This document shows positions 1 to 64,000 of a stretch of 64,000 nucleotides of DNA, one piece after another (positions within the stretch are counted from its first letter, which is position 1; the number at the start of each line of letters is the position of its first letter). The notes beneath the pieces were generated by a model, which saw only the letters and a program-made list of their open reading frames with translations, did not search any database and was not told the DNA's origin. The stretch is from the NCBI RefSeq assembly GCF_025766255.1, contig NW_026516759.1:62001-126000 (forward strand), read 5' to 3'. Origin of the DNA: Zychaea mexicana. Its lineage: Eukaryota; Mucoromycota; Mucoromycetes; Mucorales; Lichtheimiaceae. The translations under genes and the position numbers were made by a program.

Positions 1-383
1 AGAGATCTTTAGCGAGTCACCCACACCACCGCCATCCACTACTGCCTCCACTACCAACAACAACAACAACAACAACCCTCCATGATTGTGAATAAAAAAG
101 AAAGAGGAAGGGGGTTGCAGGTACAGCAACAGCCTTCCGTACCATTTTAAAAAGGGCAAATTGTTTGGCATACAGGATTTCCACCAATGTTTGGCGCCAT
201 TTGGCCGATGGGGGGATTTAATACTTGGCGTGTGACATTTTGGCATGAACAGAATTTCAGTTTGGCGGCGCATGAATTATTGATTTGGCAGTTGGTTTAT
301 CATACAAGCAGGAAATTCATGGGAGCGCAGCATATTTAATTTCAAACAGCTTGCCCCATGAGATCGGCGCACGCCATAATCTA
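1..383. other. Window edge, no gene resolved
   Basis: AT-rich sequence upstream of the first gene, with a short CAA microsatellite near 55-75. A short open stretch runs into the proposed start at 384, but nothing in it is recognisable. It may hold the promoter and 5' UTR of the Gln/Pro-rich gene. Confidence 0.4.
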
Positions 384-2193
384 ATGGACAAGTATGATAA
401 CTTTACATTGGATGCAATTGTGCAGGAGATGCGAAAGGTAGTATTGATCTCTTTTGGTTGAGGGAATGACAGCAATAGATAACGAAATAGTTGGATAAGG
501 GAAATATTCGCTGACTTGTGTGTATGATATAATGTATATGCGGGAAATGCACCTATAGAATGATATTCGATTATCGTTAATAGCACCAAACAAGGGATTG
601 AAGGAGTTTGAGCGCATGGTGACTGAAGTATGTGCACTTGTTTATTGGTGTTTTTGGGATAAGAAAGAGGAGTGCGGGCCTATGCTGTTCCATACTAGTG
701 CTCTAACCTTATGGCTTTGAATGGTGGGGAAATTTAAAAAGGTCAATGACAGCAAAGCAGAGCTGCATACAGTAACAGAACCAATCTCGCCTGATTACAT
801 TGTCCAACTTGCTGGATTCAAGTTGCCTGTGCCAGCACCAGCGCCCGTTATGGATGATAAGAAACAAGTAGCTTCAAAGCGAGTAGCAGATTCAAGTGCT
901 GCTGCTGCAACGTCGCCACAATCGGTATCGTCTACGGATTCAAACATAAAACGGAAACGAGACAATGTTCCTGGGCAAATCAATCTTCCGAAGGCTACAG
1001 TGGATCCTGCTAAATTTGCCCAAGTGCACCAAAAGCATTTGAACGCTGTTAATGCAGCACCTACAACACAGCAGCAACAGCCACAAATTAAACGGGAGCC
1101 GAATGCGCCACCAAAGCAGCAGCAGCCTAATATCTCGATGGAGCAACAGCACATGTCTGCTACGATGGCACAGCAAAATATGATGGCAAGACCGCCGCAG
1201 AAAGCAGAGAGCGTATCTTCGTCTCCATCTGTCAAGGCCACGCCACCACAGCAGCCTCTGCAACAGCCAACACCACAACCACCACAACAGCCGACCCCTC
1301 TTCCTCCTCAACCTACCATGCCCCCTCAACAGCAAGCTTCACAGTCTCAAAGACAAATGGCACCTCAACAACGACCGCCACCACTGCCGCAACAGCAGCA
1401 GTTACCACAGCAGTTCCAAAATACACCACCGCAGCAACAGCTCACTCCCCAACAGCAGCCACAGCAGCCACAAGCAGGTATGCCTCAGCAACTGTGTGAT
1501 GATAGAGCTTTAATAAAGATAATAAGGGACAAGATTAAGTATCTTTGAGAGATTATTTTTAATTCCAACAAAAGATAAAGCTCTTTTATATTCTAGCTAT
1601 CAAGACGGCGATATCAATTCATCCGACTAATGGATAAACTATGTGATAGAGGATGGATCAAGGGCGTATCAGAACTTCTCCTGAAGAGCGTTATGTTAAT
1701 CGGGCACATCTTTGAAACCGGCGTTAGCTGATGTAATGGCCGAGGTACCTGTTGATAGGTTTATTGTCCTGCTCACGTAAGGTGAATCATCCGAGTAAGA
1801 GGTTTTATTCAATAGTGTTTAGCCGGAGTGTCGTAGTGTTCATACGTGTGTGCTATAATGTTTAACCGAATATCTTATTGTTGATATCTTAAGCAGTGTA
1901 TTAATGTGGCTCACCACAAACTGCAACAGCCACAACAGGTGCAACAGCCACAAGCGCTGGATAGTGCTAATCAACGATTGTTCAGTTCAGCAAACATGAA
2001 CGGCAGTGGTGCACCCATGAGTGGTGCCCAAACTATCGCTACTTCATCGCCTATGGCAATCAATGCACCTGGTGGCATACCAACGAGTATGCAGGGTAGA
2101 CCACCGGATGCAAGTCAAGCAATGACCACGGCGCAACAGTTGCAAGGAGCTTTAGCACAACAAGAACAGGTGGTTTCTAGTAGCTCACATTGA
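384..2193 (+). CDS. Gln/Pro-rich putative transcriptional regulator, interior interrupted
   Basis: Not recognised. The best model has exon 384-437 (starts MDKYDNFTLDAIVQEMRK), exon 595-627 (GLKEFERMVTE) and a long exon from 742 (VNDSKAEL...). The first roughly 65 residues look folded and helical (PISPDYIVQLAGFKLP). The rest is dominated by Gln, Pro and Ser runs typical of coactivator or Mediator-tail activation regions; that function is only inference. The Q-rich frame stops making sense near 1490 and resumes at about 1906, ending at a stop at 2191-2193. A donor-like GTATGC sits at 1478, but no acceptor in the right phase was found. The gap is therefore either a long intron that was misread or an insertion that breaks the gene. 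It is convergent with NC2-beta, whose stop lies 83 bp away. Confidence 0.45.
1478..1905. other. Segment interrupting the Gln-rich ORF
   Basis: About 430 bases with stops in all frames separate two Q-rich coding stretches. It opens with a possible donor (GTATGC). The edges carry similar short words (CAACTG near 1490, CAAACTG near 1917). No clear inverted termini were seen. It could be an unusually long intron for this genome, or a decayed insertion. Confidence 0.35.
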
Positions 2194-2275
2194 CAATAAA
2201 AAAGTTGATGATTCTAAAAAAGTATTATCAGAATTTAATGAAAAAATAAATATATAGTAACCATCTGTTCACCCA

Positions 2276-2990
2276 TTAATGGTGTGCTTCAAACTTTAAA
2301 CGTGATTGCTCAAACAACAGTTCCTGCTGTCTCAGAAGCTCCTCTTCCGATATCCCCGTCTTTTCCAATCGCGAACTTCGTTTATCGCGATCCTAACAAA
2401 CAATGCCACTTGTAAGCCTTTGCTTATTATACTACTAACAGTGTGAGGGTTAGGCGCCTCTCCGATGATACCTTTTGTTGCTGTCGATGCTCCTTGTACA
2501 CCTCTTCCACATCCTCCACATAGTCTTCGAATCCAAGCTCTTTCAACGCCGAAATAACATGCTCTCCTGCTATCGTCTTTTTCGTCTCTCGATCGGCTAT
2601 TTCGTTCGATTCTGATGCTATCAAATGAATGAACTCTTTTGTATAGCATAATCAGTCATCAAAGTATCATGTTTGCTCCTCTTTATTTAAGCATGATTTA
2701 CCAACACAAGAGTCAATGAGCAAATCTCGGGCTTCTTTGGAACAAACAATATCGCTCGGCATCATTTCGTTAATGAGCTTCATTACTGTCGCTAATAAAC
2801 GAGTATATATGTATACACACAGACGTATGCGTGACAGTTTAGACTACATATTTCTTTTCTTTTTCTTTTTGAAAGCTGTTCGTTGTTGGACTCTTGTGAA
2901 AAAAAAAGGTACAAAAGGAATAGATCAACCTTTAGGTAGTGATAGCTCGTCATCACCCGTAGGACCAGAACGTTCATTGTCACTACTCAT
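2276..2990 (-). CDS. NC2-beta (Dr1), TBP-binding negative cofactor 2 subunit
   Basis: Four exons on the minus strand: 2990-2930, 2791-2702, 2635-2472 and 2392-2276, giving 143 residues, all with GT-AG introns in consistent phase. The protein starts MSSDNERSGPTGDDELSLPK and then forms a histone fold: LINEMMPSDIVCSKEARDLL, then EFIHLIASESNEIADRETKK, then the third helix HVISALKELGF. The C-terminus has EEELLRQQELLFEQSR, the conserved Dr1 tail after the histone fold. NC2-beta heterodimerises with NC2-alpha (DRAP1), clamps TBP on promoter DNA and blocks TFIIA and TFIIB entry in the nucleus. Length and motif order match the family. Its 5' end faces LSM12 across an 800 bp divergent intergenic region. 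Confidence 0.93.
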
Positions 2991-3499
2991 TTTGTGTCTT
3001 TCTTTTTGGGAGAGTGAAGAAAAAGCAAAGAAAGAGAGTAGTAGCCTCATATGCAGCTTTTGTTCCCGCATGATCTACGTTTGGTTTTCCGCCCACCCCG
3101 TTGTCCTTTGTGCGAGGAACCCCCTGAGTGTTGCATGAGTTGCTCGTAATAACCAGAGCTCAAGTGTTCTGTGTGTGTACTTCATCATATCTTTTCTGTT
3201 ATAGTAAGCAACTACCCTACTACCATGAGCTGATCTGTTTCAAGCTACTTTCTTTATACAAAAAAGAGACCATCTTGGCCATGATACATATGATACAGAT
3301 TTCGACAATAGTAGTGGTGGTACAACATAGCATCATTATGGTAAGGAAGGCAGTGCTATGGATATCGAGTGCTCTTTGCTAAACATGCTTTGTTCTGTTC
3401 TGAGAGTCACTCGCACAAACAAAGCAAGGCTTCATCATTTTTTCAATCAAAGCTACTTTGCTAGTTCCAAGATGGCTACTGTTAATGAAGGAAGAGTAC

Positions 3500-3619
3500 A
3501 GGGAGTTAGCACACGTCAATTTTTGTTATGTTATTCGGCCGGGGCTGGTTCGCAAGTAGCCAGAAGGGCGAGAGAGCATAGACTCCGGTCTAATAAGAGG
3601 TTGGGCAACCTTTTTTTTT
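3500..3619 (+). ncRNA. Candidate structured Pol III transcript (3' part)
   Basis: Three consecutive small hairpins end in a 9-T run (3611-3619). Stems are GGCT/AGCC (3543-3561), AGAC-TCCG-GTCT with a UNCG-class tetraloop (3580-3591), and GGTT-GGGC-AACC (3599-3610) directly before the T-run. This looks like an RNA polymerase III terminator on a structured RNA. It lies between divergent NC2-beta and LSM12. No family (U6, 5S, SRP, RNase P, tRNA) could be matched by eye, and the 5' end is unknown. Confidence 0.25.
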
Positions 3620-3804
3620 AATATTCAGAATACCAGACTTGTGTGTGTGCGTGTAGCGCTTTGTCCCGCAACACCCCCCCCCAACCCTCTAGCATAAGCT
3701 TAAACAGGTACACACTATTTTCTTATTCTCTACTTGATCACAACACACCATCCGTGAAAAAAAACACCAATTGCTTAAAGTATATTTGTTCTGGCGCCCC
3801 CTAG

Positions 3805-4777
3805 ATGGAAGGTACTGCGCGTCGAAAGTCATCGACGGGTACGCCAGCACCAAAGAAAAATACAGATTGGCTCGTTGGTCGACGAATCAAGATCAAGACA
3901 GCATCCAATGAAGAGATCCAAGGACGCATCTATACCTACGATCGCATGACAAACAGCATTGCGCTTGATATCCTTTTTCTTCGTTTCTTCTTCTTCTTCT
4001 TATTGTCTTTCTGTATATAGAATAGATATCTACTGCGTGTGTGCGCATATACAATGGGAAACGGAAAAGAGGAACGAGATTAGAGACAGACTGTATTACA
4101 CACAACGTATACCCTTAACTCTGGCTCACCTAATACAGTGCTCGCCCGATAATACACAACATCAAAGCCGGAAAGGTCTTCCGTTCCGTATCATTAAAAT
4201 CTCGCATATCAAAGAAGTCTTGGCGAACGACGAAGGCAACAGCAGTGGAGGCGGCGATGGAGGGAACTACTTACCTATCAGTTATGTACATGTGGAACGG
4301 TTGGATGCACGCGAATCGAGCGGTGTCAAGCATATGCGACAACGGGTTGCAAAGATGGGTGTTGGCGTGACAAAGGAGGCACAAGACATTTTTGATGCAT
4401 TAAGCAAAACGTAAGACATTTCGGCGGGGCAGGGAAAGAAGAGAGCCTTACAAAAAAAGAAAAAAGAGCAGATAGAGAAACTGACATGGATTGCATTGGG
4501 GGCCATGTTAGATTGCCATGCCGTTGGTCGAACGATATCATTGTGGTCCTGGATGAAGTCCTGATTCAGCCTCCGTATGGTATCGAAAATTGTAAAGCAA
4601 ATGCGTCTTCTGCAGCATCTTTGGCTCGTGTAAAGAAAGTGGTAGGGCTGAACTCATCATTTCTGCTGACAGAACGACTCTTGCCAAACAAATTGAATTT
4701 TACTCATACATTTTTTAAACTGTTCATAGTTGGAAGGTGAAAGGAGAAGGCTGGAGCGATCATCATCAAAGAAGTAA
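3805..4777 (+). CDS. LSM12: LSM12 homologue (Lsm domain plus anticodon-binding-like AD domain)
   Basis: Four exons: 3805-3967, 4137-4410, 4512-4638 and 4730-4777, giving 203 residues. The N-terminal Lsm-like fold (about residues 15-80) has WLVGRRIKIKTASNEEIQGR, then YDRMTNSIALECSPDN. The C-terminal AD domain contains ALSKTLPCRWSNDIIVVLDE, then VLIQPPYGIENCKA, the most conserved part of LSM12. The protein ends in a basic ERRRLERSSSKK tail. LSM12 proteins associate with RNA and with ataxin-2-type complexes and act mainly in the cytoplasm. The first intron is AT-AC with U12 signals (see the 3968-4136 entry). The donor of the last intron is uncertain: 4639 (GTGGTA, better protein alignment) or 4630 (GTAAAG); both keep the frame. 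Confidence 0.9.
3968..4136 (+). other. U12-type AT-AC intron in LSM12
   Basis: No GT donor restores the reading frame here. The exon ends at 3967 and the intron begins ATATCCTTTT, a near-perfect U12 AT-AC 5' splice site. At 4112-4121 is CCCTTAACTC, matching the U12 branch-site consensus TTCCTTAAC. The intron ends TAATAC at 4136, about 18 bases after the branch A. Splicing there joins ...SIAL to ECSPDN, matching the Lsm fold of LSM12 in frame. Confidence 0.85.
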
Positions 4778-4913
4778 AATAAAAATTTCCTTTTTAAGCA
4801 ACTCATCCCAACAAGCCACGGTGCAACTTCCGCTTCCCCCTCCTTTCTGTCTCTCTCTCTTTTTTTTTTTTACCTCGTCTTTCATATATACATATATATA
4901 CCTCTAAAGTTAA

Positions 4914-6148
4914 ATGCTGGAAAAGTGGGACGATTCCTTTGCTAAAACACAACTCGAAAAATACGGTTGGAAAAAGTAAAAAAAAAAAAAAAAGATTTGG
5001 CTTAACTTTATACATGAAAGTTTATTGATCTTTTTTTATTCATGAACCTCAGTGGCGAAGGTTTAGGCAAAGATAAGCATGGTAACGCCAAACACATTGC
5101 TGTCAAAGTAAAGAATGATACCAAAGGTGTTGGCAAGAACCAAGAACAGTGGGACTTTGCTTGGTGGGATCACTTGTATAACAAAAGTGCCAGCTCAGTG
5201 AGCGTTGAAAAAGACCCAGAGGGCAGTGAGGTGAGAGAGTGCTTATAATAATAAAACAATTGCCATTTCGAATGATTTATTAGTTACTTAAACTACTTTA
5301 CAATGTCAATTATTTCTAGATCCGAATCGCAACCAAGAAAAAGAGTGAAAATCGCAAATCGGAAACTGGTATTCTGAGTACGTATCGTCCTACTGCTAAT
5401 TCTCGAGGCACCAAGGAATCGTCCGCACCATCTTCTCCTGCATCGTCCATGTCTGCCGTTGCCGATCAGGCCAACCTGATGGATTCGGTGAAACAGGTGC
5501 ATTCTAGCATGGCACAAACAATTGCTCGATCGTCATTGTACAGTGGATTTGTCAAGAGTGCGGCTACGCTTGTCCCGTAAGTACTATAAAGTGGGGAGTT
5601 GCAAGAAACATAAACTGTGATGGAAAAATGTTGGATTTCTTATATAAACTTACCCCACCCCTTTTTCTTACTATAATAGTTCGGATGAAACGGCAACGCC
5701 TAAATCCAGCTCGACATCTTCCAGCAATACAAGCAGCGATAACGATGACGACGACGACGATGACGATGGAAAAGATTATTCAATGAAAATGACAGACGCC
5801 GAATTGTTTGCAGCATGTGAAGGACGTACAGCACGAAAGGGTGGTCTGGGTCTGGTAGAACAAAAGGGCAAATATGCTCGTGTCATGCAGGATTATCTTG
5901 CTCATGACAAGAGCAAAGACGACGTCAAGGACGACAGCAAGAAGCGGAAACGGGATAATGATACAAAGGTCGAGATGAAGAAGAAGACGAAGGGTGAGGA
6001 CGGTGAGGAAAAAGAAAAGAAGAAAAAGAAGAAGAGCAAAGACGACGGAGAAGACAAGAAAAAGGACAAGAAGAAAAAGAAAAAGAGCAAAGAGAGCAAC
6101 GAGAAGAAGGACAAGAAGAAGAAAAAGAAAGAAAAGAAGAGCGATTAG
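4914..6148 (+). CDS. GPATCH4-like G-patch nucleolar protein
   Basis: Exons 4914-4975, 5053-5230, 5320-5576 and 5680-6148 give 321 residues. The G-patch spans about residues 10-55 (YGWKNGEGLGKDKHGNAKHI, then VKNDTKGVG) and is followed by WDFAWWDHLYNKSASSV, the GPATCH4 signature after the G-patch. A second conserved block, MTDAELFAACEGRTARKG, lies mid-protein, where GPATCH4 has the same element. An Asp run (DDDDDDDDG) separates the two. The last 70 residues are Lys/Asp/Glu repeats, a nucleolar-type low-complexity tail. G-patch proteins activate DEAH helicases, and GPATCH4 relatives work in the nucleolus in ribosome and rRNA processing. All introns are GT-AG and keep phase. The antisense of the Lys-rich tail gives long spurious Ser/Leu/Phe ORFs. 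Confidence 0.9.
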
Positions 6149-7128
6149 AAAGATATCCCACCCCCACTCATCCACCACTCCAACCATAACATACATTCAT
6201 CATCCATCCCCACCCTCCACATCATTGAATTTACACTTTGATTTTTTGCATTTCCCTATAGTTTTTTATTTAATACATGTACACTGTTCAACTTGTTATT
6301 GTATCTGTGTGCTGTTGAACTTGTGTGGTCAGGCAAGAGCCCCGTCATATCTAAACCGGCGGAGACCATGTCAATAAGCAACCGTCGTAATAGTAATTTA
6401 AAGAACAAGTTGCTGCTTTGCTGAATGTCTGATGGGCGAGTTACACAAACCCTTTGCCACACTATCCTGACCCGTATATATACTGCCATTGAAAAAATTT
6501 GTTGCCATGACAACCAGTTGTTGTCAAAGGGGGTTCCTTCCCAACTTGAAAGCATACGAGGAGCGACTTGCTGCTGCTACTGCTGCTCTCTCACACAGAA
6601 GTCTGAACAGAGGTATTTGATTTATCATTTTCATTATTTCAAGTAGAAAGTGTTGGGCAGGATGTCCCCAAAGGAGTCCAGCGAATGCCATTTCAACCGA
6701 GGAAAAAAAAAGAAACTCTTCTTTTTTTCTCGAATGACAAAAACGCTTGGGATCAGCAATGGAGGTATAGGTAATCTTGTTTCTGTATGACTCAAGCTCT
6801 GTCAATGGACAGCCCATAAAGAAGCTGTGTGGAAAGATGAAGAATAAAAACCATAAAGCTCTTTTCTTCCTTTTTCCTGACAGAGGATCTAAGGCAGAAA
6901 CGGTTTAAAGAAAAAACACAAAACGCGAGAAATAACTTCTTTTATAGAGACACAAAAAAAAATTTTTTTTTTTTTTTTGGACGGAGATTACGAGAGAGAG
7001 AGAGATGGGGTATTATTGATGAGCCCTCCCCTCACGCCACACAAATTCCATTGGAAAGCACTGCCATAATAACTACCCAGGCAACATGCATAGCCACTAA
7101 AAGCAGGCTATGAGAAACGCTCTCACTA
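6149..7128. other. Convergent intergenic region
   Basis: Lies between the 3' ends of the GPATCH4-like gene and the IKS1-like kinase. It has an RFX-like X-box, a TATATATA stretch near 6475, long T runs near 6960-6980 and a GA microsatellite near 6990. No supported coding region was seen on either strand. Confidence 0.5.
6501..6514. promoter_or_regulatory. X-box-like palindrome (RFX site)
   Basis: GTTGCCATGACAAC fits the RFX-family consensus GTNRCC-N2-RGYAAC exactly. It is about 25 bases downstream of a TATATATA stretch. It sits between two convergent genes, so any transcript it controls is unknown. Confidence 0.4.
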
Positions 7129-10100
7129 TTATAATGAAAAGGGAGTTAGAAACTTGAACATAAAAGAAGATGATATGCTCACTTGCCTATAAAAATCCAT
7201 CATGGCAAGAATGATGACGGGGTAAAGAATGGCGGGCGAAGGAGCGTATGGATAGCATGGATAAGTGCAAGTAGCAATCTAACACATGCTCGTGTTAGCA
7301 CATATCACTAGGTCCATTTTGGTGAGTAAATTGATATATACCTTTAGGAAAGCAGTGATGCTCTTGACTGTACGTACACCCATATCGCTTCTGAGCCCCT
7401 CTGCTTCTGTAGCAGGCGCAGAAGGACCTGTCAAACTGCCACTGCCAATAAGAAACTCATTGTCGCTATCATCCTCACAATCCGTATCCTTCTTTCTCCT
7501 TTTACTGGTAGCAGACCCTTGACTGCTCTCTCGCTTGACGTTGCGGCTTGGTCCAGCATTATCTTGTTCAATTTCTTCCATCAAAGAATCCATCAGTCCA
7601 TCCGTTCCTTCACCCGACCCTTGTTGGTGATGATACTGTGATCCATCATCATTCATCTTGATCTCTTCGTCAGCTGGAATGGCTTGAATTTTGCTTCCAA
7701 TATCCAGCACCGAAGGCTCGTTCTTGATCATATTGGGCGAGAAGAATCCGTCTTGCGTTCGCCAAGAAGAGCGTCTGGCTCTTTTCATTTTGGAAGATGT
7801 TGGCGAGGTGCCCTTACCATTACATCCTTGTGTTGTTGTTGTTGTTGTTGTTGTTGTATCCGTAGTAGCGGCACCAGTAGTTGTTGTAGCACTTGATCCA
7901 AACATGGTTGATTCATCCACATACAATGGCTGCGGCATTTGTCGAAGTTTGGAGAGTATCTCTTCACATGAAGGTCGTTTGTCTGGATCTGTCGATAATA
8001 GCATGCGAATCAAAAGTTTAAGTTCGGGAGGGATGTGCTCGGGTACGTCTTGATGTCGCATCGCTTCAGAAAGTGTAGGATCGGATAGGTTCTGTTGATT
8101 CTTGTAGATATCGAACCTGTTTTTGGGAAATTCCACTCTGTAATACAACACATCCAAGATTCAGTATGAATGACACTTTTTGCCTCCTATCAGAAAGATA
8201 TATATATTACTACTTACTCTCGGATCGACAGAATCTCTTCCTGCAACAGATCAATGTCATCCACATTGGTATAGGGCAGTCGGGTGTAGCATAGATAGTA
8301 CAAGACCATCCCTAGTGACCACATATCTGCTTTGGGGGAGAACTCTTTCATATGGCGTCCACGTGGATCCATGCGAACATGTTCTGGAGCCATAAACTCA
8401 AGTGTGCCTGTTGCGCCTGTTCGATCATTATCTGGAACGCCTTCCAGATCCTCACACTCACCGAAATCAGAGATGAGCACGCGTGGACTGAAAAGCAAAC
8501 AATACACAATGATGAGTATCTTTCCTCCCCCGTGTATCCATGATTAACGTAACACATATCAGCAAGTGATAAAATAAAAGGGCTCACATGCCACGAAAAT
8601 CAAAAGCACCGCGCCATTCGTTCGGTTGATCGTGAGCGCGCTTCCGCTCATCCCACTTTAGCAGCAAGTTTGGAGGCTTCAGATCACGATGGACAATATT
8701 TTGTTGATGCAAATGCGCTAACCCTTCAACGATATCCAGAAACAGCGACCAGATTTCTGGCATGCTCAGCAGCCTTTTCTGGGTATGCGTGGATGGTGCA
8801 CTTTCTTGTGTCGTCTGCTGGTGTTCCTGCAGCTGGCGTTTGATACGTTCTCGTTTTCTCTGCTTTGCTGATTTAGGTGCTTCTGGCTTTGACGACGACG
8901 ACGGCTTTTCTGTGGTTGAGGGCAATATTTCTGGTTCCATATACTCTTCCAAATTGCCACCGTTGGCGCATTCCTATAGCATCCGATAAGGAAAAATCAT
9001 CCCTCTGTACAATTCACTCAAATGTTCTTTCCTTTCTCCAGTTGCTTTAAATAAATCCTTTATAGCCGAATCAGTTCCTTACCATGAGGATAAATAAGCA
9101 CGGTATTTCAGGTCCTTTAGAGCAACTACGTTAGTACTATAACCAAAAGCAAAGATATATACAAATGCTTTACCAAATGGTGTCAATCGATTGTATTCGA
9201 GCCACGCGTGCTTGTAGCTTATGATGTTTGGATGGCGAAGGCGTTCCAGCAGATGCACCTCCCTCAACATCTTAACCAGCCAAGGGTGATTGTTGCCAAC
9301 AGCAACCTTTTTGACGGCGTATTTCCCCAACTTGACTCCATCAAGCTCATGCTAATCACAATAATTATATGAGTGTTAGTCCGTGACCACTTCCCCTCTC
9401 TTTTTCCAAAAGAAGCTCATATTACCTCACACAGGTATACACTGCCTCGGAATCCACGACCGAGCTTTTTCCTCTCAACAAAGAATTTTTCATAATATCC
9501 CTCGTTGAATGCATTAGCATTTAGACGGATATTACTCACAAGTGGTGGCGTCGTGCTTGTTTGACCATGGGTTGTACGAGGTGATCTGGGAAAAATCCAT
9601 ATATTTGATAGATTAGACAACGTGGAACCTTGAATAGATGCTTGACACATTCATCAAGATATTAAAAAAGCCTTACTGCACAGGAGTAGTTGATGCAAGT
9701 AATCGAAAGTAATTTCGATCCATAAAATCCGGCTCATTATTCTGATAGGATCCCTTAAAATATCGTTAGGGTTCTAATAAACAACACTCCAAGAAAAATG
9801 AAGCTTACTTACCTCTTCAGAATTGGTGTTTTGTCGCGGGAACGGTCGATGACAAAGTGGACATTCGCCCGAAGAAGGAGTCAGCTATTACATCATGTCA
9901 TTGTTAAAAAAGGAGAGTAGAAATGCGCCTGAATGAAAAAAAAAGCGTGTTACCAGCATAGAAGAAGAGGATGATGTATCTTGCGTTTCACTTGGTACTT
10001 GTTGACGGACAGTCACCATCCGGCTTTCTCGATTATAGAGCACCATTTGACCGCTTACATCGTTCTTACTAAACAATTCCCCATTAAAGTTATTCCTTTC

Positions 10101-10643
10101 TCCTTCTTCTCAAAAAGAAACGGTTGTATCTCTTTCATATATTTTTGTTTTGAGTGCTATTGCCCTCGCACACAGACCCACACACTTTTTTTAATATATA
10201 ATTTTCCATGTGAACACATACGAGATTACTGTCCATTCGCGATATGGAACAATCTCAAACGAGGAACGAGAAGGTGATAATGGAGCAATGGCCATAATGT
10301 CGGACGGATTGTACTCTGGTGATGGGGCTGATAAAATAGAAGATGACAATGCCGTTACCAAGGCTGGGTCAGGTTGTTGTTGTTGATAACTTGTAGAGCG
10401 AGAGCGTTGTCGTCCCATGGCTACTGACGATGGCGCGTCTACTGCTAGTGGTATGGGTGGTGTTGTTGCAGCTCCAGTCAATGGGTGAGTGAGGAATCTA
10501 TGGCGAGGACTGGTAGGTGAAGGTTCATAATCGCTTGGCAAGTAAGGTAGCGGGAGTGGTACTCGAGTAGTATGCTCAGGACGATTCAGCTGCACTTCGG
10601 CCTCGCTGGACCTCCGAGCATTGCGATGATCGTTTTCTTGCAT
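7129..10643 (-). CDS. IKS1-like serine/threonine protein kinase
   Basis: Multi-exon minus-strand gene. The start is the ATG at 10643 (MQENDHRNARRSSE); the codon six bases upstream is GTG. The N-terminus is Pro/Ser-rich, then IVPYREWTVIS, a KNDVSGQMVLYNRESR block and a CPLCHRPFPRQ zinc-like knuckle, as in fungal Iks1. The kinase domain follows: Gly loop LGRGFRGSVYLCE, Lys in YAVKKVAVG, alpha-C Glu in MLREVHLLERL, HRDLKPPNLLL, DFGECEDLEG, GTLEFMAPE, and ADMWSLGMVLYYL. An approximately 60-residue Ser/Lys-rich insert lies between NGGNLEEY and the catalytic loop. After an acidic linker, splicing 7341-7279 (donor GTATAT) adds a hydrophobic segment (YPYAPSPAILYPVIILAMMD) ending at 7129, probably a C-terminal membrane anchor. 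All catalytic residues are present. Role by family: poorly characterised fungal kinase; substrates unknown. Confidence 0.85.
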
Positions 10644-11423
10644 AGGCACTGTTTCTTTTTATTAAAAAACGGGAAAAGTATATATATAAAAACGTGTGAG
10701 TGTCAAAAAGGCTGTGTTGGTGGGAATTTTAAACTGCATGAATTTTTATCTTTTAGTTGGAGCGGCATTTTTCTCTCACACCACTTTATCGCAATGGGAA
10801 TACCACTACCACTAGAAACGCAACTATATACAGCATCCCACTCTCTATTGTTCTTTCATGCTACATCCCGTGAGAATTCTCTGTACTACTCTATGCAAAT
10901 GACTTTTATAAGATTAAGTCCTTTAGTAGTATCGGCATTGTCAAAGTCAATAATTTTACTCATCGTCAGCTCAAGAATGTAAGACGATCGCTGCCACCAT
11001 AATTGTTCAGCGTTTGGCAGTGTTGCTTTTAAAGTGACGGACCTATTGTTTGTATTGAGTGCATTGACAATTGCAGAAGGTACCTCGTTCTTTATTAATA
11101 GAGTTGCACGTGTGTCACGTTGCTTAACAACACCTGTCAGTTATGATAGTACTACTCCTCCAAAGCAATCCATTGCCAATAGCCAAAGGAATCTGCTCAG
11201 TAATTCAATACTGGCCGCCTATTCATCACTCTTGAATACTGACATCCATTTCAATTGTAGTAAGTCTTACTAGACTGGAATGGCTTGTAGCTAACAAAGA
11301 AGCAACGGGCGATCACTTCATACCAAATCAAATCAATACTATCGAGTCAGCGTAACCATAGCAACATCAATCTTGAATCTGGTTGCTGTGGCAATAAATG
11401 GATCTGCAAAGAAACAACCACCA
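10644..11423. other. IKS1 upstream region and left flank of the giant element
   Basis: No convincing ORF. It contains an X-box at 11352-11365. The right part (about 11270-11423) would be continuous with 46852 onward before insertion, so it is the displaced distal promoter of the COX7-like gene. Confidence 0.5.
11352..11365. promoter_or_regulatory. X-box-like site upstream of insertion
   Basis: GTAACCATAGCAAC fits the RFX consensus GTNRCC-N2-RGYAAC. A weaker related word (GGTTGCTGTGGCAAT) lies near 11380. Both are on the left side of the giant insertion, about 35.6 kb from the COX7-like gene they may originally have served. Confidence 0.4.
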
Positions 11424-11432
11424 AACGCGAAA
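11424..11432 (+). repeat. 9-bp target site duplication, left copy
   Basis: AACGCGAAA directly abuts the left terminal inverted repeat (starts GGCTTTTGATACGG at 11433). The same nine bases follow the right end of MULE-C at 46843-46851. Nine bp is the usual MULE duplication length. Confidence 0.9.
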
Positions 11433-11534
11433 GGCTTTTGATACGGACACCCCCCTCTGATCCTTACGGACACCCCCTTCTATTTTTAATCCTCATCAGG
11501 TTACACACATCCTATAAATATATACTTGTGGGGG
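11433..11534 (+). repeat. Left outer terminal inverted repeat (MULE-A 5')
   Basis: Starts GGCTTTTGATACGGACACC and is complementary to the end of MULE-C. The motif GGACACCCCC occurs twice, and the inner block ATCCTCATCAGGTTACACAC is shared with the right end. MULE-B and MULE-C left ends lack about 22 bases including one GGACACCCCC, so only this left end is complete. Confidence 0.9.
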
Positions 11535-11771
11535 CTGGATTTGTTCACTTGTTATTGTTATTATACATCTTTCGATATATAACAAAAAGGAACCATAAAA
11601 AGTACATGAAAAACATTCCTTAATGCTTTTCAAACTCTCTAGGGTGTCTCTACGGATGTGTTTATGTGCAGTAGTTTATACAAGTATACAAATGCTCCTC
11701 AATAAACAGTATACTTTGATATTATATCTTCAACTTTCTACCTACGTTTATCATCCTACTATCCCAACACT

Positions 11772-14700
11772 ATGGAGCAATTGATTGACACTACTTATAC
11801 CGGATCAAATAAGCAAATTGTGAAAGCAATCAACGAGCAAGCCAGAGAATACAACTTTGCGGTTTCAACTAAACGAAGTGAGAAGAACGTAAAAATCGTG
11901 ATCCAGTGCGTACATGGTGGAAGCTATCGCAATACACATGGAGTAACTGAAGAGACGCGGGGACGCCAAACAGCGACGAAAACGACCGGCTGCCAATGGA
12001 CCATGAACCTAAGGTGGTCCGAGAAGGATAAGCACTGGAAAGTAACGAAGGTCAGCAACGACAATGAGCACAACCACTCCCTCGACAAGCCTCCTCAGTA
12101 TTACCACCAACACCGCACGCCAACTCTCCACGCCGAGCAGCAAATATTATCATTGACAGATAATTCCGTCAGGCCCCTCATGATACATCGAGAAGTCCAG
12201 AACCACAAAGACGGCGCAATTATGACCATGAGGGATCTATACAATTTTCGTGCGCAAATATTCCGTGAGGATAATCATGGCGGCTTCAGTAGGATATTCG
12301 AGTTCCTCATTGGTAACAACTATATCACTAGATATAAGCCAGACGGCACAGGTAAAAGTCTCGACGCCCTTTTTTTTACCCATGAAACGAGTATAGCAAA
12401 AGCACGACGATTCAATGAGATCATTGCTATCGATGCGACGTACAAAACGAGCAGAACCAATATGCCTCTTGTCAATGTTGTTGGTGTCAGTCATCTCGGT
12501 GCATCAAAGCTCAAGAACGTGCTTATTGCCTCTGCTTTCTTGGTAAACGAGAAAGAAGAGTCGTACACCTGGCTCCTTCGGACTATGCGACAAGTCATAT
12601 GACCAGAAGGAAACGTACGCATCTTCATTACGGACAACGAAAGAGCTTTAATCAACGCCATCGAGTCAACTTTCAAAGATGCAGAGCATATACTACTTTG
12701 CGGGTGGCATATGGAGCAGCATTTACGTAGCATTTTCAGTACTTGCTTTCCACCGAACAGCGAAGAGATAGGCGAAGCCAAAGCTATCATTAAGCAAATG
12801 GTTTATGTTGGTAAAAAAGACGAAGCGACTTTCCAGGCTGCCATTGACGCTTATAAGTGTCTGATCGAAAAAGGTGCTCTTGCGTATGCCAACGAAAACC
12901 ATAAGCGATCCAACAAAAAGCACAAGAAAACAAAGTCCAAAGCGAAGCATCATGACGACAGCAGCAATAGCGAGAACGACAGAGATACTGAAGATGATGC
13001 AACGTCTGCAATAAGTTTGCTGGCAAACAAAAAGAAAGAGAAAATGATGGACTATCTCAACGGGTATGTTAACTACCTTTATCCAATATTTGACTGAGGC
13101 TTTTGCCGAGTTGTGCTCACCAGCTGTATTATATTATATTATATAGCTGTCTTGAATATAAGGAGAAATGGGGTGCTTGTTATGCTGGAAGACTTTTAAA
13201 CATGGGAATGAGGGCATCATCGCGTGTTGAAGGAACACACTGGCGCATCAAAGATACAATGCAAACCACCGGAAGCGTGTTTAAAACGGTCAAAGCAATT
13301 GATCGTGTCATGCGTAAATCGGTGTGTACTACACCCTTTGTTTTCGGATTGAAAAGTTAATGTGTTAACAGATATGCTAATCAGAATTTTGTACTAGTTG
13401 GCTGATGAAGAGACTCAGTTTTTGCAAGAAAGACATAAAATGCCACTGTATGGAAAGCATGAATCGGCTGCGATGCAAGAGCTCTTTGGCACTATTTCGT
13501 TTTTTGTTTTGAATCGACTCCGAAGGGAGCTCAAACGAGCTTGGGATAACTGCGATAAATATCAACTTGACTCAAGCGAGTGCTGGTGTGGTACCACGCT
13601 AAACTATGGACTGCCGTGTCAACATAATATCGCACGAAAAGGGTTCAGTATAAGCTTGTCGGATACCCCTGATCGATGGCGTTTGGAATATGACAGAGGT
13701 ATAATTTTCTGCTATAGTAATACTGTGATTATACTATGCGCCTGTAATATACTTCATATCCTAATATGAGAGTTATATATCCACAGATAGCTTCCAAAAG
13801 GTGTATACTCCTGAAGCAATTGTATTAGAGCAACAGAACATGGTACTACAGAAGCTGCATGATGTACTCTACAATATGCGGTCGGATCAGCAAAAATCCG
13901 ATTTACTTAGTAGTATCGATGGGACTATCGACGAATATACAATGAGTATCGACATTAGCGACATCGAATTACCAAGCAATGTGAAGACGAAAGGACGCCC
14001 TGCTAACACAAGAAATGCACGATTACCGTCAAAGTTCGAACTCGATGAAAAGGATAGCCAGCAACGCTTTCAAAATAGAAATGCCAACGAGTCAGAGGAA
14101 CTCTCCGAAGGCAGCAACACTGAGGATGATAACATCTACATTTTTCCTCAACAAGGGAAAAGAAAGGATCCGGAGATGAACTTCCTTTATAGCACGAAAA
14201 AAAAGGTACGTGCTCTTCTGATGGAATTCTAGCTAACAAATACTTGCAGCTATCATGATTTTTTGTAACCAAACTAAGTTGATAAACTATTTATTGTAGA
14301 TCCAAAAAAGATTTTGTACCCAAGCTGAAGTTCTTCGTTCATCCAAACATCCCTCGCAAGTTCATTGAAACAACTGTCGACATTATGTCTGATGGCTTCT
14401 GTGGCTTCCGCACAATCGCACATCATGTACACGGCAATCAAGAAGCTTTTATGTTGGTCAAGCTACAAATGCTGGAGTGCTTCAAGATAAACAAGGATAT
14501 ATATCAGCAGCACTATGTATTTATGCGTGTAGATTTACAGCGCATTGAAACATCACTATCTTACGCACTTGATGCACCACGACCCCCAGAATCGTGCCCA
14601 TCGGATTACTGGTTCCTTGCGCCTGACTTTGCACAGATCGCTGCAGACACTTATCAACGACCTCTTGCAATTTGTCCAGACAATGATAAGAAAAAGCCAG

Positions 14701-14999
14701 ACTCTGACGAATACGCTTATGAGCCATCTCTAATTTTGCCAATGCAAGGTCCATCGTCCGACAACAAGAATCCTCTCCCCATCATTATGCAGCATCTGAA
14801 TAACAATCATTGGGCTACCATCGATACAAAAGGACACATTATCAAGATGGACTGGCCGATTATCAACTCGATGTGTATAAAGGCATACCGATCAATGGGT
14901 AATATTGATAACCTGCGTAAAACAAAGTGGCGTTATCTGCAGATAAAAAAGCGTGACGACGAAAAGACAGTGCGTGCTGGACCCTTTACATTAGATTAA
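11772..14999 (+). pseudogene. MULE-A transposase-OTU gene, nonsense mutation in catalytic region
   Basis: Same exon plan as MULE-C. It begins MEQLIDTTYTGSNKQIVKAI. A FAR1/WRKY-GCM1-like zinc domain (IQCVHGG, GCQWTMNL, HNHSLD) is followed by a MULE DDE core (IIAIDATYKT, IFITDNERAL, SRVEGTHWRIK) and a SWIM finger (CWCGTTLNYGLPCQHNIARK). TGG to TGA at 12600-12602 stops it between the first and second catalytic Asp. Unlike B and C, the spacer codon at 14188-14190 is TAT, so here the frame runs through the last intron (donor GTACGT near 14205) into the OTU exon (DGFCGFRTIAHHV ... HLNNNHWATID). The ancestral gene product was therefore one transposase-OTU fusion. Confidence 0.85.
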
Positions 15000-15333
15000 T
15001 CATTCTACTACTTCCTGTACAGTAATTCTAATTCCCTCTCTTCTCGAACACCACTCTCTACATTTCATTGTTATTTGATATATTCTGGCATGTGTTAAAC
15101 AGCGATGTTGATAAGATTTACATAATACCTTAAAGGAACATTATATTTTACATCACTTTGATTTATAGCTCTCCCTTTATATGGTATAGCAAATAACAGA
15201 ACACACCACTTAGGTATACTCATAACCTTGCGGACACCCCCACAAGTATATATTTATAGGATGTGTGTAACCTGATGAGGAAATAGAAGGGGGTGTCCGT
15301 AAGGATTAGAGGGGGGTGTCCGTATCAAAAGCC

Positions 15334-16952
15334 TGAACCAGATAAGTTTGCTTCCAACAAAACCATCCACATTGAAGTAGTAGGTGGTAGTGATCCAAGC
15401 CCGGGATTTACTGTATCGCTTGCGTTTATGAACGTCATATTAGCAATGACTGGGATATGACATGATGGCCAAGTCTTATCATATACATGATGACAGAAAG
15501 CGATGCGTATAGAAGTGACACATAAAGAATATATAGCATGAAACGGGACTATATATAAAGTTCAAATATGGAGTACCATATAAGCACAAAGCGACCGGGG
15601 AAAAGATAAATGTGTACTACAGCTGTTCTCGATTAAAATGGAGTATGTAACGCTCAAGCTCCGGCATGAAATATGCAAACACACACGTATGTCAATGAGT
15701 TATGGAATCCATTTGCCTCTATACCGTACATAATGGTCGTCAAGTTTCTAAAACGCTAACGAGCCTTGATATGATGACGGTGGAAGGGCATGCGCTCAGC
15801 GCTGAAAATTAGCTTCAAATACCTCGTCTTCTGCTGTATGCGACGTACAATACTAACATATCCAAACATTGCGAGTTTCAATTAACCGTTCCATTTCTAA
15901 TGAAGAAAGTGCATCATTGTTGTTTTTTTACCGAGAGTATAGAAACATCCAGACATAGTGATAAACTTGTCTCTATCGTTACAGTAGAATTTTACAACCC
16001 GTACTACTGACAATTCACTGTGTACAACTGCTGCTAGATTATGTGTATCTTTTGCTGGAGGGGTAAAGAAGACTAAAGAAATGTTCATCTACTCAGCAGT
16101 GCCCTGAAAGAATTCACCATGGACAGTACGCATAATCAAAAACGCATCAGACTGCCCACCCTTCAGGGCAATCACGGGCATAACAATTATGGGCAGTAAG
16201 ACATTGTAACAAAGACGACAATATCATAGGAACAAGGCCGTCGCAGGGCTAACCAATGGAAGAGAAGAAGAAATGGGCCACAACCATCGACCTTATTGTG
16301 GTGCATTCTAAAACAGACTTATATATTAAACATTAATAGAGCATGTATCGCTCAATCTGCCGACCAACAGCAGCATGTAGTCTAAAGCTCAATCAGTGAG
16401 TAGCGTCGTTGTGCTCAGTGGCTCGTTTTTTTTTCCAATCTTCGACATATACTACAGTACTTCTATTTTTACAAACAAGGTCACAATACAATGAAAGCAT
16501 ATTGTTTTACTCTTTGTTTTCGACATATACTCCTTCTATTTTTTTTACAAACAAGGTTGCAATAACAATGAAAGCATATGGTTTTACTCTCTGTTCAACA
16601 GAGATGGATCCTGCGGCCTTTCCCATTTTGAAGTGTTGTTATTGTATATAACGATGACAGAAGAACAAACCTTTACATTTGCTTCTTTGTTAGTTCCTAC
16701 AATAGCGAGAAGGAACACGGCTCTTTTGCATGGTATAAATTGAAAACAAAGAGTCTGCTGCACCTCATATACCCGAAGCTATAGTAACCAGAAGCCAGTA
16801 CTATTGTCTCGACGTCTTTCTCTCCGTATATAAATACTGGCATATCAAATGCAAAACGTGTTAATAATATACACACTACACCTTCTATTTACCTACTCTA
16901 CATCTATCTATTTGCCTCACCAACGTCTCTTTCTGTCTTTCATCCCCTTAAA
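15334..16952. other. Cargo copy 1, leader region
   Basis: No supported ORF. It starts TGAACCAGATAAG directly after MULE-A, holds an imperfect tandem repeat (16441-16593) and ends with the promoter of the first cargo gene (TATATAAAT at 16828-16836, about 117 bases before the ATG). It matches 26094-27712 almost base for base. Confidence 0.6.
16441..16593 (+). repeat. Imperfect tandem duplication of about 76 bp in cargo copy 1
   Basis: Two adjacent units each contain TTCGACATATACT, TTACAAACAAGG and ACAATGAAAGCATAT, diverged by several changes. The same pair is at 27201-27353 in cargo copy 2. Confidence 0.8.
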
Positions 16953-17590
16953 ATGACATTTTTTCCAGAGTCAACGCCAGAGTCAGCAAGTTCTCCTCAG
17001 CAGCAAGAGGTTGCAAGCCCACCAACTCCACAGCAACCTGGATCGCCACAGCGTGAAGGACAGCCCCTTGAAGAGCAGACAGGTGAAGGGCATTCTGGAC
17101 AGCAAGAGCGTACCCAAGAAAGTCAGTCTGGTAAAGGAGCTCAGCAGCAACGAAGCCGCGCCGACAAAGGGAAAGGCCGCGCAGTTCCGGGACAAGGTAT
17201 GTACAATTATTCTAATGGATGCTGCTGCTGACATAAAATCCAGCTTAATTCTAACACGACTCCATTCTGAACAATTGAAGGAGGATCTGGCGAACTATCA
17301 ACCTCTTCTGCATCTGGTATGTCTTATCGTTCACTTTGTGTTACTCAACAATGTTTATAATGAAACGTCAAACAACGGGATTTCCTTTTTCACTAACAAA
17401 GAAAAACAAATAATCTAATACAGGTACTCCTGAGCAGCAATTCCCGTCGCGGGCAGGCTCCAAGCGCGCGCACGAACAAGTGGACCGTGGCGACAAGGAA
17501 GGAGAAGAGGAGAGATCCCCCGGAGCCCGCGGATCGGGTAGTGCATCGCCGACTCTGGACAGCAAAAAGGTCGCGAAAACGTACGTATAA
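16953..17590 (+). CDS. Cargo protein 1 (Gln/Ser/Pro-rich, unknown), copy 1
   Basis: Exons 16953-17196, 17281-17316 and 17424-17590 with GT-AG introns give 148 residues. It starts MTFFPESTPESASSPQQQE. The sequence is low complexity, rich in Gln, Ser, Gly, Glu and Arg, with no recognised domain, and is probably disordered. A TATATAAAT box lies about 117 bases upstream. It stops at 17590, only 11 bases before the ATG of the next ORF, so the two may be one gene whose splicing I could not resolve. Carried only inside the composite element; a second copy is at 27713-28350. Confidence 0.5.
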
Positions 17591-17601
17591 TTCAAGACAA
17601 A

Positions 17602-18215
17602 ATGCTATTGTTACTACGTGACGAGGAAGAACAAGAAAACCAGCTCACAAGTAAGCATTTTGTACATGTAATAGACTACTTCCTTGGTTGGCCACTCTGT
17701 CAGCAGTCATCAAGCTCTCCCATGAGGATTTTGAAATCGCCGACAAAAATCTATCAATGATCAGTGATCGTTACCAGTTTTTGGAAACCCTTTTCAATTT
17801 TACCCAAGTTATGGAAAATTGTCTTTCACGACCTCCTTATTCTATATCACTCCCGGACGACCCCCTTGATGACTATCTAGTCCAGATGAGAAATCAGCTT
17901 TTTGACGAGGCTTCTGAATACATACGGTTGAATCTACAAGGCGGAAGAGAAACACACCCAGTAACAACATCCTCTTCGGCCGCGGCTGCGGCTGCGAGTT
18001 CGTCGTCGTCGTCAGCTCAAGCCACAACAGCAACAACAGCGCCACCAGCAGCATCGACTGCCGAAAAAGTGGATACGAAGAAACAAAAGAAAGAAGCAGT
18101 CGATCCTGAGGAAGGAAAGGAAGAAGAAGCGGTCGATCCTGAGGAAGGAAAGGAAGAAGTCGATCCTGAGGAACGAGAGAAAGGAAAAAAACGCATGGGC
18201 TATATTAGCTCATAA
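17602..18215 (+). CDS. Cargo protein 2 (helical head, acidic repeat tail, unknown), copy 1
   Basis: Exons 17602-17650 and 17704-18215, giving 186 residues. The N-terminal part looks folded: VIKLSHEDFEIADKN, ISDRYQFLETLFNFTQVMEN, and DDPLDDYLVQMRNQLFDEA. Then a Ser/Ala/Thr run and an acidic repeat built on VDPEEGKEE lead to a short KKRMGYISS end. No family was recognised. Copy 1 has one more 33-base acidic repeat unit than copy 2 (28362-28942). It could be the 3' part of the preceding ORF. Confidence 0.5.
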
Positions 18216-19214
18216 TGATGCTCATTTTTTACTTGTTCATATACGAGAAATGCAATAGTATTTTCAGTGCAAGTAGTAATAACAATGCAGCAGTATACTT
18301 TTTGTCTACCAATTAATAGTAAAATCAGTGCATCTGTCTTCAAAAATAAAGTGTAACAGATATGGAAATGACATTCATGCAATTTGTGCTACAACAGTGA
18401 TTTCAATATTAAGCAAACAATTCAATAAATTCAGACTGTGCACTCGTCTTACATATATAAATTTGACAGGTTCTTTCATAGTTTTACTACGGCGGATAAA
18501 AAAGCATATGTACTTCACGGGATGTGCTTAGCATAGTTAGCATAGCAGTATTGTTCTCAGCATGTTTGATGAATTAAAAAAGCATCATCAATCAAGGATA
18601 GGTCTCTAACAACCGAATCAAATATCTAATATCATAGAACTCTCTGTTTCACCAAGTTTGCATAAATGTTGTATATCAATGGATTATATTGACAACAAAC
18701 CTATTTTGTTCCTCTACATAACACCTTTATTTTACAGTGATAACTTCTTCAGTCTCTAAGATAAATCACTCCATCAATAGCGGAGAGCTATAGTAATGAA
18801 TAGCAAGTAGCGCGTAATATGTGTATATTGCACTGGTGTTTTTATCATTCTCTTCGTCGATGGAAGCGGCTTATCATGTAATATTAGTGCGTAGTCGGTT
18901 AAAACATTATATCATACGCGGATTCTTTTGTCGATATTTTATAGAGATGGTTACCAATATATGAAGTTGCTTTTCCATTTCATTAACAGCATCTCTGTTC
19001 TGCCATCAGTGATAAGTCTAACATGCCATTTAAAATTGAAAGCGTGAGAAAACATTTGTGCGTAGATGCATCATGCATCTGGCTTCCCAAAGAAATGGTA
19101 TCAAAGAGCTTTTCGTGTGACTGTGTACGGAGGGCGTAAAGTGTAAGCATATAAAAGAGAACATGGACCGATGCAAGACGTGCATATTGTTTTTTTTTAG
19201 GAGCTAGCATTGTG
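18216..19214. other. Cargo spacer and GNAT promoter, copy 1
   Basis: AT-rich, with no supported ORF on either strand. TATAAAA at 19150-19156 lies about 60 bases before the acetyltransferase ATG. Same as 28943-29941. Confidence 0.5.
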
Positions 19215-19869
19215 ATGGGCGAAACGAACAAAAGAACTCATATACGCAAAGCAACGCCGGATGACATTTATCTTACGCAAAGCATCGTCAATTTGGTGAA
19301 CCGAACATTTCGAAGTGACAGCTGTAAGTGCAGTTTACATCGAGTCTAGTATAACCTTTTCAAATGATATTAATTTTATTCTTATCACTCGACGGAACAT
19401 TGTGAACATATAATCAAACAAAGGTGACTTAGTCTCCGATACGGAAATCTTTCCCGACAACGAGCGCGTTACATTCGAAGATATTGAAACACTGATAGTT
19501 GAAAGTGGTGGGAAATCGAGTGCGCTCTGGTTCGCTTTCGATCAACAGTGGGTACAAGAGCACGGCAAGTACGAAGAAGTCATTGTCGGTGCAGTGAAAA
19601 TCGGCCCGTATAATTTCCGTAGCCACAAGGATAGTTGCATCCTCGAAATCTTCGCCATTTCCCCTGAATATCGAAAGCGTGGTCTAGGCAGCTTTCTAGC
19701 TCAGGAAGCACTAAAGTATGCAAAGGAGTCGGGATATACGACAGCGTACTTAATGGTCCTCGACTCAAAACCGAAACTGCTTGATTGGTGTCGACGGGCG
19801 CTAGGATTTGAAGAGATTTACACTGTAAATATACAGGACGTCATAAGATCAACAGAGATGCAGCCGTAG
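19215..19869 (+). CDS. GNAT-family N-acetyltransferase, cargo copy 1
   Basis: Exons 19215-19323 and 19424-19869 with a GT-AG intron, 184 residues. It starts MGETNKRTHIRKATPDDIYL, the beta1-alpha1 entry typical of GNAT folds. Motif A for acetyl-CoA binding is EIFAISPEYRKRGLGSFLAQ (R-x-x-G-x-G form), followed by EALKYAKESGYTTAYLMV and the C-terminal WCRRALGFEEI (motif B). These enzymes move acetyl groups to amines; the substrate here cannot be read from sequence. A TATA box lies 60 bases upstream, and the gene looks intact. Identical in layout to 29942-30596 and distantly related to the second GNAT at 39032. Confidence 0.85.
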
Positions 19870-19937
19870 TTGTATTAAAGAGAGAATTGTTTTACAAGGG
19901 TTTATTATAGTTTCGCCAATTATTTGTATGCATGCTA

Positions 19938-20867
19938 GATAAAATCACTCGAAAAAATCACGGAAACGGATTTCGGAAATTACTTTCTCCGAACGGTTAA
20001 TTATATAACCGAACCAAAATTCGTTTTTCAGTTTTGGGGTAGTTTTGGGTTTTTTAACTTCTTCCTCAAAATGGAACCGCAAAAACAGCAACAAATCCAA
20101 TCCCAAGAAACACCCGAGCAACCTCAATTGAAAAGATGCAGTAATTGCAAATCTTATCGCCCTTTGCTATTTTTTGTTATCAATAGACAAGATTACAACA
20201 CGTGTAGAAAATGCCATGAACGCCAAAGTGACGTCGGTAAACCAATCGCAGAGCAGTTACTCCTGACAGTGGACGAAGTACTCGACATGATTCCTTCGCG
20301 TCAAAGTTTGAGGAACGTAGCCGACAGTCTCGAAGATTACAGCCTCGACGCGTATGTGCAACTTGACGACGATATGTTGGCGTTGTCAGATTCGCAACTT
20401 GTGATCAACATCCGCGATCGTATCCAGGCTGTTGACGGATACCATTACTACGAAGCATACCGAACAGAACCACGAAGAAAGTTCGGCTATTCTTTCCTTT
20501 TTCGATGCTCGCAAGATTTCGATGTGTAGGGTCAAGCTGCCATTCGTTCACGATTGTATCGGCGTATGGCAACTTTCTTGTGCAATGGCCGCATCAGCGG
20601 CATGGTCGATCGAGTGAATGGTTACTTTCACTTGAATATCGAACACTCCTGTGGGCATAGGGCTGCACCTGCCGTCGAAAATTACGCCGTCCCGCAAAAT
20701 GTACGTGCATACATCGCTGCAAATGCCATCGACTTGGATGCACAACAGCTGCATCGTAACATTATCCGTCAGTTTCAACAAGAAGCGACAAGAATAACGC
20801 AGGGGCAAGTGTATTACTGGGCGTGCCAGTCGATCCAAGACCAATATACACTGCACAACAACCAGTT
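19938..20867 (+). mobile_element. Truncated copy of nested element 2 (left end only)
   Basis: Contains the left inverted repeat of element 2 (about 19952-20031) and the first part of its transposase. It ends abruptly at 20867, where the sequence jumps to what is 41599 in copy 2. Confidence 0.8.
20071..20867 (+). pseudogene. Element-2 transposase, truncated and nonsense-mutated (copy 1)
   Basis: Same frame as 30798 (MEPQKQQQIQSQETPEQPQ, zinc knuckle CSNCKSYRP...CRKCHE). A C-to-T change turns CAG (Gln) into TAG at 20527-20529. The reading frame is then cut off at 20867 by the 10-kb deletion, losing the catalytic region. Confidence 0.85.
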
Positions 20868-21284
20868 TAGTCCCTGATGAAAAGCAAAGGAACGCAACAG
20901 TATCTAGTACTTCCTTTACAGATTTGAACTCGAATGGTTTTATTATATGCTCGCCAATCAAAGCTCTTGAGAAAGGCTGAATTCCTTCAACCATTTCGTC
21001 TCGAAAAACAAAAATAGATGACTTCTCCAACCCTGCACTTTGTGCTGCAAGGAGTGCCTTATCAATATTAGACGCATGTGATATGAAGAACCTTGACGCT
21101 TGTTTTTCGAATTTGGTACACCAACTCCTCTACTGTATACGATGGATTCGATGGGCTGACAATTCCACCTAAAAAAATAAAGTTTTTATCTCTAAGAAGC
21201 AAATTCGGATGGTAACAAAAAGTCAAAAAATTATAGTTGCCGACCTGTTATCAAAGTACCACATACTGGCACCGCATACATAGT
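20868..21284 (-). pseudogene. 5' remnant of acyl-CoA synthetase pseudogene (copy 1)
   Basis: Matches 41599-42012. It keeps YAVPVCGTLIT, GGIVSPSNPSYTVEELVYQ and AFLCFSSGT, but lacks everything downstream because of the deletion junction at 20867/20868. The frameshift after VEELVYQ is the same as in copy 2. Confidence 0.75.
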
Positions 21285-22213
21285 CAACCTATTTTTGTAA
21301 TACGAGTGTCCGAATATTATGCGTTTAGTGTTTATGTAAAGTTGCATATATATAGTAGTATGCCTACCGGCGGCTCTTGTGCACCTTCATAAAAGATCTT
21401 TTAAAGGGATGCGCCGCATATATCATTCACCCTAAAAGTTTCTATCGATAACGATCACCTGATCATATGTAGTCAAAACAGACGTGATCCGCTCTATGGG
21501 ATGAGAGAGAATAGCACTGTTGACCACAAATTAGTGATGGGATATACGCAGAATCAATTGCTGAACGAAACAAAGTCATGCGAGCATTAATAAAAGCTGA
21601 TGCGAGAGTTTTATAATGCAGGCGTTGTGGTTAGGGGCTCGTCCAATAATCTCCACTCTAACAGCTGACGGTCATTGAGCTGAGAATATAAAATACAACG
21701 AACGTAATTACAAGGTAGATCATAAAGTGTCATTCTAGACCGCCTCGTCGTCAATTTCAAGGCAAAACGTGAGTTTGTGCATTCATCGGGCGCGCAAAAC
21801 AAGCAGTATCACAAGCCAATGTTTCAATAGATTACTTCAACGCCATTGTCTATTCGTGCCCTTAATTTACAAGCACTGTATTAGTGCATGTGCCTGATCT
21901 CGGTAACTCATGATGATCAAAACTTACACAGTACGAGAAATGCATAAAGACTGTGACGGCTTGTGCATCTCGTACTCCATTTACTATAATAAAGAAGCTA
22001 AGAAAGAAATTTGATTGTTTACAATGATGCAATGATTTTCAATAAAACATCCCAATTCAAATATTGGAGTTTTCGGTCTATTCAATATCGGTAAACCAAA
22101 GACCATCCATTTTGGCACCCATTATCAAACAAGCCTCATCTGAAGACGCATTATGTATGATATTTAAATGAGGCGTTCAGCGAGACAGAGGAAGTCAAAC
22201 GACGGTATTAAAA
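21285..22213. other. Cargo right border, copy 1
   Basis: No supported gene. It ends GTATTAAAA immediately before MULE-B and is the same as 42013-42944. It may be the promoter side of the truncated synthetase. Confidence 0.5.
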
Positions 22214-25200
22214 GGCTTTTGATACGGACACCCCCTTCTATATTTAATCCTCATCAGGTTACACACATCCTATAAATATATACTTGTGGGGGTGTCCGCA
22301 AGGATGTGTTCACTGGATTTGTTCACTTGTTATTGTTATCATACATCTTTCGATATATAACAAAAAGGAACCATAAAAAGTACATGAAAAACATTCCTTA
22401 ATGCTTTTCAAACTCTCTAGGGTGTCTCTACGGATGTGTTTATGTGCAGTAGTTTATACAAGTATACAAATGCTCCTCAATAAACAGTATACTTTGATAA
22501 TATATCTTCAACTTTCTACCTACGTTTATCATCCTGCTATCCCAACACTATGGAGCAATTGATTGACACTACTTATACCGGATCAAATAAGCAAATTGTG
22601 AAAGCAATCAACGAGCAAGCCAGAGAATACAACTTTGCGGTTTCAACTAAACGAAGTGAGAAGAACGTAAATATCGTGATCCAGTGCGTACATGGTGGAA
22701 GCTATCGCAATACACATGGAGTAACTGAAGAAACGCGGGGACGCCAAACAGCGACGAAAACGACCGGCTGCCAATGGACCATGAACCTAAGGTGGTCCGA
22801 GAAGGATAAGCACTGGAAAGTAACGAAGGTCAGCAACGACAATGAGCACAACCACTCCCTCGACAAGCCTCCTCAGTATTACCACCAACACCGCACGCCA
22901 ACTCTCCACGCCGAGCAGCAAATATTATCATTGACAGATAATTCCGTCAGGCCCCTCATGATACATCGAGAAGTCCAGAACCACAAAGACGGCGCAATTA
23001 TGACCATGAGGGATCTATACAATTTTCGTGCGCAAATATTCCGTGAGGATAATCATGGCGGCTTCAATAGGATATTCGAGTTCCTCATTGGTAACAACTA
23101 TATCACTAGATATAAGCCAGACGGCACAGGTAAAAGTCTCGACGCCCTTTTTTTTACCCATGAAACGAGTATAGCAAAAGCACGACGATTCAATGAGATC
23201 ATTGCTATCGATGCGACGTACAAAACGAGCAGAACCAATATGCCTCTTGTCAATGTTGTTGGTGTCAGTCATCTCGGTGCATCAAAGCTCAAGAACGTGC
23301 TTATTGCCTCTGCTTTCTTGGTAAACGAGAAAGAAGAGTCGTACACCTGGCTCCTTCGGACTATGCGACAAGTCATATGGCCAGAAGGAAACGTACGCAT
23401 CTTCATTACGGACAACGAAAGAGCTTTAATCAACGCCATCGAGTCAACTTTCAAAGATGCAGAGCATATACTTTGCGGGTGGCATATGGAGCAGCATTTA
23501 CGTAGCATTTTCAGTACTTGCTTTCCACCGAACAGCGAAGAGATAGGCGAAGCCAAAGCTATCATTAAGCAAATGGTTTATGTTGGTAAAAAAGACGAAG
23601 CGACTTTCCAGGCTGCCATTGACGCTTATAAGTGTCTGATCGAAAAAGGTGCTCTTGCGTATGCCAACGAAAACCATAAGCGATCCAACAAAAAGCACAA
23701 GAAAACAAAGTCCAAAGCGAAGCGTCATGACGACAGCAGCAATAGCGAGAACGACAGAGATACTGAAGATGATGCAAGGTCTGCAATAAGTTTGCTGGCA
23801 AACAAAAAGAAAGAGAAAATGATGGACTATCTCAACGGGTATGTTAACTACCTTTATCCAATATTTGACTGAGGCTTTTGCCGAGTTGTGCTCACCAGCT
23901 GTATTATATTATATTATATAGCTGTCTTGAATATAAGGAGAAATGGGGTGCTTGTTATGCTGGAAGACTTTTAAACATGGGAATGAGGGCATCATCGCGT
24001 GTTGAAGGAACACACTGGCGCATCAAAGATACAATGCAAACGACCGGAAGCTTGTTTAAAACGGTCAAAGCAATTGATCGTGTCATGCGTAAATCGGTAT
24101 GTACTACACCCTTTGTTTTCGAATTGAAAAGTTAATGTGTTAACAGATATGCTAATGTTGGCTGATGAAGAGACTCAGTTTTTGCAAGAAAGACATAAAA
24201 TGCCACTGTATGGAAAGCATGAATCGGCTGCGATGCAAGAGCTCTTTGGCACTATTTCGTTTTTTGCTTTGAATCGACTCCGAAGGGAGCTCAAACGAGC
24301 TTGGGATAACTGCGATAAATATCAACTTGACTCAAGCGAGTGCTGGTGTGGTACCACGCTAAACTATGGACTGCCGTGTCAACATAATATCGCACGAAAA
24401 GGGTTCAGTATAAGCTTGTCGGATATCCCTGATCGATGGCGTTTGGAATATGACAGAGGTATAATTTTCTGCTATAGTAATACTGTGATTATACTATGCG
24501 CCTGTAATATACTTCATATCCTAATATGAGAGTTATTTATCCACAGATAGCTTCCAAAAGGTGTATACTCCTGAAGCAATTGTATTAGAGCAACAGAACA
24601 TGGTACTACAGAAGCTGCATGATGTACTCTACAATATGCGGTCGGATCAGCAAAAATCCGATTTACTTAGCAGTATCGATGGGACTATCGACGAATATAC
24701 AATGAGTATCGACATTAGCGACATCGAATTACCAAGCAATGTGAAGACGAAAGGACGCCCTGCTAACACAAGAAATGCACGATTACCGTCAAAGTTCGAA
24801 CTCGATGAAAAGGATAGCCAGCAACGCTTTCAAAATAGAAATGCCAACGAGTCAGAGGAACTCTCCGAAGGCAGCAACACTGAGGATGATAACATCTACA
24901 TTTTTCCTCAACAAGGGAAAAGAAAGGATCCGGAGATGAACTTCCTTTAAAGCACGAAAAAAAAGGTACGTGCTCTTCTGATGGAGTTCTAGCTAACAAA
25001 TACTTGCAGCTATCATGATTTTTTGTAACCAAACTAAGTTGATAAACTATTTATTGTAGATCCAAAAAAGATTTTGTACCCAAGCTGAAGTTCTTCGTTC
25101 ATCCAAACATCCCTCGCAAGTTCATTGAAACAACTGTCGACATTATGTCTGATGGCTTCTGTGGCTTCCGCACAATCGCACATCATGTACACGGCAATCA

Positions 25201-26093
25201 AGAGGCTTTTATGTTGGTCAAGCTACAAATGCTGGAGTGCTTCAAGATAAACAAGGATATATATCAGCAGCACTATGTATTTATGCGTGTAAATTTACAG
25301 CGCATTGAAACATCACTATCTTACGCACTTGATGCACCACGACCCCCAGAATCGTGCCCATCGGATTACTGGTTCCTTGCGCCTGACTTTGCACAGATCG
25401 CTGCAGACACTTATCAACGACCTCTTGCAATTTATCCAGACAATGATAAGAAAAAGCCAGACTCTGACGAATACGCTTATGAGCCATCTCTAATTTTGCC
25501 AATGCAAGGTCCATCGTCCGACAACAAGAATCCTCTCCCCATCATTATGCAGCATCTGAATAACAATCATTGGGCTACCATCGATACAAAAGGACACATT
25601 ATCAAGATGGACTGGCCGATTATCAACTCGATGTGTATAAAGGCATACCGATCAATGGGTAATATTGATAACCTGCGTAAAACAAAGTGGCGTTATCTGC
25701 AGATAAAAAAGCGTGACGACGAAAAGACAGTGCGTGCTGGACCCTTTACACTAGATTAATCATTCTACTACTTCCTGTACAGTAATTCTAATTCCCTCTC
25801 TTCTCGAACACCACTCTCTACATTTCATTGTTATTTGATATATTCTGGCATATGTTAAACAGCGATGTTGATAAGATTTACATAATACCTTAAAGGAGCA
25901 TTATATTTTACATCACTTTGATTTATGGCTCTCCCTTTATATGGTATAGCAAATAACAGAACACACCACTTAGGTATACTCATAACCTTGCGGACACCCC
26001 CACAAGTATATATTTATAGGATGTGTGTAACCTGATGAGGAAATAGAAGGGGTTGTCCGTAAGGATTAGAGGGGGGTGTCCGTATCAAAAGCC
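22214..26093 (+). mobile_element. MULE-B
   Basis: Second copy, 3.88 kb. The left terminus lacks about 22 bases present in MULE-A (one GGACACCCCC unit); the right terminus is complete. It is closest to MULE-C, with shared substitutions. It carries a 15-base deletion at a transposase splice acceptor. Confidence 0.9.
22550..25759 (+). pseudogene. MULE-B transposase-OTU gene, splice acceptor lost
   Basis: The long first exon (DDE core through the acidic region) is open, and it lacks one Leu codon in ILLCGWH. Between 24156 and 24157 a 15-base segment containing the TACTAG acceptor of intron 2 is missing relative to A and C. Use of the upstream ACAG site reads straight into a stop (ATA TGC TAA). 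The SWIM exon would therefore not be joined. As in C, TAA at 24948-24950 ends the frame before the OTU exon (25145-25759 open). Confidence 0.85.
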
Positions 26094-27712
26094 TGAACCA
26101 GATAAGTTTGCTTCCAACAAAACCATCCACATTAAAGTAGTAGGTGGTAGTGATCCAAGCCCGGGATTTACTGTATCGCTTGCGTTTATGAACGTCATAT
26201 TAGCAATGACTGGGATATGACATGATGGCCAAGTCTTATCATATACATGATGACAGAAAGCGATGCGTATAGAAGTGACACATAATGAATATATAGCATG
26301 AAACGGGACTATATATAAAGTTCAAATATAGAGTACCATATAAGCACAAAGCGACCGGGGAAAAGATAAATGTGTACTACAGCTGTTCTCGATTAAAATG
26401 GAGTATGTAACGCTCAAGCTCCGGCATGAAATATGCAAACACACACGTATGTCAATGAGTTATGGAATCCATTTGCCTCTATACCGTACATAATGGTCGT
26501 CAAGTTTCTAAACCGCTAACGAGCCTTGATATGATGACGGTGGAAGGGCATGCGCTCAGCGCTGAAAATTAGCTTCAAATACCTCGTCTTCTGCTGTATG
26601 CGACGTACAATACTAACATATCCAAACATTGCGAGTTTCAATTAACCGTTCCATTTCTAATGAAGAAAGTGCATCATTGTTGTTTTTTTACCGAGAGTAT
26701 AGAAACATCCAGACATAGTGATAAACTTGTCTCTATCGTTACAGTAGAATTTTACAACCCGTACTACTGACAATTCACTGTGTACAACTGCTGCTAGATT
26801 ATGTGTATCTTTTGCTGGAGGGGTAAAGAAGACTAAAGAAATGTTCATCTACTCAGCAGTGCCCTGAAAGAATTCACCATGGACAGTACGCATAATCAAA
26901 AACGCATCAGACTGCCCACCCTTCAGGGCAATCACGGGCATAACAATTATGGGCAGTAAGACATTGTAACAAAGACGACAATATCATAGGAACAAGGCCG
27001 TCGCAGGGCTAACCAATGGAAGAGAAGAAGAAATGGGCCACAACCATCGACCTTATTGTGGTGCATTCTAAAACAGACTTATATATTAAACATTAATAGA
27101 GCATGTATCGCTCAATCTGCCGACCAACAGCAGCATGTAGTCTAAAGCTCAATCAGTGAGTAGCGTCGTTGTGCTCAGTGGCTCGTTTTTTTTTCCAATC
27201 TTCGACATATACTACAGTACTTCTATTTTTACAAACAAGGTCACAATACAATGAAAGCATATTGTTTTACTCTTTGTTTTCGACATATACTCCTTCTATT
27301 TTTTTTACAAACAAGGTTGCAATAACAATGAAAGCATATGGTTTTACTCTCTGTTCAACAGAGATGGATCCTGCGGCTTTTCCCATTTTGAAGTGTTGTT
27401 ATCGTATATAACGATGACAGAAGAACAAACCTTTACATTTGCTTCTTTGTTAGTTCCTACAATAGCAAGAAGGAACACGGCTCTTCTGCATGGTATAAAT
27501 TGAAAACAAAGAGTCTGCTGCACCTCATATACCCGAAGCTATAGTAACCAGAAGCCAGTACTATTGTCTCGACGTCTTTCTCTCCGTATATAAATACTGG
27601 CATATCAAATGCAAAACGTGTTAATAATATACACACTACACCTTCTATTTACCTACTCTACATCTATCTATTTGCCTCACCAACGTCTCTTTCTGTCTTT
27701 CATCCCCTTAAA
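26094..27712. other. Cargo copy 2, leader region
   Basis: Near-identical to 15334-16952, with the same tandem duplication (27201-27353) and TATA box. No supported ORF. Confidence 0.6.
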
Positions 27713-28350
27713 ATGACATTTTTTCCAGAGTCAACGCCAGAGTCAGCAAGTTCTCCTCAGCAGCAAGAGGTTGCAAGCCCACCAACTCCACAGCAACCTG
27801 GATCGCCACAGCGTGAAGGACAGCCCCTTGAAGAGCAGACAGGTGAAGGGCATTCTGGACAGCAAGAGCGTACCCAAGAAAGTCAGTCTGGTAAAGGAGC
27901 TCAGCAGCAACGAAGCCGCGCCGACAAAGGGAAAGGCCGCGCAGTTCCGGGACAAGGTATGTACAATTATTCTAATGGATGCTGCTGCTGACATAAAATC
28001 CAGCTTAATTCTAACACGACTCCATTCTGAACAATTGAAGGAGGATCTGGCGAACTATCAACCTCTTCTGCATCTGGTATGTCTTATCGTTCACTTTGTG
28101 TTACTCAACAATGTTTATAATGAAACGTCAAACAACGGGATTTCCTTTTTCACTAACAAAGAAAAACAAATAATCTAATACAGGTACTCCTGAGCAGCAA
28201 TTCCCGTCGCGGGCAGGCTCCAAGCGCGCGCACGAACAAGTGGACCGTGGCGACAAGGAAGGAGAAGAGGAGAGATCCCCCAGAGCCCGCGGATCGGGTA
28301 GTGCATCGCCGACTCTGGACAGCAAAAAGGTCGCGGAAACGTACGTATAA
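27713..28350 (+). CDS. Cargo protein 1, copy 2
   Basis: Same three-exon structure and sequence as 16953-17590, with two amino-acid changes near the end (SPRARG for SPGARG, VAETYV for VAKTYV). Low-complexity Gln/Ser/Glu/Arg protein of unknown role. Preservation of both copies is uninformative because the duplication is recent. Confidence 0.5.
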
Positions 28351-28361
28351 TTCAAGACAAA

Positions 28362-28942
28362 ATGCTATTGTTACTACGTGACGAGGAAGAACAAGGAAAC
28401 CAGCTCACAAGTAAGCATTTTGTACATGTAATAGACTACTTCCTTGGTTGGCCACTCTGTCAGCAGTCATCAAGCTCTCCCATGAGGATTTTGAAATCGC
28501 CGACAAAAATCTATCAATGATCAGTGATCGTTACCAGTTTTTGGAAACCCTTTTCAATTTTACCCAAGTTATGGAAAATTGTCTTTCACGACCTCCTTAT
28601 TCTATATCACTCCCGGACGACCCCCTTGATGACTATCTAGTCCAGATGAGAAATCAGCTTTTTGACGAGGCTTCTGAATACATACGGTTGAATCTACAAG
28701 GCGGAAGAGAAACACACCCAGTAACAACATCCTCTTCGGCCGCGGCTGCGGCTGCGAGTTCGTCGTCGTCGTCAGCTCAAGCCACAACAGCAACAACAGC
28801 GCCACCAGCAGCATCGACTGCCGAAAAAGTGGATACGAAGAAACAAAAGAAAGAAGCAGTCGATCCTGAGGAAGGAAAGGAAGAAGTCGATCCTGAGGAA
28901 CGAGAGAAAGGAAAAAAACGCATGGGCTATATTAGCTCATAA
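28362..28942 (+). CDS. Cargo protein 2, copy 2
   Basis: Same as 17602-18215 but one 33-base acidic repeat unit shorter (175 residues). Folded-looking N-terminal half with DYLVQMRNQLFDEASEYI, then Ser/Ala runs and a DPEE-type acidic tail. No family recognised. Confidence 0.5.
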
Positions 28943-29941
28943 TGATGCTCATTTTTTACTTGTTCATATACGAGAAATGCAATAGTATTTTCAGTGCAAG
29001 TAGTAATAACAATGCAGCAGTATACTTTTTGTCTACCAATTAATAGTAAAATCAGTGCATCTGTCTTCAAAAATAAAGTGTAACAGATATGGAAATGACA
29101 TTCATGCAATTTGTGCTACAACAGTGATTTCAATATTAAGCAAACAATTCAATAAATTCAGACTGTGCACTCGTCTTACATATATAAATTTGACAGGTTC
29201 TTTCATAGTTTTACTACGGCGGATAAAAAAGCATATGTACTTCACGGGATGTGCTTAGCATAGTTAGCATAGCAGTATTGTTCTCAGCATGTTTGATGAA
29301 TTAAAAAAGCATCATCAATCAAGGATAGGTCTCTAACAACCGAATCAAATATCTAATATCATAGAACTCTCTGTTTCACCAAGTTTGCATAAATGTTGTA
29401 TATCAATGGATTATATTGACAACAAACCTATTTTGTTCCTCTACATAACACCTTTATTTTACAGTGATAACTTCTTCAGTCTCTAAGATAAATCACTCCA
29501 TCAATAGCGGAGAGCTATAGTAATGAATAGCAAGTAGCGCGTAATATGTGTATATTGCACTGGTGTTTTTATCATTCTCTTCGTCGATGGAAGCGGCTTA
29601 TCATGTAATATTAGTGCGTAGTCGGTTAAAACATTATATCATACGCGGATTCTTTTGTCGATATTTTATAGAGATGGTTACCAATATATGAAGTTGCTTT
29701 TCCATTTCATTAACAGCATCTCTGTTCTGCCATCAGTGATAAGTCTAACATGCCATTTAAAATTGAAAGCGTGAGAAAACATTTGTGCGTAGATGCATCA
29801 TGCATCTGGCTTCCCAAAGAAATGGTATCAAAGAGCTTTTCGTGTGACTGTGTACGGAGGGCGTAAAGTGTAAGCATATAAAAGAGAACATGGACCGATG
29901 CAAGACGTGCATATTGTTTTTTTTAAGGAGCTAGCATTGTG
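28943..29941. other. Cargo spacer and GNAT promoter, copy 2
   Basis: Copy of 18216-19214. No supported ORF. A TATAAAA box lies about 60 bases before the GNAT start. Confidence 0.5.
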
Positions 29942-30596
29942 ATGGGCGAAACGAACAAAAGAACTCATATACGCAAAGCAACGCCGGATGACATTTATCT
30001 TACGCAAAGCATCGTCAATTTGGTGAACCGAACATTTCGAAGTGACAGCTGTAAGTGCAGTTTACATCGAGTCTAGTATAACCTTTTCAAATGATATTAA
30101 TTTTATTCTTATCACTCGACGGAACATTGTGAACATATAATCAAACAAAGGTGACTTAGTCTCCGATACGGAAATCTTTCCCGACAACGAGCGCGTTACA
30201 TTCGAAGATATTGAAACACTGATAGTTGAAAGTGGTGGGAAATCGAGTGCGCTCTGGTTCGCTTTCGATCAACAGTGGGTACAAGAGCACGGCAAGTACG
30301 AAGAAGTCATTGTCGGTGCAGTGAAAATCGGCCCGTATAATTTCCGTAGCCACAAGGATAGTTGCATCCTCGAAATCTTCGCCATTTCCCCTGAATATCG
30401 AAAGCGTGGTCTAGGCAGCTTTCTAGCTCAGGAAGCACTAAAGTATGCAAAGGAGTCGGGATATACGACAGCGTACTTAATGGTCCTCGACTCAAAACCG
30501 AAACTGCTTGATTGGTGTCGACGGGCGCTAGGATTTGAAGAGATTTACACTGTAAATATACAGGACGTCATAAGATCAACAGAGATGCAGCCGTAG
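29942..30596 (+). CDS. GNAT-family N-acetyltransferase, cargo copy 2
   Basis: Exons 29942-30050 and 30151-30596, 184 residues, with the same protein as the 19215 copy by inspection. The acetyl-CoA motif is YRKRGLGSFLAQEALKYAK. Intact start, splice sites and stop. It lies just outside the left end of nested element 2, with its stop 69 bases before that element's presumed target duplication. It is therefore cargo of the MULE composite and not of element 2. Confidence 0.85.
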
Positions 30597-30678
30597 TTGT
30601 ATTAAAGAGAGAATTGTTTTACAAGGGTTTATTATAGTTTCGCCAATTATTTGTATGCATGCTAGATAAAATCACTCG

Positions 30679-30758
30679 AAAAAATCACGGAAACGGATTT
30701 CGGAAATTACTTTCTCCGAACGGTTAATTATATAACCGAACCAAAATTCGTTTTTCAG
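30679..30758 (+). repeat. Left inverted repeat of element 2
   Basis: Runs from AAAAAATCACGGAAACGG to the stretch before the transposase ATG (about 40 bases away). The reverse complement of 38416-38498 matches with only a few differences. Another copy is at 19952-20031. Confidence 0.85.
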
Positions 30759-30797
30759 TTTTGGGGTAGTTTTGGGTTTTTTAACTTCTTCCTCAAA

Positions 30798-32287
30798 ATG
30801 GAACCGCAAAAACAGCAACAAATCCAATCCCAAGAAACACCCGAGCAACCTCAATTGAAAAGATGCAGTAATTGCAAATCTTATCGCCCTTTGCTATTTT
30901 TTGTTATCAATAGACAAGATTACAACACGTGTAGAAAATGCCATGAACGCCAAAGTGACGTCGGTAAACCAATCGCAGAGCAGTTACTCCTGACAGTGGA
31001 CGAAGTACTCGACATGATTCCTTCGCGTCAAAGTTTGAGGAACGTAGCCGACAGTCTCGAAGATTACAGCCTCGACGCGTATGTGCAACTTGACGACGAT
31101 ATGTTGGCGTTGTCAGATTCGCAACTTGTGATCAACATCCGCGATCGTATCCAGGCTGTTGACGGATACCATTACTACGAAGCATACCGAACAGAACCAC
31201 GAAGAAAGTTCGGCTATTCTTTCCTTTTTCGATGCTCGCAAGATTTCGATGTGCAGGGTCAAGCTGCCATTCGTTCACGATTGTATCGGCGTATGGCAAC
31301 TTTCTTGTGCAATGGCCGCATCAGCGGCATGGTCGATCGAGTGAATGGTTACTTTCACTTGAATATCGAACACTCCTGTGGGCATAGGGCTGCACCTGCC
31401 GTCGAAAATTACGCCGCCCCGCAAAATGTACGTGCATACATCGCTGCAAATGCCATCGACTTGGATGCACAACAGCTGCATCGTAACATTATCCGTCAGT
31501 TTCAACAAGAAGCGACAAGAATAACGCAGGGGCAAGTGTATTACTGGGCGTGCCAGTCGATCCAAGACCAATATACACTGCACAACAACCAGTTCAGATC
31601 GGCAGAGATGCTCGTCGACAGAGCCGCTGACAAGGGTGTCCGTAAGGTATGTCAAAATGTCCTAAATGATTAGCTACTACTTAATATTGAATACATGTGA
31701 GGATCGTGTATACAATCACTTCGACACGTTGAGAAATAGACAAGAACCATTAATAATAGAATCAATAAAATTCAATAACCAATGAACAGATTTTCACCTC
31801 AGCACAAAGCAATTACTCGGCTATTGGTTTTACCATGCCATTATTTGATGTAATTTGCGGATCACAGCAACTAGCAGAGGAATACCATGTCGATTCTACA
31901 TACAAAACAAACCGAGCAGGATACGAACTATTTGGGATAGTCGCAACTGTAAACGGTGCCGGGTTTCCGATTGCATACATGCTTCTGAAGCTTACACCAC
32001 AGAGTCAGCTAGTAAACGATGGCGAGGATGACACATTTCGTGTTGGTGTTATTGCCGAATTTTTTGCATGTTTAAAGCAAGCTGGTCTTCAACCCAAGTT
32101 CATGTTTACGGACAAGGACTGGGGACAGATCTGTGCTATAGAAGCAGTCTGGACAAATAGGAGAGTGCTTAGACTATGTCTGTGGCATCTCGTTCGCTCG
32201 GTGAAGAAACGCTTAGCAGAACCCAAAACAGCAAGACCGCAAAATATTTCAGACGAAGCTCGAGTCGGGATTGTTTGTTTTGCGTAA
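30798..32287 (+). CDS. Element-2 MULE-type transposase, C-terminally short
   Basis: Exons 30798-31646 and 31790-32287 join in frame, 448 residues. The N-terminal zinc knuckle CSNCKSYRPLLFF...CRKCHE is followed by a helical region. Then comes a MULE-like core: first Asp in EEYHVDSTYKTNRAGYELFG, second Asp in KFMFTDKDWGQICAIE, and LRLCLWHLVRSVKKRL, as in MULE transposases. The protein stops at 32287 (VGIVCFA) with no clear third acidic residue or SWIM finger, so it appears 3'-truncated, perhaps by the LINE sequence that begins about 100 bases later. Unrelated at sequence level to the transposase of MULE-A/B/C beyond the family fold. Confidence 0.7.
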
Positions 32288-32392
32288 ACTGTTGCAGTTT
32301 AACGCGCATAATTTGAGTATATTGTTTTTGATCGTGATTATGGATGATTGGATGTTTGGCAAATGGGATACGCAAAGTCGTTGGGTCGCGTC

Positions 32393-33882
32393 TTAGTGAG
32401 ACGACGACCCAGGCGTACTATTAGTGATAGCTTTATCTGCGTTGTCGGTCAGCATAACTTGTCGGTTACTGCGCGTCTTGTATGCCGTTGGTGGTGTGAC
32501 ACGTGCTTCCAATAAGGCGAGCAAAGTCATTTGATCACGGTGAGACATGGATTCGAGGACCGAGCGATTGTGTGCAGACATGGGCCATGCCTTGTACCAG
32601 GATGGCGACGCTTCTTTGGTTTCGAATTGATCGGCCAAAATACGGTAAGCATCAGGACGTGCAGCCTTTTCTTGTTCGATATTGAGTAGGGCAGCATCGA
32701 CTACTTCGACAGTAGCTTGTGGACGTGGGACAGAGGTATGTTCGCCTTCCTCTGTGTCGCTACCCACGTTGTAAAGCGAATCGGAATCGGAGACGGAGCT
32801 CTCGTCGGATATGTGCATTTCAGTATCAGAGGGATCCGTGGTGGTGTGTTCTGGCTCTTGCACGACAGTAGCCTTGCTGACCTTATGACTCACATCGGTA
32901 GAATCGGTGTTACGCTGTGCTACTACTTTGCTGTTGTCTGTAGCCTGGGCGGTGATAGAGATGGTACTCTTGGTCTGACGGTCGGCGTTGCGGCGACGCT
33001 TGTTAGTTTTCCCTTTGTAGCTGTTGGGGTTGTCCGGGCAGCCGGCCGAAATGTGCCCGACTTGTCCGCAGGTCCAGCAGGCACGATATGCCTGAGGGCG
33101 TTCCGGGCAGATGCGAACATGGTGGTCGGGTTTGTGGCAACGCGAGCAATGTAGAGCCATGGAGGCCCAGGTGGCGTAGAAGCACTCTTCAGTTGTTTCC
33201 CATTGAACACGGTGTGCGAGGTCATAGTAAGGTTGCTCATCTCGTATAGGTTGGCGGTCCAGCACCGCGAAGCCATTGCCTAGGTACATGCCGGACACGG
33301 CGTCTCAATAGATGCCGCAGTCTAATACCTTGCCGTATACGCCCGCGACTAATGCAGTGTGGTTCCTGTAGGGGAGATGGGATAGGCGCACTTTCTTGAT
33401 CTGGGCATCTCCTGATAGAGTGTTGCAGGCGAGAATGATAACGCCGTCTTTAAAGTGAAGTCCTTGGGTAAAGGCAGCTTGAATCACTTCCGGGTCCTCA
33501 GAGTAGAGCTCGATGATAACGCGAGAGCCTTCTTGGATTGATTGCGCACCACAATTCTCGGGGAACTGCTGGTTGATGGTGGCAAGAATACGCGGGATTT
33601 GTTCGGTACGGCTACTAACGTCGAAGTAGACACTGTCTGCTGAGCGGGTGATCCACCAACACGCCAGATGTTGGAATGGATAACCCGAGTAGTGCGGGTG
33701 TTGTTTTTATCGTCGAGCAATTCTCTAGTCTCTGATTCTTGTCGCATGAGCGACTGTCGATGTTTCTGAACGACTTTGGCGTATGAAAGTCGAGGAACGT
33801 TGAGTTTTTGCGGTTTTGGGGGCGATTGGGGTGAGGCAGGGCTTGTTTACTGCCGGGTGTGATTTTTGTGCGGAAGAGCCAT
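32393..33882 (-). pseudogene. Non-LTR retrotransposon ORF1-like (Gag) remnant
   Basis: Minus-strand coding remnant starting MALPHKNHTRQ at 33882 and then an in-frame TAA. RLSYAKVVQKHRQSLMRQE follows, a typical LINE ORF1 N-terminus. A frameshift lies near 33620, and a TGA stands before DAVSGMYLGNGFAV at about 33305. The last part (33298-32393) is open and carries two CCHC knuckles (CSRCHKPDHHVRIC, CWTCGQVGHISAGC), then an acidic Ser-rich tail. No endonuclease or reverse transcriptase domain follows on this strand. At least three disabling changes make it non-functional. Confidence 0.75.
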
Positions 33883-35118
33883 GATGCAAATAGATGGAAT
33901 AACATGGATAAGACGAAATACATAGTATGGGTTTGAAAATTAAAAATGCCAACTTGCTGCACTTGGAAAAAACGTCCACATCAACTAGCTTTTATAATTT
34001 TAAAACTAATCACACAGAACGAACGCGTCAGAGAATTGATCTTTCAGCGATGACTTGGTGGACTTCATTATCGTCACTGTCGACGGTAACGCAATTGCAA
34101 TAGTCATACGCAAAATCCGAGATGTACCTTTTTTACGCATGATATTCCACGTCTATATAATCAAGTGTCACATTGAGAGGCAGGAGCTTAGAGTTGGTCC
34201 CTCAACAACCATGACATACAACTAAGCTTATATAAAGTCTTTTTGTCTCAGGGAAATATTAGCGTAGTATACCTCAAATTGCCACATACTCTTTCTTTCG
34301 AGCAGTGTTATCATTAAATTGAGCGCAGTGACTTGATACGACACCATAGCCCTTCGTCGGGTACCTTTATCCTCCTTACTGGGAAGATAACACTCTCATT
34401 AATTTTGGCTTGCATGCTACAGCGCACAAAATAGCACGATCATTTTCTATACAACAAACGTGTCAATGTTTTCCCGTACTTGTGTGCAGCGGAAGCAATT
34501 GCAGGAAATTCATGCATCGGGAACTTGCCTTCCCACGAGTCCTGTACAAACTCTTTACTCCTTCCCCTTCATTCTTTATCCATTCATGACACATTAGCAA
34601 TAGGTTCTCAAAAGAAAGGGCAGGTCTTTAGCTTTAACATGATACTAATATCATGTACAGTTACGACGATAATTGCGGCGGAATATTGCTTTGGAAATTG
34701 CCTAGTCTTAAAAAGACGATGCCAGGTACCCCTTCACCGTGTCTAAAACTTGTTTCTCCAACAATCGAATCTGAAGCATGCAGTTGGTTCGTGTCAGTTG
34801 CGACAGTGACCTCTTCTTCCTTCCTTTTCATATAAACTGACTATGTTCGTCATTCAGCAAAGAAAGATTCATGTAGAGCAGAGCCGTGGCTATAGAATGA
34901 TGCCAATATTGACACATTTCTCGAATAATAAACGACGACACTATAGCTAATAATGTAGAATGGTCAATGAAAAACGATCGTTTTTCTGCCGCACTGTTGA
35001 CTGAAACATGCATTGTGCTCTTTCTTAATGTTGACCTCATCGCCTATGCGCTCGTTTGGCTATTGGACAACAGACAAATCACGCAATTGCCAAGAATCTA
35101 ATCGATCACAACGAGTCT
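33883..35118. other. Element-2 interior, no gene seen
   Basis: AT-rich sequence with only short ORFs that look random on both strands. The right end leads into a TATA-like box that may serve the RRM gene. Confidence 0.4.
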
Positions 35119-35127
35119 TATATAAAA
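35119..35127 (+). promoter_or_regulatory. TATA box upstream of Mei2-like gene
   Basis: TATATAAAA followed by a pyrimidine-rich stretch (35150-35215), a common fungal core-promoter layout. It lies 430 bases before the first recognisable exon. Confidence 0.45.
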
Positions 35128-35555
35128 GGTACGCGTACCCACCCATCCATAGTTCTTTGGCCTCTTCTCTTCCGCTTCTTTCTCCTTCTCTTTCTCCTTC
35201 TCCTCCTCGTCACCAACTGTACGTATAACTCTTGGGAAACGGGATCCATCGCATGGCCGTGCGTGTGGTAGTGTGCATGTCTGTCAAGAAGTATCACGAC
35301 GACTCACGATCAAATCTCTTGCTTTCTTTCATTTCTATAGCCGTCTCCTCCTCGGCCTCGCCCGGTTACTGCTTTAATGGAGGAGAGAAGCAAGAGTGTA
35401 CATGGTGTGTGTCAAAGATGATGATGACTGTGCTATTGGTTACTCACGATCGAGCCTCTTCTTTTTTTTTTTTTGATAGCTCTGTCTCTCTTGCTCTTGC
35501 TCTCTCTGAACCGACTGTCTTTGCGTACTTTGCTCCCAAATTCCAACATTAAAAG

Positions 35556-36403
35556 GGGATACGCGAACAACTCTCATGATAAACAACATACCACGAAAAT
35601 ACACCCAGGTAGGTTTCGTCCCCACCAACAAACCCTCTCATTGTCACTGCAATCCATCTCCATCTTCTGTGCTTACATACTATGCTTAATCTTTGACAAA
35701 TCCCTAACGGACCTTTTCTCTCTTATTCTATCTCATACTTGGTTTAGCAAATGCTCAAGGAAGAAATCGACGCTACCAACAAGGGAACGTACGATTTTTT
35801 ATTTCTGAGTTTCGACTCAAGGCGCAATCGCAACGTTGGATACGCGTTTGTGAACTTCATCAACGTTGGGTAAATGCTTCATTATATTTTTTCACTGCTG
35901 CTGCTGACATCAACGTTGCTCTGATTGTCAAGTGGAGTTTCCCACTAATCACATATGAGTACATGTACTATATATAGCTCGGTAATTACATTCGCCAAAA
36001 ATAGGATTGGCAAACGCTGGTATGTATTATCGCATCGCTTGTTCTTCTCTCTCCTTTTGCACCTTCCAAAAATTAATGTACTCAATTTCTCAATGACATA
36101 TTGGCAACAACATCAATGACAAACAGGAACCGCTTCAATTCTGAAGACCGATGCTCCATTGAGTACGGCAACACGCAAGGAACAGTGGCACTAGTACGAA
36201 AGTACAAGGATGAAAGGGTCGTCGGAGAAGACCACGGCCCCAAGCTCTACATCACGAGTGGCCGCCACATCGGGGAAGAAGAGGCAAGTTTCCTTTTTTC
36301 TTTTTCACGTGCTTTTGTTAGTTGTTCTGCTCTAACACATTTTTGGTGCTTTGTTTTGATGTAGCCCTTCCCCTTCCCCGTCACAATGTTTATGCTTTTC
36401 TAA
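35556..36403 (+). CDS. Mei2-type C-terminal RRM (RRM_2) gene fragment
   Basis: Exons 35556-35608, 35748-35869, 35978-36019, 36127-36283 and 36365-36403 join in frame. RNP-like blocks match the Mei2 third RRM: DTRTTLMINNIPRKYTQQML, NKGTYDFLFL, RNRNVGYAFVNFINV, RIGKRWNRFNSEDRCSIEYG and ALVRKYKDERVVGEDHGPKL. It ends PFPFPVTMFMLF. The fourth intron is GC-AG (GCAAGT). Mei2 proteins bind meiotic RNA in the nucleus. The N-terminal RRMs of full Mei2 were not found, and the 5' exon is unclear. This looks like a captured 3' gene piece with introns retained, meaning DNA-level capture. It could still be expressed from the TATA box at 35119. Confidence 0.75.
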
Positions 36404-37255
36404 AAAAACTTAAAAATTTACAAAAAAAATAAAAATACATTTATACCTTTGCTTATACAATTTGAAAAGTACGAATAGCATTTAGTTGGATTAGTAGCTC
36501 CATGTATACAGCAGCAGGTACATCCAGCTGGCTTAGAGCTTTCTTTCTAAAGGGCAAATGATACAACGTCAAATAGAATTTCGGAATACATGAGCGATAG
36601 AAGGATAGCGTCACACTGTATAAAATAAAAGAGCTACTGTACGTGCAAACAATTAAATCATGTTCATGCAGTGTGGCACGTAAAAATAAGCTTATATGAG
36701 GCAAGGTTGGCTGTAACATTTAGGGGCTTACATAGCCTTTTGGGTGGCCAAAACGTAAATCCATGAGACGGTCTTGGAATATGATTTTTGAGAGTGATAG
36801 CTGCAATGGGTGGGTAGTCATGGTTGGAATCGCTTCGAACGTCCTTTGCCGATTTCTGTTTTCCTTAAATGGATAGTTTTAACGTTAAGTGTGATAAACC
36901 GTTGGCCTGTGCGTATACAGCACGCATGCCGAAGTTTTAAGATAGTCCAAGTCAGGGGAGGTCGAATATTATAATAAACTGTTAGCTTCCGAAATATAGA
37001 TGAACAAGCCCATAACCGCCTACGTCATGATGATGGTGTAAATTCACCGTACTTGAAACAAGCGGTACTGGACAATTGTATTATGGACGAGGTCTCATAA
37101 CATGTAATTAACTACAGGAGTAATTCGGCTGAGCACAAGATATATACGTAAGTATCACTGTTCGTTTCTATGCCATATTTATCATCAAGGTTAAAGATAT
37201 CATTTCTACACATATATAACAGCACATTACGTCTTGTTTCATCAATTTATCAGTA
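36404..37255. other. Element-2 interior, no gene seen
   Basis: No supported ORF. An A-rich stretch follows the RRM gene stop, which may contain its polyadenylation signal. Confidence 0.4.
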
Positions 37256-37561
37256 TTACTGTGGCGTATGGTCAGGATTCCATCCACCCGAAGACGGTGG
37301 GTAAGATGGCAGTTGTTGATGTTGCTGGTGCTGTTGTTGGCTCTGCAAGATCTACGCCAACTGGCTTAATGCAGCAGCAGGATCTGTGATGGCTGCCTGT
37401 TGTTGTGGTTATTGCTGAGGGTCAACACCAGCGGTAGATGAAAGTGGACCTGGTGGTGGTGGTGGTTGTTATGACATGGTCGCAGGCGGGATAGGCTGCA
37501 CTTGCTGCGTTGGAGGTGGTACTGGCTGTTGATAGTGCTGTTGTTGCTGTTGTGCTGCCAT
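37256..37561 (-). pseudogene. Gln/Pro-rich gene fragment with three nonsense codons
   Basis: Reading from the ATG at 37561 gives MAAQQQQQHYQQPVPPPTQQ, a Pro-rich middle, DPAAALSQLA and SSGGWNPDHTPQ, then TAA at 37258-37256. Three in-frame stops interrupt it (TAA, TAA, TAG). Each sits in a Gln-rich context and could come from CAA or CAG by C to T. It resembles the low-complexity C-terminus of an RNA-binding or splicing protein, but the family is not identifiable. Confidence 0.55.
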
Positions 37562-38415
37562 TTGAGTCTAGAAAAATTACACACACATACGTGAATATAT
37601 GACGTAGAAAAACACTGAATGAGCGTGGTTTTTCTTCCTTTTAAGGCTAAATGTACGCCTGCCAACGAGAAGTGTATATATTTGATCCAAGAAGGCAATC
37701 ACGGCTACTCTGAGCATTATCAAGAGACGTAAGAATTCCCAGTATAGCAACTGATTTTCTTTCCGCACGTTTCTCGATGGGTTGTTCTGATATGTCACAT
37801 TAAAATATGGCGTGCTATAGACTGGACCCTGAGAACTAAAAGCAAGGCGACCACAAGGAGTAAGTATATATAGCTGGGAGTGGCTATTCGTTGCAGCATG
37901 GTGACTAAAGATCAAACAGAGGTTTCAACTTTGGTAAGGCCCACACTCCAACTCAGTTTTTTTTGGAATTTCAAGTCAGCCACCAGAGACACTATACTAC
38001 GCACTAAGTGGCTGTGTAGTATAACAACAGCCTGGTTTACAGCACGATACTACAGGCTTATCTTCGCTCCAATCAGTGAAAAAATCTACTGTATATTGAT
38101 GTGGATTGACTTTAAATATCACAAGCTATTGGCTAAAGTTTATTATTGTCAGCAAGATGATGAATGGACTATCATGAGAGGAATACCGGTTGGATTTATC
38201 AGCATGGACACTGCAAGAGAATGATGCTAACCGTCCAGGGATGGAAGGTTCCATGAAAAAAAACCACTTTTCTACATATTGCAGGTAGAGAAGCTGAGAT
38301 AATATAACAGAAAAGGCTACAGTACATAGCGTGTCATTTTATATAGTGTGCGTGCGGACATAGCAGTAGTAATTTCATAGTTATTTATCAATCAGAGCTT
38401 GATTAACATTGTTTT
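37562..38415. other. Element-2 right interior
   Basis: A 114-residue ORF at 37880-38224 exists but has no recognisable motif and is not supported. Otherwise AT-rich sequence up to the right inverted repeat. Confidence 0.35.
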
Positions 38416-38498
38416 CTGAAAAAACGGATTTTGGTTTGGTTACATGATTAACCGTTCGGAGAAAGTAATTACCGAAATCCGTTTCCGTGATTTTTTTT
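38416..38498 (-). repeat. Right inverted repeat of element 2
   Basis: Reverse complement of the left repeat. Shared words are CCGTTCGGAGAAAGTAATT and CGAAATCCGTTTCCGTGATT. GATAAAATC follows at 38517-38525. Confidence 0.85.
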
Positions 38499-38979
38499 GA
38501 AACGGCTAGGTAGGCGGATAAAATCTTTTATACACAAAATAGAAAAATAATGCGGGTTACACGTTGACACCTGAAGAAAGTGACTTAGGTCAATGTTGTC
38601 TAGCAACAGTACAAGTACTATACTACAGATGAATTAATGCAGAGCTTCTTACCGTTAGACACCATCATCATCCTTGTTGGCTGCTGATCCTAACATTCTA
38701 CATAACAGCTAAAATATCTTTCTGGAACGAAACATGCTACTATGCCACTGTTTGAACGGTGGCAGCTTGTTACCAAAGATGCTGCTACTGTTATGACTTA
38801 CTAAAATATTGTCATAATAACAGATATACGATATGTACTTATTTCTAGAATTAATTAATGTCTTGCTGTAGGTTTTGGCACTACGAGTACTACTGCATGA
38901 AGCTGCATATGTCTACGTAGTTCTTCATATACAGTATTTCCGATCCCAGACGCATGACGTCCCGCGGGCGCTATAGCGC

Positions 38980-38987
38980 TATATAAA
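38980..38987 (+). promoter_or_regulatory. TATA box of second GNAT gene
   Basis: TATATAAA about 45 bases before the ATG at 39032, downstream of a GC-rich palindromic word (GCGCTATAGCGC). Confidence 0.5.
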
Positions 38988-39031
38988 GGGGTACATGCTG
39001 CCGATTAAAATCAATCAACGTTTCTTTCTAA

Positions 39032-39751
39032 ATGGTGCCCGAACGGTTGGATACCATATACGTACGTAAGACAACATCTGACGATGTGAAGCATACGCAA
39101 AGTATAGTCGACATGGTGAACAAAGCATTTGGCGGAAGAGGAAGTACGAAGTGAAACAGTGATCTGTAATGGAAAATATACCATTTTCTATACATAACGA
39201 GCTCAATGACATATTAATTGATGGAAAAAATAGATGGATGGGTGTCTAACAAGGATATCGTTTCCGGCGACAGAATTACATCTGAAGACATCAAGCGATT
39301 AATCGCTGAAAGTGATGGGAAAACTTCAGCCCTTTTTTGTGCATTTAGGAAACGCTCAACGAACGGGACTCACGATAACAGTCAAGGAACCGAAGAAGAT
39401 GAGATCGTTGTGGGTGCAACGTCGGTAGGGCCAAACGAAGATGGTAGCAGCAGTAACAATAAGGACGCTTGTCTTTTGCACAATTTTGCCGTTTTACCAG
39501 AGCTACAGTCCTCTGGAGTCGGTCACATGTTGACACGAACGACGCTAAACTATGCCAAGAACGAACTGGGATATAATGTTGCGTATTTGCGTATTTTTGA
39601 AGAAAAAACAAAACTGCGAGCTTGGGTTTGTCAAGTATTTGGCTTTCAAGAAGTTGGTACTTTTGATTATCCCCAGCCACATCGTCTCAAAACAAAATCT
39701 CACTACATTATTCTTAAAAAAGAACTCTCATGTACCAATAGCTCATTATAG
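39032..39751 (+). CDS. GNAT-family N-acetyltransferase, second paralogue
   Basis: Exons 39032-39143 and 39234-39751 (donor GTACGA, acceptor ATAG) give 209 residues. The start MVPERLDTIYVRKTTSDDVK parallels the first GNAT (HIRKATPDDIYL), and both share TQSIVxxVN and the intron position. Motif A is FAVLPELQSSGVGHMLTRTT, which keeps G-x-G but has Gln-Ser-Ser for the usual basic triplet. NYAKNELGYNVAYLRIFEE and WVCQVFGFQEVG follow. It is an intact paralogue, strongly diverged from the first. It lies outside element 2 and close to the acyl-CoA synthetase pseudogene. Confidence 0.8.
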
Positions 39752-39859
39752 TTTTGTTGATAACGAATACAGCATGTAAAACTCGTTGCGTCATTATAAA
39801 GCTCAACATCATGTCGATTCTTGTCTGATTATTTATTTAGCTGCTTTGAAGGATATAGA

Positions 39860-42012
39860 CTAGTGATGAATAGAAGGAGCTATCTTTCTTAACACACGCC
39901 GCAGAGTCTTTCCAGGTACAGTTTTTGGAAGTTGATCACAAAATACTACATTATGAATATGCTTGTAGGCAGCAACTTTCTTTGCTACGAGTTGCTTCAG
40001 TGCCGTGACTATTTCTTCGCTTCCCTTTACCCCCTGTATTAGCACTATGTAGGCGCAGGGAACTTCACTAGCTTACTCTAGATCATAATGAACAATACCG
40101 CGCTATCGGCAACATCCGTATGTTTTAGCTGTATAACAAATAGCACAACTCCTTAATACCACCAGAGTCAACCGTGAAACGAAGAAAAAGTGTAGTCTCC
40201 CACGTAAGTGACATTAAGTGATTACACCATCAACCGAACCACACGACTTCCATCACCATCACCATATCTGTCACGTACAAGCAAGTCTTCCAGTGCAGCA
40301 GGGGCAACCTATACACAAAAAGTGGATCAAGTCATAACTAAGTATATACATATAGCAAGTATGGCCTCTGGTCATTAATTATCAAAAGAGAAGTTTGGCA
40401 CCAACCTGAAAACCTTTGTACTTGATTAACTCTTTGATGCGATCAACAATAAAAATATGTCCGCTTTCATCAATCATTGCTTTATCTCCGGTATGGTAAT
40501 ATCCGTTAGAATCGATGCACCGTGCTGTTTCTTCCGGACGATTTAGATATCCCTGGGTTAATGAGCATATATGAAAGAAGTGTATATTTACAAGCACGAT
40601 ATAATACCACACCGTTGTTGGTATTTCGTATTATACAAAAGGCTGACAAGATGAAGAATCATTTCTACTACTGTACATGTCCATACCTTCATGATGTTTG
40701 GTCCCTTCACCAGTAGCTCCCCACGGCTATCAAATCCTACATCAAGTAATTCATAGAATCGGTGAATTCTATGCATAGCAACCCATTATATATCGGCATT
40801 AGCAAGTGAAATTTTGTTCTGTATGCACCATTTCCTTTTTCATCAACTACTCTGGCTTGTATTCCAGGCACAAGCACCCCTGCTGAGCCTACAGTAAACG
40901 ACGACGAGGTTATATACCGTACGCCGACAGTCAAGTGTTTCGATTTTACCTTTAGCAAGATCTTTTTCTCGCTGAACACAGATAATTCCCGATCCTTCTG
41001 TCAAACCATATGCTTGCTTTACTACGACTCCTTTGAGCCGTTCTTGGAACTGTTGTATTAAGTCAGGACCAGCAGGTGCTGCACCAGTTAACACCGCTTC
41101 CAATGAAGACAAATCATATCGATCAACGGCACGGTCTCTTGCTAAAGAAAGCAGGATAGGTGGGACCACATATGTAAAGGTAATTCTGTATTTTTGCACA
41201 GCCTCACAAAAAAGCAAGTTTTTAGACCGTTGAAGCACATAAATGGCGGCCTTCATGAAAGCATATAGTCAGCCCGGAAATATGGTAGAAAGGAGTTGCG
41301 GACAGAACACAAGATGTCGGTTTTCGGTAGTATCATACCCAGATTCTACAGCCGAATATTGGTGTATGTTGGACATGATGTTGCCGTGCCTATAAACATA
41401 AATAGATAATATTGACAGTCAATAATGCTGCGTGACACCGCTAACGTTTGATAGTACAATTATAATTTTGAGGCAATTGTATTTCCGTTGACATTACATC
41501 TTTGCTCTTTCCTATAACGCGATACGGAAAAACACTTACAAATTAGTAATTGAGCACTGAGATAAGTTTTGGCCCAGATTCCCTATATACATTACATGTA
41601 GTCCCTGATGAAAAGCAAAGGAACGCAACAGTATCTAGTACTTCCTTTACAGATTTGAACTTGAATGGTTTTATTATATGCTCGCCAATCAAAGCTCTTG
41701 AGAAAGGCTGAATTCCTTCAACCATTTCGTCTCGAAAAACAAAAATAGATGACTTCTCCAACCCTGCACTTTGTGCTGCAAGGAGTGCCTTATCAATATT
41801 AGACGCATGTGATATGAAGAACCTTGACGCTTGTTTTTCGAATTTGGTACACCAACTCCTCTACTGTATACGATGGATTCGATGGGCTGACAATTCCACC
41901 TAAAAAAATAAAGTTTTTATCTCTAAGAAGCAAATTCGGATGGTAACAAAAAGTCAAAAAATTATAGTTGCCGACCTGTTATCAAAGTACCACATACTGG
42001 CACCGCATACAT
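39860..42012 (-). pseudogene. 4-coumarate-CoA-ligase-like acyl-CoA synthetase pseudogene
   Basis: Minus-strand remains of an AMP-forming ligase. From 5' to 3' these are YAVPVCGTLIT and GGIVSPSNPSYTVEELVYQ (frameshift follows), ISHASNIDKALLAAQSAGLE, the P-loop AFLCFSSGT, HGNIMSNIHQYSAV (second frameshift after LLSTIFPG), YVVPPILLSLARDRAV, LTGAAPAG, QAYGLTEGSG, GYHTGD-type [27 protein letters not shown] and PKTVPGKTLRRVLRK with the catalytic Lys. The order matches 4CL and peroxisomal CoA ligases. The first 70 or so residues are missing, and at least two frameshifts are present, so it is unlikely to be functional. Its 5' part is duplicated at 20868-21284. Confidence 0.8.
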
Positions 42013-42944
42013 AGTCAACCTATTTTTGTAATACGAGTGTCCGAATATTATGCGTTTAGTGTTTATGTAAAGTTGCATATATATAGTAGTATGCCTACCG
42101 GCGGCTCTTGTGCACCTTCATAAAAGATCTTTTAAAGGGATGCGCCGCATATATCATTCACCCTAAAAGTTTCTATCGATAACGATCACCTGATCATATG
42201 TAGTCAAAACAGACGTGATCCGCTCTATGGGATGAGAGAGAATAGCACTGTTGACCACAAATTAGTGATGGGATATACGCAGAATCAATTGCTGAACGAA
42301 ACAAAGTCATGCGAGCATTAATAAAAGCTGATGCGAGAGTTTTATAATGCAGGCGTTGTGGTTAGGGGCTCGTCCAATAATCTCCACTCTAACAGCTGAC
42401 GGTCATTGAGCTGAGAATATAAAATACAACGAACGTAATTACAAGGTAGATCATAAAGTGTCATTCTAGACCGCCTCGTCGTCAATTTCAAGGCAAAACG
42501 TGAGTTTGTGCATTCATCGGGCGCGCAAAACAAGCAGTATCACAAGCCAATGTTTCAATAGATTACTTCAACGCCATTGTCTATTCGTGCCCTTAATTTA
42601 CAAGCACTGTATTAGTGCATGTGCCTGATCTCGGTAACTCATGATGATCAAAACTTACACAGTACGAGAAATGCATAAAGACTGTGACGGCTTGTGCATC
42701 TCGTACTCCATTTACTATAATAAAGAAGCTAAGAAAGAAATTTGATTGTTTACAATGATGCAATGATTTTCAATAAAACATCCCAATTCAAATATTGGAG
42801 TTTTCGGTCTATTCAATATCGGTAAACCAAAGACCATCCATTTTGGCACCCATTATCAAACAAGCCTCATCTGAAGACGCATTATGTATGATATTTAAAT
42901 GAGGCGTTCAGCGAGACAGAGGAAGTCAAACGACGGTATTAAAA
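42013..42944. other. Cargo right border, copy 2
   Basis: Copy of 21285-22213. No supported gene. Ends GTATTAAAA at the left end of MULE-C. Confidence 0.5.
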
Positions 42945-43280
42945 GGCTTTTGATACGGACACCCCCTTCTATATTTAATCCTCATCAGGTTACACACATC
43001 CTATAAATATATACTTGTGGGGGTGTCCGCAAGGATGTGTTCACTGGATTTGTTCACTTGTTATTGTTATCATACATCTTTCGATATATAACAAAAAGGA
43101 ACCATAAAAAGTACATGAAAAACATTCCTTAATGCTTTTCAAACTCTCTAGGGTGTCTCTACGGATGTGTTTATGTGCAGTAGTTTATACAAGTATACAA
43201 ATGCTCCTCAATAAACAGTATACTTTGATAATATATCTTCAACTTTCTACCTACGTTTATCATCCTGCTATCCCAACACT

Positions 43281-45699
43281 ATGGAGCAATTGATTGACAC
43301 TACTTATACCGGATCAAATAAGCAAATTGTGAAAGCAATCAACGAGCAAGCCAGAGAATACAACTTTGCGGTTTCAACTAAACGAAGTGAGAAGAACGTA
43401 AATATCGTGATCCAGTGCGTACATGGTGGAAGCTATCGCAATACACATGGAGTAACTGAAGAAACGCGGGGACGCCAAACAGCGACGAAAACGACCGACT
43501 GCCAATGGACCATGAACCTAAGGTGGTCCGAGAAGGATAAGCACTGGAAAGTAACGAAGGTCAGCAACGACAATGAGCACAACCACTCCCTCGACAAGCC
43601 TCCTCAGTATTACCACCAACACCGCACGCCAACTCTCCACGCCGAGCAGCAAATATTATCATTGACAGATAATTCCGTCAGGCCCCTCATGATACATCGA
43701 GAAGTCCAGAACCACAAAGACGGCGCAATTATGACCATGAGGGATCTATACAATTTTCGTGCGCAAATATTCCGTGAGGATAATCATGGCGGCTTCAATA
43801 GGATATTCGAGTTCCTCATTGGTAACAACTATATCACTAGATATAAGCCAGACGGCACAGGTAAAAGTCTCGACGCCCTTTTTTTTACCCATGAAACGAG
43901 TATAGCAAAAGCACGACGATTCAATGAGATCATTGCTATCGATGCGACGTACAAAACGAGCAGAACCAATATGCCTCTTGTCAATGTTGTTGGTGTCAGT
44001 CATCTCGGTGCATCAAAGCTCAAGAACGTGCTTATTGCCTCTGCTTTCTTGGTAAACGAGAAAGAAGAGTCGTACACCTGGCTCCTTCGGACTATGCGAC
44101 AAGTCATATGGCCAGAAGGAAACGTACGCATCTTCATTACGGACAACGAAAGAGCTTTAATCAACGCCATCGAGTCAACTTTCAAATATGCAGAGCATAT
44201 ACTACTTTGCGGGTGGCATATGGAGCAGCATTTACGTAGCATTTTCAGTACTTGCTTTCCACCGAACAGCGAAGAGATAGGCGAAGCCAAAGCTATCATT
44301 AAGCAAATGGTTTATGTTGGTAAAAAAGACGAAGCGACTTTCCAGGCTGCCATTGACGCTTATAAGTGTCTGATCGAAAAAGGTGCTCTTGCGTATGCCA
44401 ACGAAAACCATAAGCGATCCAACAAAAAGCACAAGAAAACAAAGTCCAAAGCGAAGCATCATGACGACAGCAGCAATAGCGAGAACGACAGAGATACTGA
44501 AGATGATGCAAGGTCTGCAATAAGTTTGCTGGCAAACGAAAAGAAAGAGAAAATGATGGACTATCTCAACGGGTATGTTAACTACCTTTATCCAATATTT
44601 GACTGAGGCTTTTGCCGAGTTGTGCTCACCAGCTGTATTATATTATATTATATAGCTGTCTTGAATATAAGGAGAAATGGGGTGCTTGTTATGCTGGAAG
44701 ACTTTTAAACATGGGAATGAGGGCATCATCGCGTGTTGAAGGAACACACTGGCGCATCAAAGATACAATGCAAACGACCGGAAGCTTGTTTAAAACGGTC
44801 AAAGCAATTGATCGTGTCATGCGTAAATCGGTATGTACTACACCCTTTGTTTTCGAATTGAAAAGTTAATGTGTTAACAGATATGCTAATCAAAATTTTG
44901 TACTAGTTGGCTGATGAAGAGACTCAGTTTTTGCAAGAAAGACATAAAATGCCACTGTATGGAAAGCATGAATCGGCTGCGATGCAAGAGCTCTTTGGCA
45001 CTATTTCGTTTTTTGCTTTGAATCGACTCCGAAGGGAGCTCAAACGAGCTTGGGATAACTGCGATAAATATCAACTTGACTCAAGCGAGTGCTGGTGTGG
45101 TACCACGCTAAACTATGGACTGCCGTGTCAACATAATATCGCACGAAAAGGGTTCAGTATAAGCTTGTCGGATATCCCTGATCGATGGCGTTTGGAATAT
45201 GACAGAGGTATAATTTTCTGCTATAGTAATACTGTGATTATACTATGCGCCTGTAATATACTTCATATCCTAATATGAGAGTTATTTATCCACAGATAGC
45301 TTCCAAAAGGTGTATACTCCTGAAGCAATTGTATTAGAGCAACAGAACATGGTACTACAGAAGCTGCATGATGTACTCTACAATATGCGGTCGGATCAGC
45401 AAAAATCCGATTTACTTAGCAGTATCGATGGGACTATCGACGAATATACAATGAGTATCGACATTAGCGACATCGAATTACCAAGCAATGTGAAGACGAA
45501 AGGACGCCCTGCTAACACAAGAAATGCACGATTACCGTCAAAGTTCGAACTCGATGAAAAGGATAGCCAGCAACGCTTTCAAAATAGAAATGCCAACGAG
45601 TCAGAGGAACTCTCCGAAGGCAGCAACACTGAGGATGATAACATCTACATTTTTCCTCAACAAGGGAAAAGAAAGGATCCGGAGATGAACTTCCTTTAA
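43281..45699 (+). CDS. MULE transposase (FAR1-like, DDE, SWIM), MULE-C
   Basis: Exons 43281-44572, 44656-44830, 44907-45207 and 45296-45699 join in frame, 723 residues. The N-terminal FAR1/WRKY-GCM1-like DNA-binding domain (residues about 20-110) has Cys in VIQCVHGG and DCQWTMNL and HxH in NEHNHSL. The MULE catalytic core has Asp in IIAIDATYKT, Asp in IFITDNERAL, CGWHMEQHL, and Glu in SRVEGTHWRIK from exon 2. A Lys/Asp-rich stretch lies before exon 2. The SWIM zinc finger is CWCGTTLNYGLPCQHNIARK. An acidic C-terminal linker ends at TAA 45697-45699, before the OTU exon. It probably cuts and inserts MULE ends in the nucleus, and is the only one of the three copies with no break in the transposase domains. 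Confidence 0.88.
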
Positions 45700-45807
45700 A
45701 GCACGAAAAAAAGGTACGTGCTCTTCTGATGGAGTTCTAGCTAACAAATACTTGCAGCTATCATGATTTTTTGTAACCAAACTAAGTTGATAAACTATTT
45801 ATTGTAG

Positions 45808-46465
45808 ATCCAAAAAAGATTTTGTACCCAAGCTGAAGTTCTTCGTTCATCCAAACATCCCTCGCAAGTTCATTGAAACAACTGTCGACATTATGTCTGA
45901 TGGCTTCTGTGGCTTCCGCACAATCGCACATCATGTACACGGCAATCAAGAGGCTTTTATGTTGGTCAAGCTACAAATGCTGGAGTGCTTCAAGATAAAC
46001 AAGGATATATATCAGCAGCACTATGTATTTATGCGTGTAGATTTACAGCGCATTGAAACATCACTATCTTACGCACTTGATGCACCACGACCCCCAGAAT
46101 CGTGCCCATCGGATTACTGGTTCCTTGCGCCTGACTTTGCACAGATCGCTGCAGACACTTATCAACGACCTCTTGCAATTTATCCAGACAATGATAAGAA
46201 AAAGCCAGACTCTGACGAATACGCTTATGAGCCATCTCTAATTTTGCCAATGCAAGGTCCATCGTCCGACAACAAGAATCCTCTCCCCATCATTATGCAG
46301 CATCTGAATAACAATCATTGGGCTACCATCGATACAAAAGGACACATTATCAAGATGGACTGGCCGATTATCAACTCGATGTGTATAAAGGCATACCGAT
46401 CAATGGGTAATATTGATAACCTGCGTAAAACAAAGTGGCCCTTATCTGCAGATAAAAAAGCGTGA
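45808..46465 (+). pseudogene. OTU-type cysteine protease segment of MULE-C, frameshifted
   Basis: Downstream exon of the ancestral fusion, after an intron ending ATTGTAG. It has the OTU catalytic Cys in DGFCGFRTIAHHVHGN and His in MQHLNNNHWATID, the spacing expected for OTU deubiquitinases. An extra base near 46439-46441 shifts the frame, giving the end WPLSADKKA in place of the WRYLQIKKRDDEK tail of A and B. Separated from the transposase by TAA at 45697-45699. Confidence 0.75.
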
Positions 46466-46734
46466 CGACGAAAAGACAGTGCGTGCTGGACCCTTTACAC
46501 TAGATTAATCATTCTACTACTTCCTGTACAGTAATTCTAATTCCCTCTCTTCTCGAACACCACTCTCTACATTTCATTGTTAATTGATATATTCTGGCAT
46601 GTGTTAAACAGCGATGTTGATAAGATTTACATAATACCTTAAAGGAGCATTATATTTTACATCACTTTGATTTATGGCTCTCCCTTTATATGGTATAGCA
46701 AATAACAGAACACACCACTTAGGTATACTCATAA

Positions 46735-46842
46735 CCTTGCGGACACCCCCACAAGTATATATTTATAGGATGTGTGTAACCTGATGAGGAAATAGAAGGG
46801 GGTGTCCGTAAGGATTAGAGGGGGGTGTCCGTATCAAAAGCC
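46735..46842 (-). repeat. Right outer terminal inverted repeat (MULE-C 3')
   Basis: Inverse of 11433-11534. It has three GGTGTCCG-type words and ends GGTGTCCGTATCAAAAGCC. It is complete, like the right ends of A (15226-15333) and B. Confidence 0.9.
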
Positions 46843-46851
46843 AACGCGAAA
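46843..46851 (+). repeat. 9-bp target site duplication, right copy
   Basis: AACGCGAAA, same as 11424-11432. The host sequence then continues into the COX7-like promoter. Confidence 0.9.
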
Positions 46852-47004
46852 AGCACTTCTTGGCGATAAAAAACGGGCTGATTTTCCTTTAGCCCAGAGT
46901 GACGTCTCCTCCGATCCCCCAAGAACAACCCCCGCCGCTGTTTTTTTACGGTCTGTTTTTTTTTCGCCTTCAGAAAACCCGTATACTCTTTTTTTTTTTT
47001 CAGA

Positions 47005-47407
47005 ATGTCTCTCGTCAACAGACCCAACCGCATCCTTGAGCAACAGCGATTCTGGCAGGTATGTTATTTATATCGATTCAAAAAGACGAGTCCAGCTCTG
47101 TAGCCGACACACACTTCTTTTTTTTACCCTTATCAACAAAAAATATATTTCGCTCATCCTGAAATTGCTGTTACGATTGTATTGTTAGGCTCCCTCCAAC
47201 CAACTCTTGTACATTCGTGGTCCCAGAGACAAGTTGTTCGTCTACGGTACTTTCCTCGTTCTCGGCACCGGTCTTGCCGGCTCCCTCTGGGGCGCTATCA
47301 GAATGGCACGCGTATGTATATCACTAATATTATCTACTGTGTCTATGGATATGATATTATTCAACCAGTATGGGCTAATCCCCGATCCAAAATAGGGCGA
47401 CAAATAA
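47005..47407 (+). CDS. Cytochrome c oxidase subunit 7-like (yeast Cox7 type)
   Basis: Exons 47005-47058, 47189-47311 and 47396-47407 give 62 residues: MSLVNRPNRILEQQRFWQ, then APSNQLLYIRGPRDKLFVYG, a single membrane helix (TFLVLGTGLAGSLWGAIRMA) and RGDK. The pattern (NRV-xx-LQ-xx-FQ, then RGP-x-D, one TM, AIR) matches yeast Cox7 and related VIIa subunits of complex IV in the inner mitochondrial membrane. The last tiny exon is the best in-frame choice; an alternative acceptor near 47521 would end the protein after one more residue. A pyrimidine tract precedes the ATG. The composite transposon is inserted about 160 bases upstream. Confidence 0.75.
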
Positions 47408-48462
47408 ACGTTGAAAATAACAACCAACGAAAAAAAAAATTGGACCAGTTTAAAAAGAAAGACGTATACACAAAAAAGCATACGGCACCAAAAAAAACAT
47501 CAACTCCATTTTTTTGTTATAGAGCTAGAATATCTCCTCCTAAAGCACTAGATTTTCTCCATATACAGTAAACTATTCTTTCTTTTTTTTAATGCTTGCT
47601 TCTTATACACCACCAACTCTCACGCATGGATTGGATTTCAATATATTGGGGGCCCGTTATGATTGGCCAATGGTAGTGTGACGTAACCCATATGTTTGGT
47701 CTTTAAGCCAGTTGGGAAAACCCTCTCATTACAGAGCCAAATTATAAGAAGAAAAGAGGTGATGATTATAACCATTGGGCATAATTTAACGCTAGATGCA
47801 TAACGAAGCGGTTGCTGATTGTCTTTAATTCCCTGAAATTTGCATCATGATTACAATGTTAGGTTCGGAAACGGTTCGATTGACGGTACTTTATTGTTTT
47901 GGTTCCCTTTTCCGTTTTTACAATTCCGTCTGTGGATTTTGTAAAAGAAAAAAGCATATTTGACAGGCAAACAACTGGAATAACCGACAATTACGTAAAA
48001 TCGCCAACTAAAAAAAAGAAAGAAAGAGAGGTTTTTAAAAAAAAAGGTAAAAAGGAGCCCTGGGTTTGTCACTGGGTAATATATCGGAACTGTAAGTTTT
48101 TTTTTTTGTGCTCAACTCGCATGTACATGATATCTTTTTGCAACCTCTAGGAGAGAGTGCCTATTTAACCCACTACCGAAAGCAAGGGAAAAAAAGAACG
48201 CACAGACAACAAATAACAACAAGGACGCAAACAAAGAAAAGAGAGACCTCTCCCAGGAAGAAAGAAAGAAAAAAAAGGACCACTCTAGAAAGACCGAACC
48301 AGAGCGTCTTTTCTTTCCTATTTCCCCTCCACTTCCCTCCGCAACAAAGAACGAACGAACGGACGGACAAACGAACGGCGGCATAAAATACTTACGCAAA
48401 CGACTTTGCAAAAAGTGGTTGTTCACTCGTCTTAAAGCAGTTCCACACGATTCCCTCTCCAC
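47408..48462. other. Intergenic, COX7-like to Cdh1
   Basis: No supported ORF. Long A and T runs; a purine-rich stretch at 48180-48290 is probably the 5' UTR and promoter of the Cdh1 gene. CCAAT-type word GATTGGCCAATGG near 47662. Confidence 0.5.
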
Positions 48463-48471
48463 ATGCGATGA
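48463..48471 (+). promoter_or_regulatory. Minimal uORF (ATG CGA TGA) overlapping the Cdh1 start
   Basis: The three-codon uORF stops with TGA that overlaps the main ATG (ATGA at 48468-48471). Ribosomes would have to reinitiate or leaky-scan to translate Cdh1. Confidence 0.5.
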
Positions 48472-50561
48472 GCAGCACCTACAAGTCAAAGTTACGTTCT
48501 GCCTCACGAGCAAAACTTGAAGCAACGAGGTCCTCTGAGGACGAGCCAATGTCAGAGGACACTGGTAGAACAGCTGGAGGTGGCGCATCGACCGATGGTA
48601 TGAATTCAACGGATCAGATCACCGACGATCCGACGCTACTACCCAGCCCACGAACACCTCCCATAACGGACCTTGGTGAAACGCCGGAATATCCGGACCT
48701 TGACGCTTTGTTTCCACCTTCTCCACACGGCAGACGACGACATCAGATTTATGGCGACAGGTACTTGACAATTCTTGTTTCCTTGTTTCTTGCTTCAATG
48801 TAACTCGTTGCAATTGCCTGAGATATATTCTGTGTCTAAATTCATTTTTTTGCGGAATAGATTTATACCCTTACGCGATGACAGCTCTGTACGAGATTAC
48901 CATTTATTAGATTCACCGAGTACAGGATCAAGGAATCCTTACGCAGATCCTGAATATCATTCCGAAACACGTAAGTCCTATTGGGCAGATTGTAAACGAG
49001 CGACAGTGAAAGAGGGAAAAGAAAAAGCGGTAGAGAGCAGGATAGGGCAATTGAAAGAAAAGTGGAAAGGGAGTTTGTTATAGGAGAGAAATGTATGTGT
49101 TATGTATGTGTATGTACGTTTTAATTGACAAATGTATGTATATTTGGACATGCGTACACACCACCATTGTAGGCCACCGACAACGACGGCTTAGCGCATT
49201 CTATCGTGCCGAGATAATGGGCGATCAGTCAGCAGCAGACGAGTATACTATGCCGGACACGCTGCGGACGCCACGGCGAGTATTCCATTACAGCAATAGC
49301 AGCACTCCTAGACGATCACCCTCACCGACCTTTGAATCACCAAGCGGCCCACGGTACCAGGCATCTCCATTTGGCGACGCGGGTCTTCGCATTCTGTCTG
49401 CACCTCATCGCCCGGCACGACATATTAGCCGGACAGCTATCAAAATCCTCGACGCACCTGAGCTTCAGGTAAGGCCACACATATAAAAAAAGGGGAGCAA
49501 TGGCAAACCAGATATAAAGGAGGGAAGATCAGAAATTGATACATGATGCGTATTTTAGGATGATTTCTATCTAAATTTGGTGGATTGGGGTAATAATGAT
49601 TGCTTGGCAGTGGGATTGGGTTCATGCGTATATCTCTGGAACGCAAATACAAGTAGAGTTACCAAATTATGCGACTTTGTCAACGATGCAATATCATCCG
49701 TAAGCTGGGCCAAGCAAGGGTCACATCTAGCCATTGGCACGAACAAAGGCGCTGTCTTGTTATGGGACACGGAAACTTCGCGACGCGTACGAACGTGGTC
49801 GGGTCACACATCACGTACAGGTAAGAGTTGAAATGACGTCAAGTGCTGGTTTTGTTTACAAGTTCACATGCTAACACATGGATTGATTGTAAGGCGCGCT
49901 TGCATGGAGCTCCAACATTCTGACGTCAGGCAGCCGAGATCACAAAATATACCATCGCGACGTACGGTCACCCAGCCAATACTTTCGCGAACTCAACGAA
50001 CACGTACAAGAGGTGTGCGGGCTGAAATGGAACGAAGAAGGAACGATGCTTGCCTCGGGAGGCAACGACAACAATTTACTGATATGGAGCTCACATCAAA
50101 ACAACCTTTTATGGAAGTTTAGAGACCACACAGCCGCGGTCAAAGCCATAGGGTGGAGCCCACATACGCGCGGGATGCTTGCGAGCGGCGGCGGTACAGC
50201 GGACAAAACAATCAAGTTTTGGAACGCCATATCCGGGGCAGCCATATCGTCCCATGACACTGGGTCGCAGGTGTGTAATGTGGCATGGTCCAAAAAGACA
50301 AACGAGATTGTCAGCACGCACGGCTATGCGAGCAACTCGGACAATTCGTCGAACCAAGTGATTGTGTGGAAGGCGAACAACATGCAGCGCGTGGCGACGC
50401 TGTCGGGACACTCGAGTCGTGTCCTGTACATGTCGCTAAGCCAGGATGGTAGCACGGTAGTAACAGGCGCAGGCGATGAAACGTTACGTTTCTGGGACGT
50501 TTTCTCGACGGCTGAGGTCATTCGACGTGAACCCGAGGATCGACGCGAGTGTCTTAGGTAG
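48468..50561 (+). CDS. Cdh1/Fizzy-related APC/C activator (WD40)
   Basis: Exons 48468-48760, 48861-48970, 49173-49468, 49559-49820 and 49894-50561 give 542 residues, phases consistent. The C-box DRFIPLR lies across the first junction. A Ser/Pro-rich region with SPSTGSR follows, then KILDAPELQDDFYLNLVDW and seven WD repeats, including LAVGLGSCVYLWNA, EVCGLKWNEEGTMLASGGND, LASGGGTADKTIKFW, DTGSQVCNVAWSKKTNEIVS and VLYMSLSQDGSTVVTGAGDE. These identify the Cdh1/FZR1 group, which brings D-box and KEN substrates to the anaphase-promoting complex in late mitosis and G1. Oddities: HTSRTGALAW for the usual HTARVGALAW, a short insert (SNSDNSS) in one repeat, and a C-terminus ending ECLR where IR is usual. 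A downstream exon beginning at 50849 could alternatively follow. Confidence 0.92.
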
Positions 50562-51115
50562 AAAGACTCTTTCAAAAACACAACCTCTCTCCCCTTCACA
50601 CTACTACAACACACTACTACTTTTTACTGCAACTATTCACATACACACTCTTGCTCTCGCTTCTATTTCATTTTCCATCATCATCTTCATCATCTTCTTC
50701 TTTTTTCTATCCTGCCGTTATATCTTCTTCTTACCATAGCACATATTTCCACAAGCACACAGACACAGACACAGACACAGACACACACACACACCACGCT
50801 TCTGCTCTCCAAATATACCACTTTTCCTTTTTTCTTTTGTGTACAGAAACGATGAAAACGAAAAGACAATGCAAAATTGGCGTTTAGCATAAACGGAGCA
50901 AATGTGATCTGGGCTTGCGCTGATATATTTTTAGACTCGTTCTAAACTTGGCAAGTCGTTGTTTTTGGGACTTGAAAATTCGGAACGGGCTTAGTTGCGT
51001 GAAGAAAAGCCAAGCAATCAGAGCTTGGCAGCCTTTTTATTTTTTTTTTCTCTCTTCCCACTAGTTTCATACTTCTTCAACTCAAATTCCATCGTCTCTT
51101 ATCATCATCCGTCAA
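50562..51115. other. Intergenic with CA-type microsatellite
   Basis: CT-rich 3' region of the Cdh1 gene and promoter of the next gene. A (CAGACA)/(CA) simple repeat lies at about 50757-50794. No ORF supported. Confidence 0.5.
50757..50794. repeat. ACAGAC/AC microsatellite
   Basis: Four ACAGAC-type units followed by a pure AC run. Confidence 0.8.
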
Positions 51116-52129
51116 ATGTACAGTCATAATCAAAAGAACGATACCCATCCGGATCCATTTGCTGGACAATACCCACCGCCTCCACCACCACCAGAATCGT
51201 ATGCTCCTACATCCTCAGGGACGCCACCGGCAGCGGCGGTGACGGCAGCAATGTCCGTTCCTGCAGCTTCGACGGCATACTATCCACCCGTTGCACCGCA
51301 ACAGACAGGCTACTTTCCACAAGAACCGCAAGAGCATCCATGGCCAACCGATTCTGCTTACAGTAGCCAGCCATCCACAACAACAGCAGCAATGCAACAA
51401 CAGCAGCAAGACTATTACCATCCTCCACAGCAACAGCCGTCGTATGACCACCGACAATCCTATGATCATCGCCCGTCCTACGATCAGCCCTACGCACAGC
51501 CATCCTACCGACACCACGACCCAGCAACATACTACCCGCACCCTAATACCAGCTACTACACAGAAGACCTTGACGGCCCATCATCACCCAACACGCCCAT
51601 TATCCATAAAACGGAACCTGAAAATAGCAGCAGTAACAACAACAAGGAAGACGATGAAGAACAACACGACAAACCAAAGAGTAAAAGTGGAGGCGGATGG
51701 TTCAAAAGGAAGCAAAAGGTGGAGTCGACGCCACCACCACCAGCCATGTCAGGCCCATGTCCTGCACCGGAAGATGAAAAGCCTACATACCAGCGACCCC
51801 ATGATCCAGAGGACGGCGGAGGCTTCAGGAATAGCTGCTGCTGCTATAACCCAGCATTGACATGCTGTTCGTTCTTTTGTATGTTGATCGCGATTGCTTT
51901 TTTGGCGGGCGGTATTGCGCTCATGGTTGCTTCCAAGATTGTTCGGGATCGGTGCAACAACGAGTGTGGCGGCAGTGCGGACGAAACCCTGAGCAATTGT
52001 ACGGTCCTGTGCTCAAATGTGCTTCATGACGGATTACTTTATGGAGGAGCGGCTGTCACTGGCCTTGCCGGTATAGCAGTGATATGGAGATTATTTATGT
52101 GGTGCTGTGCTGGTTGTTCCAGGAAATAA
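51116..52129 (+). CDS. Pro/Gln/Tyr-rich two-TM membrane protein, unknown
   Basis: Single-exon ORF of 337 residues starting MYSHNQKNDTHPDPFAGQ. Residues 1-200 are disordered: a PPPPPPP run, poly-Gln, and YDHR-type repeats (SYDHRPSYDQP). Then comes a Lys-rich patch (KPKSKSGGGWFKRKQK). From about residue 240 a Cys cluster (SCCCYNPALTCC) precedes TM1 (about 252-272, CMLIAIAFLAGGIALMVA). A Cys-rich loop with four Cys follows (CNNECGG, NCTVLC), then TM2 (about 307-329) and a short CCAGCSRK tail. The juxtamembrane cysteines could be palmitoylated. No family was recognised; the architecture recalls adaptor-like membrane proteins with proline-rich cytosolic arms. Confidence 0.8.
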   Translation: MYSHNQKNDTHPDPFAGQYPPPPPPPESYAPTSSGTPPAAAVTAAMSVPAASTAYYPPVAPQQTGYFPQEPQEHPWPTDSAYSSQPSTTTAAMQQQQQDYYHPPQQQPSYDHRQSYDHRPSYDQPYAQPSYRHHDPATYYPHPNTSYYTEDLDGPSSPNTPIIHKTEPENSSSNNNKEDDEEQHDKPKSKSGGGWFKRKQKVESTPPPPAMSGPCPAPEDEKPTYQRPHDPEDGGGFRNSCCCYNPALTCCSFFCMLIAIAFLAGGIALMVASKIVRDRCNNECGGSADETLSNCTVLCSNVLHDGLLYGGAAVTGLAGIAVIWRLFMWCCAGCSRK

Positions 52130-54645
52130 GGATTATAAATAAAGAATTCAGTAAAAAGCAATCTCTTATTACTACTTGGTGCACGCATGCTGGCTTTAGC
52201 CACATTCCTTCAGTTATGTCACACTACGCGCGTTTCATGTTGGATCGGGGAGGGGGGGGGCATCACAGAAATTTTACTACTGGAACTGAGAATTTGACAC
52301 CATCACTGTACGTATAGCGAAACCTTAATGTATATTACGCTTAAACATGAACATTAAGTACACTTCTCTACCTATTTTACTTGCTTTGGCCTAGTACGGA
52401 CGCGCCGGCTTTTCTTTTGCTGCCAAGTCTTGATATGTATATATGACATCTTTGGTTATGCTACACAGAGCTTCTTGCATAATTGTCGCATAAAGAGAGC
52501 ATCCTTTGTATAATGTTTAACTTCTCCTGATCAATAGTCTAAAAAGAGACAGCCTTTAATCTCTTTTCATGAAGATATCATAGTAAGGGCTATGATATTA
52601 TGCGATCCAAAAGTGGCAAAGAGCACGGCGCTGGTGACATTCATAATCAAAAGCCCAAATTGTACTTGATACAATCCCATTCGCTTGCTCACTATGATAC
52701 TGTACACCTTCATCTAAAGAATGTATTATAGAAAATATATGAATACGCAGACACTTTCTACTGCAAGTACGAAATATCCAAATGATGTGTGTTGCTAGTA
52801 TATTGACAAAGCAAAACAGATTTGGAATCATACCAGCAACAACAACGATACTCAAAATACCAACATTTGCAGTAACAGCGGTACATCAACAGCAGCTGCT
52901 ACTCATGTATGCTAATTGACGGACTCTTACGTAAACCAAGGAGTTTGTATAATATGTAAAAATAATGACGGCTTATTCTAGCAAGGACGGAGAGAAAAGT
53001 AGCGAGACCTTACTGCAGTTCCTTAATGATTTGCTCACCGGATCAAAAATGTAGATGGGACACGCCACTCTGCAAATATACATGACTTTCTTTAGATATT
53101 GTTGTATAGACCTCGTTAAGCAGACTTTCAATGTGCTGGGCTAGCTTATAATTTACGACGGTAAGAGAACTTTTTTTCCTGTCCATGTTGCATAACTCTA
53201 ATCTACATTCTATTGGTATTATACTTGAAGCATCCAACCATGTATACCTAAAGCTACACTTCCTGTCTTTGTTTACAGTCATATGCGTAAAAATAACGAA
53301 AAAATGCATCATTTATCCGCTTCTCTTGGACAACTTAACTCCCTTGATGCTATTACTAAGGGAATTATTTTCTTTTATATACATTATAACTGCCCGCGCA
53401 GCTACTGCTGCGTTACAAATGAGAGGATTTGATAGCACACACATATTCCTCTTTTGCTTTCCGGTGCGCTTTTCCGCAGTTGTTTGTTGCTTACTGTCAT
53501 TTTTCTTTCATACACATTTGTGTGATGTGATATCTTATCGATTTCCTCTCCCCACATCTCGTCAAGACGGGAAAAGTTATCCAAGGTCTAAGATGTATTT
53601 TCCCAAAATATATAGATTGGATTTACAAAAGGTAATCTTACCGACAAGTAATGTCGGTATAAGCGGGTCCAACAGACAATTATCTTAGTTGGATCGTCGG
53701 TTGTGTGACTATTTGCTAGTTGCTAGACTATTTTTGTTTTAGTTTATTCTATGCAAAGAGCAAGGTGAAGAAATCGATTCCAGCTCGGCTGAAAAATAAA
53801 GAACACCAAAACCTTGGCTTGTATCCCGAGCTGGACGGCAGCAAGTAGTATGTAAAAAATTACGGCACCTTTTTTTTTAATGGAATGAGCTTAGCATTTA
53901 TTAGTGATAATTTGCCTAAAACGGGATAGTAACATTGCTTGACGAATGCTTGTACAAGCTTCATGACGATCATTTATAGTTTAGCATACGGGAAATTGTT
54001 GAATTAGCTGAAAAAGTTACAATGCAGCACACACACATATAGCACGCCTATGAATCTTATTCTTCGCTGCTGTATCCAAGCGAAGGCACGGAGGAAATGC
54101 CATTGCTAACATTCCCTGCTGTTGAATTACCCTAATATTGATCTTTTCCAATATGACCTTTTAACGTCTATTTGCCATTAAGTGCACTTTTAAAGAGCAT
54201 CGTAATGCAAAATCTAAAGTTCCAAGCAGTTATTACAAAAAGTCAAGTACACCGAGAAAAGCGTCTGCTCGAAAATTGGAAACGTTTAAAATCATACGTT
54301 GTACGGATTAACTTTCGTCCAGATTATTATTTTTTCTGCCTCGATCTTGTGATTCTCTGGGGTAATATACAGCAGGGTAATACATGATCGTAGGAAGATC
54401 AGATGGTGTCTCCGTTGCACCCATTTTACTGTCCCACCAACGCTGTTGCTTCATTCAAATGTATGATATACCTACTGTCTAATATCATTGCGGCAACAAC
54501 GGAGATCATAAACAGAGGGAAACGGGAACAGCCATCCACAAGTTTCTCATCTTCTCTATAGCAAGCGATTGGAAAAACTGAATATTCATAGAGTTACCCG
54601 CGGCGGGGAAGAAAGCAATTAAGACGTAATGCAGTTATCGATGTG
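52130..54645. other. Gene-poor region
   Basis: About 2.5 kb with only short, motif-free ORFs on both strands, AT-rich. No inverted termini or tandem repeats were evident. The last few hundred bases are probably glucoamylase promoter. Confidence 0.45.
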
Positions 54646-54653
54646 TATATAAA
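54646..54653 (+). promoter_or_regulatory. TATA box of glucoamylase gene
   Basis: TATATAAA 116 bases before the ATG, followed by a C/T-rich leader, as in highly expressed fungal genes. Confidence 0.6.
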
Positions 54654-54768
54654 GGCATGATCGCTCGCGTTGGATTGACAGAACATCAATCAATAACTTG
54701 TTGTCCTTATTCTCTTTCCTTTGCTCCCATCACATTCTTTGTTTCCTTCTAACTACCACTAAACAATA

Positions 54769-56667
<1,899 letters not shown>

Positions 56668-57006
56668 ATAGTTAAATAGAGCTTCTATCATCATCAGCAT
56701 ATGTTATGAATTCTCTACTATTGCTACCTCATAACTTAGCGATCCCTTCACACTCCTTATTATTTCAATACTTTATATTATCCAAGTATACAAAAATAAA
56801 CCATATAGCTTTCGAATCAGATATATACCATTTTCAATAGAATGAGCGTACTCATAAGAATTTCGAGTGCGGTGTATCATCATGCAAAATAAGCATTACT
56901 GTGTAAGCATATCTCTTTAACCAATTTTTTTCTATCGGGGCCCTGAATTCCTTCTAGCCGCAAAAGACCTTGACACGCTCTTTTCTATTTTACCTTAAAC
57001 TTCATA
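56668..57006. other. Intergenic, glucoamylase to TRAPPC4
   Basis: AT-rich, no ORF supported. It holds the glucoamylase 3' region (AATAAA at about 56794) and the TRAPPC4 promoter. Confidence 0.5.
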
Positions 57007-57588
57007 ATGATTTTCTCCTTGTACATCATCAACAAAGCTGGTGGTTTAGTGTACCAGAAAGACTTTACCAACAACCTAGAAAAACTTTCCAGTAACGAGT
57101 ACCTTGTTCTCGCGGGTACATTCCACGGGTAAATTACAAATTTTGACGACGTGTTTCTACAAGTATTGATAACAATTTCATTATGCTCATCCATTCTCGT
57201 ATATGCTGTCAATAAAGCGTACACGCCATTACCTCGAAAATCTCTCCAGTACATAACTCGTCAGGCGTTGAACTGCTAGAAGCAGACAATTTTAAACTTT
57301 ACTGTTTCCAAACCCTCACCGGTAATAATATCATCTAAAGGAGGAGGAGAAAGGAAAGGAAACATTGTAATAGGGTATTCAAAAGGCATGATAATCTTTC
57401 CAGGCACCAAGTTTCTCCTCATCACCTCACCACAGCAAAACAGCGTAGATCCGTACATGAAAAAGATATACGATATCTACAGCGACTTTGTCATGAAAAA
57501 TCCATTCCATACGCCCGAAATGCCTATTCGATCCGACCAATTTGACCAATCCCTACTAAAATTCATCAAAACCATCAACGGCCCGTAA
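57007..57588 (+). CDS. TRAPP subunit 4 (Trs23/TRAPPC4), sybindin-like longin
   Basis: Exons 57007-57128, 57218-57321 and 57404-57588 give 136 residues. The longin start is [20 protein letters not shown], and the core is [20 protein letters not shown] and TKFLLIT. The C-terminal signature [20 protein letters not shown], then [16 protein letters not shown], is diagnostic for TRAPPC4. TRAPP is the Ypt1/Rab1 exchange factor at ER-Golgi membranes. Animal TRAPPC4 is about 219 residues because of a PDZ-like insert after the first strands; this protein lacks it. Convergent with mL43. Confidence 0.92.
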
Positions 57589-57813
57589 AAAAAACAAGAA
57601 ACCTGTACACTACTACTGTGATAGCAATGCATATCGAAAATATATATATATATCCAGCGATCAAATGACGAACGACAACGGTTTTGCTTTTTATACAATT
57701 GAGGAAAAGAAATATGGTGCAAAAAAGGATGTGTGTATGTATGTGTGTAAAGAGGGAGAAAGAGAGGGACGGAGAGAGAGAAAGAAGCAAAGTATACGAA
57801 ACATAAAAAGAGT

Positions 57814-58394
57814 CTAGATGGTATGAGGGTTTGTATGGAATGGTGACCAAACGCCTCGAACGCTCTCAGTCGTGGAAATGACAGGCTTCTTTGCCAAGTT
57901 CTTCAATTTGGCACCGCTTGAGTCGCGCAAAAGATCAACTTTCTTCGCAATTTCTGAAGGTGTCATGTTGCGTGTGCAGATAACTTTGTCGCGACCATTC
58001 ACTGTAAAAATAGATAATTGGAGCTGGTCAATAACATATACAGCATGACTAACGTAACTAATATACGAAACATACAATAGTTGCCACGGACGACAGGATG
58101 GTGGTGAGGTCTTGGCTCCACGATAATTTCAATTTGTGGGTTTTCGCGTGCAAAGTTGGCGAGATCCTTCTTGATGAATTCACTGAATGGAGTAGCATTC
58201 AAATAGTAATTTGCGTTAATGGTTTTTGTTCGTAAACAAGAATGTTGACAGTTGCATTGGGTGTAATATTCTTACATCATGCCCTTGTTAGATCCCCATC
58301 GTTCGCAGTAGTTGAACACCAAGCTTTTGCATTGAAGTACGAAAGCGCCAGCACCATTGTTGGTCTTTGGCAGCGCTCTTGCGATGGCCGACAT
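57814..58394 (-). CDS. Mitochondrial ribosomal protein mL43 (L51/S25/CI-B8 domain)
   Basis: Exons 58394-58276, 58182-58076 and 58001-57814 give 137 residues in phase. It begins MSAIARALPKTNNGAGAFVL, with CERWGSNKGMIEFIKKDL, then FARENPQIEIIVEPRPHHHP and VVRGNYLNGRDKVICTRNMT, the conserved thioredoxin-like core of mL43. The C-terminus is VRGVWSPFHTNPHT, matching the family ending. It is a component of the mitochondrial large ribosomal subunit. The start ATG is only about 180 bases from the divergent Mrd1 gene, so the two probably share a bidirectional promoter. Confidence 0.92.
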
Positions 58395-58576
58395 GATATA
58401 TGTATTGTCTAGTTTAAAAATAAAAGAAAAGTGCGCTGGGCCAACAGCCTGAAAATTCAAAGTGTTCGACAATGACTGCTGCTTAGTGACTCTTTTTGCC
58501 ATTTTCATCCCACTTCCTCTATTCTTTTTTTTTTCTGCTTTTTTTTTCCTTGCCTTTGTCCTCCGCCAACAACGAA

Positions 58577-61502
58577 ATGTAAGATCACGCAACGGTCTGC
58601 AGTATAATGTGATTAGCCTAATTCTTAAATCACTGCTTAGGTCTCGATTGTGTGTTAAAAATTTACCAAAATATCTGTCTGAAGAAGATTTCCGCAAGCA
58701 CTTTGCTGCGAAGGGTGAGGTGACCGATGCTAAGCTCATGAAGACTGGGTAAGTGGCACTTGATAAACTTTTTCTTTTGGAAAGATCTCGGGCGAAAAGA
58801 TTTTTTGTGTATAGAACTAACGGAATGGCCATATAGTCAAGGACGATCGCGGCGATTTGGCTTTGTGGGTTATCGTACAGAAAAGGCAGCCGAAGAAGCT
58901 TTGGCGTACTTTAACAACAGCTTTATCAACATGTCAAAAATCGTAGTGGAAAAGGCAATTCCGGTAAAATTATACTCCAACCCTATTTAGTATGTCGATT
59001 GGAACTGTCATCATTGAACCTAACCAAATGTTATACCTATATTTAATATAAAGTATGGATCAGAAGACCTTAATCGTCCCTGGAGTAAATACTCTACTGG
59101 TTCATCGGCATTTGAAAAGGTGCATGGATCAGAGAAAAAGCAAGACGAGTTCCAAGTTGAAGAAACAGACGCATTTCGTGAACAGCAACAAAAGATGCAA
59201 GAGCATGTCAACACATTCACCAACGCTGAAAACGATCCTAAGTTACAAGAGTTTTTGGGTGTCATGGCAGCGCGATCAAAGGGCAAGACATGGGCAAACG
59301 ACGATCTAACAGTTTTGGAAAAATCAAAGGATCAGGATGTTGTCAAACAGATAGTAGCAGACTCAGATGACGATTTATACGACGAACTTCCTTCAAAACA
59401 ATCAGGGACGAAAGAAGACAATGACAACGGGGACGACGATAAAATGGATGAAGACAACGTGAAATTGAACGACGAAACAGCAAGCGGCTCTAGAGCGATG
59501 GATGTAGATGAACATAACCCACACGTGCGTAATCAGGCACCTATGGACGTTACCGAGCAAATTGAAGACACAGGTCGCTTGTTCGTACGGAATTTGGCTT
59601 ATACATGCACGGAAGACGATTTGCGCGAGCTGTTTTCTCGATACGGATCCTTGGCAGAGGTGAGCTACATTATTTGAAGGCAAGTATATTTATGGTGGTT
59701 GTGGTAACTAAATATTATAAACACGGTAGATCCATATGCCAATTTCCAAAGATACCAAACGACCCAAGGGTTTCGCGTATGTCACATTTACACTTCCAGA
59801 GCATGCTGTGAAAGCGCACAAGGATATGGATATGAAGAATTTCCAGGGCCGTTTGATCCACATTTTACCGAGCAAAGAAAAGCCTCAGCAAAAAGAGGAG
59901 GAAATCCTTGGTCCTAACGGCATGAAGATGAGCAAGTTCAAGCAACAAAAGGAATTGGATCGCAAGAAAAATGCAGGCAGCGAATTCAACTGGAACTCGC
60001 TGTATATGAGTGTGCGTATACCTCAATAGTGTGTCGTCGATGGATATTCTTACTTGTCGTTGTATTGTGAAAGACTGACACTGAAAACTGACCTTATATA
60101 GAGCGATGCTGTTGCAGAGTCCATTGCCAATCGTCTCGGTATTGACAAGGCCACGTTGTTGAATCCTAACGCAGACAATATGGCTGTCCGACTTGCGTTG
60201 GCAGAAACAGAAATTGTGAATGAAACCAAAAAGTTCTTTGAACAGCATGGTATTGTTTTGGATGCATTCGGTGACAAGACGCGCAGTGACACCATTCTCC
60301 TTGTGAAGAACACGCCTTATGGTACATCCGAGGATGACATGAGAGAGTTGTTTGGGCGATTCGGCGAACTGGGCAGAGTAAGTAAAGAAAGAAAGGAAAA
60401 GGACAACAAGAGCAAAAAAAAACTGATATATGCCGTTTTGAAAATTAGGTATTGGTCCCACCTGCCAAAACAATGGCTGTTGTAGAGTTTTTAGAACCTA
60501 GCGAAGCTCGTGCAGCATTAAAACAACTCGCATATCGTCGCTACAAGGATACTTTGTTGTATCTTGAAAAAGCACCTAGCGGCTTGTTCAAGGACAAGTT
60601 CAATCCGGAGATGCTCAAGAAGACACAAGAGGATGCCAAACAGGTGGTAAGCGGTGCAGACTTTATTGCCGTGGACCAAGGTGATGTCGACGAGAGCAAC
60701 CTTGGCACCCTTTTCGTCAAGAACCTCAATTTCAAGACAACACCCGACCGGTTACAAAAGGCATTCATGGGCATCGAAGGCTACCGGTCATCTCGTATCA
60801 AGGTCAAACCGGATGCAAAGAACCCTGGCAAAACTTTGAGTATGGGCTTTGGTTTCATTGAGTTCAAAACCAAGGAATTTGCAGAAAAAGCACTTCGTGC
60901 TATGCAGGTACAGTATCACAAATGCGTTGCTAGCTGAGATTTCTGTTGCTTATCCATTATACTGCTACATAGGGATATACGCTCGATGGTCACGTCTTGC
61001 AGTTGAAATTCTCAAATGCCAGTGCAAGCGCTACGTCTACCAAAACCGAAAAGAAACCCGAAACGACCAAACTTATGGTGCGCAATATACCGTTTGAAGC
61101 AACAAAGAAGGATTTACAAGAACTGTTTGGGTAAGTAGATTAGACTATACAGCATCTTTCTGCAAATAAGCGGAGACATTCCACTTGACGCCTAACGTTG
61201 TTCAATATAGAACACATGGAAAGATGGAATCTGTTCGATTACCCAACAAAGCCACTGGTGGTCATCGTGGTTTTGCCTTCTTGAACTTTTCTACCAAGCA
61301 AGAAGCCAAGAATGTCTATGACAGCATGGGTAATATTCACTTGTACGGCCGTCATCTTGTCTTGGAATGGGCTAACGAAGATGAGGGTGTCGATGCTCTG
61401 CGAGAAAAGACTGGAAAGAGTTTCGCGAAGGAAGAGCGAATTGGTGGACGATTAAACAAGAAGCGCAAGGTCGAAGTAGACGAAGGGGAAGAAGAGTTTT
61501 AA
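58577..61502 (+). CDS. Mrd1/RBM19, multi-RRM rRNA processing factor
   Basis: Nine exons: 58577-58578, 58641-58748, 58837-58963, 59054-59659, 59730-60011, 60102-60377, 60449-60907, 60973-61130 and 61211-61502. They give 769 residues. The initiator ATG is split: AT in exon 1, G at the start of exon 2, yielding MSRLCVKNLPKYLSEEDF, which aligns exactly with the family start MSRLxVKNLP. RRM1 has SRRFGFVGYRTEKAAEEA; RRM2 starts GRLFVRNLAYTCTEDDLREL; RRM3 has TILLVKNTPYGTSEDDMREL; RRM4 has GTLFVKNLNFKTTPDRLQKA; RRM5 has KLMVRNIPFEATKKDLQELF and GGHRGFAFLNF. Five RRMs, as in Mrd1. It acts in the nucleolus in 18S pre-rRNA processing. An acidic linker and a short basic C-terminus are present. Confidence 0.92.
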
Positions 61503-64000
61503 TTCACTTTTTGTTTTTCTTTTATACTCATCCATCTCTTTAATTTCGCATCATCTTTGTATTTTCTATTCTGGCTTTTCTTCTTCTGCATCCTGTATTC
61601 CCTCATATAACTTTTAATGGTTTTTATTATATATTACATTTGCACATTTGTACCAAATTAAAAAAAGAACTCATTGCATATTCAAAAACGCAAAAAGTCT
61701 AATATATGTGGCTATATGCTATCAAAAGCTTTACTTTATGTACAAGATGTTGTAGCAGTTATTCAGGAAGGTGATCAAAAAGTTTAGATGCATAGTGTAC
61801 ATGCTTAGTGAGAATAGATCATATCATAGAAGCAGAAAGCTTGTCCATCCAGCGGTTAGTGATGATGAAGAAGTGAATAATTGGCATAACATAGATCTCA
61901 CCAGTACGTGCTTGATTGATTGACACTTTTGTAAGCGGCTCCAACCGTTTGAGCGTATTGTCGGCGAATAGTGAATGTCAAGGTTTGTATATGATGCTGC
62001 AACGCGCATTCTTTGGTATGCGATATAGCGATGAATACTACTGGCGCCGCTAACAGACGCACACTAGACAATATGGCTTTTGAACTTGCTCTGTTATTCA
62101 CTTCCTTGTTGAGATACATGGTACAACAATTTCCCTTAAAGTACGTAGAGCCACTTTCAGATGATATGGAAAGTCATGCTCTTCAGTCCAAGGACATTAT
62201 ACGAAACTACCTTTTTTCCATAAGCATCACATGTTCCTTCAAGGTAAATGTTTGCTGACAGATATCACTCAAAGTGGCGTCATTTCGAGACAAACTGTTA
62301 TGCATGTGTGAATTTCGATATGTCAAGCGTCTTTCATGGCGATCGATAGAATATAAACCTTCATTTCCTGATCCATGATGCAACTGAGGCCATTGGTAAC
62401 GAGTACCAACTAGCAGAGTTTACTTTCGGTTATGTATGAAAGAAAGGGTGTGTATAATCACTCCTTATTTAGTAAGCTCTTGGGATGTATGCACATACAA
62501 AGCCCTTGAGTAGTTGTGTGAGATGCGCCAATAGGTATTTTAGTTAATAACACAATGTACTACCAAACTCACTTTATAAAAAAGTCAGAAAGAGAGATGA
62601 TTTAGTATCGTACCACCTCAATTGCTTCGGTCGGTCAATATTTTACTGGATTCAGGAAACTGAATGAAAGAAAACAAAAAAGACCTTTCCAGTTCTTGTA
62701 CCAGGCCTACTCTCCCTCTTCTTTCCCTCCCTAGGAAAGAAAAACCATGGGCAGTCCAATTGAGAGCACGTTGAGTTTTTTTTTCAGGTCAAGGCGCGCA
62801 AAGTAGGAGGTAAAGTTTATAATTAAGGGACAGGTGCCTGTACAATGATCGGAGCTCTCCAACGGTTTATTCATGGCGATCTCTTTCTTTTTCTTTGTTG
62901 TGTTGGTAATTTTCGCCCTGAAGCACAAGAACGCCCAAAAGGTGGTAGCCTTAAAAGTCAAAATGGCATCACTTTTTGGAGTCGGTAACAGGCTGTAATG
63001 GTTTATCGTATCTCCACTCTAAGATGCAGACTTCAACTGCACAACCCATGAAGCTCATATTTGTAGCGGAGGATGGTAGTAATTATAGCAACAAGGCTGA
63101 CTTTCAGTAGCATGGGTTCCATTGAAAACAGTGGAAACAGTCTCTTCCTGTCAATGTCTCGTGCATTTACTTTTAGCAATATCATATCTGTCTTTTTTGT
63201 TCATGTCATGTCTCTCCGCGAATAATTTCCAGCTTTGACCTGAAGAGAAGTAGCGCATACGTATCGTCTATCGTTACTACCCTACTGTTATTACGACGGA
63301 TATGCACACAAAGGAAGACTATTTAATTTCATGTGATATGTTATAAGATCCAAGCATGTGTCACAAGTGCTCTTTTCGTAAATGCCGATGATGAGACGGC
63401 TATTCTTCCGGAACAATTCTTATTCGTAATAGTTCAATGACGGTGTGCGACTGCGTTAAGGAAGTACAGTACAGCACAATGGTGAATTAATGTCCCTGTT
63501 CATTTTACAAACACTAATCACTGACAAGCAATATCAACAACTTCGCAACGCACCTTTCTAAAGAACATATTCCACATAATAGTCTTCCGATTGCTAATAA
63601 TGTCGACGCAGACAAACAATTACAATATATTGACGCAGGTCGTGATTTGTCTCGAAGATGTGGTGTGGTGGCTCGTAAATCAGATTTGAGCTTAGATAGC
63701 GGCATAATGTAGAAAAATAGATAAGCATCCGCAGATCAAAGTAGACCACAAGCAAGTGACTCCCAATATCAGCAGCAGCAGCAGCAGCAGCATCATGAGG
63801 AGTACATATACACCTTTTCGCTCTCTCCTTCATCAATAGCAAAGATGGGTTATGCTGCTTCTAGTAGTGGCAGCATATGTCGTGCAACGCACACATACTA
63901 TTGACAGATTCTCAGGACACAGTTGATTTCCTTTGCCCACGATGTTTTACACGGATCAAAAGGAGTCAATGTGTATTTACTGTCCTGGAAAGCATTGTAC
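61503..64000. other. Terminal region without a recognisable gene
   Basis: Short ORFs overlap on both strands at 61824-62258, namely minus MYLNKEVNNRASSKAILSSV and plus MAFELALLFTSLLRYMV. They occupy the same bases; neither has a known motif and I cannot choose between them. A CAG microsatellite lies at 63771-63793. The rest is AT-rich. Confidence 0.4.
63771..63793. repeat. CAG microsatellite
   Basis: Seven or eight CAG units, not within a supported ORF. Confidence 0.85.

Follow-up and report, generated by a model that had tools for sequence, protein, structure and literature searches.

A tandem array of Mutator-like elements and host-type genes as a candidate macrotransposon in an early-diverging fungus

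Organization of the MULE array

The window (i.e., the whole 64-kb stretch of DNA analyzed here) contains an array of 35.4 kb, located inside the 177-kb contig C302, in which three copies of one Mutator-like element (MULE), hereafter A, B and C, alternate with two copies of one cargo. The three MULEs are in direct orientation and all five components are read on the plus strand. From left to right, the array consists of MULE A (11433..15333, 3901 bp), which has a long left terminal inverted repeat and an interrupted transposase frame; cargo unit 1 (15334..22213), whose left and right edges carry TGAACCAGA and GTATTAAAA, respectively; MULE B (22214..26093, 3880 bp), which has the left neighbor of C and the right neighbor of A; cargo unit 2 (26094..42944), the fuller copy with 16,851 bp; and MULE C (42945..46842, 3898 bp), whose left terminal repeat is 23 bases shorter and whose 441-aa transposase frame is open (43281-44606). 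The whole is bordered by a 9-bp target duplication, AACGCGAAA (11424..11432 and 46843..46851, unstranded), which adjoins the outer tip of MULE A on the left and the outer tip of MULE C on the right. The 64-kb window contains exactly two copies of this word (at 11424 and 46843) and none of its reverse complement. The array is not a collapsed repeat, as both the MULE copies and the cargo units differ by substitutions and indels.

The assignment to Mutator-like elements relies on a MULE transposase domain (PF10551, 1.6e-21) found in the MULE B frame (22550-23872), on terminal inverted repeats of about 100 bases and, at the level of the family, on 9-bp target duplications, which fall within the 8-11 bp expected of such elements. 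A search with the MULE protein matched 17 proteins, one of them from a plant.

The two cargo units are near-identical tandem copies, with 15 mismatches over 5,536 aligned columns and one over 1,355, unit 1 being equivalent to unit 2 minus about 10 kb. A GNAT acetyltransferase frame (19414..19866, plus strand; Pfam PF00583, 3.6e-12) is present in unit 1 and also in unit 2. A second GNAT acetyltransferase frame (39218..39748, plus strand; Pfam PF00583, 3.9e-06) and an AMP-binding frame, which is part of an acyl-CoA-ligase-type gene (40846..41268, minus strand; Pfam PF00501, 1.1e-18), are found in unit 2 only. Unit 2 also hosts a nested element of 7,843 bp belonging to a second MULE-like family (30674..38516, plus strand) and lying between two GATAAAATC words; the left 0.9 kb of this element persists in unit 1 as well. 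Pfam scans of 20 selected frames named no tyrosine recombinase.

Inner borders and relationship of the three MULEs

An earlier note on this DNA had described three MULE copies with cargo between them, a sole matching 9-bp pair at the outermost ends, and inner borders made of unrelated, non-duplicated words. The first two points are confirmed by the layout given above. Regarding the inner borders, none of the words matches the other end of its own element, as had been stated, but they do recur between elements, TGAACCAGA being the right neighbor of both A and B, and GTATTAAAA the left neighbor of both B and C. Their interpretation as chance sequence was rejected, both being native words that are intact in a MULE-free copy of the cargo on contig C75 (see below).

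MULE B is C-like up to its last ~166 bases and yet has the right neighbor of A. The sites separating A from both B and C extend to 166 bases from the right end, which places there the exchange that would have given B this neighbor. Only 5 substitution sites unite B with A to the exclusion of C and, as all 8 other copies compared have the base of A at all 5, these changes are private to C. A and C diverge by 0.77%, the 3.9-kb MULE repeats at the array junctions being about 99% alike.

In a tree built from A, B, C and 8 other copies that were fetched and aligned (C184 and C291, about 90% alike, and partial copies were set aside), A and the B+C pair are each other's closest relatives (support 0.946), and 4 substitutions common to A, B and C are found in none of the 8 others. 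Such a sister relation would be as expected of linked sister insertions. In the middle third of the element, A groups with C266 and not with B+C (0.85). Changes private to A and those private to B+C are distributed unequally over the length of the element, with the best break after column 482, a pattern that a crossover would make, though it is not significant (max-chi permutation, p = 0.057).

The MULE family across the genome

The genome is Mucorales-like; a 337-aa right-flank protein has its closest matches in Phascolomyces (53%), Circinella (51%) and Fennellomyces (57%), Phascolomyces belonging to the Lichtheimiaceae within the Mucorales. Among 11 other two-ended copies of the MULE family, a perfect 9-bp duplication flanks five, an 8/9 match two and none the remaining four. 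Given these four copies lacking a target duplication, MULE copies are also reshuffled by other means in this genome. At C184/C289, a second contig carries a duplicate of a MULE right end and some 1.6 kb of the adjoining flank.

An all-against-all comparison of flanks was performed on 39 of the 65 genome-wide tip sites (741 pairs), the 26 others, namely ten with the C1-site flank, one with that of C90, one with that of C184, C254:35249 and 13 of the 15 two-mismatch sites, being left out. A control pattern for the tips gave 17 matches, hence some weak tips are background. Six pairs match at 9/9 positions. Five of them each join the opposite ends of a single element, and the remaining pair associates the left end of A with the right end of C, which is thus the only perfect cross-element match in the 741 pairs. 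Two other cross-element pairs match at 8/9 positions, both being A/T-rich words (C52/C254).

No second MULE composite was found in the 50-Mb genome among the copies listed, which are a lower bound (40 of 68 candidate places were scored). C259, with tips 18 kb apart and 8/9 matching flanks, was considered and rejected, its three colinear and complementary pieces being one MULE opened by later insertions. C106 has three tips and its second element has no outer end within the 2 kb fetched; both C106 flanks match dispersed repeats. The left flank of C236 is single copy.

A MULE-free cargo locus

The same 50-Mb genome also carries the cargo without MULEs, on contig C75, a form that is new here and goes beyond the first observation of the array. 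C75:7245-18854 is colinear with the cargo and passes both inner borders without a MULE, TGAACCAGA and GTATTAAAA occurring there once each. Similarly, the nested 7.8-kb element is missing at C75 and its 9-bp word, GATAAAATC, is single. The flanks of this locus (777 bases on the left and 1,498 on the right) are not repeated elsewhere in the genome, one 30-base match apart. C75 is unlikely to be the immediate donor: it diverges from the cargo by 0.6-4.3%, which is above the divergence between A and C, and has neither a MULE nor a scar.

Origin of the array

A history in four steps can be proposed, in which the MULE-bracketed block would have reached its present site as one composite unit of 24.65 kb before being enlarged by homologous tandem duplication, an account that we give about an even chance of being correct. 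In the first step, two closely related MULEs would have inserted, in the same orientation, to the left and right of a native stretch of about 9 kb, with TGAACCAGA and GTATTAAAA as target words in a C75-like locus (both sites are seen empty at C75), and the 7.8-kb element of the second MULE-like family would also have inserted between the two MULEs. The transposase would then have paired the two outermost ends, the left end of A and the right end of C, and placed all the DNA that they enclose into an unrelated site, leaving the single AACGCGAAA duplication. Such transposition by outer ends, or macrotransposition, is the mode that we favor, our confidence in it being evenly divided. In the third step, an unequal homologous exchange in the last ~166 bases of A and C would have produced MULE B and the second cargo unit; its signature is present in B, and the event itself is likely. 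Finally, a deletion in unit 1 would have led to the array of today. The 10 kb are indeed missing from unit 1 and, judging from C75, were likely lost from it. As the units are near-identical tandem copies, about 10 kb having been lost from the first, the original move need have involved no more than A-unit 2-C, i.e., 24.65 kb, a segment that contains two acetyltransferases, an acyl-CoA-ligase-type gene and the second MULE.

The proposal of the earlier note that the whole 35 kb entered in one step is therefore abandoned, unit 1 being a deleted copy of unit 2 and B a recombinant. Its broader claim, a MULE-bracketed block with host-type genes at a foreign site and one outer 9-bp duplication, is upheld, and the cargo exists elsewhere without MULEs, at C75. 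The note had further considered that other cargo copies found always in an unrelated single-copy context would speak against the claim. The long C75 copy lies in such a context, but it is not counted as a refutation because the cargo needs a source and C75 shows both inner target sites empty. In this one genome, the joined flanks of a block-free allele occur nowhere else, and neither a donor chromosome with two MULEs nor an excision scar was found.

The leading alternative, already named in the earlier note and regarded here as possible though somewhat improbable, is that a solo MULE inserted first and made the AACGCGAAA duplication, MULE-plus-cargo DNA entering later by homologous recombination, either as a circle resulting from exchange between two MULEs around the cargo or through copying from such a donor in the course of break repair. 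With a resident MULE as the site of recombination, every flank is predicted just as well, and the later duplication making B would be homologous in any case. For transposed genes in Arabidopsis, circles have been suggested to integrate at homologous repeats (PMC2869330), and the 4 of 11 copies without target duplication, the C184/C289 duplication and the skew of private changes (p = 0.057) are also consistent with this route. However, it needs more steps, including a third MULE at the site besides the two around the donor cargo, and no aligned copy could be more closely related to the incoming MULE than the resident one. It also predicts a scar MULE with TGAACCAGA as left flank and GTATTAAAA as right flank, which is absent from the list of 65 tip sites.

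An assembly misjoin, by which a solo MULE located here and a MULE-cargo array located elsewhere were wrongly joined through repeats, is very unlikely. While the junctions do fall at long and highly similar repeats, the copies and units have private substitutions and indels, the array lies within a single contig of 177 kb, and a misjoin should leave the true outer flanks of the array beside MULE ends elsewhere, whereas the C75 flanks are found only at C75, without a MULE. Slightly less probable still, and disfavored, is the formation of the whole array in one event by re-replication or reversed-end transposition of the kind known from maize Ac composite insertions: these processes yield transposon-bounded blocks with one target duplication as well as tandem duplications (PMC4270019), but re-replicated ends are joined by broken-chromatid fusion in the model described there, whereas the junctions of B are base for base those of A on the right and C on the left, which homologous exchange explains better, and the order of A and C is direct rather than reversed.

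Regarding transposition by outer ends, the array associates the features of a composite transposon or macrotransposon, namely like elements around non-element DNA, a target duplication at the outer ends only, and a MULE-free cargo with empty inner sites. It may thus be a natural MULE macrotransposon in an early-diverging fungus, in which two linked MULEs would have mobilized a 24.65-kb segment into a gene-rich region and the outer elements would then have served as recombination arms amplifying the cargo, a reading for and against which we see roughly equal grounds.

Composite transposition is textbook knowledge in bacteria, and to our knowledge there are few well-resolved natural cases in eukaryotes. 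In the present case, one and the same genome shows the cargo locus in MULE-free form, the two inner insertion sites and the target duplication at the outer ends. If correct, this history would imply that ordinary MULEs, which occur widely in both fungi and plants, are able to mobilize entire blocks of genes rather than fragments only, and then also help to amplify them.

Comparison with known systems

Starships are giant fungal cargo elements that encode, at one end, the tyrosine recombinase responsible for their movement. The array resembles them as a large block with host-type genes in a fungus but differs in its candidate enzyme, a MULE transposase, and in having a complete MULE at either border. 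As described in PMC9977792, two complete elements bracket the cargo of bacterial composite transposons and move jointly by their outer ends; the present elements are eukaryotic MULEs, whose joint movement is proposed from sequence.

Among MULEs, Pack-MULEs also move host sequence, but as fragments enclosed by one terminal-repeat pair and measuring at most about 7 kb according to the account in PMC6431247, whereas complete elements flank the cargo here. The array, with complete elements at each cargo border, is accordingly not a Pack-MULE. In Arabidopsis VANDAL21, two closely spaced elements of the MULE superfamily are likewise thought to act jointly (PMC12312487), although that case concerns two elements placed head to head around a ~200-bp spacer, with somatic rearrangements and circularization of the spacer, and no inherited cargo block. 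In the repeat-mediated movement of genes through circles, as outlined in PMC2869330, direct repeats flank the moved genes as they do here, but prior homology at the target is needed, which predicts a solo MULE at the present site before the cargo.

A parallel in mechanism is provided by maize Ac/Ds, in which DNA between two like elements moves by the ends of different elements, including a 28-kb example with several segment copies that was excised, leaving a modified target-duplication footprint, in the descriptions given in PMC9910405 and PMC4270019. The Ac element belongs to the hAT group, generates 8-bp duplications and was observed to move in a plant, whereas the array described here would reflect the same kind of event carried out by MULEs, with 9-bp duplications, in a fungus.

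Anatomy of the array

Comparison of the window with itself revealed three copies of one Mutator-like element (MULE A, 11433-15333; MULE B, 22214-26093; MULE C, 42945-46842) and two cargo units, all in direct order, unit 1 lying between A and B and unit 2, its fuller copy, between B and C. A has a long left end; those of B and C are 23 bases shorter, and both have a 20-base insertion relative to A. The two cargo units are near-identical over two matching blocks (15 mismatches in 5,536 aligned columns and one in 1,355), between which unit 1 lacks a stretch of about 10 kb that unit 2 retains (about 31598-41599). Both also contain a 78-bp tandem duplication with copies 85% alike (16441-16595 and 27201-27355).

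Within the block lie two GNAT acetyltransferase frames, one AMP-binding frame and a second MULE. The transposase frame is interrupted in A, and in C a core frame of 441 residues is open. The last MULE frame (45794-46465), without a Pfam match, resembles by eye an OTU-type cysteine protease domain. The nested element (30674-38516), which contains a MULE transposase frame and is one of many related elements in the genome, sits between two GATAAAATC words. Its family is a second MULE-like one with 77-bp terminal inverted repeats; the long copy in the window (7.8 kb) includes a zinc-knuckle frame (32393-33298), and short copies elsewhere are reduced to the left 1.1 kb and right 0.3 kb. On the right flank, the closest named relatives of a 337-residue protein come from Mucorales fungi, and frames for a CDC20/Fizzy-type WD40 protein, a GH15 (glucoamylase-family) protein and an RNA-recognition-motif protein are present, so that the surroundings of the array are ordinary and rich in genes.

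A MULE-free cargo locus

The window is positions 62001-126000 of contig C302. Searching the genome (50.3 Mb, 305 contigs) with unit 1 located a second contig, C75, on which the cargo occurs free of MULEs; more diverged, partial matches were found on C92 (90%) and C298 (72%). Between 7245 and 18854 the C75 locus and the cargo are colinear, and the C75 sequence runs on past both borders, with single TGAACCAGA (7245-7253), GTATTAAAA (18846-18854) and GATAAAATC words. Positions 6468-20352, less 130 bases, do not match the window outside the cargo; the 777 bases to the left have no second copy anywhere in the genome, and just one 30-base piece of the 1,498 bases to the right recurs. Over the first 322 cargo bases, C75 diverges by 0.9% from unit 2 and 0.6% from unit 1, and successive later blocks differ from unit 2 by 4.3%, 2.8%, 1.4% and 1.2% substitutions. 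Insertions of about 400 bp and 2.2 kb are specific to C75. Because three separate insertion sites are empty there, the C75 arrangement is the ancestral one, and the block in the window is derived.

Flanking duplications

The earlier note had proposed a single 9-bp duplication around the whole array, and this was confirmed: AACGCGAAA stands on both sides. When 39 of the 65 tips were compared pairwise (741 pairs), six pairs of flanks agreed at all 9 bp. Five of these belong to the two ends of a single copy (on C52, C55, C184, C254 and C266), and the other joins the left end of A to the right end of C. If the copies on C82 and C259, whose flanks agree at 8 of 9 bp, are counted, 7 of the 11 other two-ended copies found have a target duplication; those on C106, C236, C240 and C291 have none. 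The inner borders were correctly described as lacking a duplication across any single element, but their words are not unrelated, since TGAACCAGA lies to the right of both A and B and GTATTAAAA to the left of both B and C.

Other tips showed further arrangements. The same 18-base outer flank stands, without any difference, at eleven sites (C1, C10, C107, two on C112, C139, C236:361311, C252, C253, C282 and C303); several are near contig ends, and most have a left-end MULE fragment, which looks like a MULE end within a dispersed, perhaps subtelomeric, repeat. On C106 (12331-14210), the MULE copy lies within a few bases of sequence that has inverted copies some 520 bases long and is apparently where another element ends. 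C184 (6000-7784) and C289 (14263-16400) share a MULE right end and about 1.6 kb of flank at 96-98% identity, a MULE-associated segmental duplication of which a short piece is duplicated at C289.

MULE B as a probable recombinant

A and C diverge by 0.77%, B and C by 0.23%. At five substitution sites B agrees with A against C, all five being private to C when eight other copies are compared, and differences separating A from both B and C extend to A 15167, B 25927 and C 46676. The right neighbour of B is identical to that of A, as would result from an unequal exchange inside the rightmost ~166 bases of the two elements A and C. Such an exchange presumably occurred; that it fell within about 4% of the element is a mild coincidence.

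Transposition or recombination

Transposition of the block by its outer ends, with A and C as two whole donor elements, and recombination into a resident MULE give the same flanks throughout. The former is our leading reading, with about an even chance of being correct. In a tree of A, B, C and the eight other copies, A groups with B+C (0.946) and C266 comes next (0.986); four substitutions unite A, B and C and occur in none of the others. Recombination, less probable though still credible, predicts an ancestry switch along the element. The left (0.957) and right (0.889) thirds agree with A as sister to B+C, and the middle third places A with C266 instead (0.85); the 11 private changes of A and the 10 of B+C are unevenly distributed along the element, though not significantly (p = 0.057). 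Recombination also draws on MULE reshuffling in this genome, as seen in copies without a duplication and in the C184/C289 pair. Transposition is ranked first because the sister relation and its fewer steps were weighed against these signs. For transposition, we infer a donor chromosome with two MULEs, a single transposition step and the order of the steps.

Comparison with known systems

A survey (PMC6446971) includes a lineage named MULE-Mucorales, which has 10-bp duplications and a SWIM motif. Among the matches listed, titles and abstract openings of the open-licence literature describe no fungal MULE macrotransposon. Gap filling and template switching have been described for animal Pack-TIRs (PMC8277862), and in the Drosophila transposon Galileo mismatched flanks were taken as a mark of exchanged ends (PMC2775673). 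For a MULE in citrus with dissimilar 9-bp flanks 2 Mb apart, both homologous recombination and alternative transposition were reported not to fit (PMC4334395). Within the MULE superfamily, VANDAL21 has been suggested to undergo alternative transposition in the soma of Arabidopsis (PMC12312487). In maize, Ac is a known case of macrotransposition (PMC9910405; PMC4270019).
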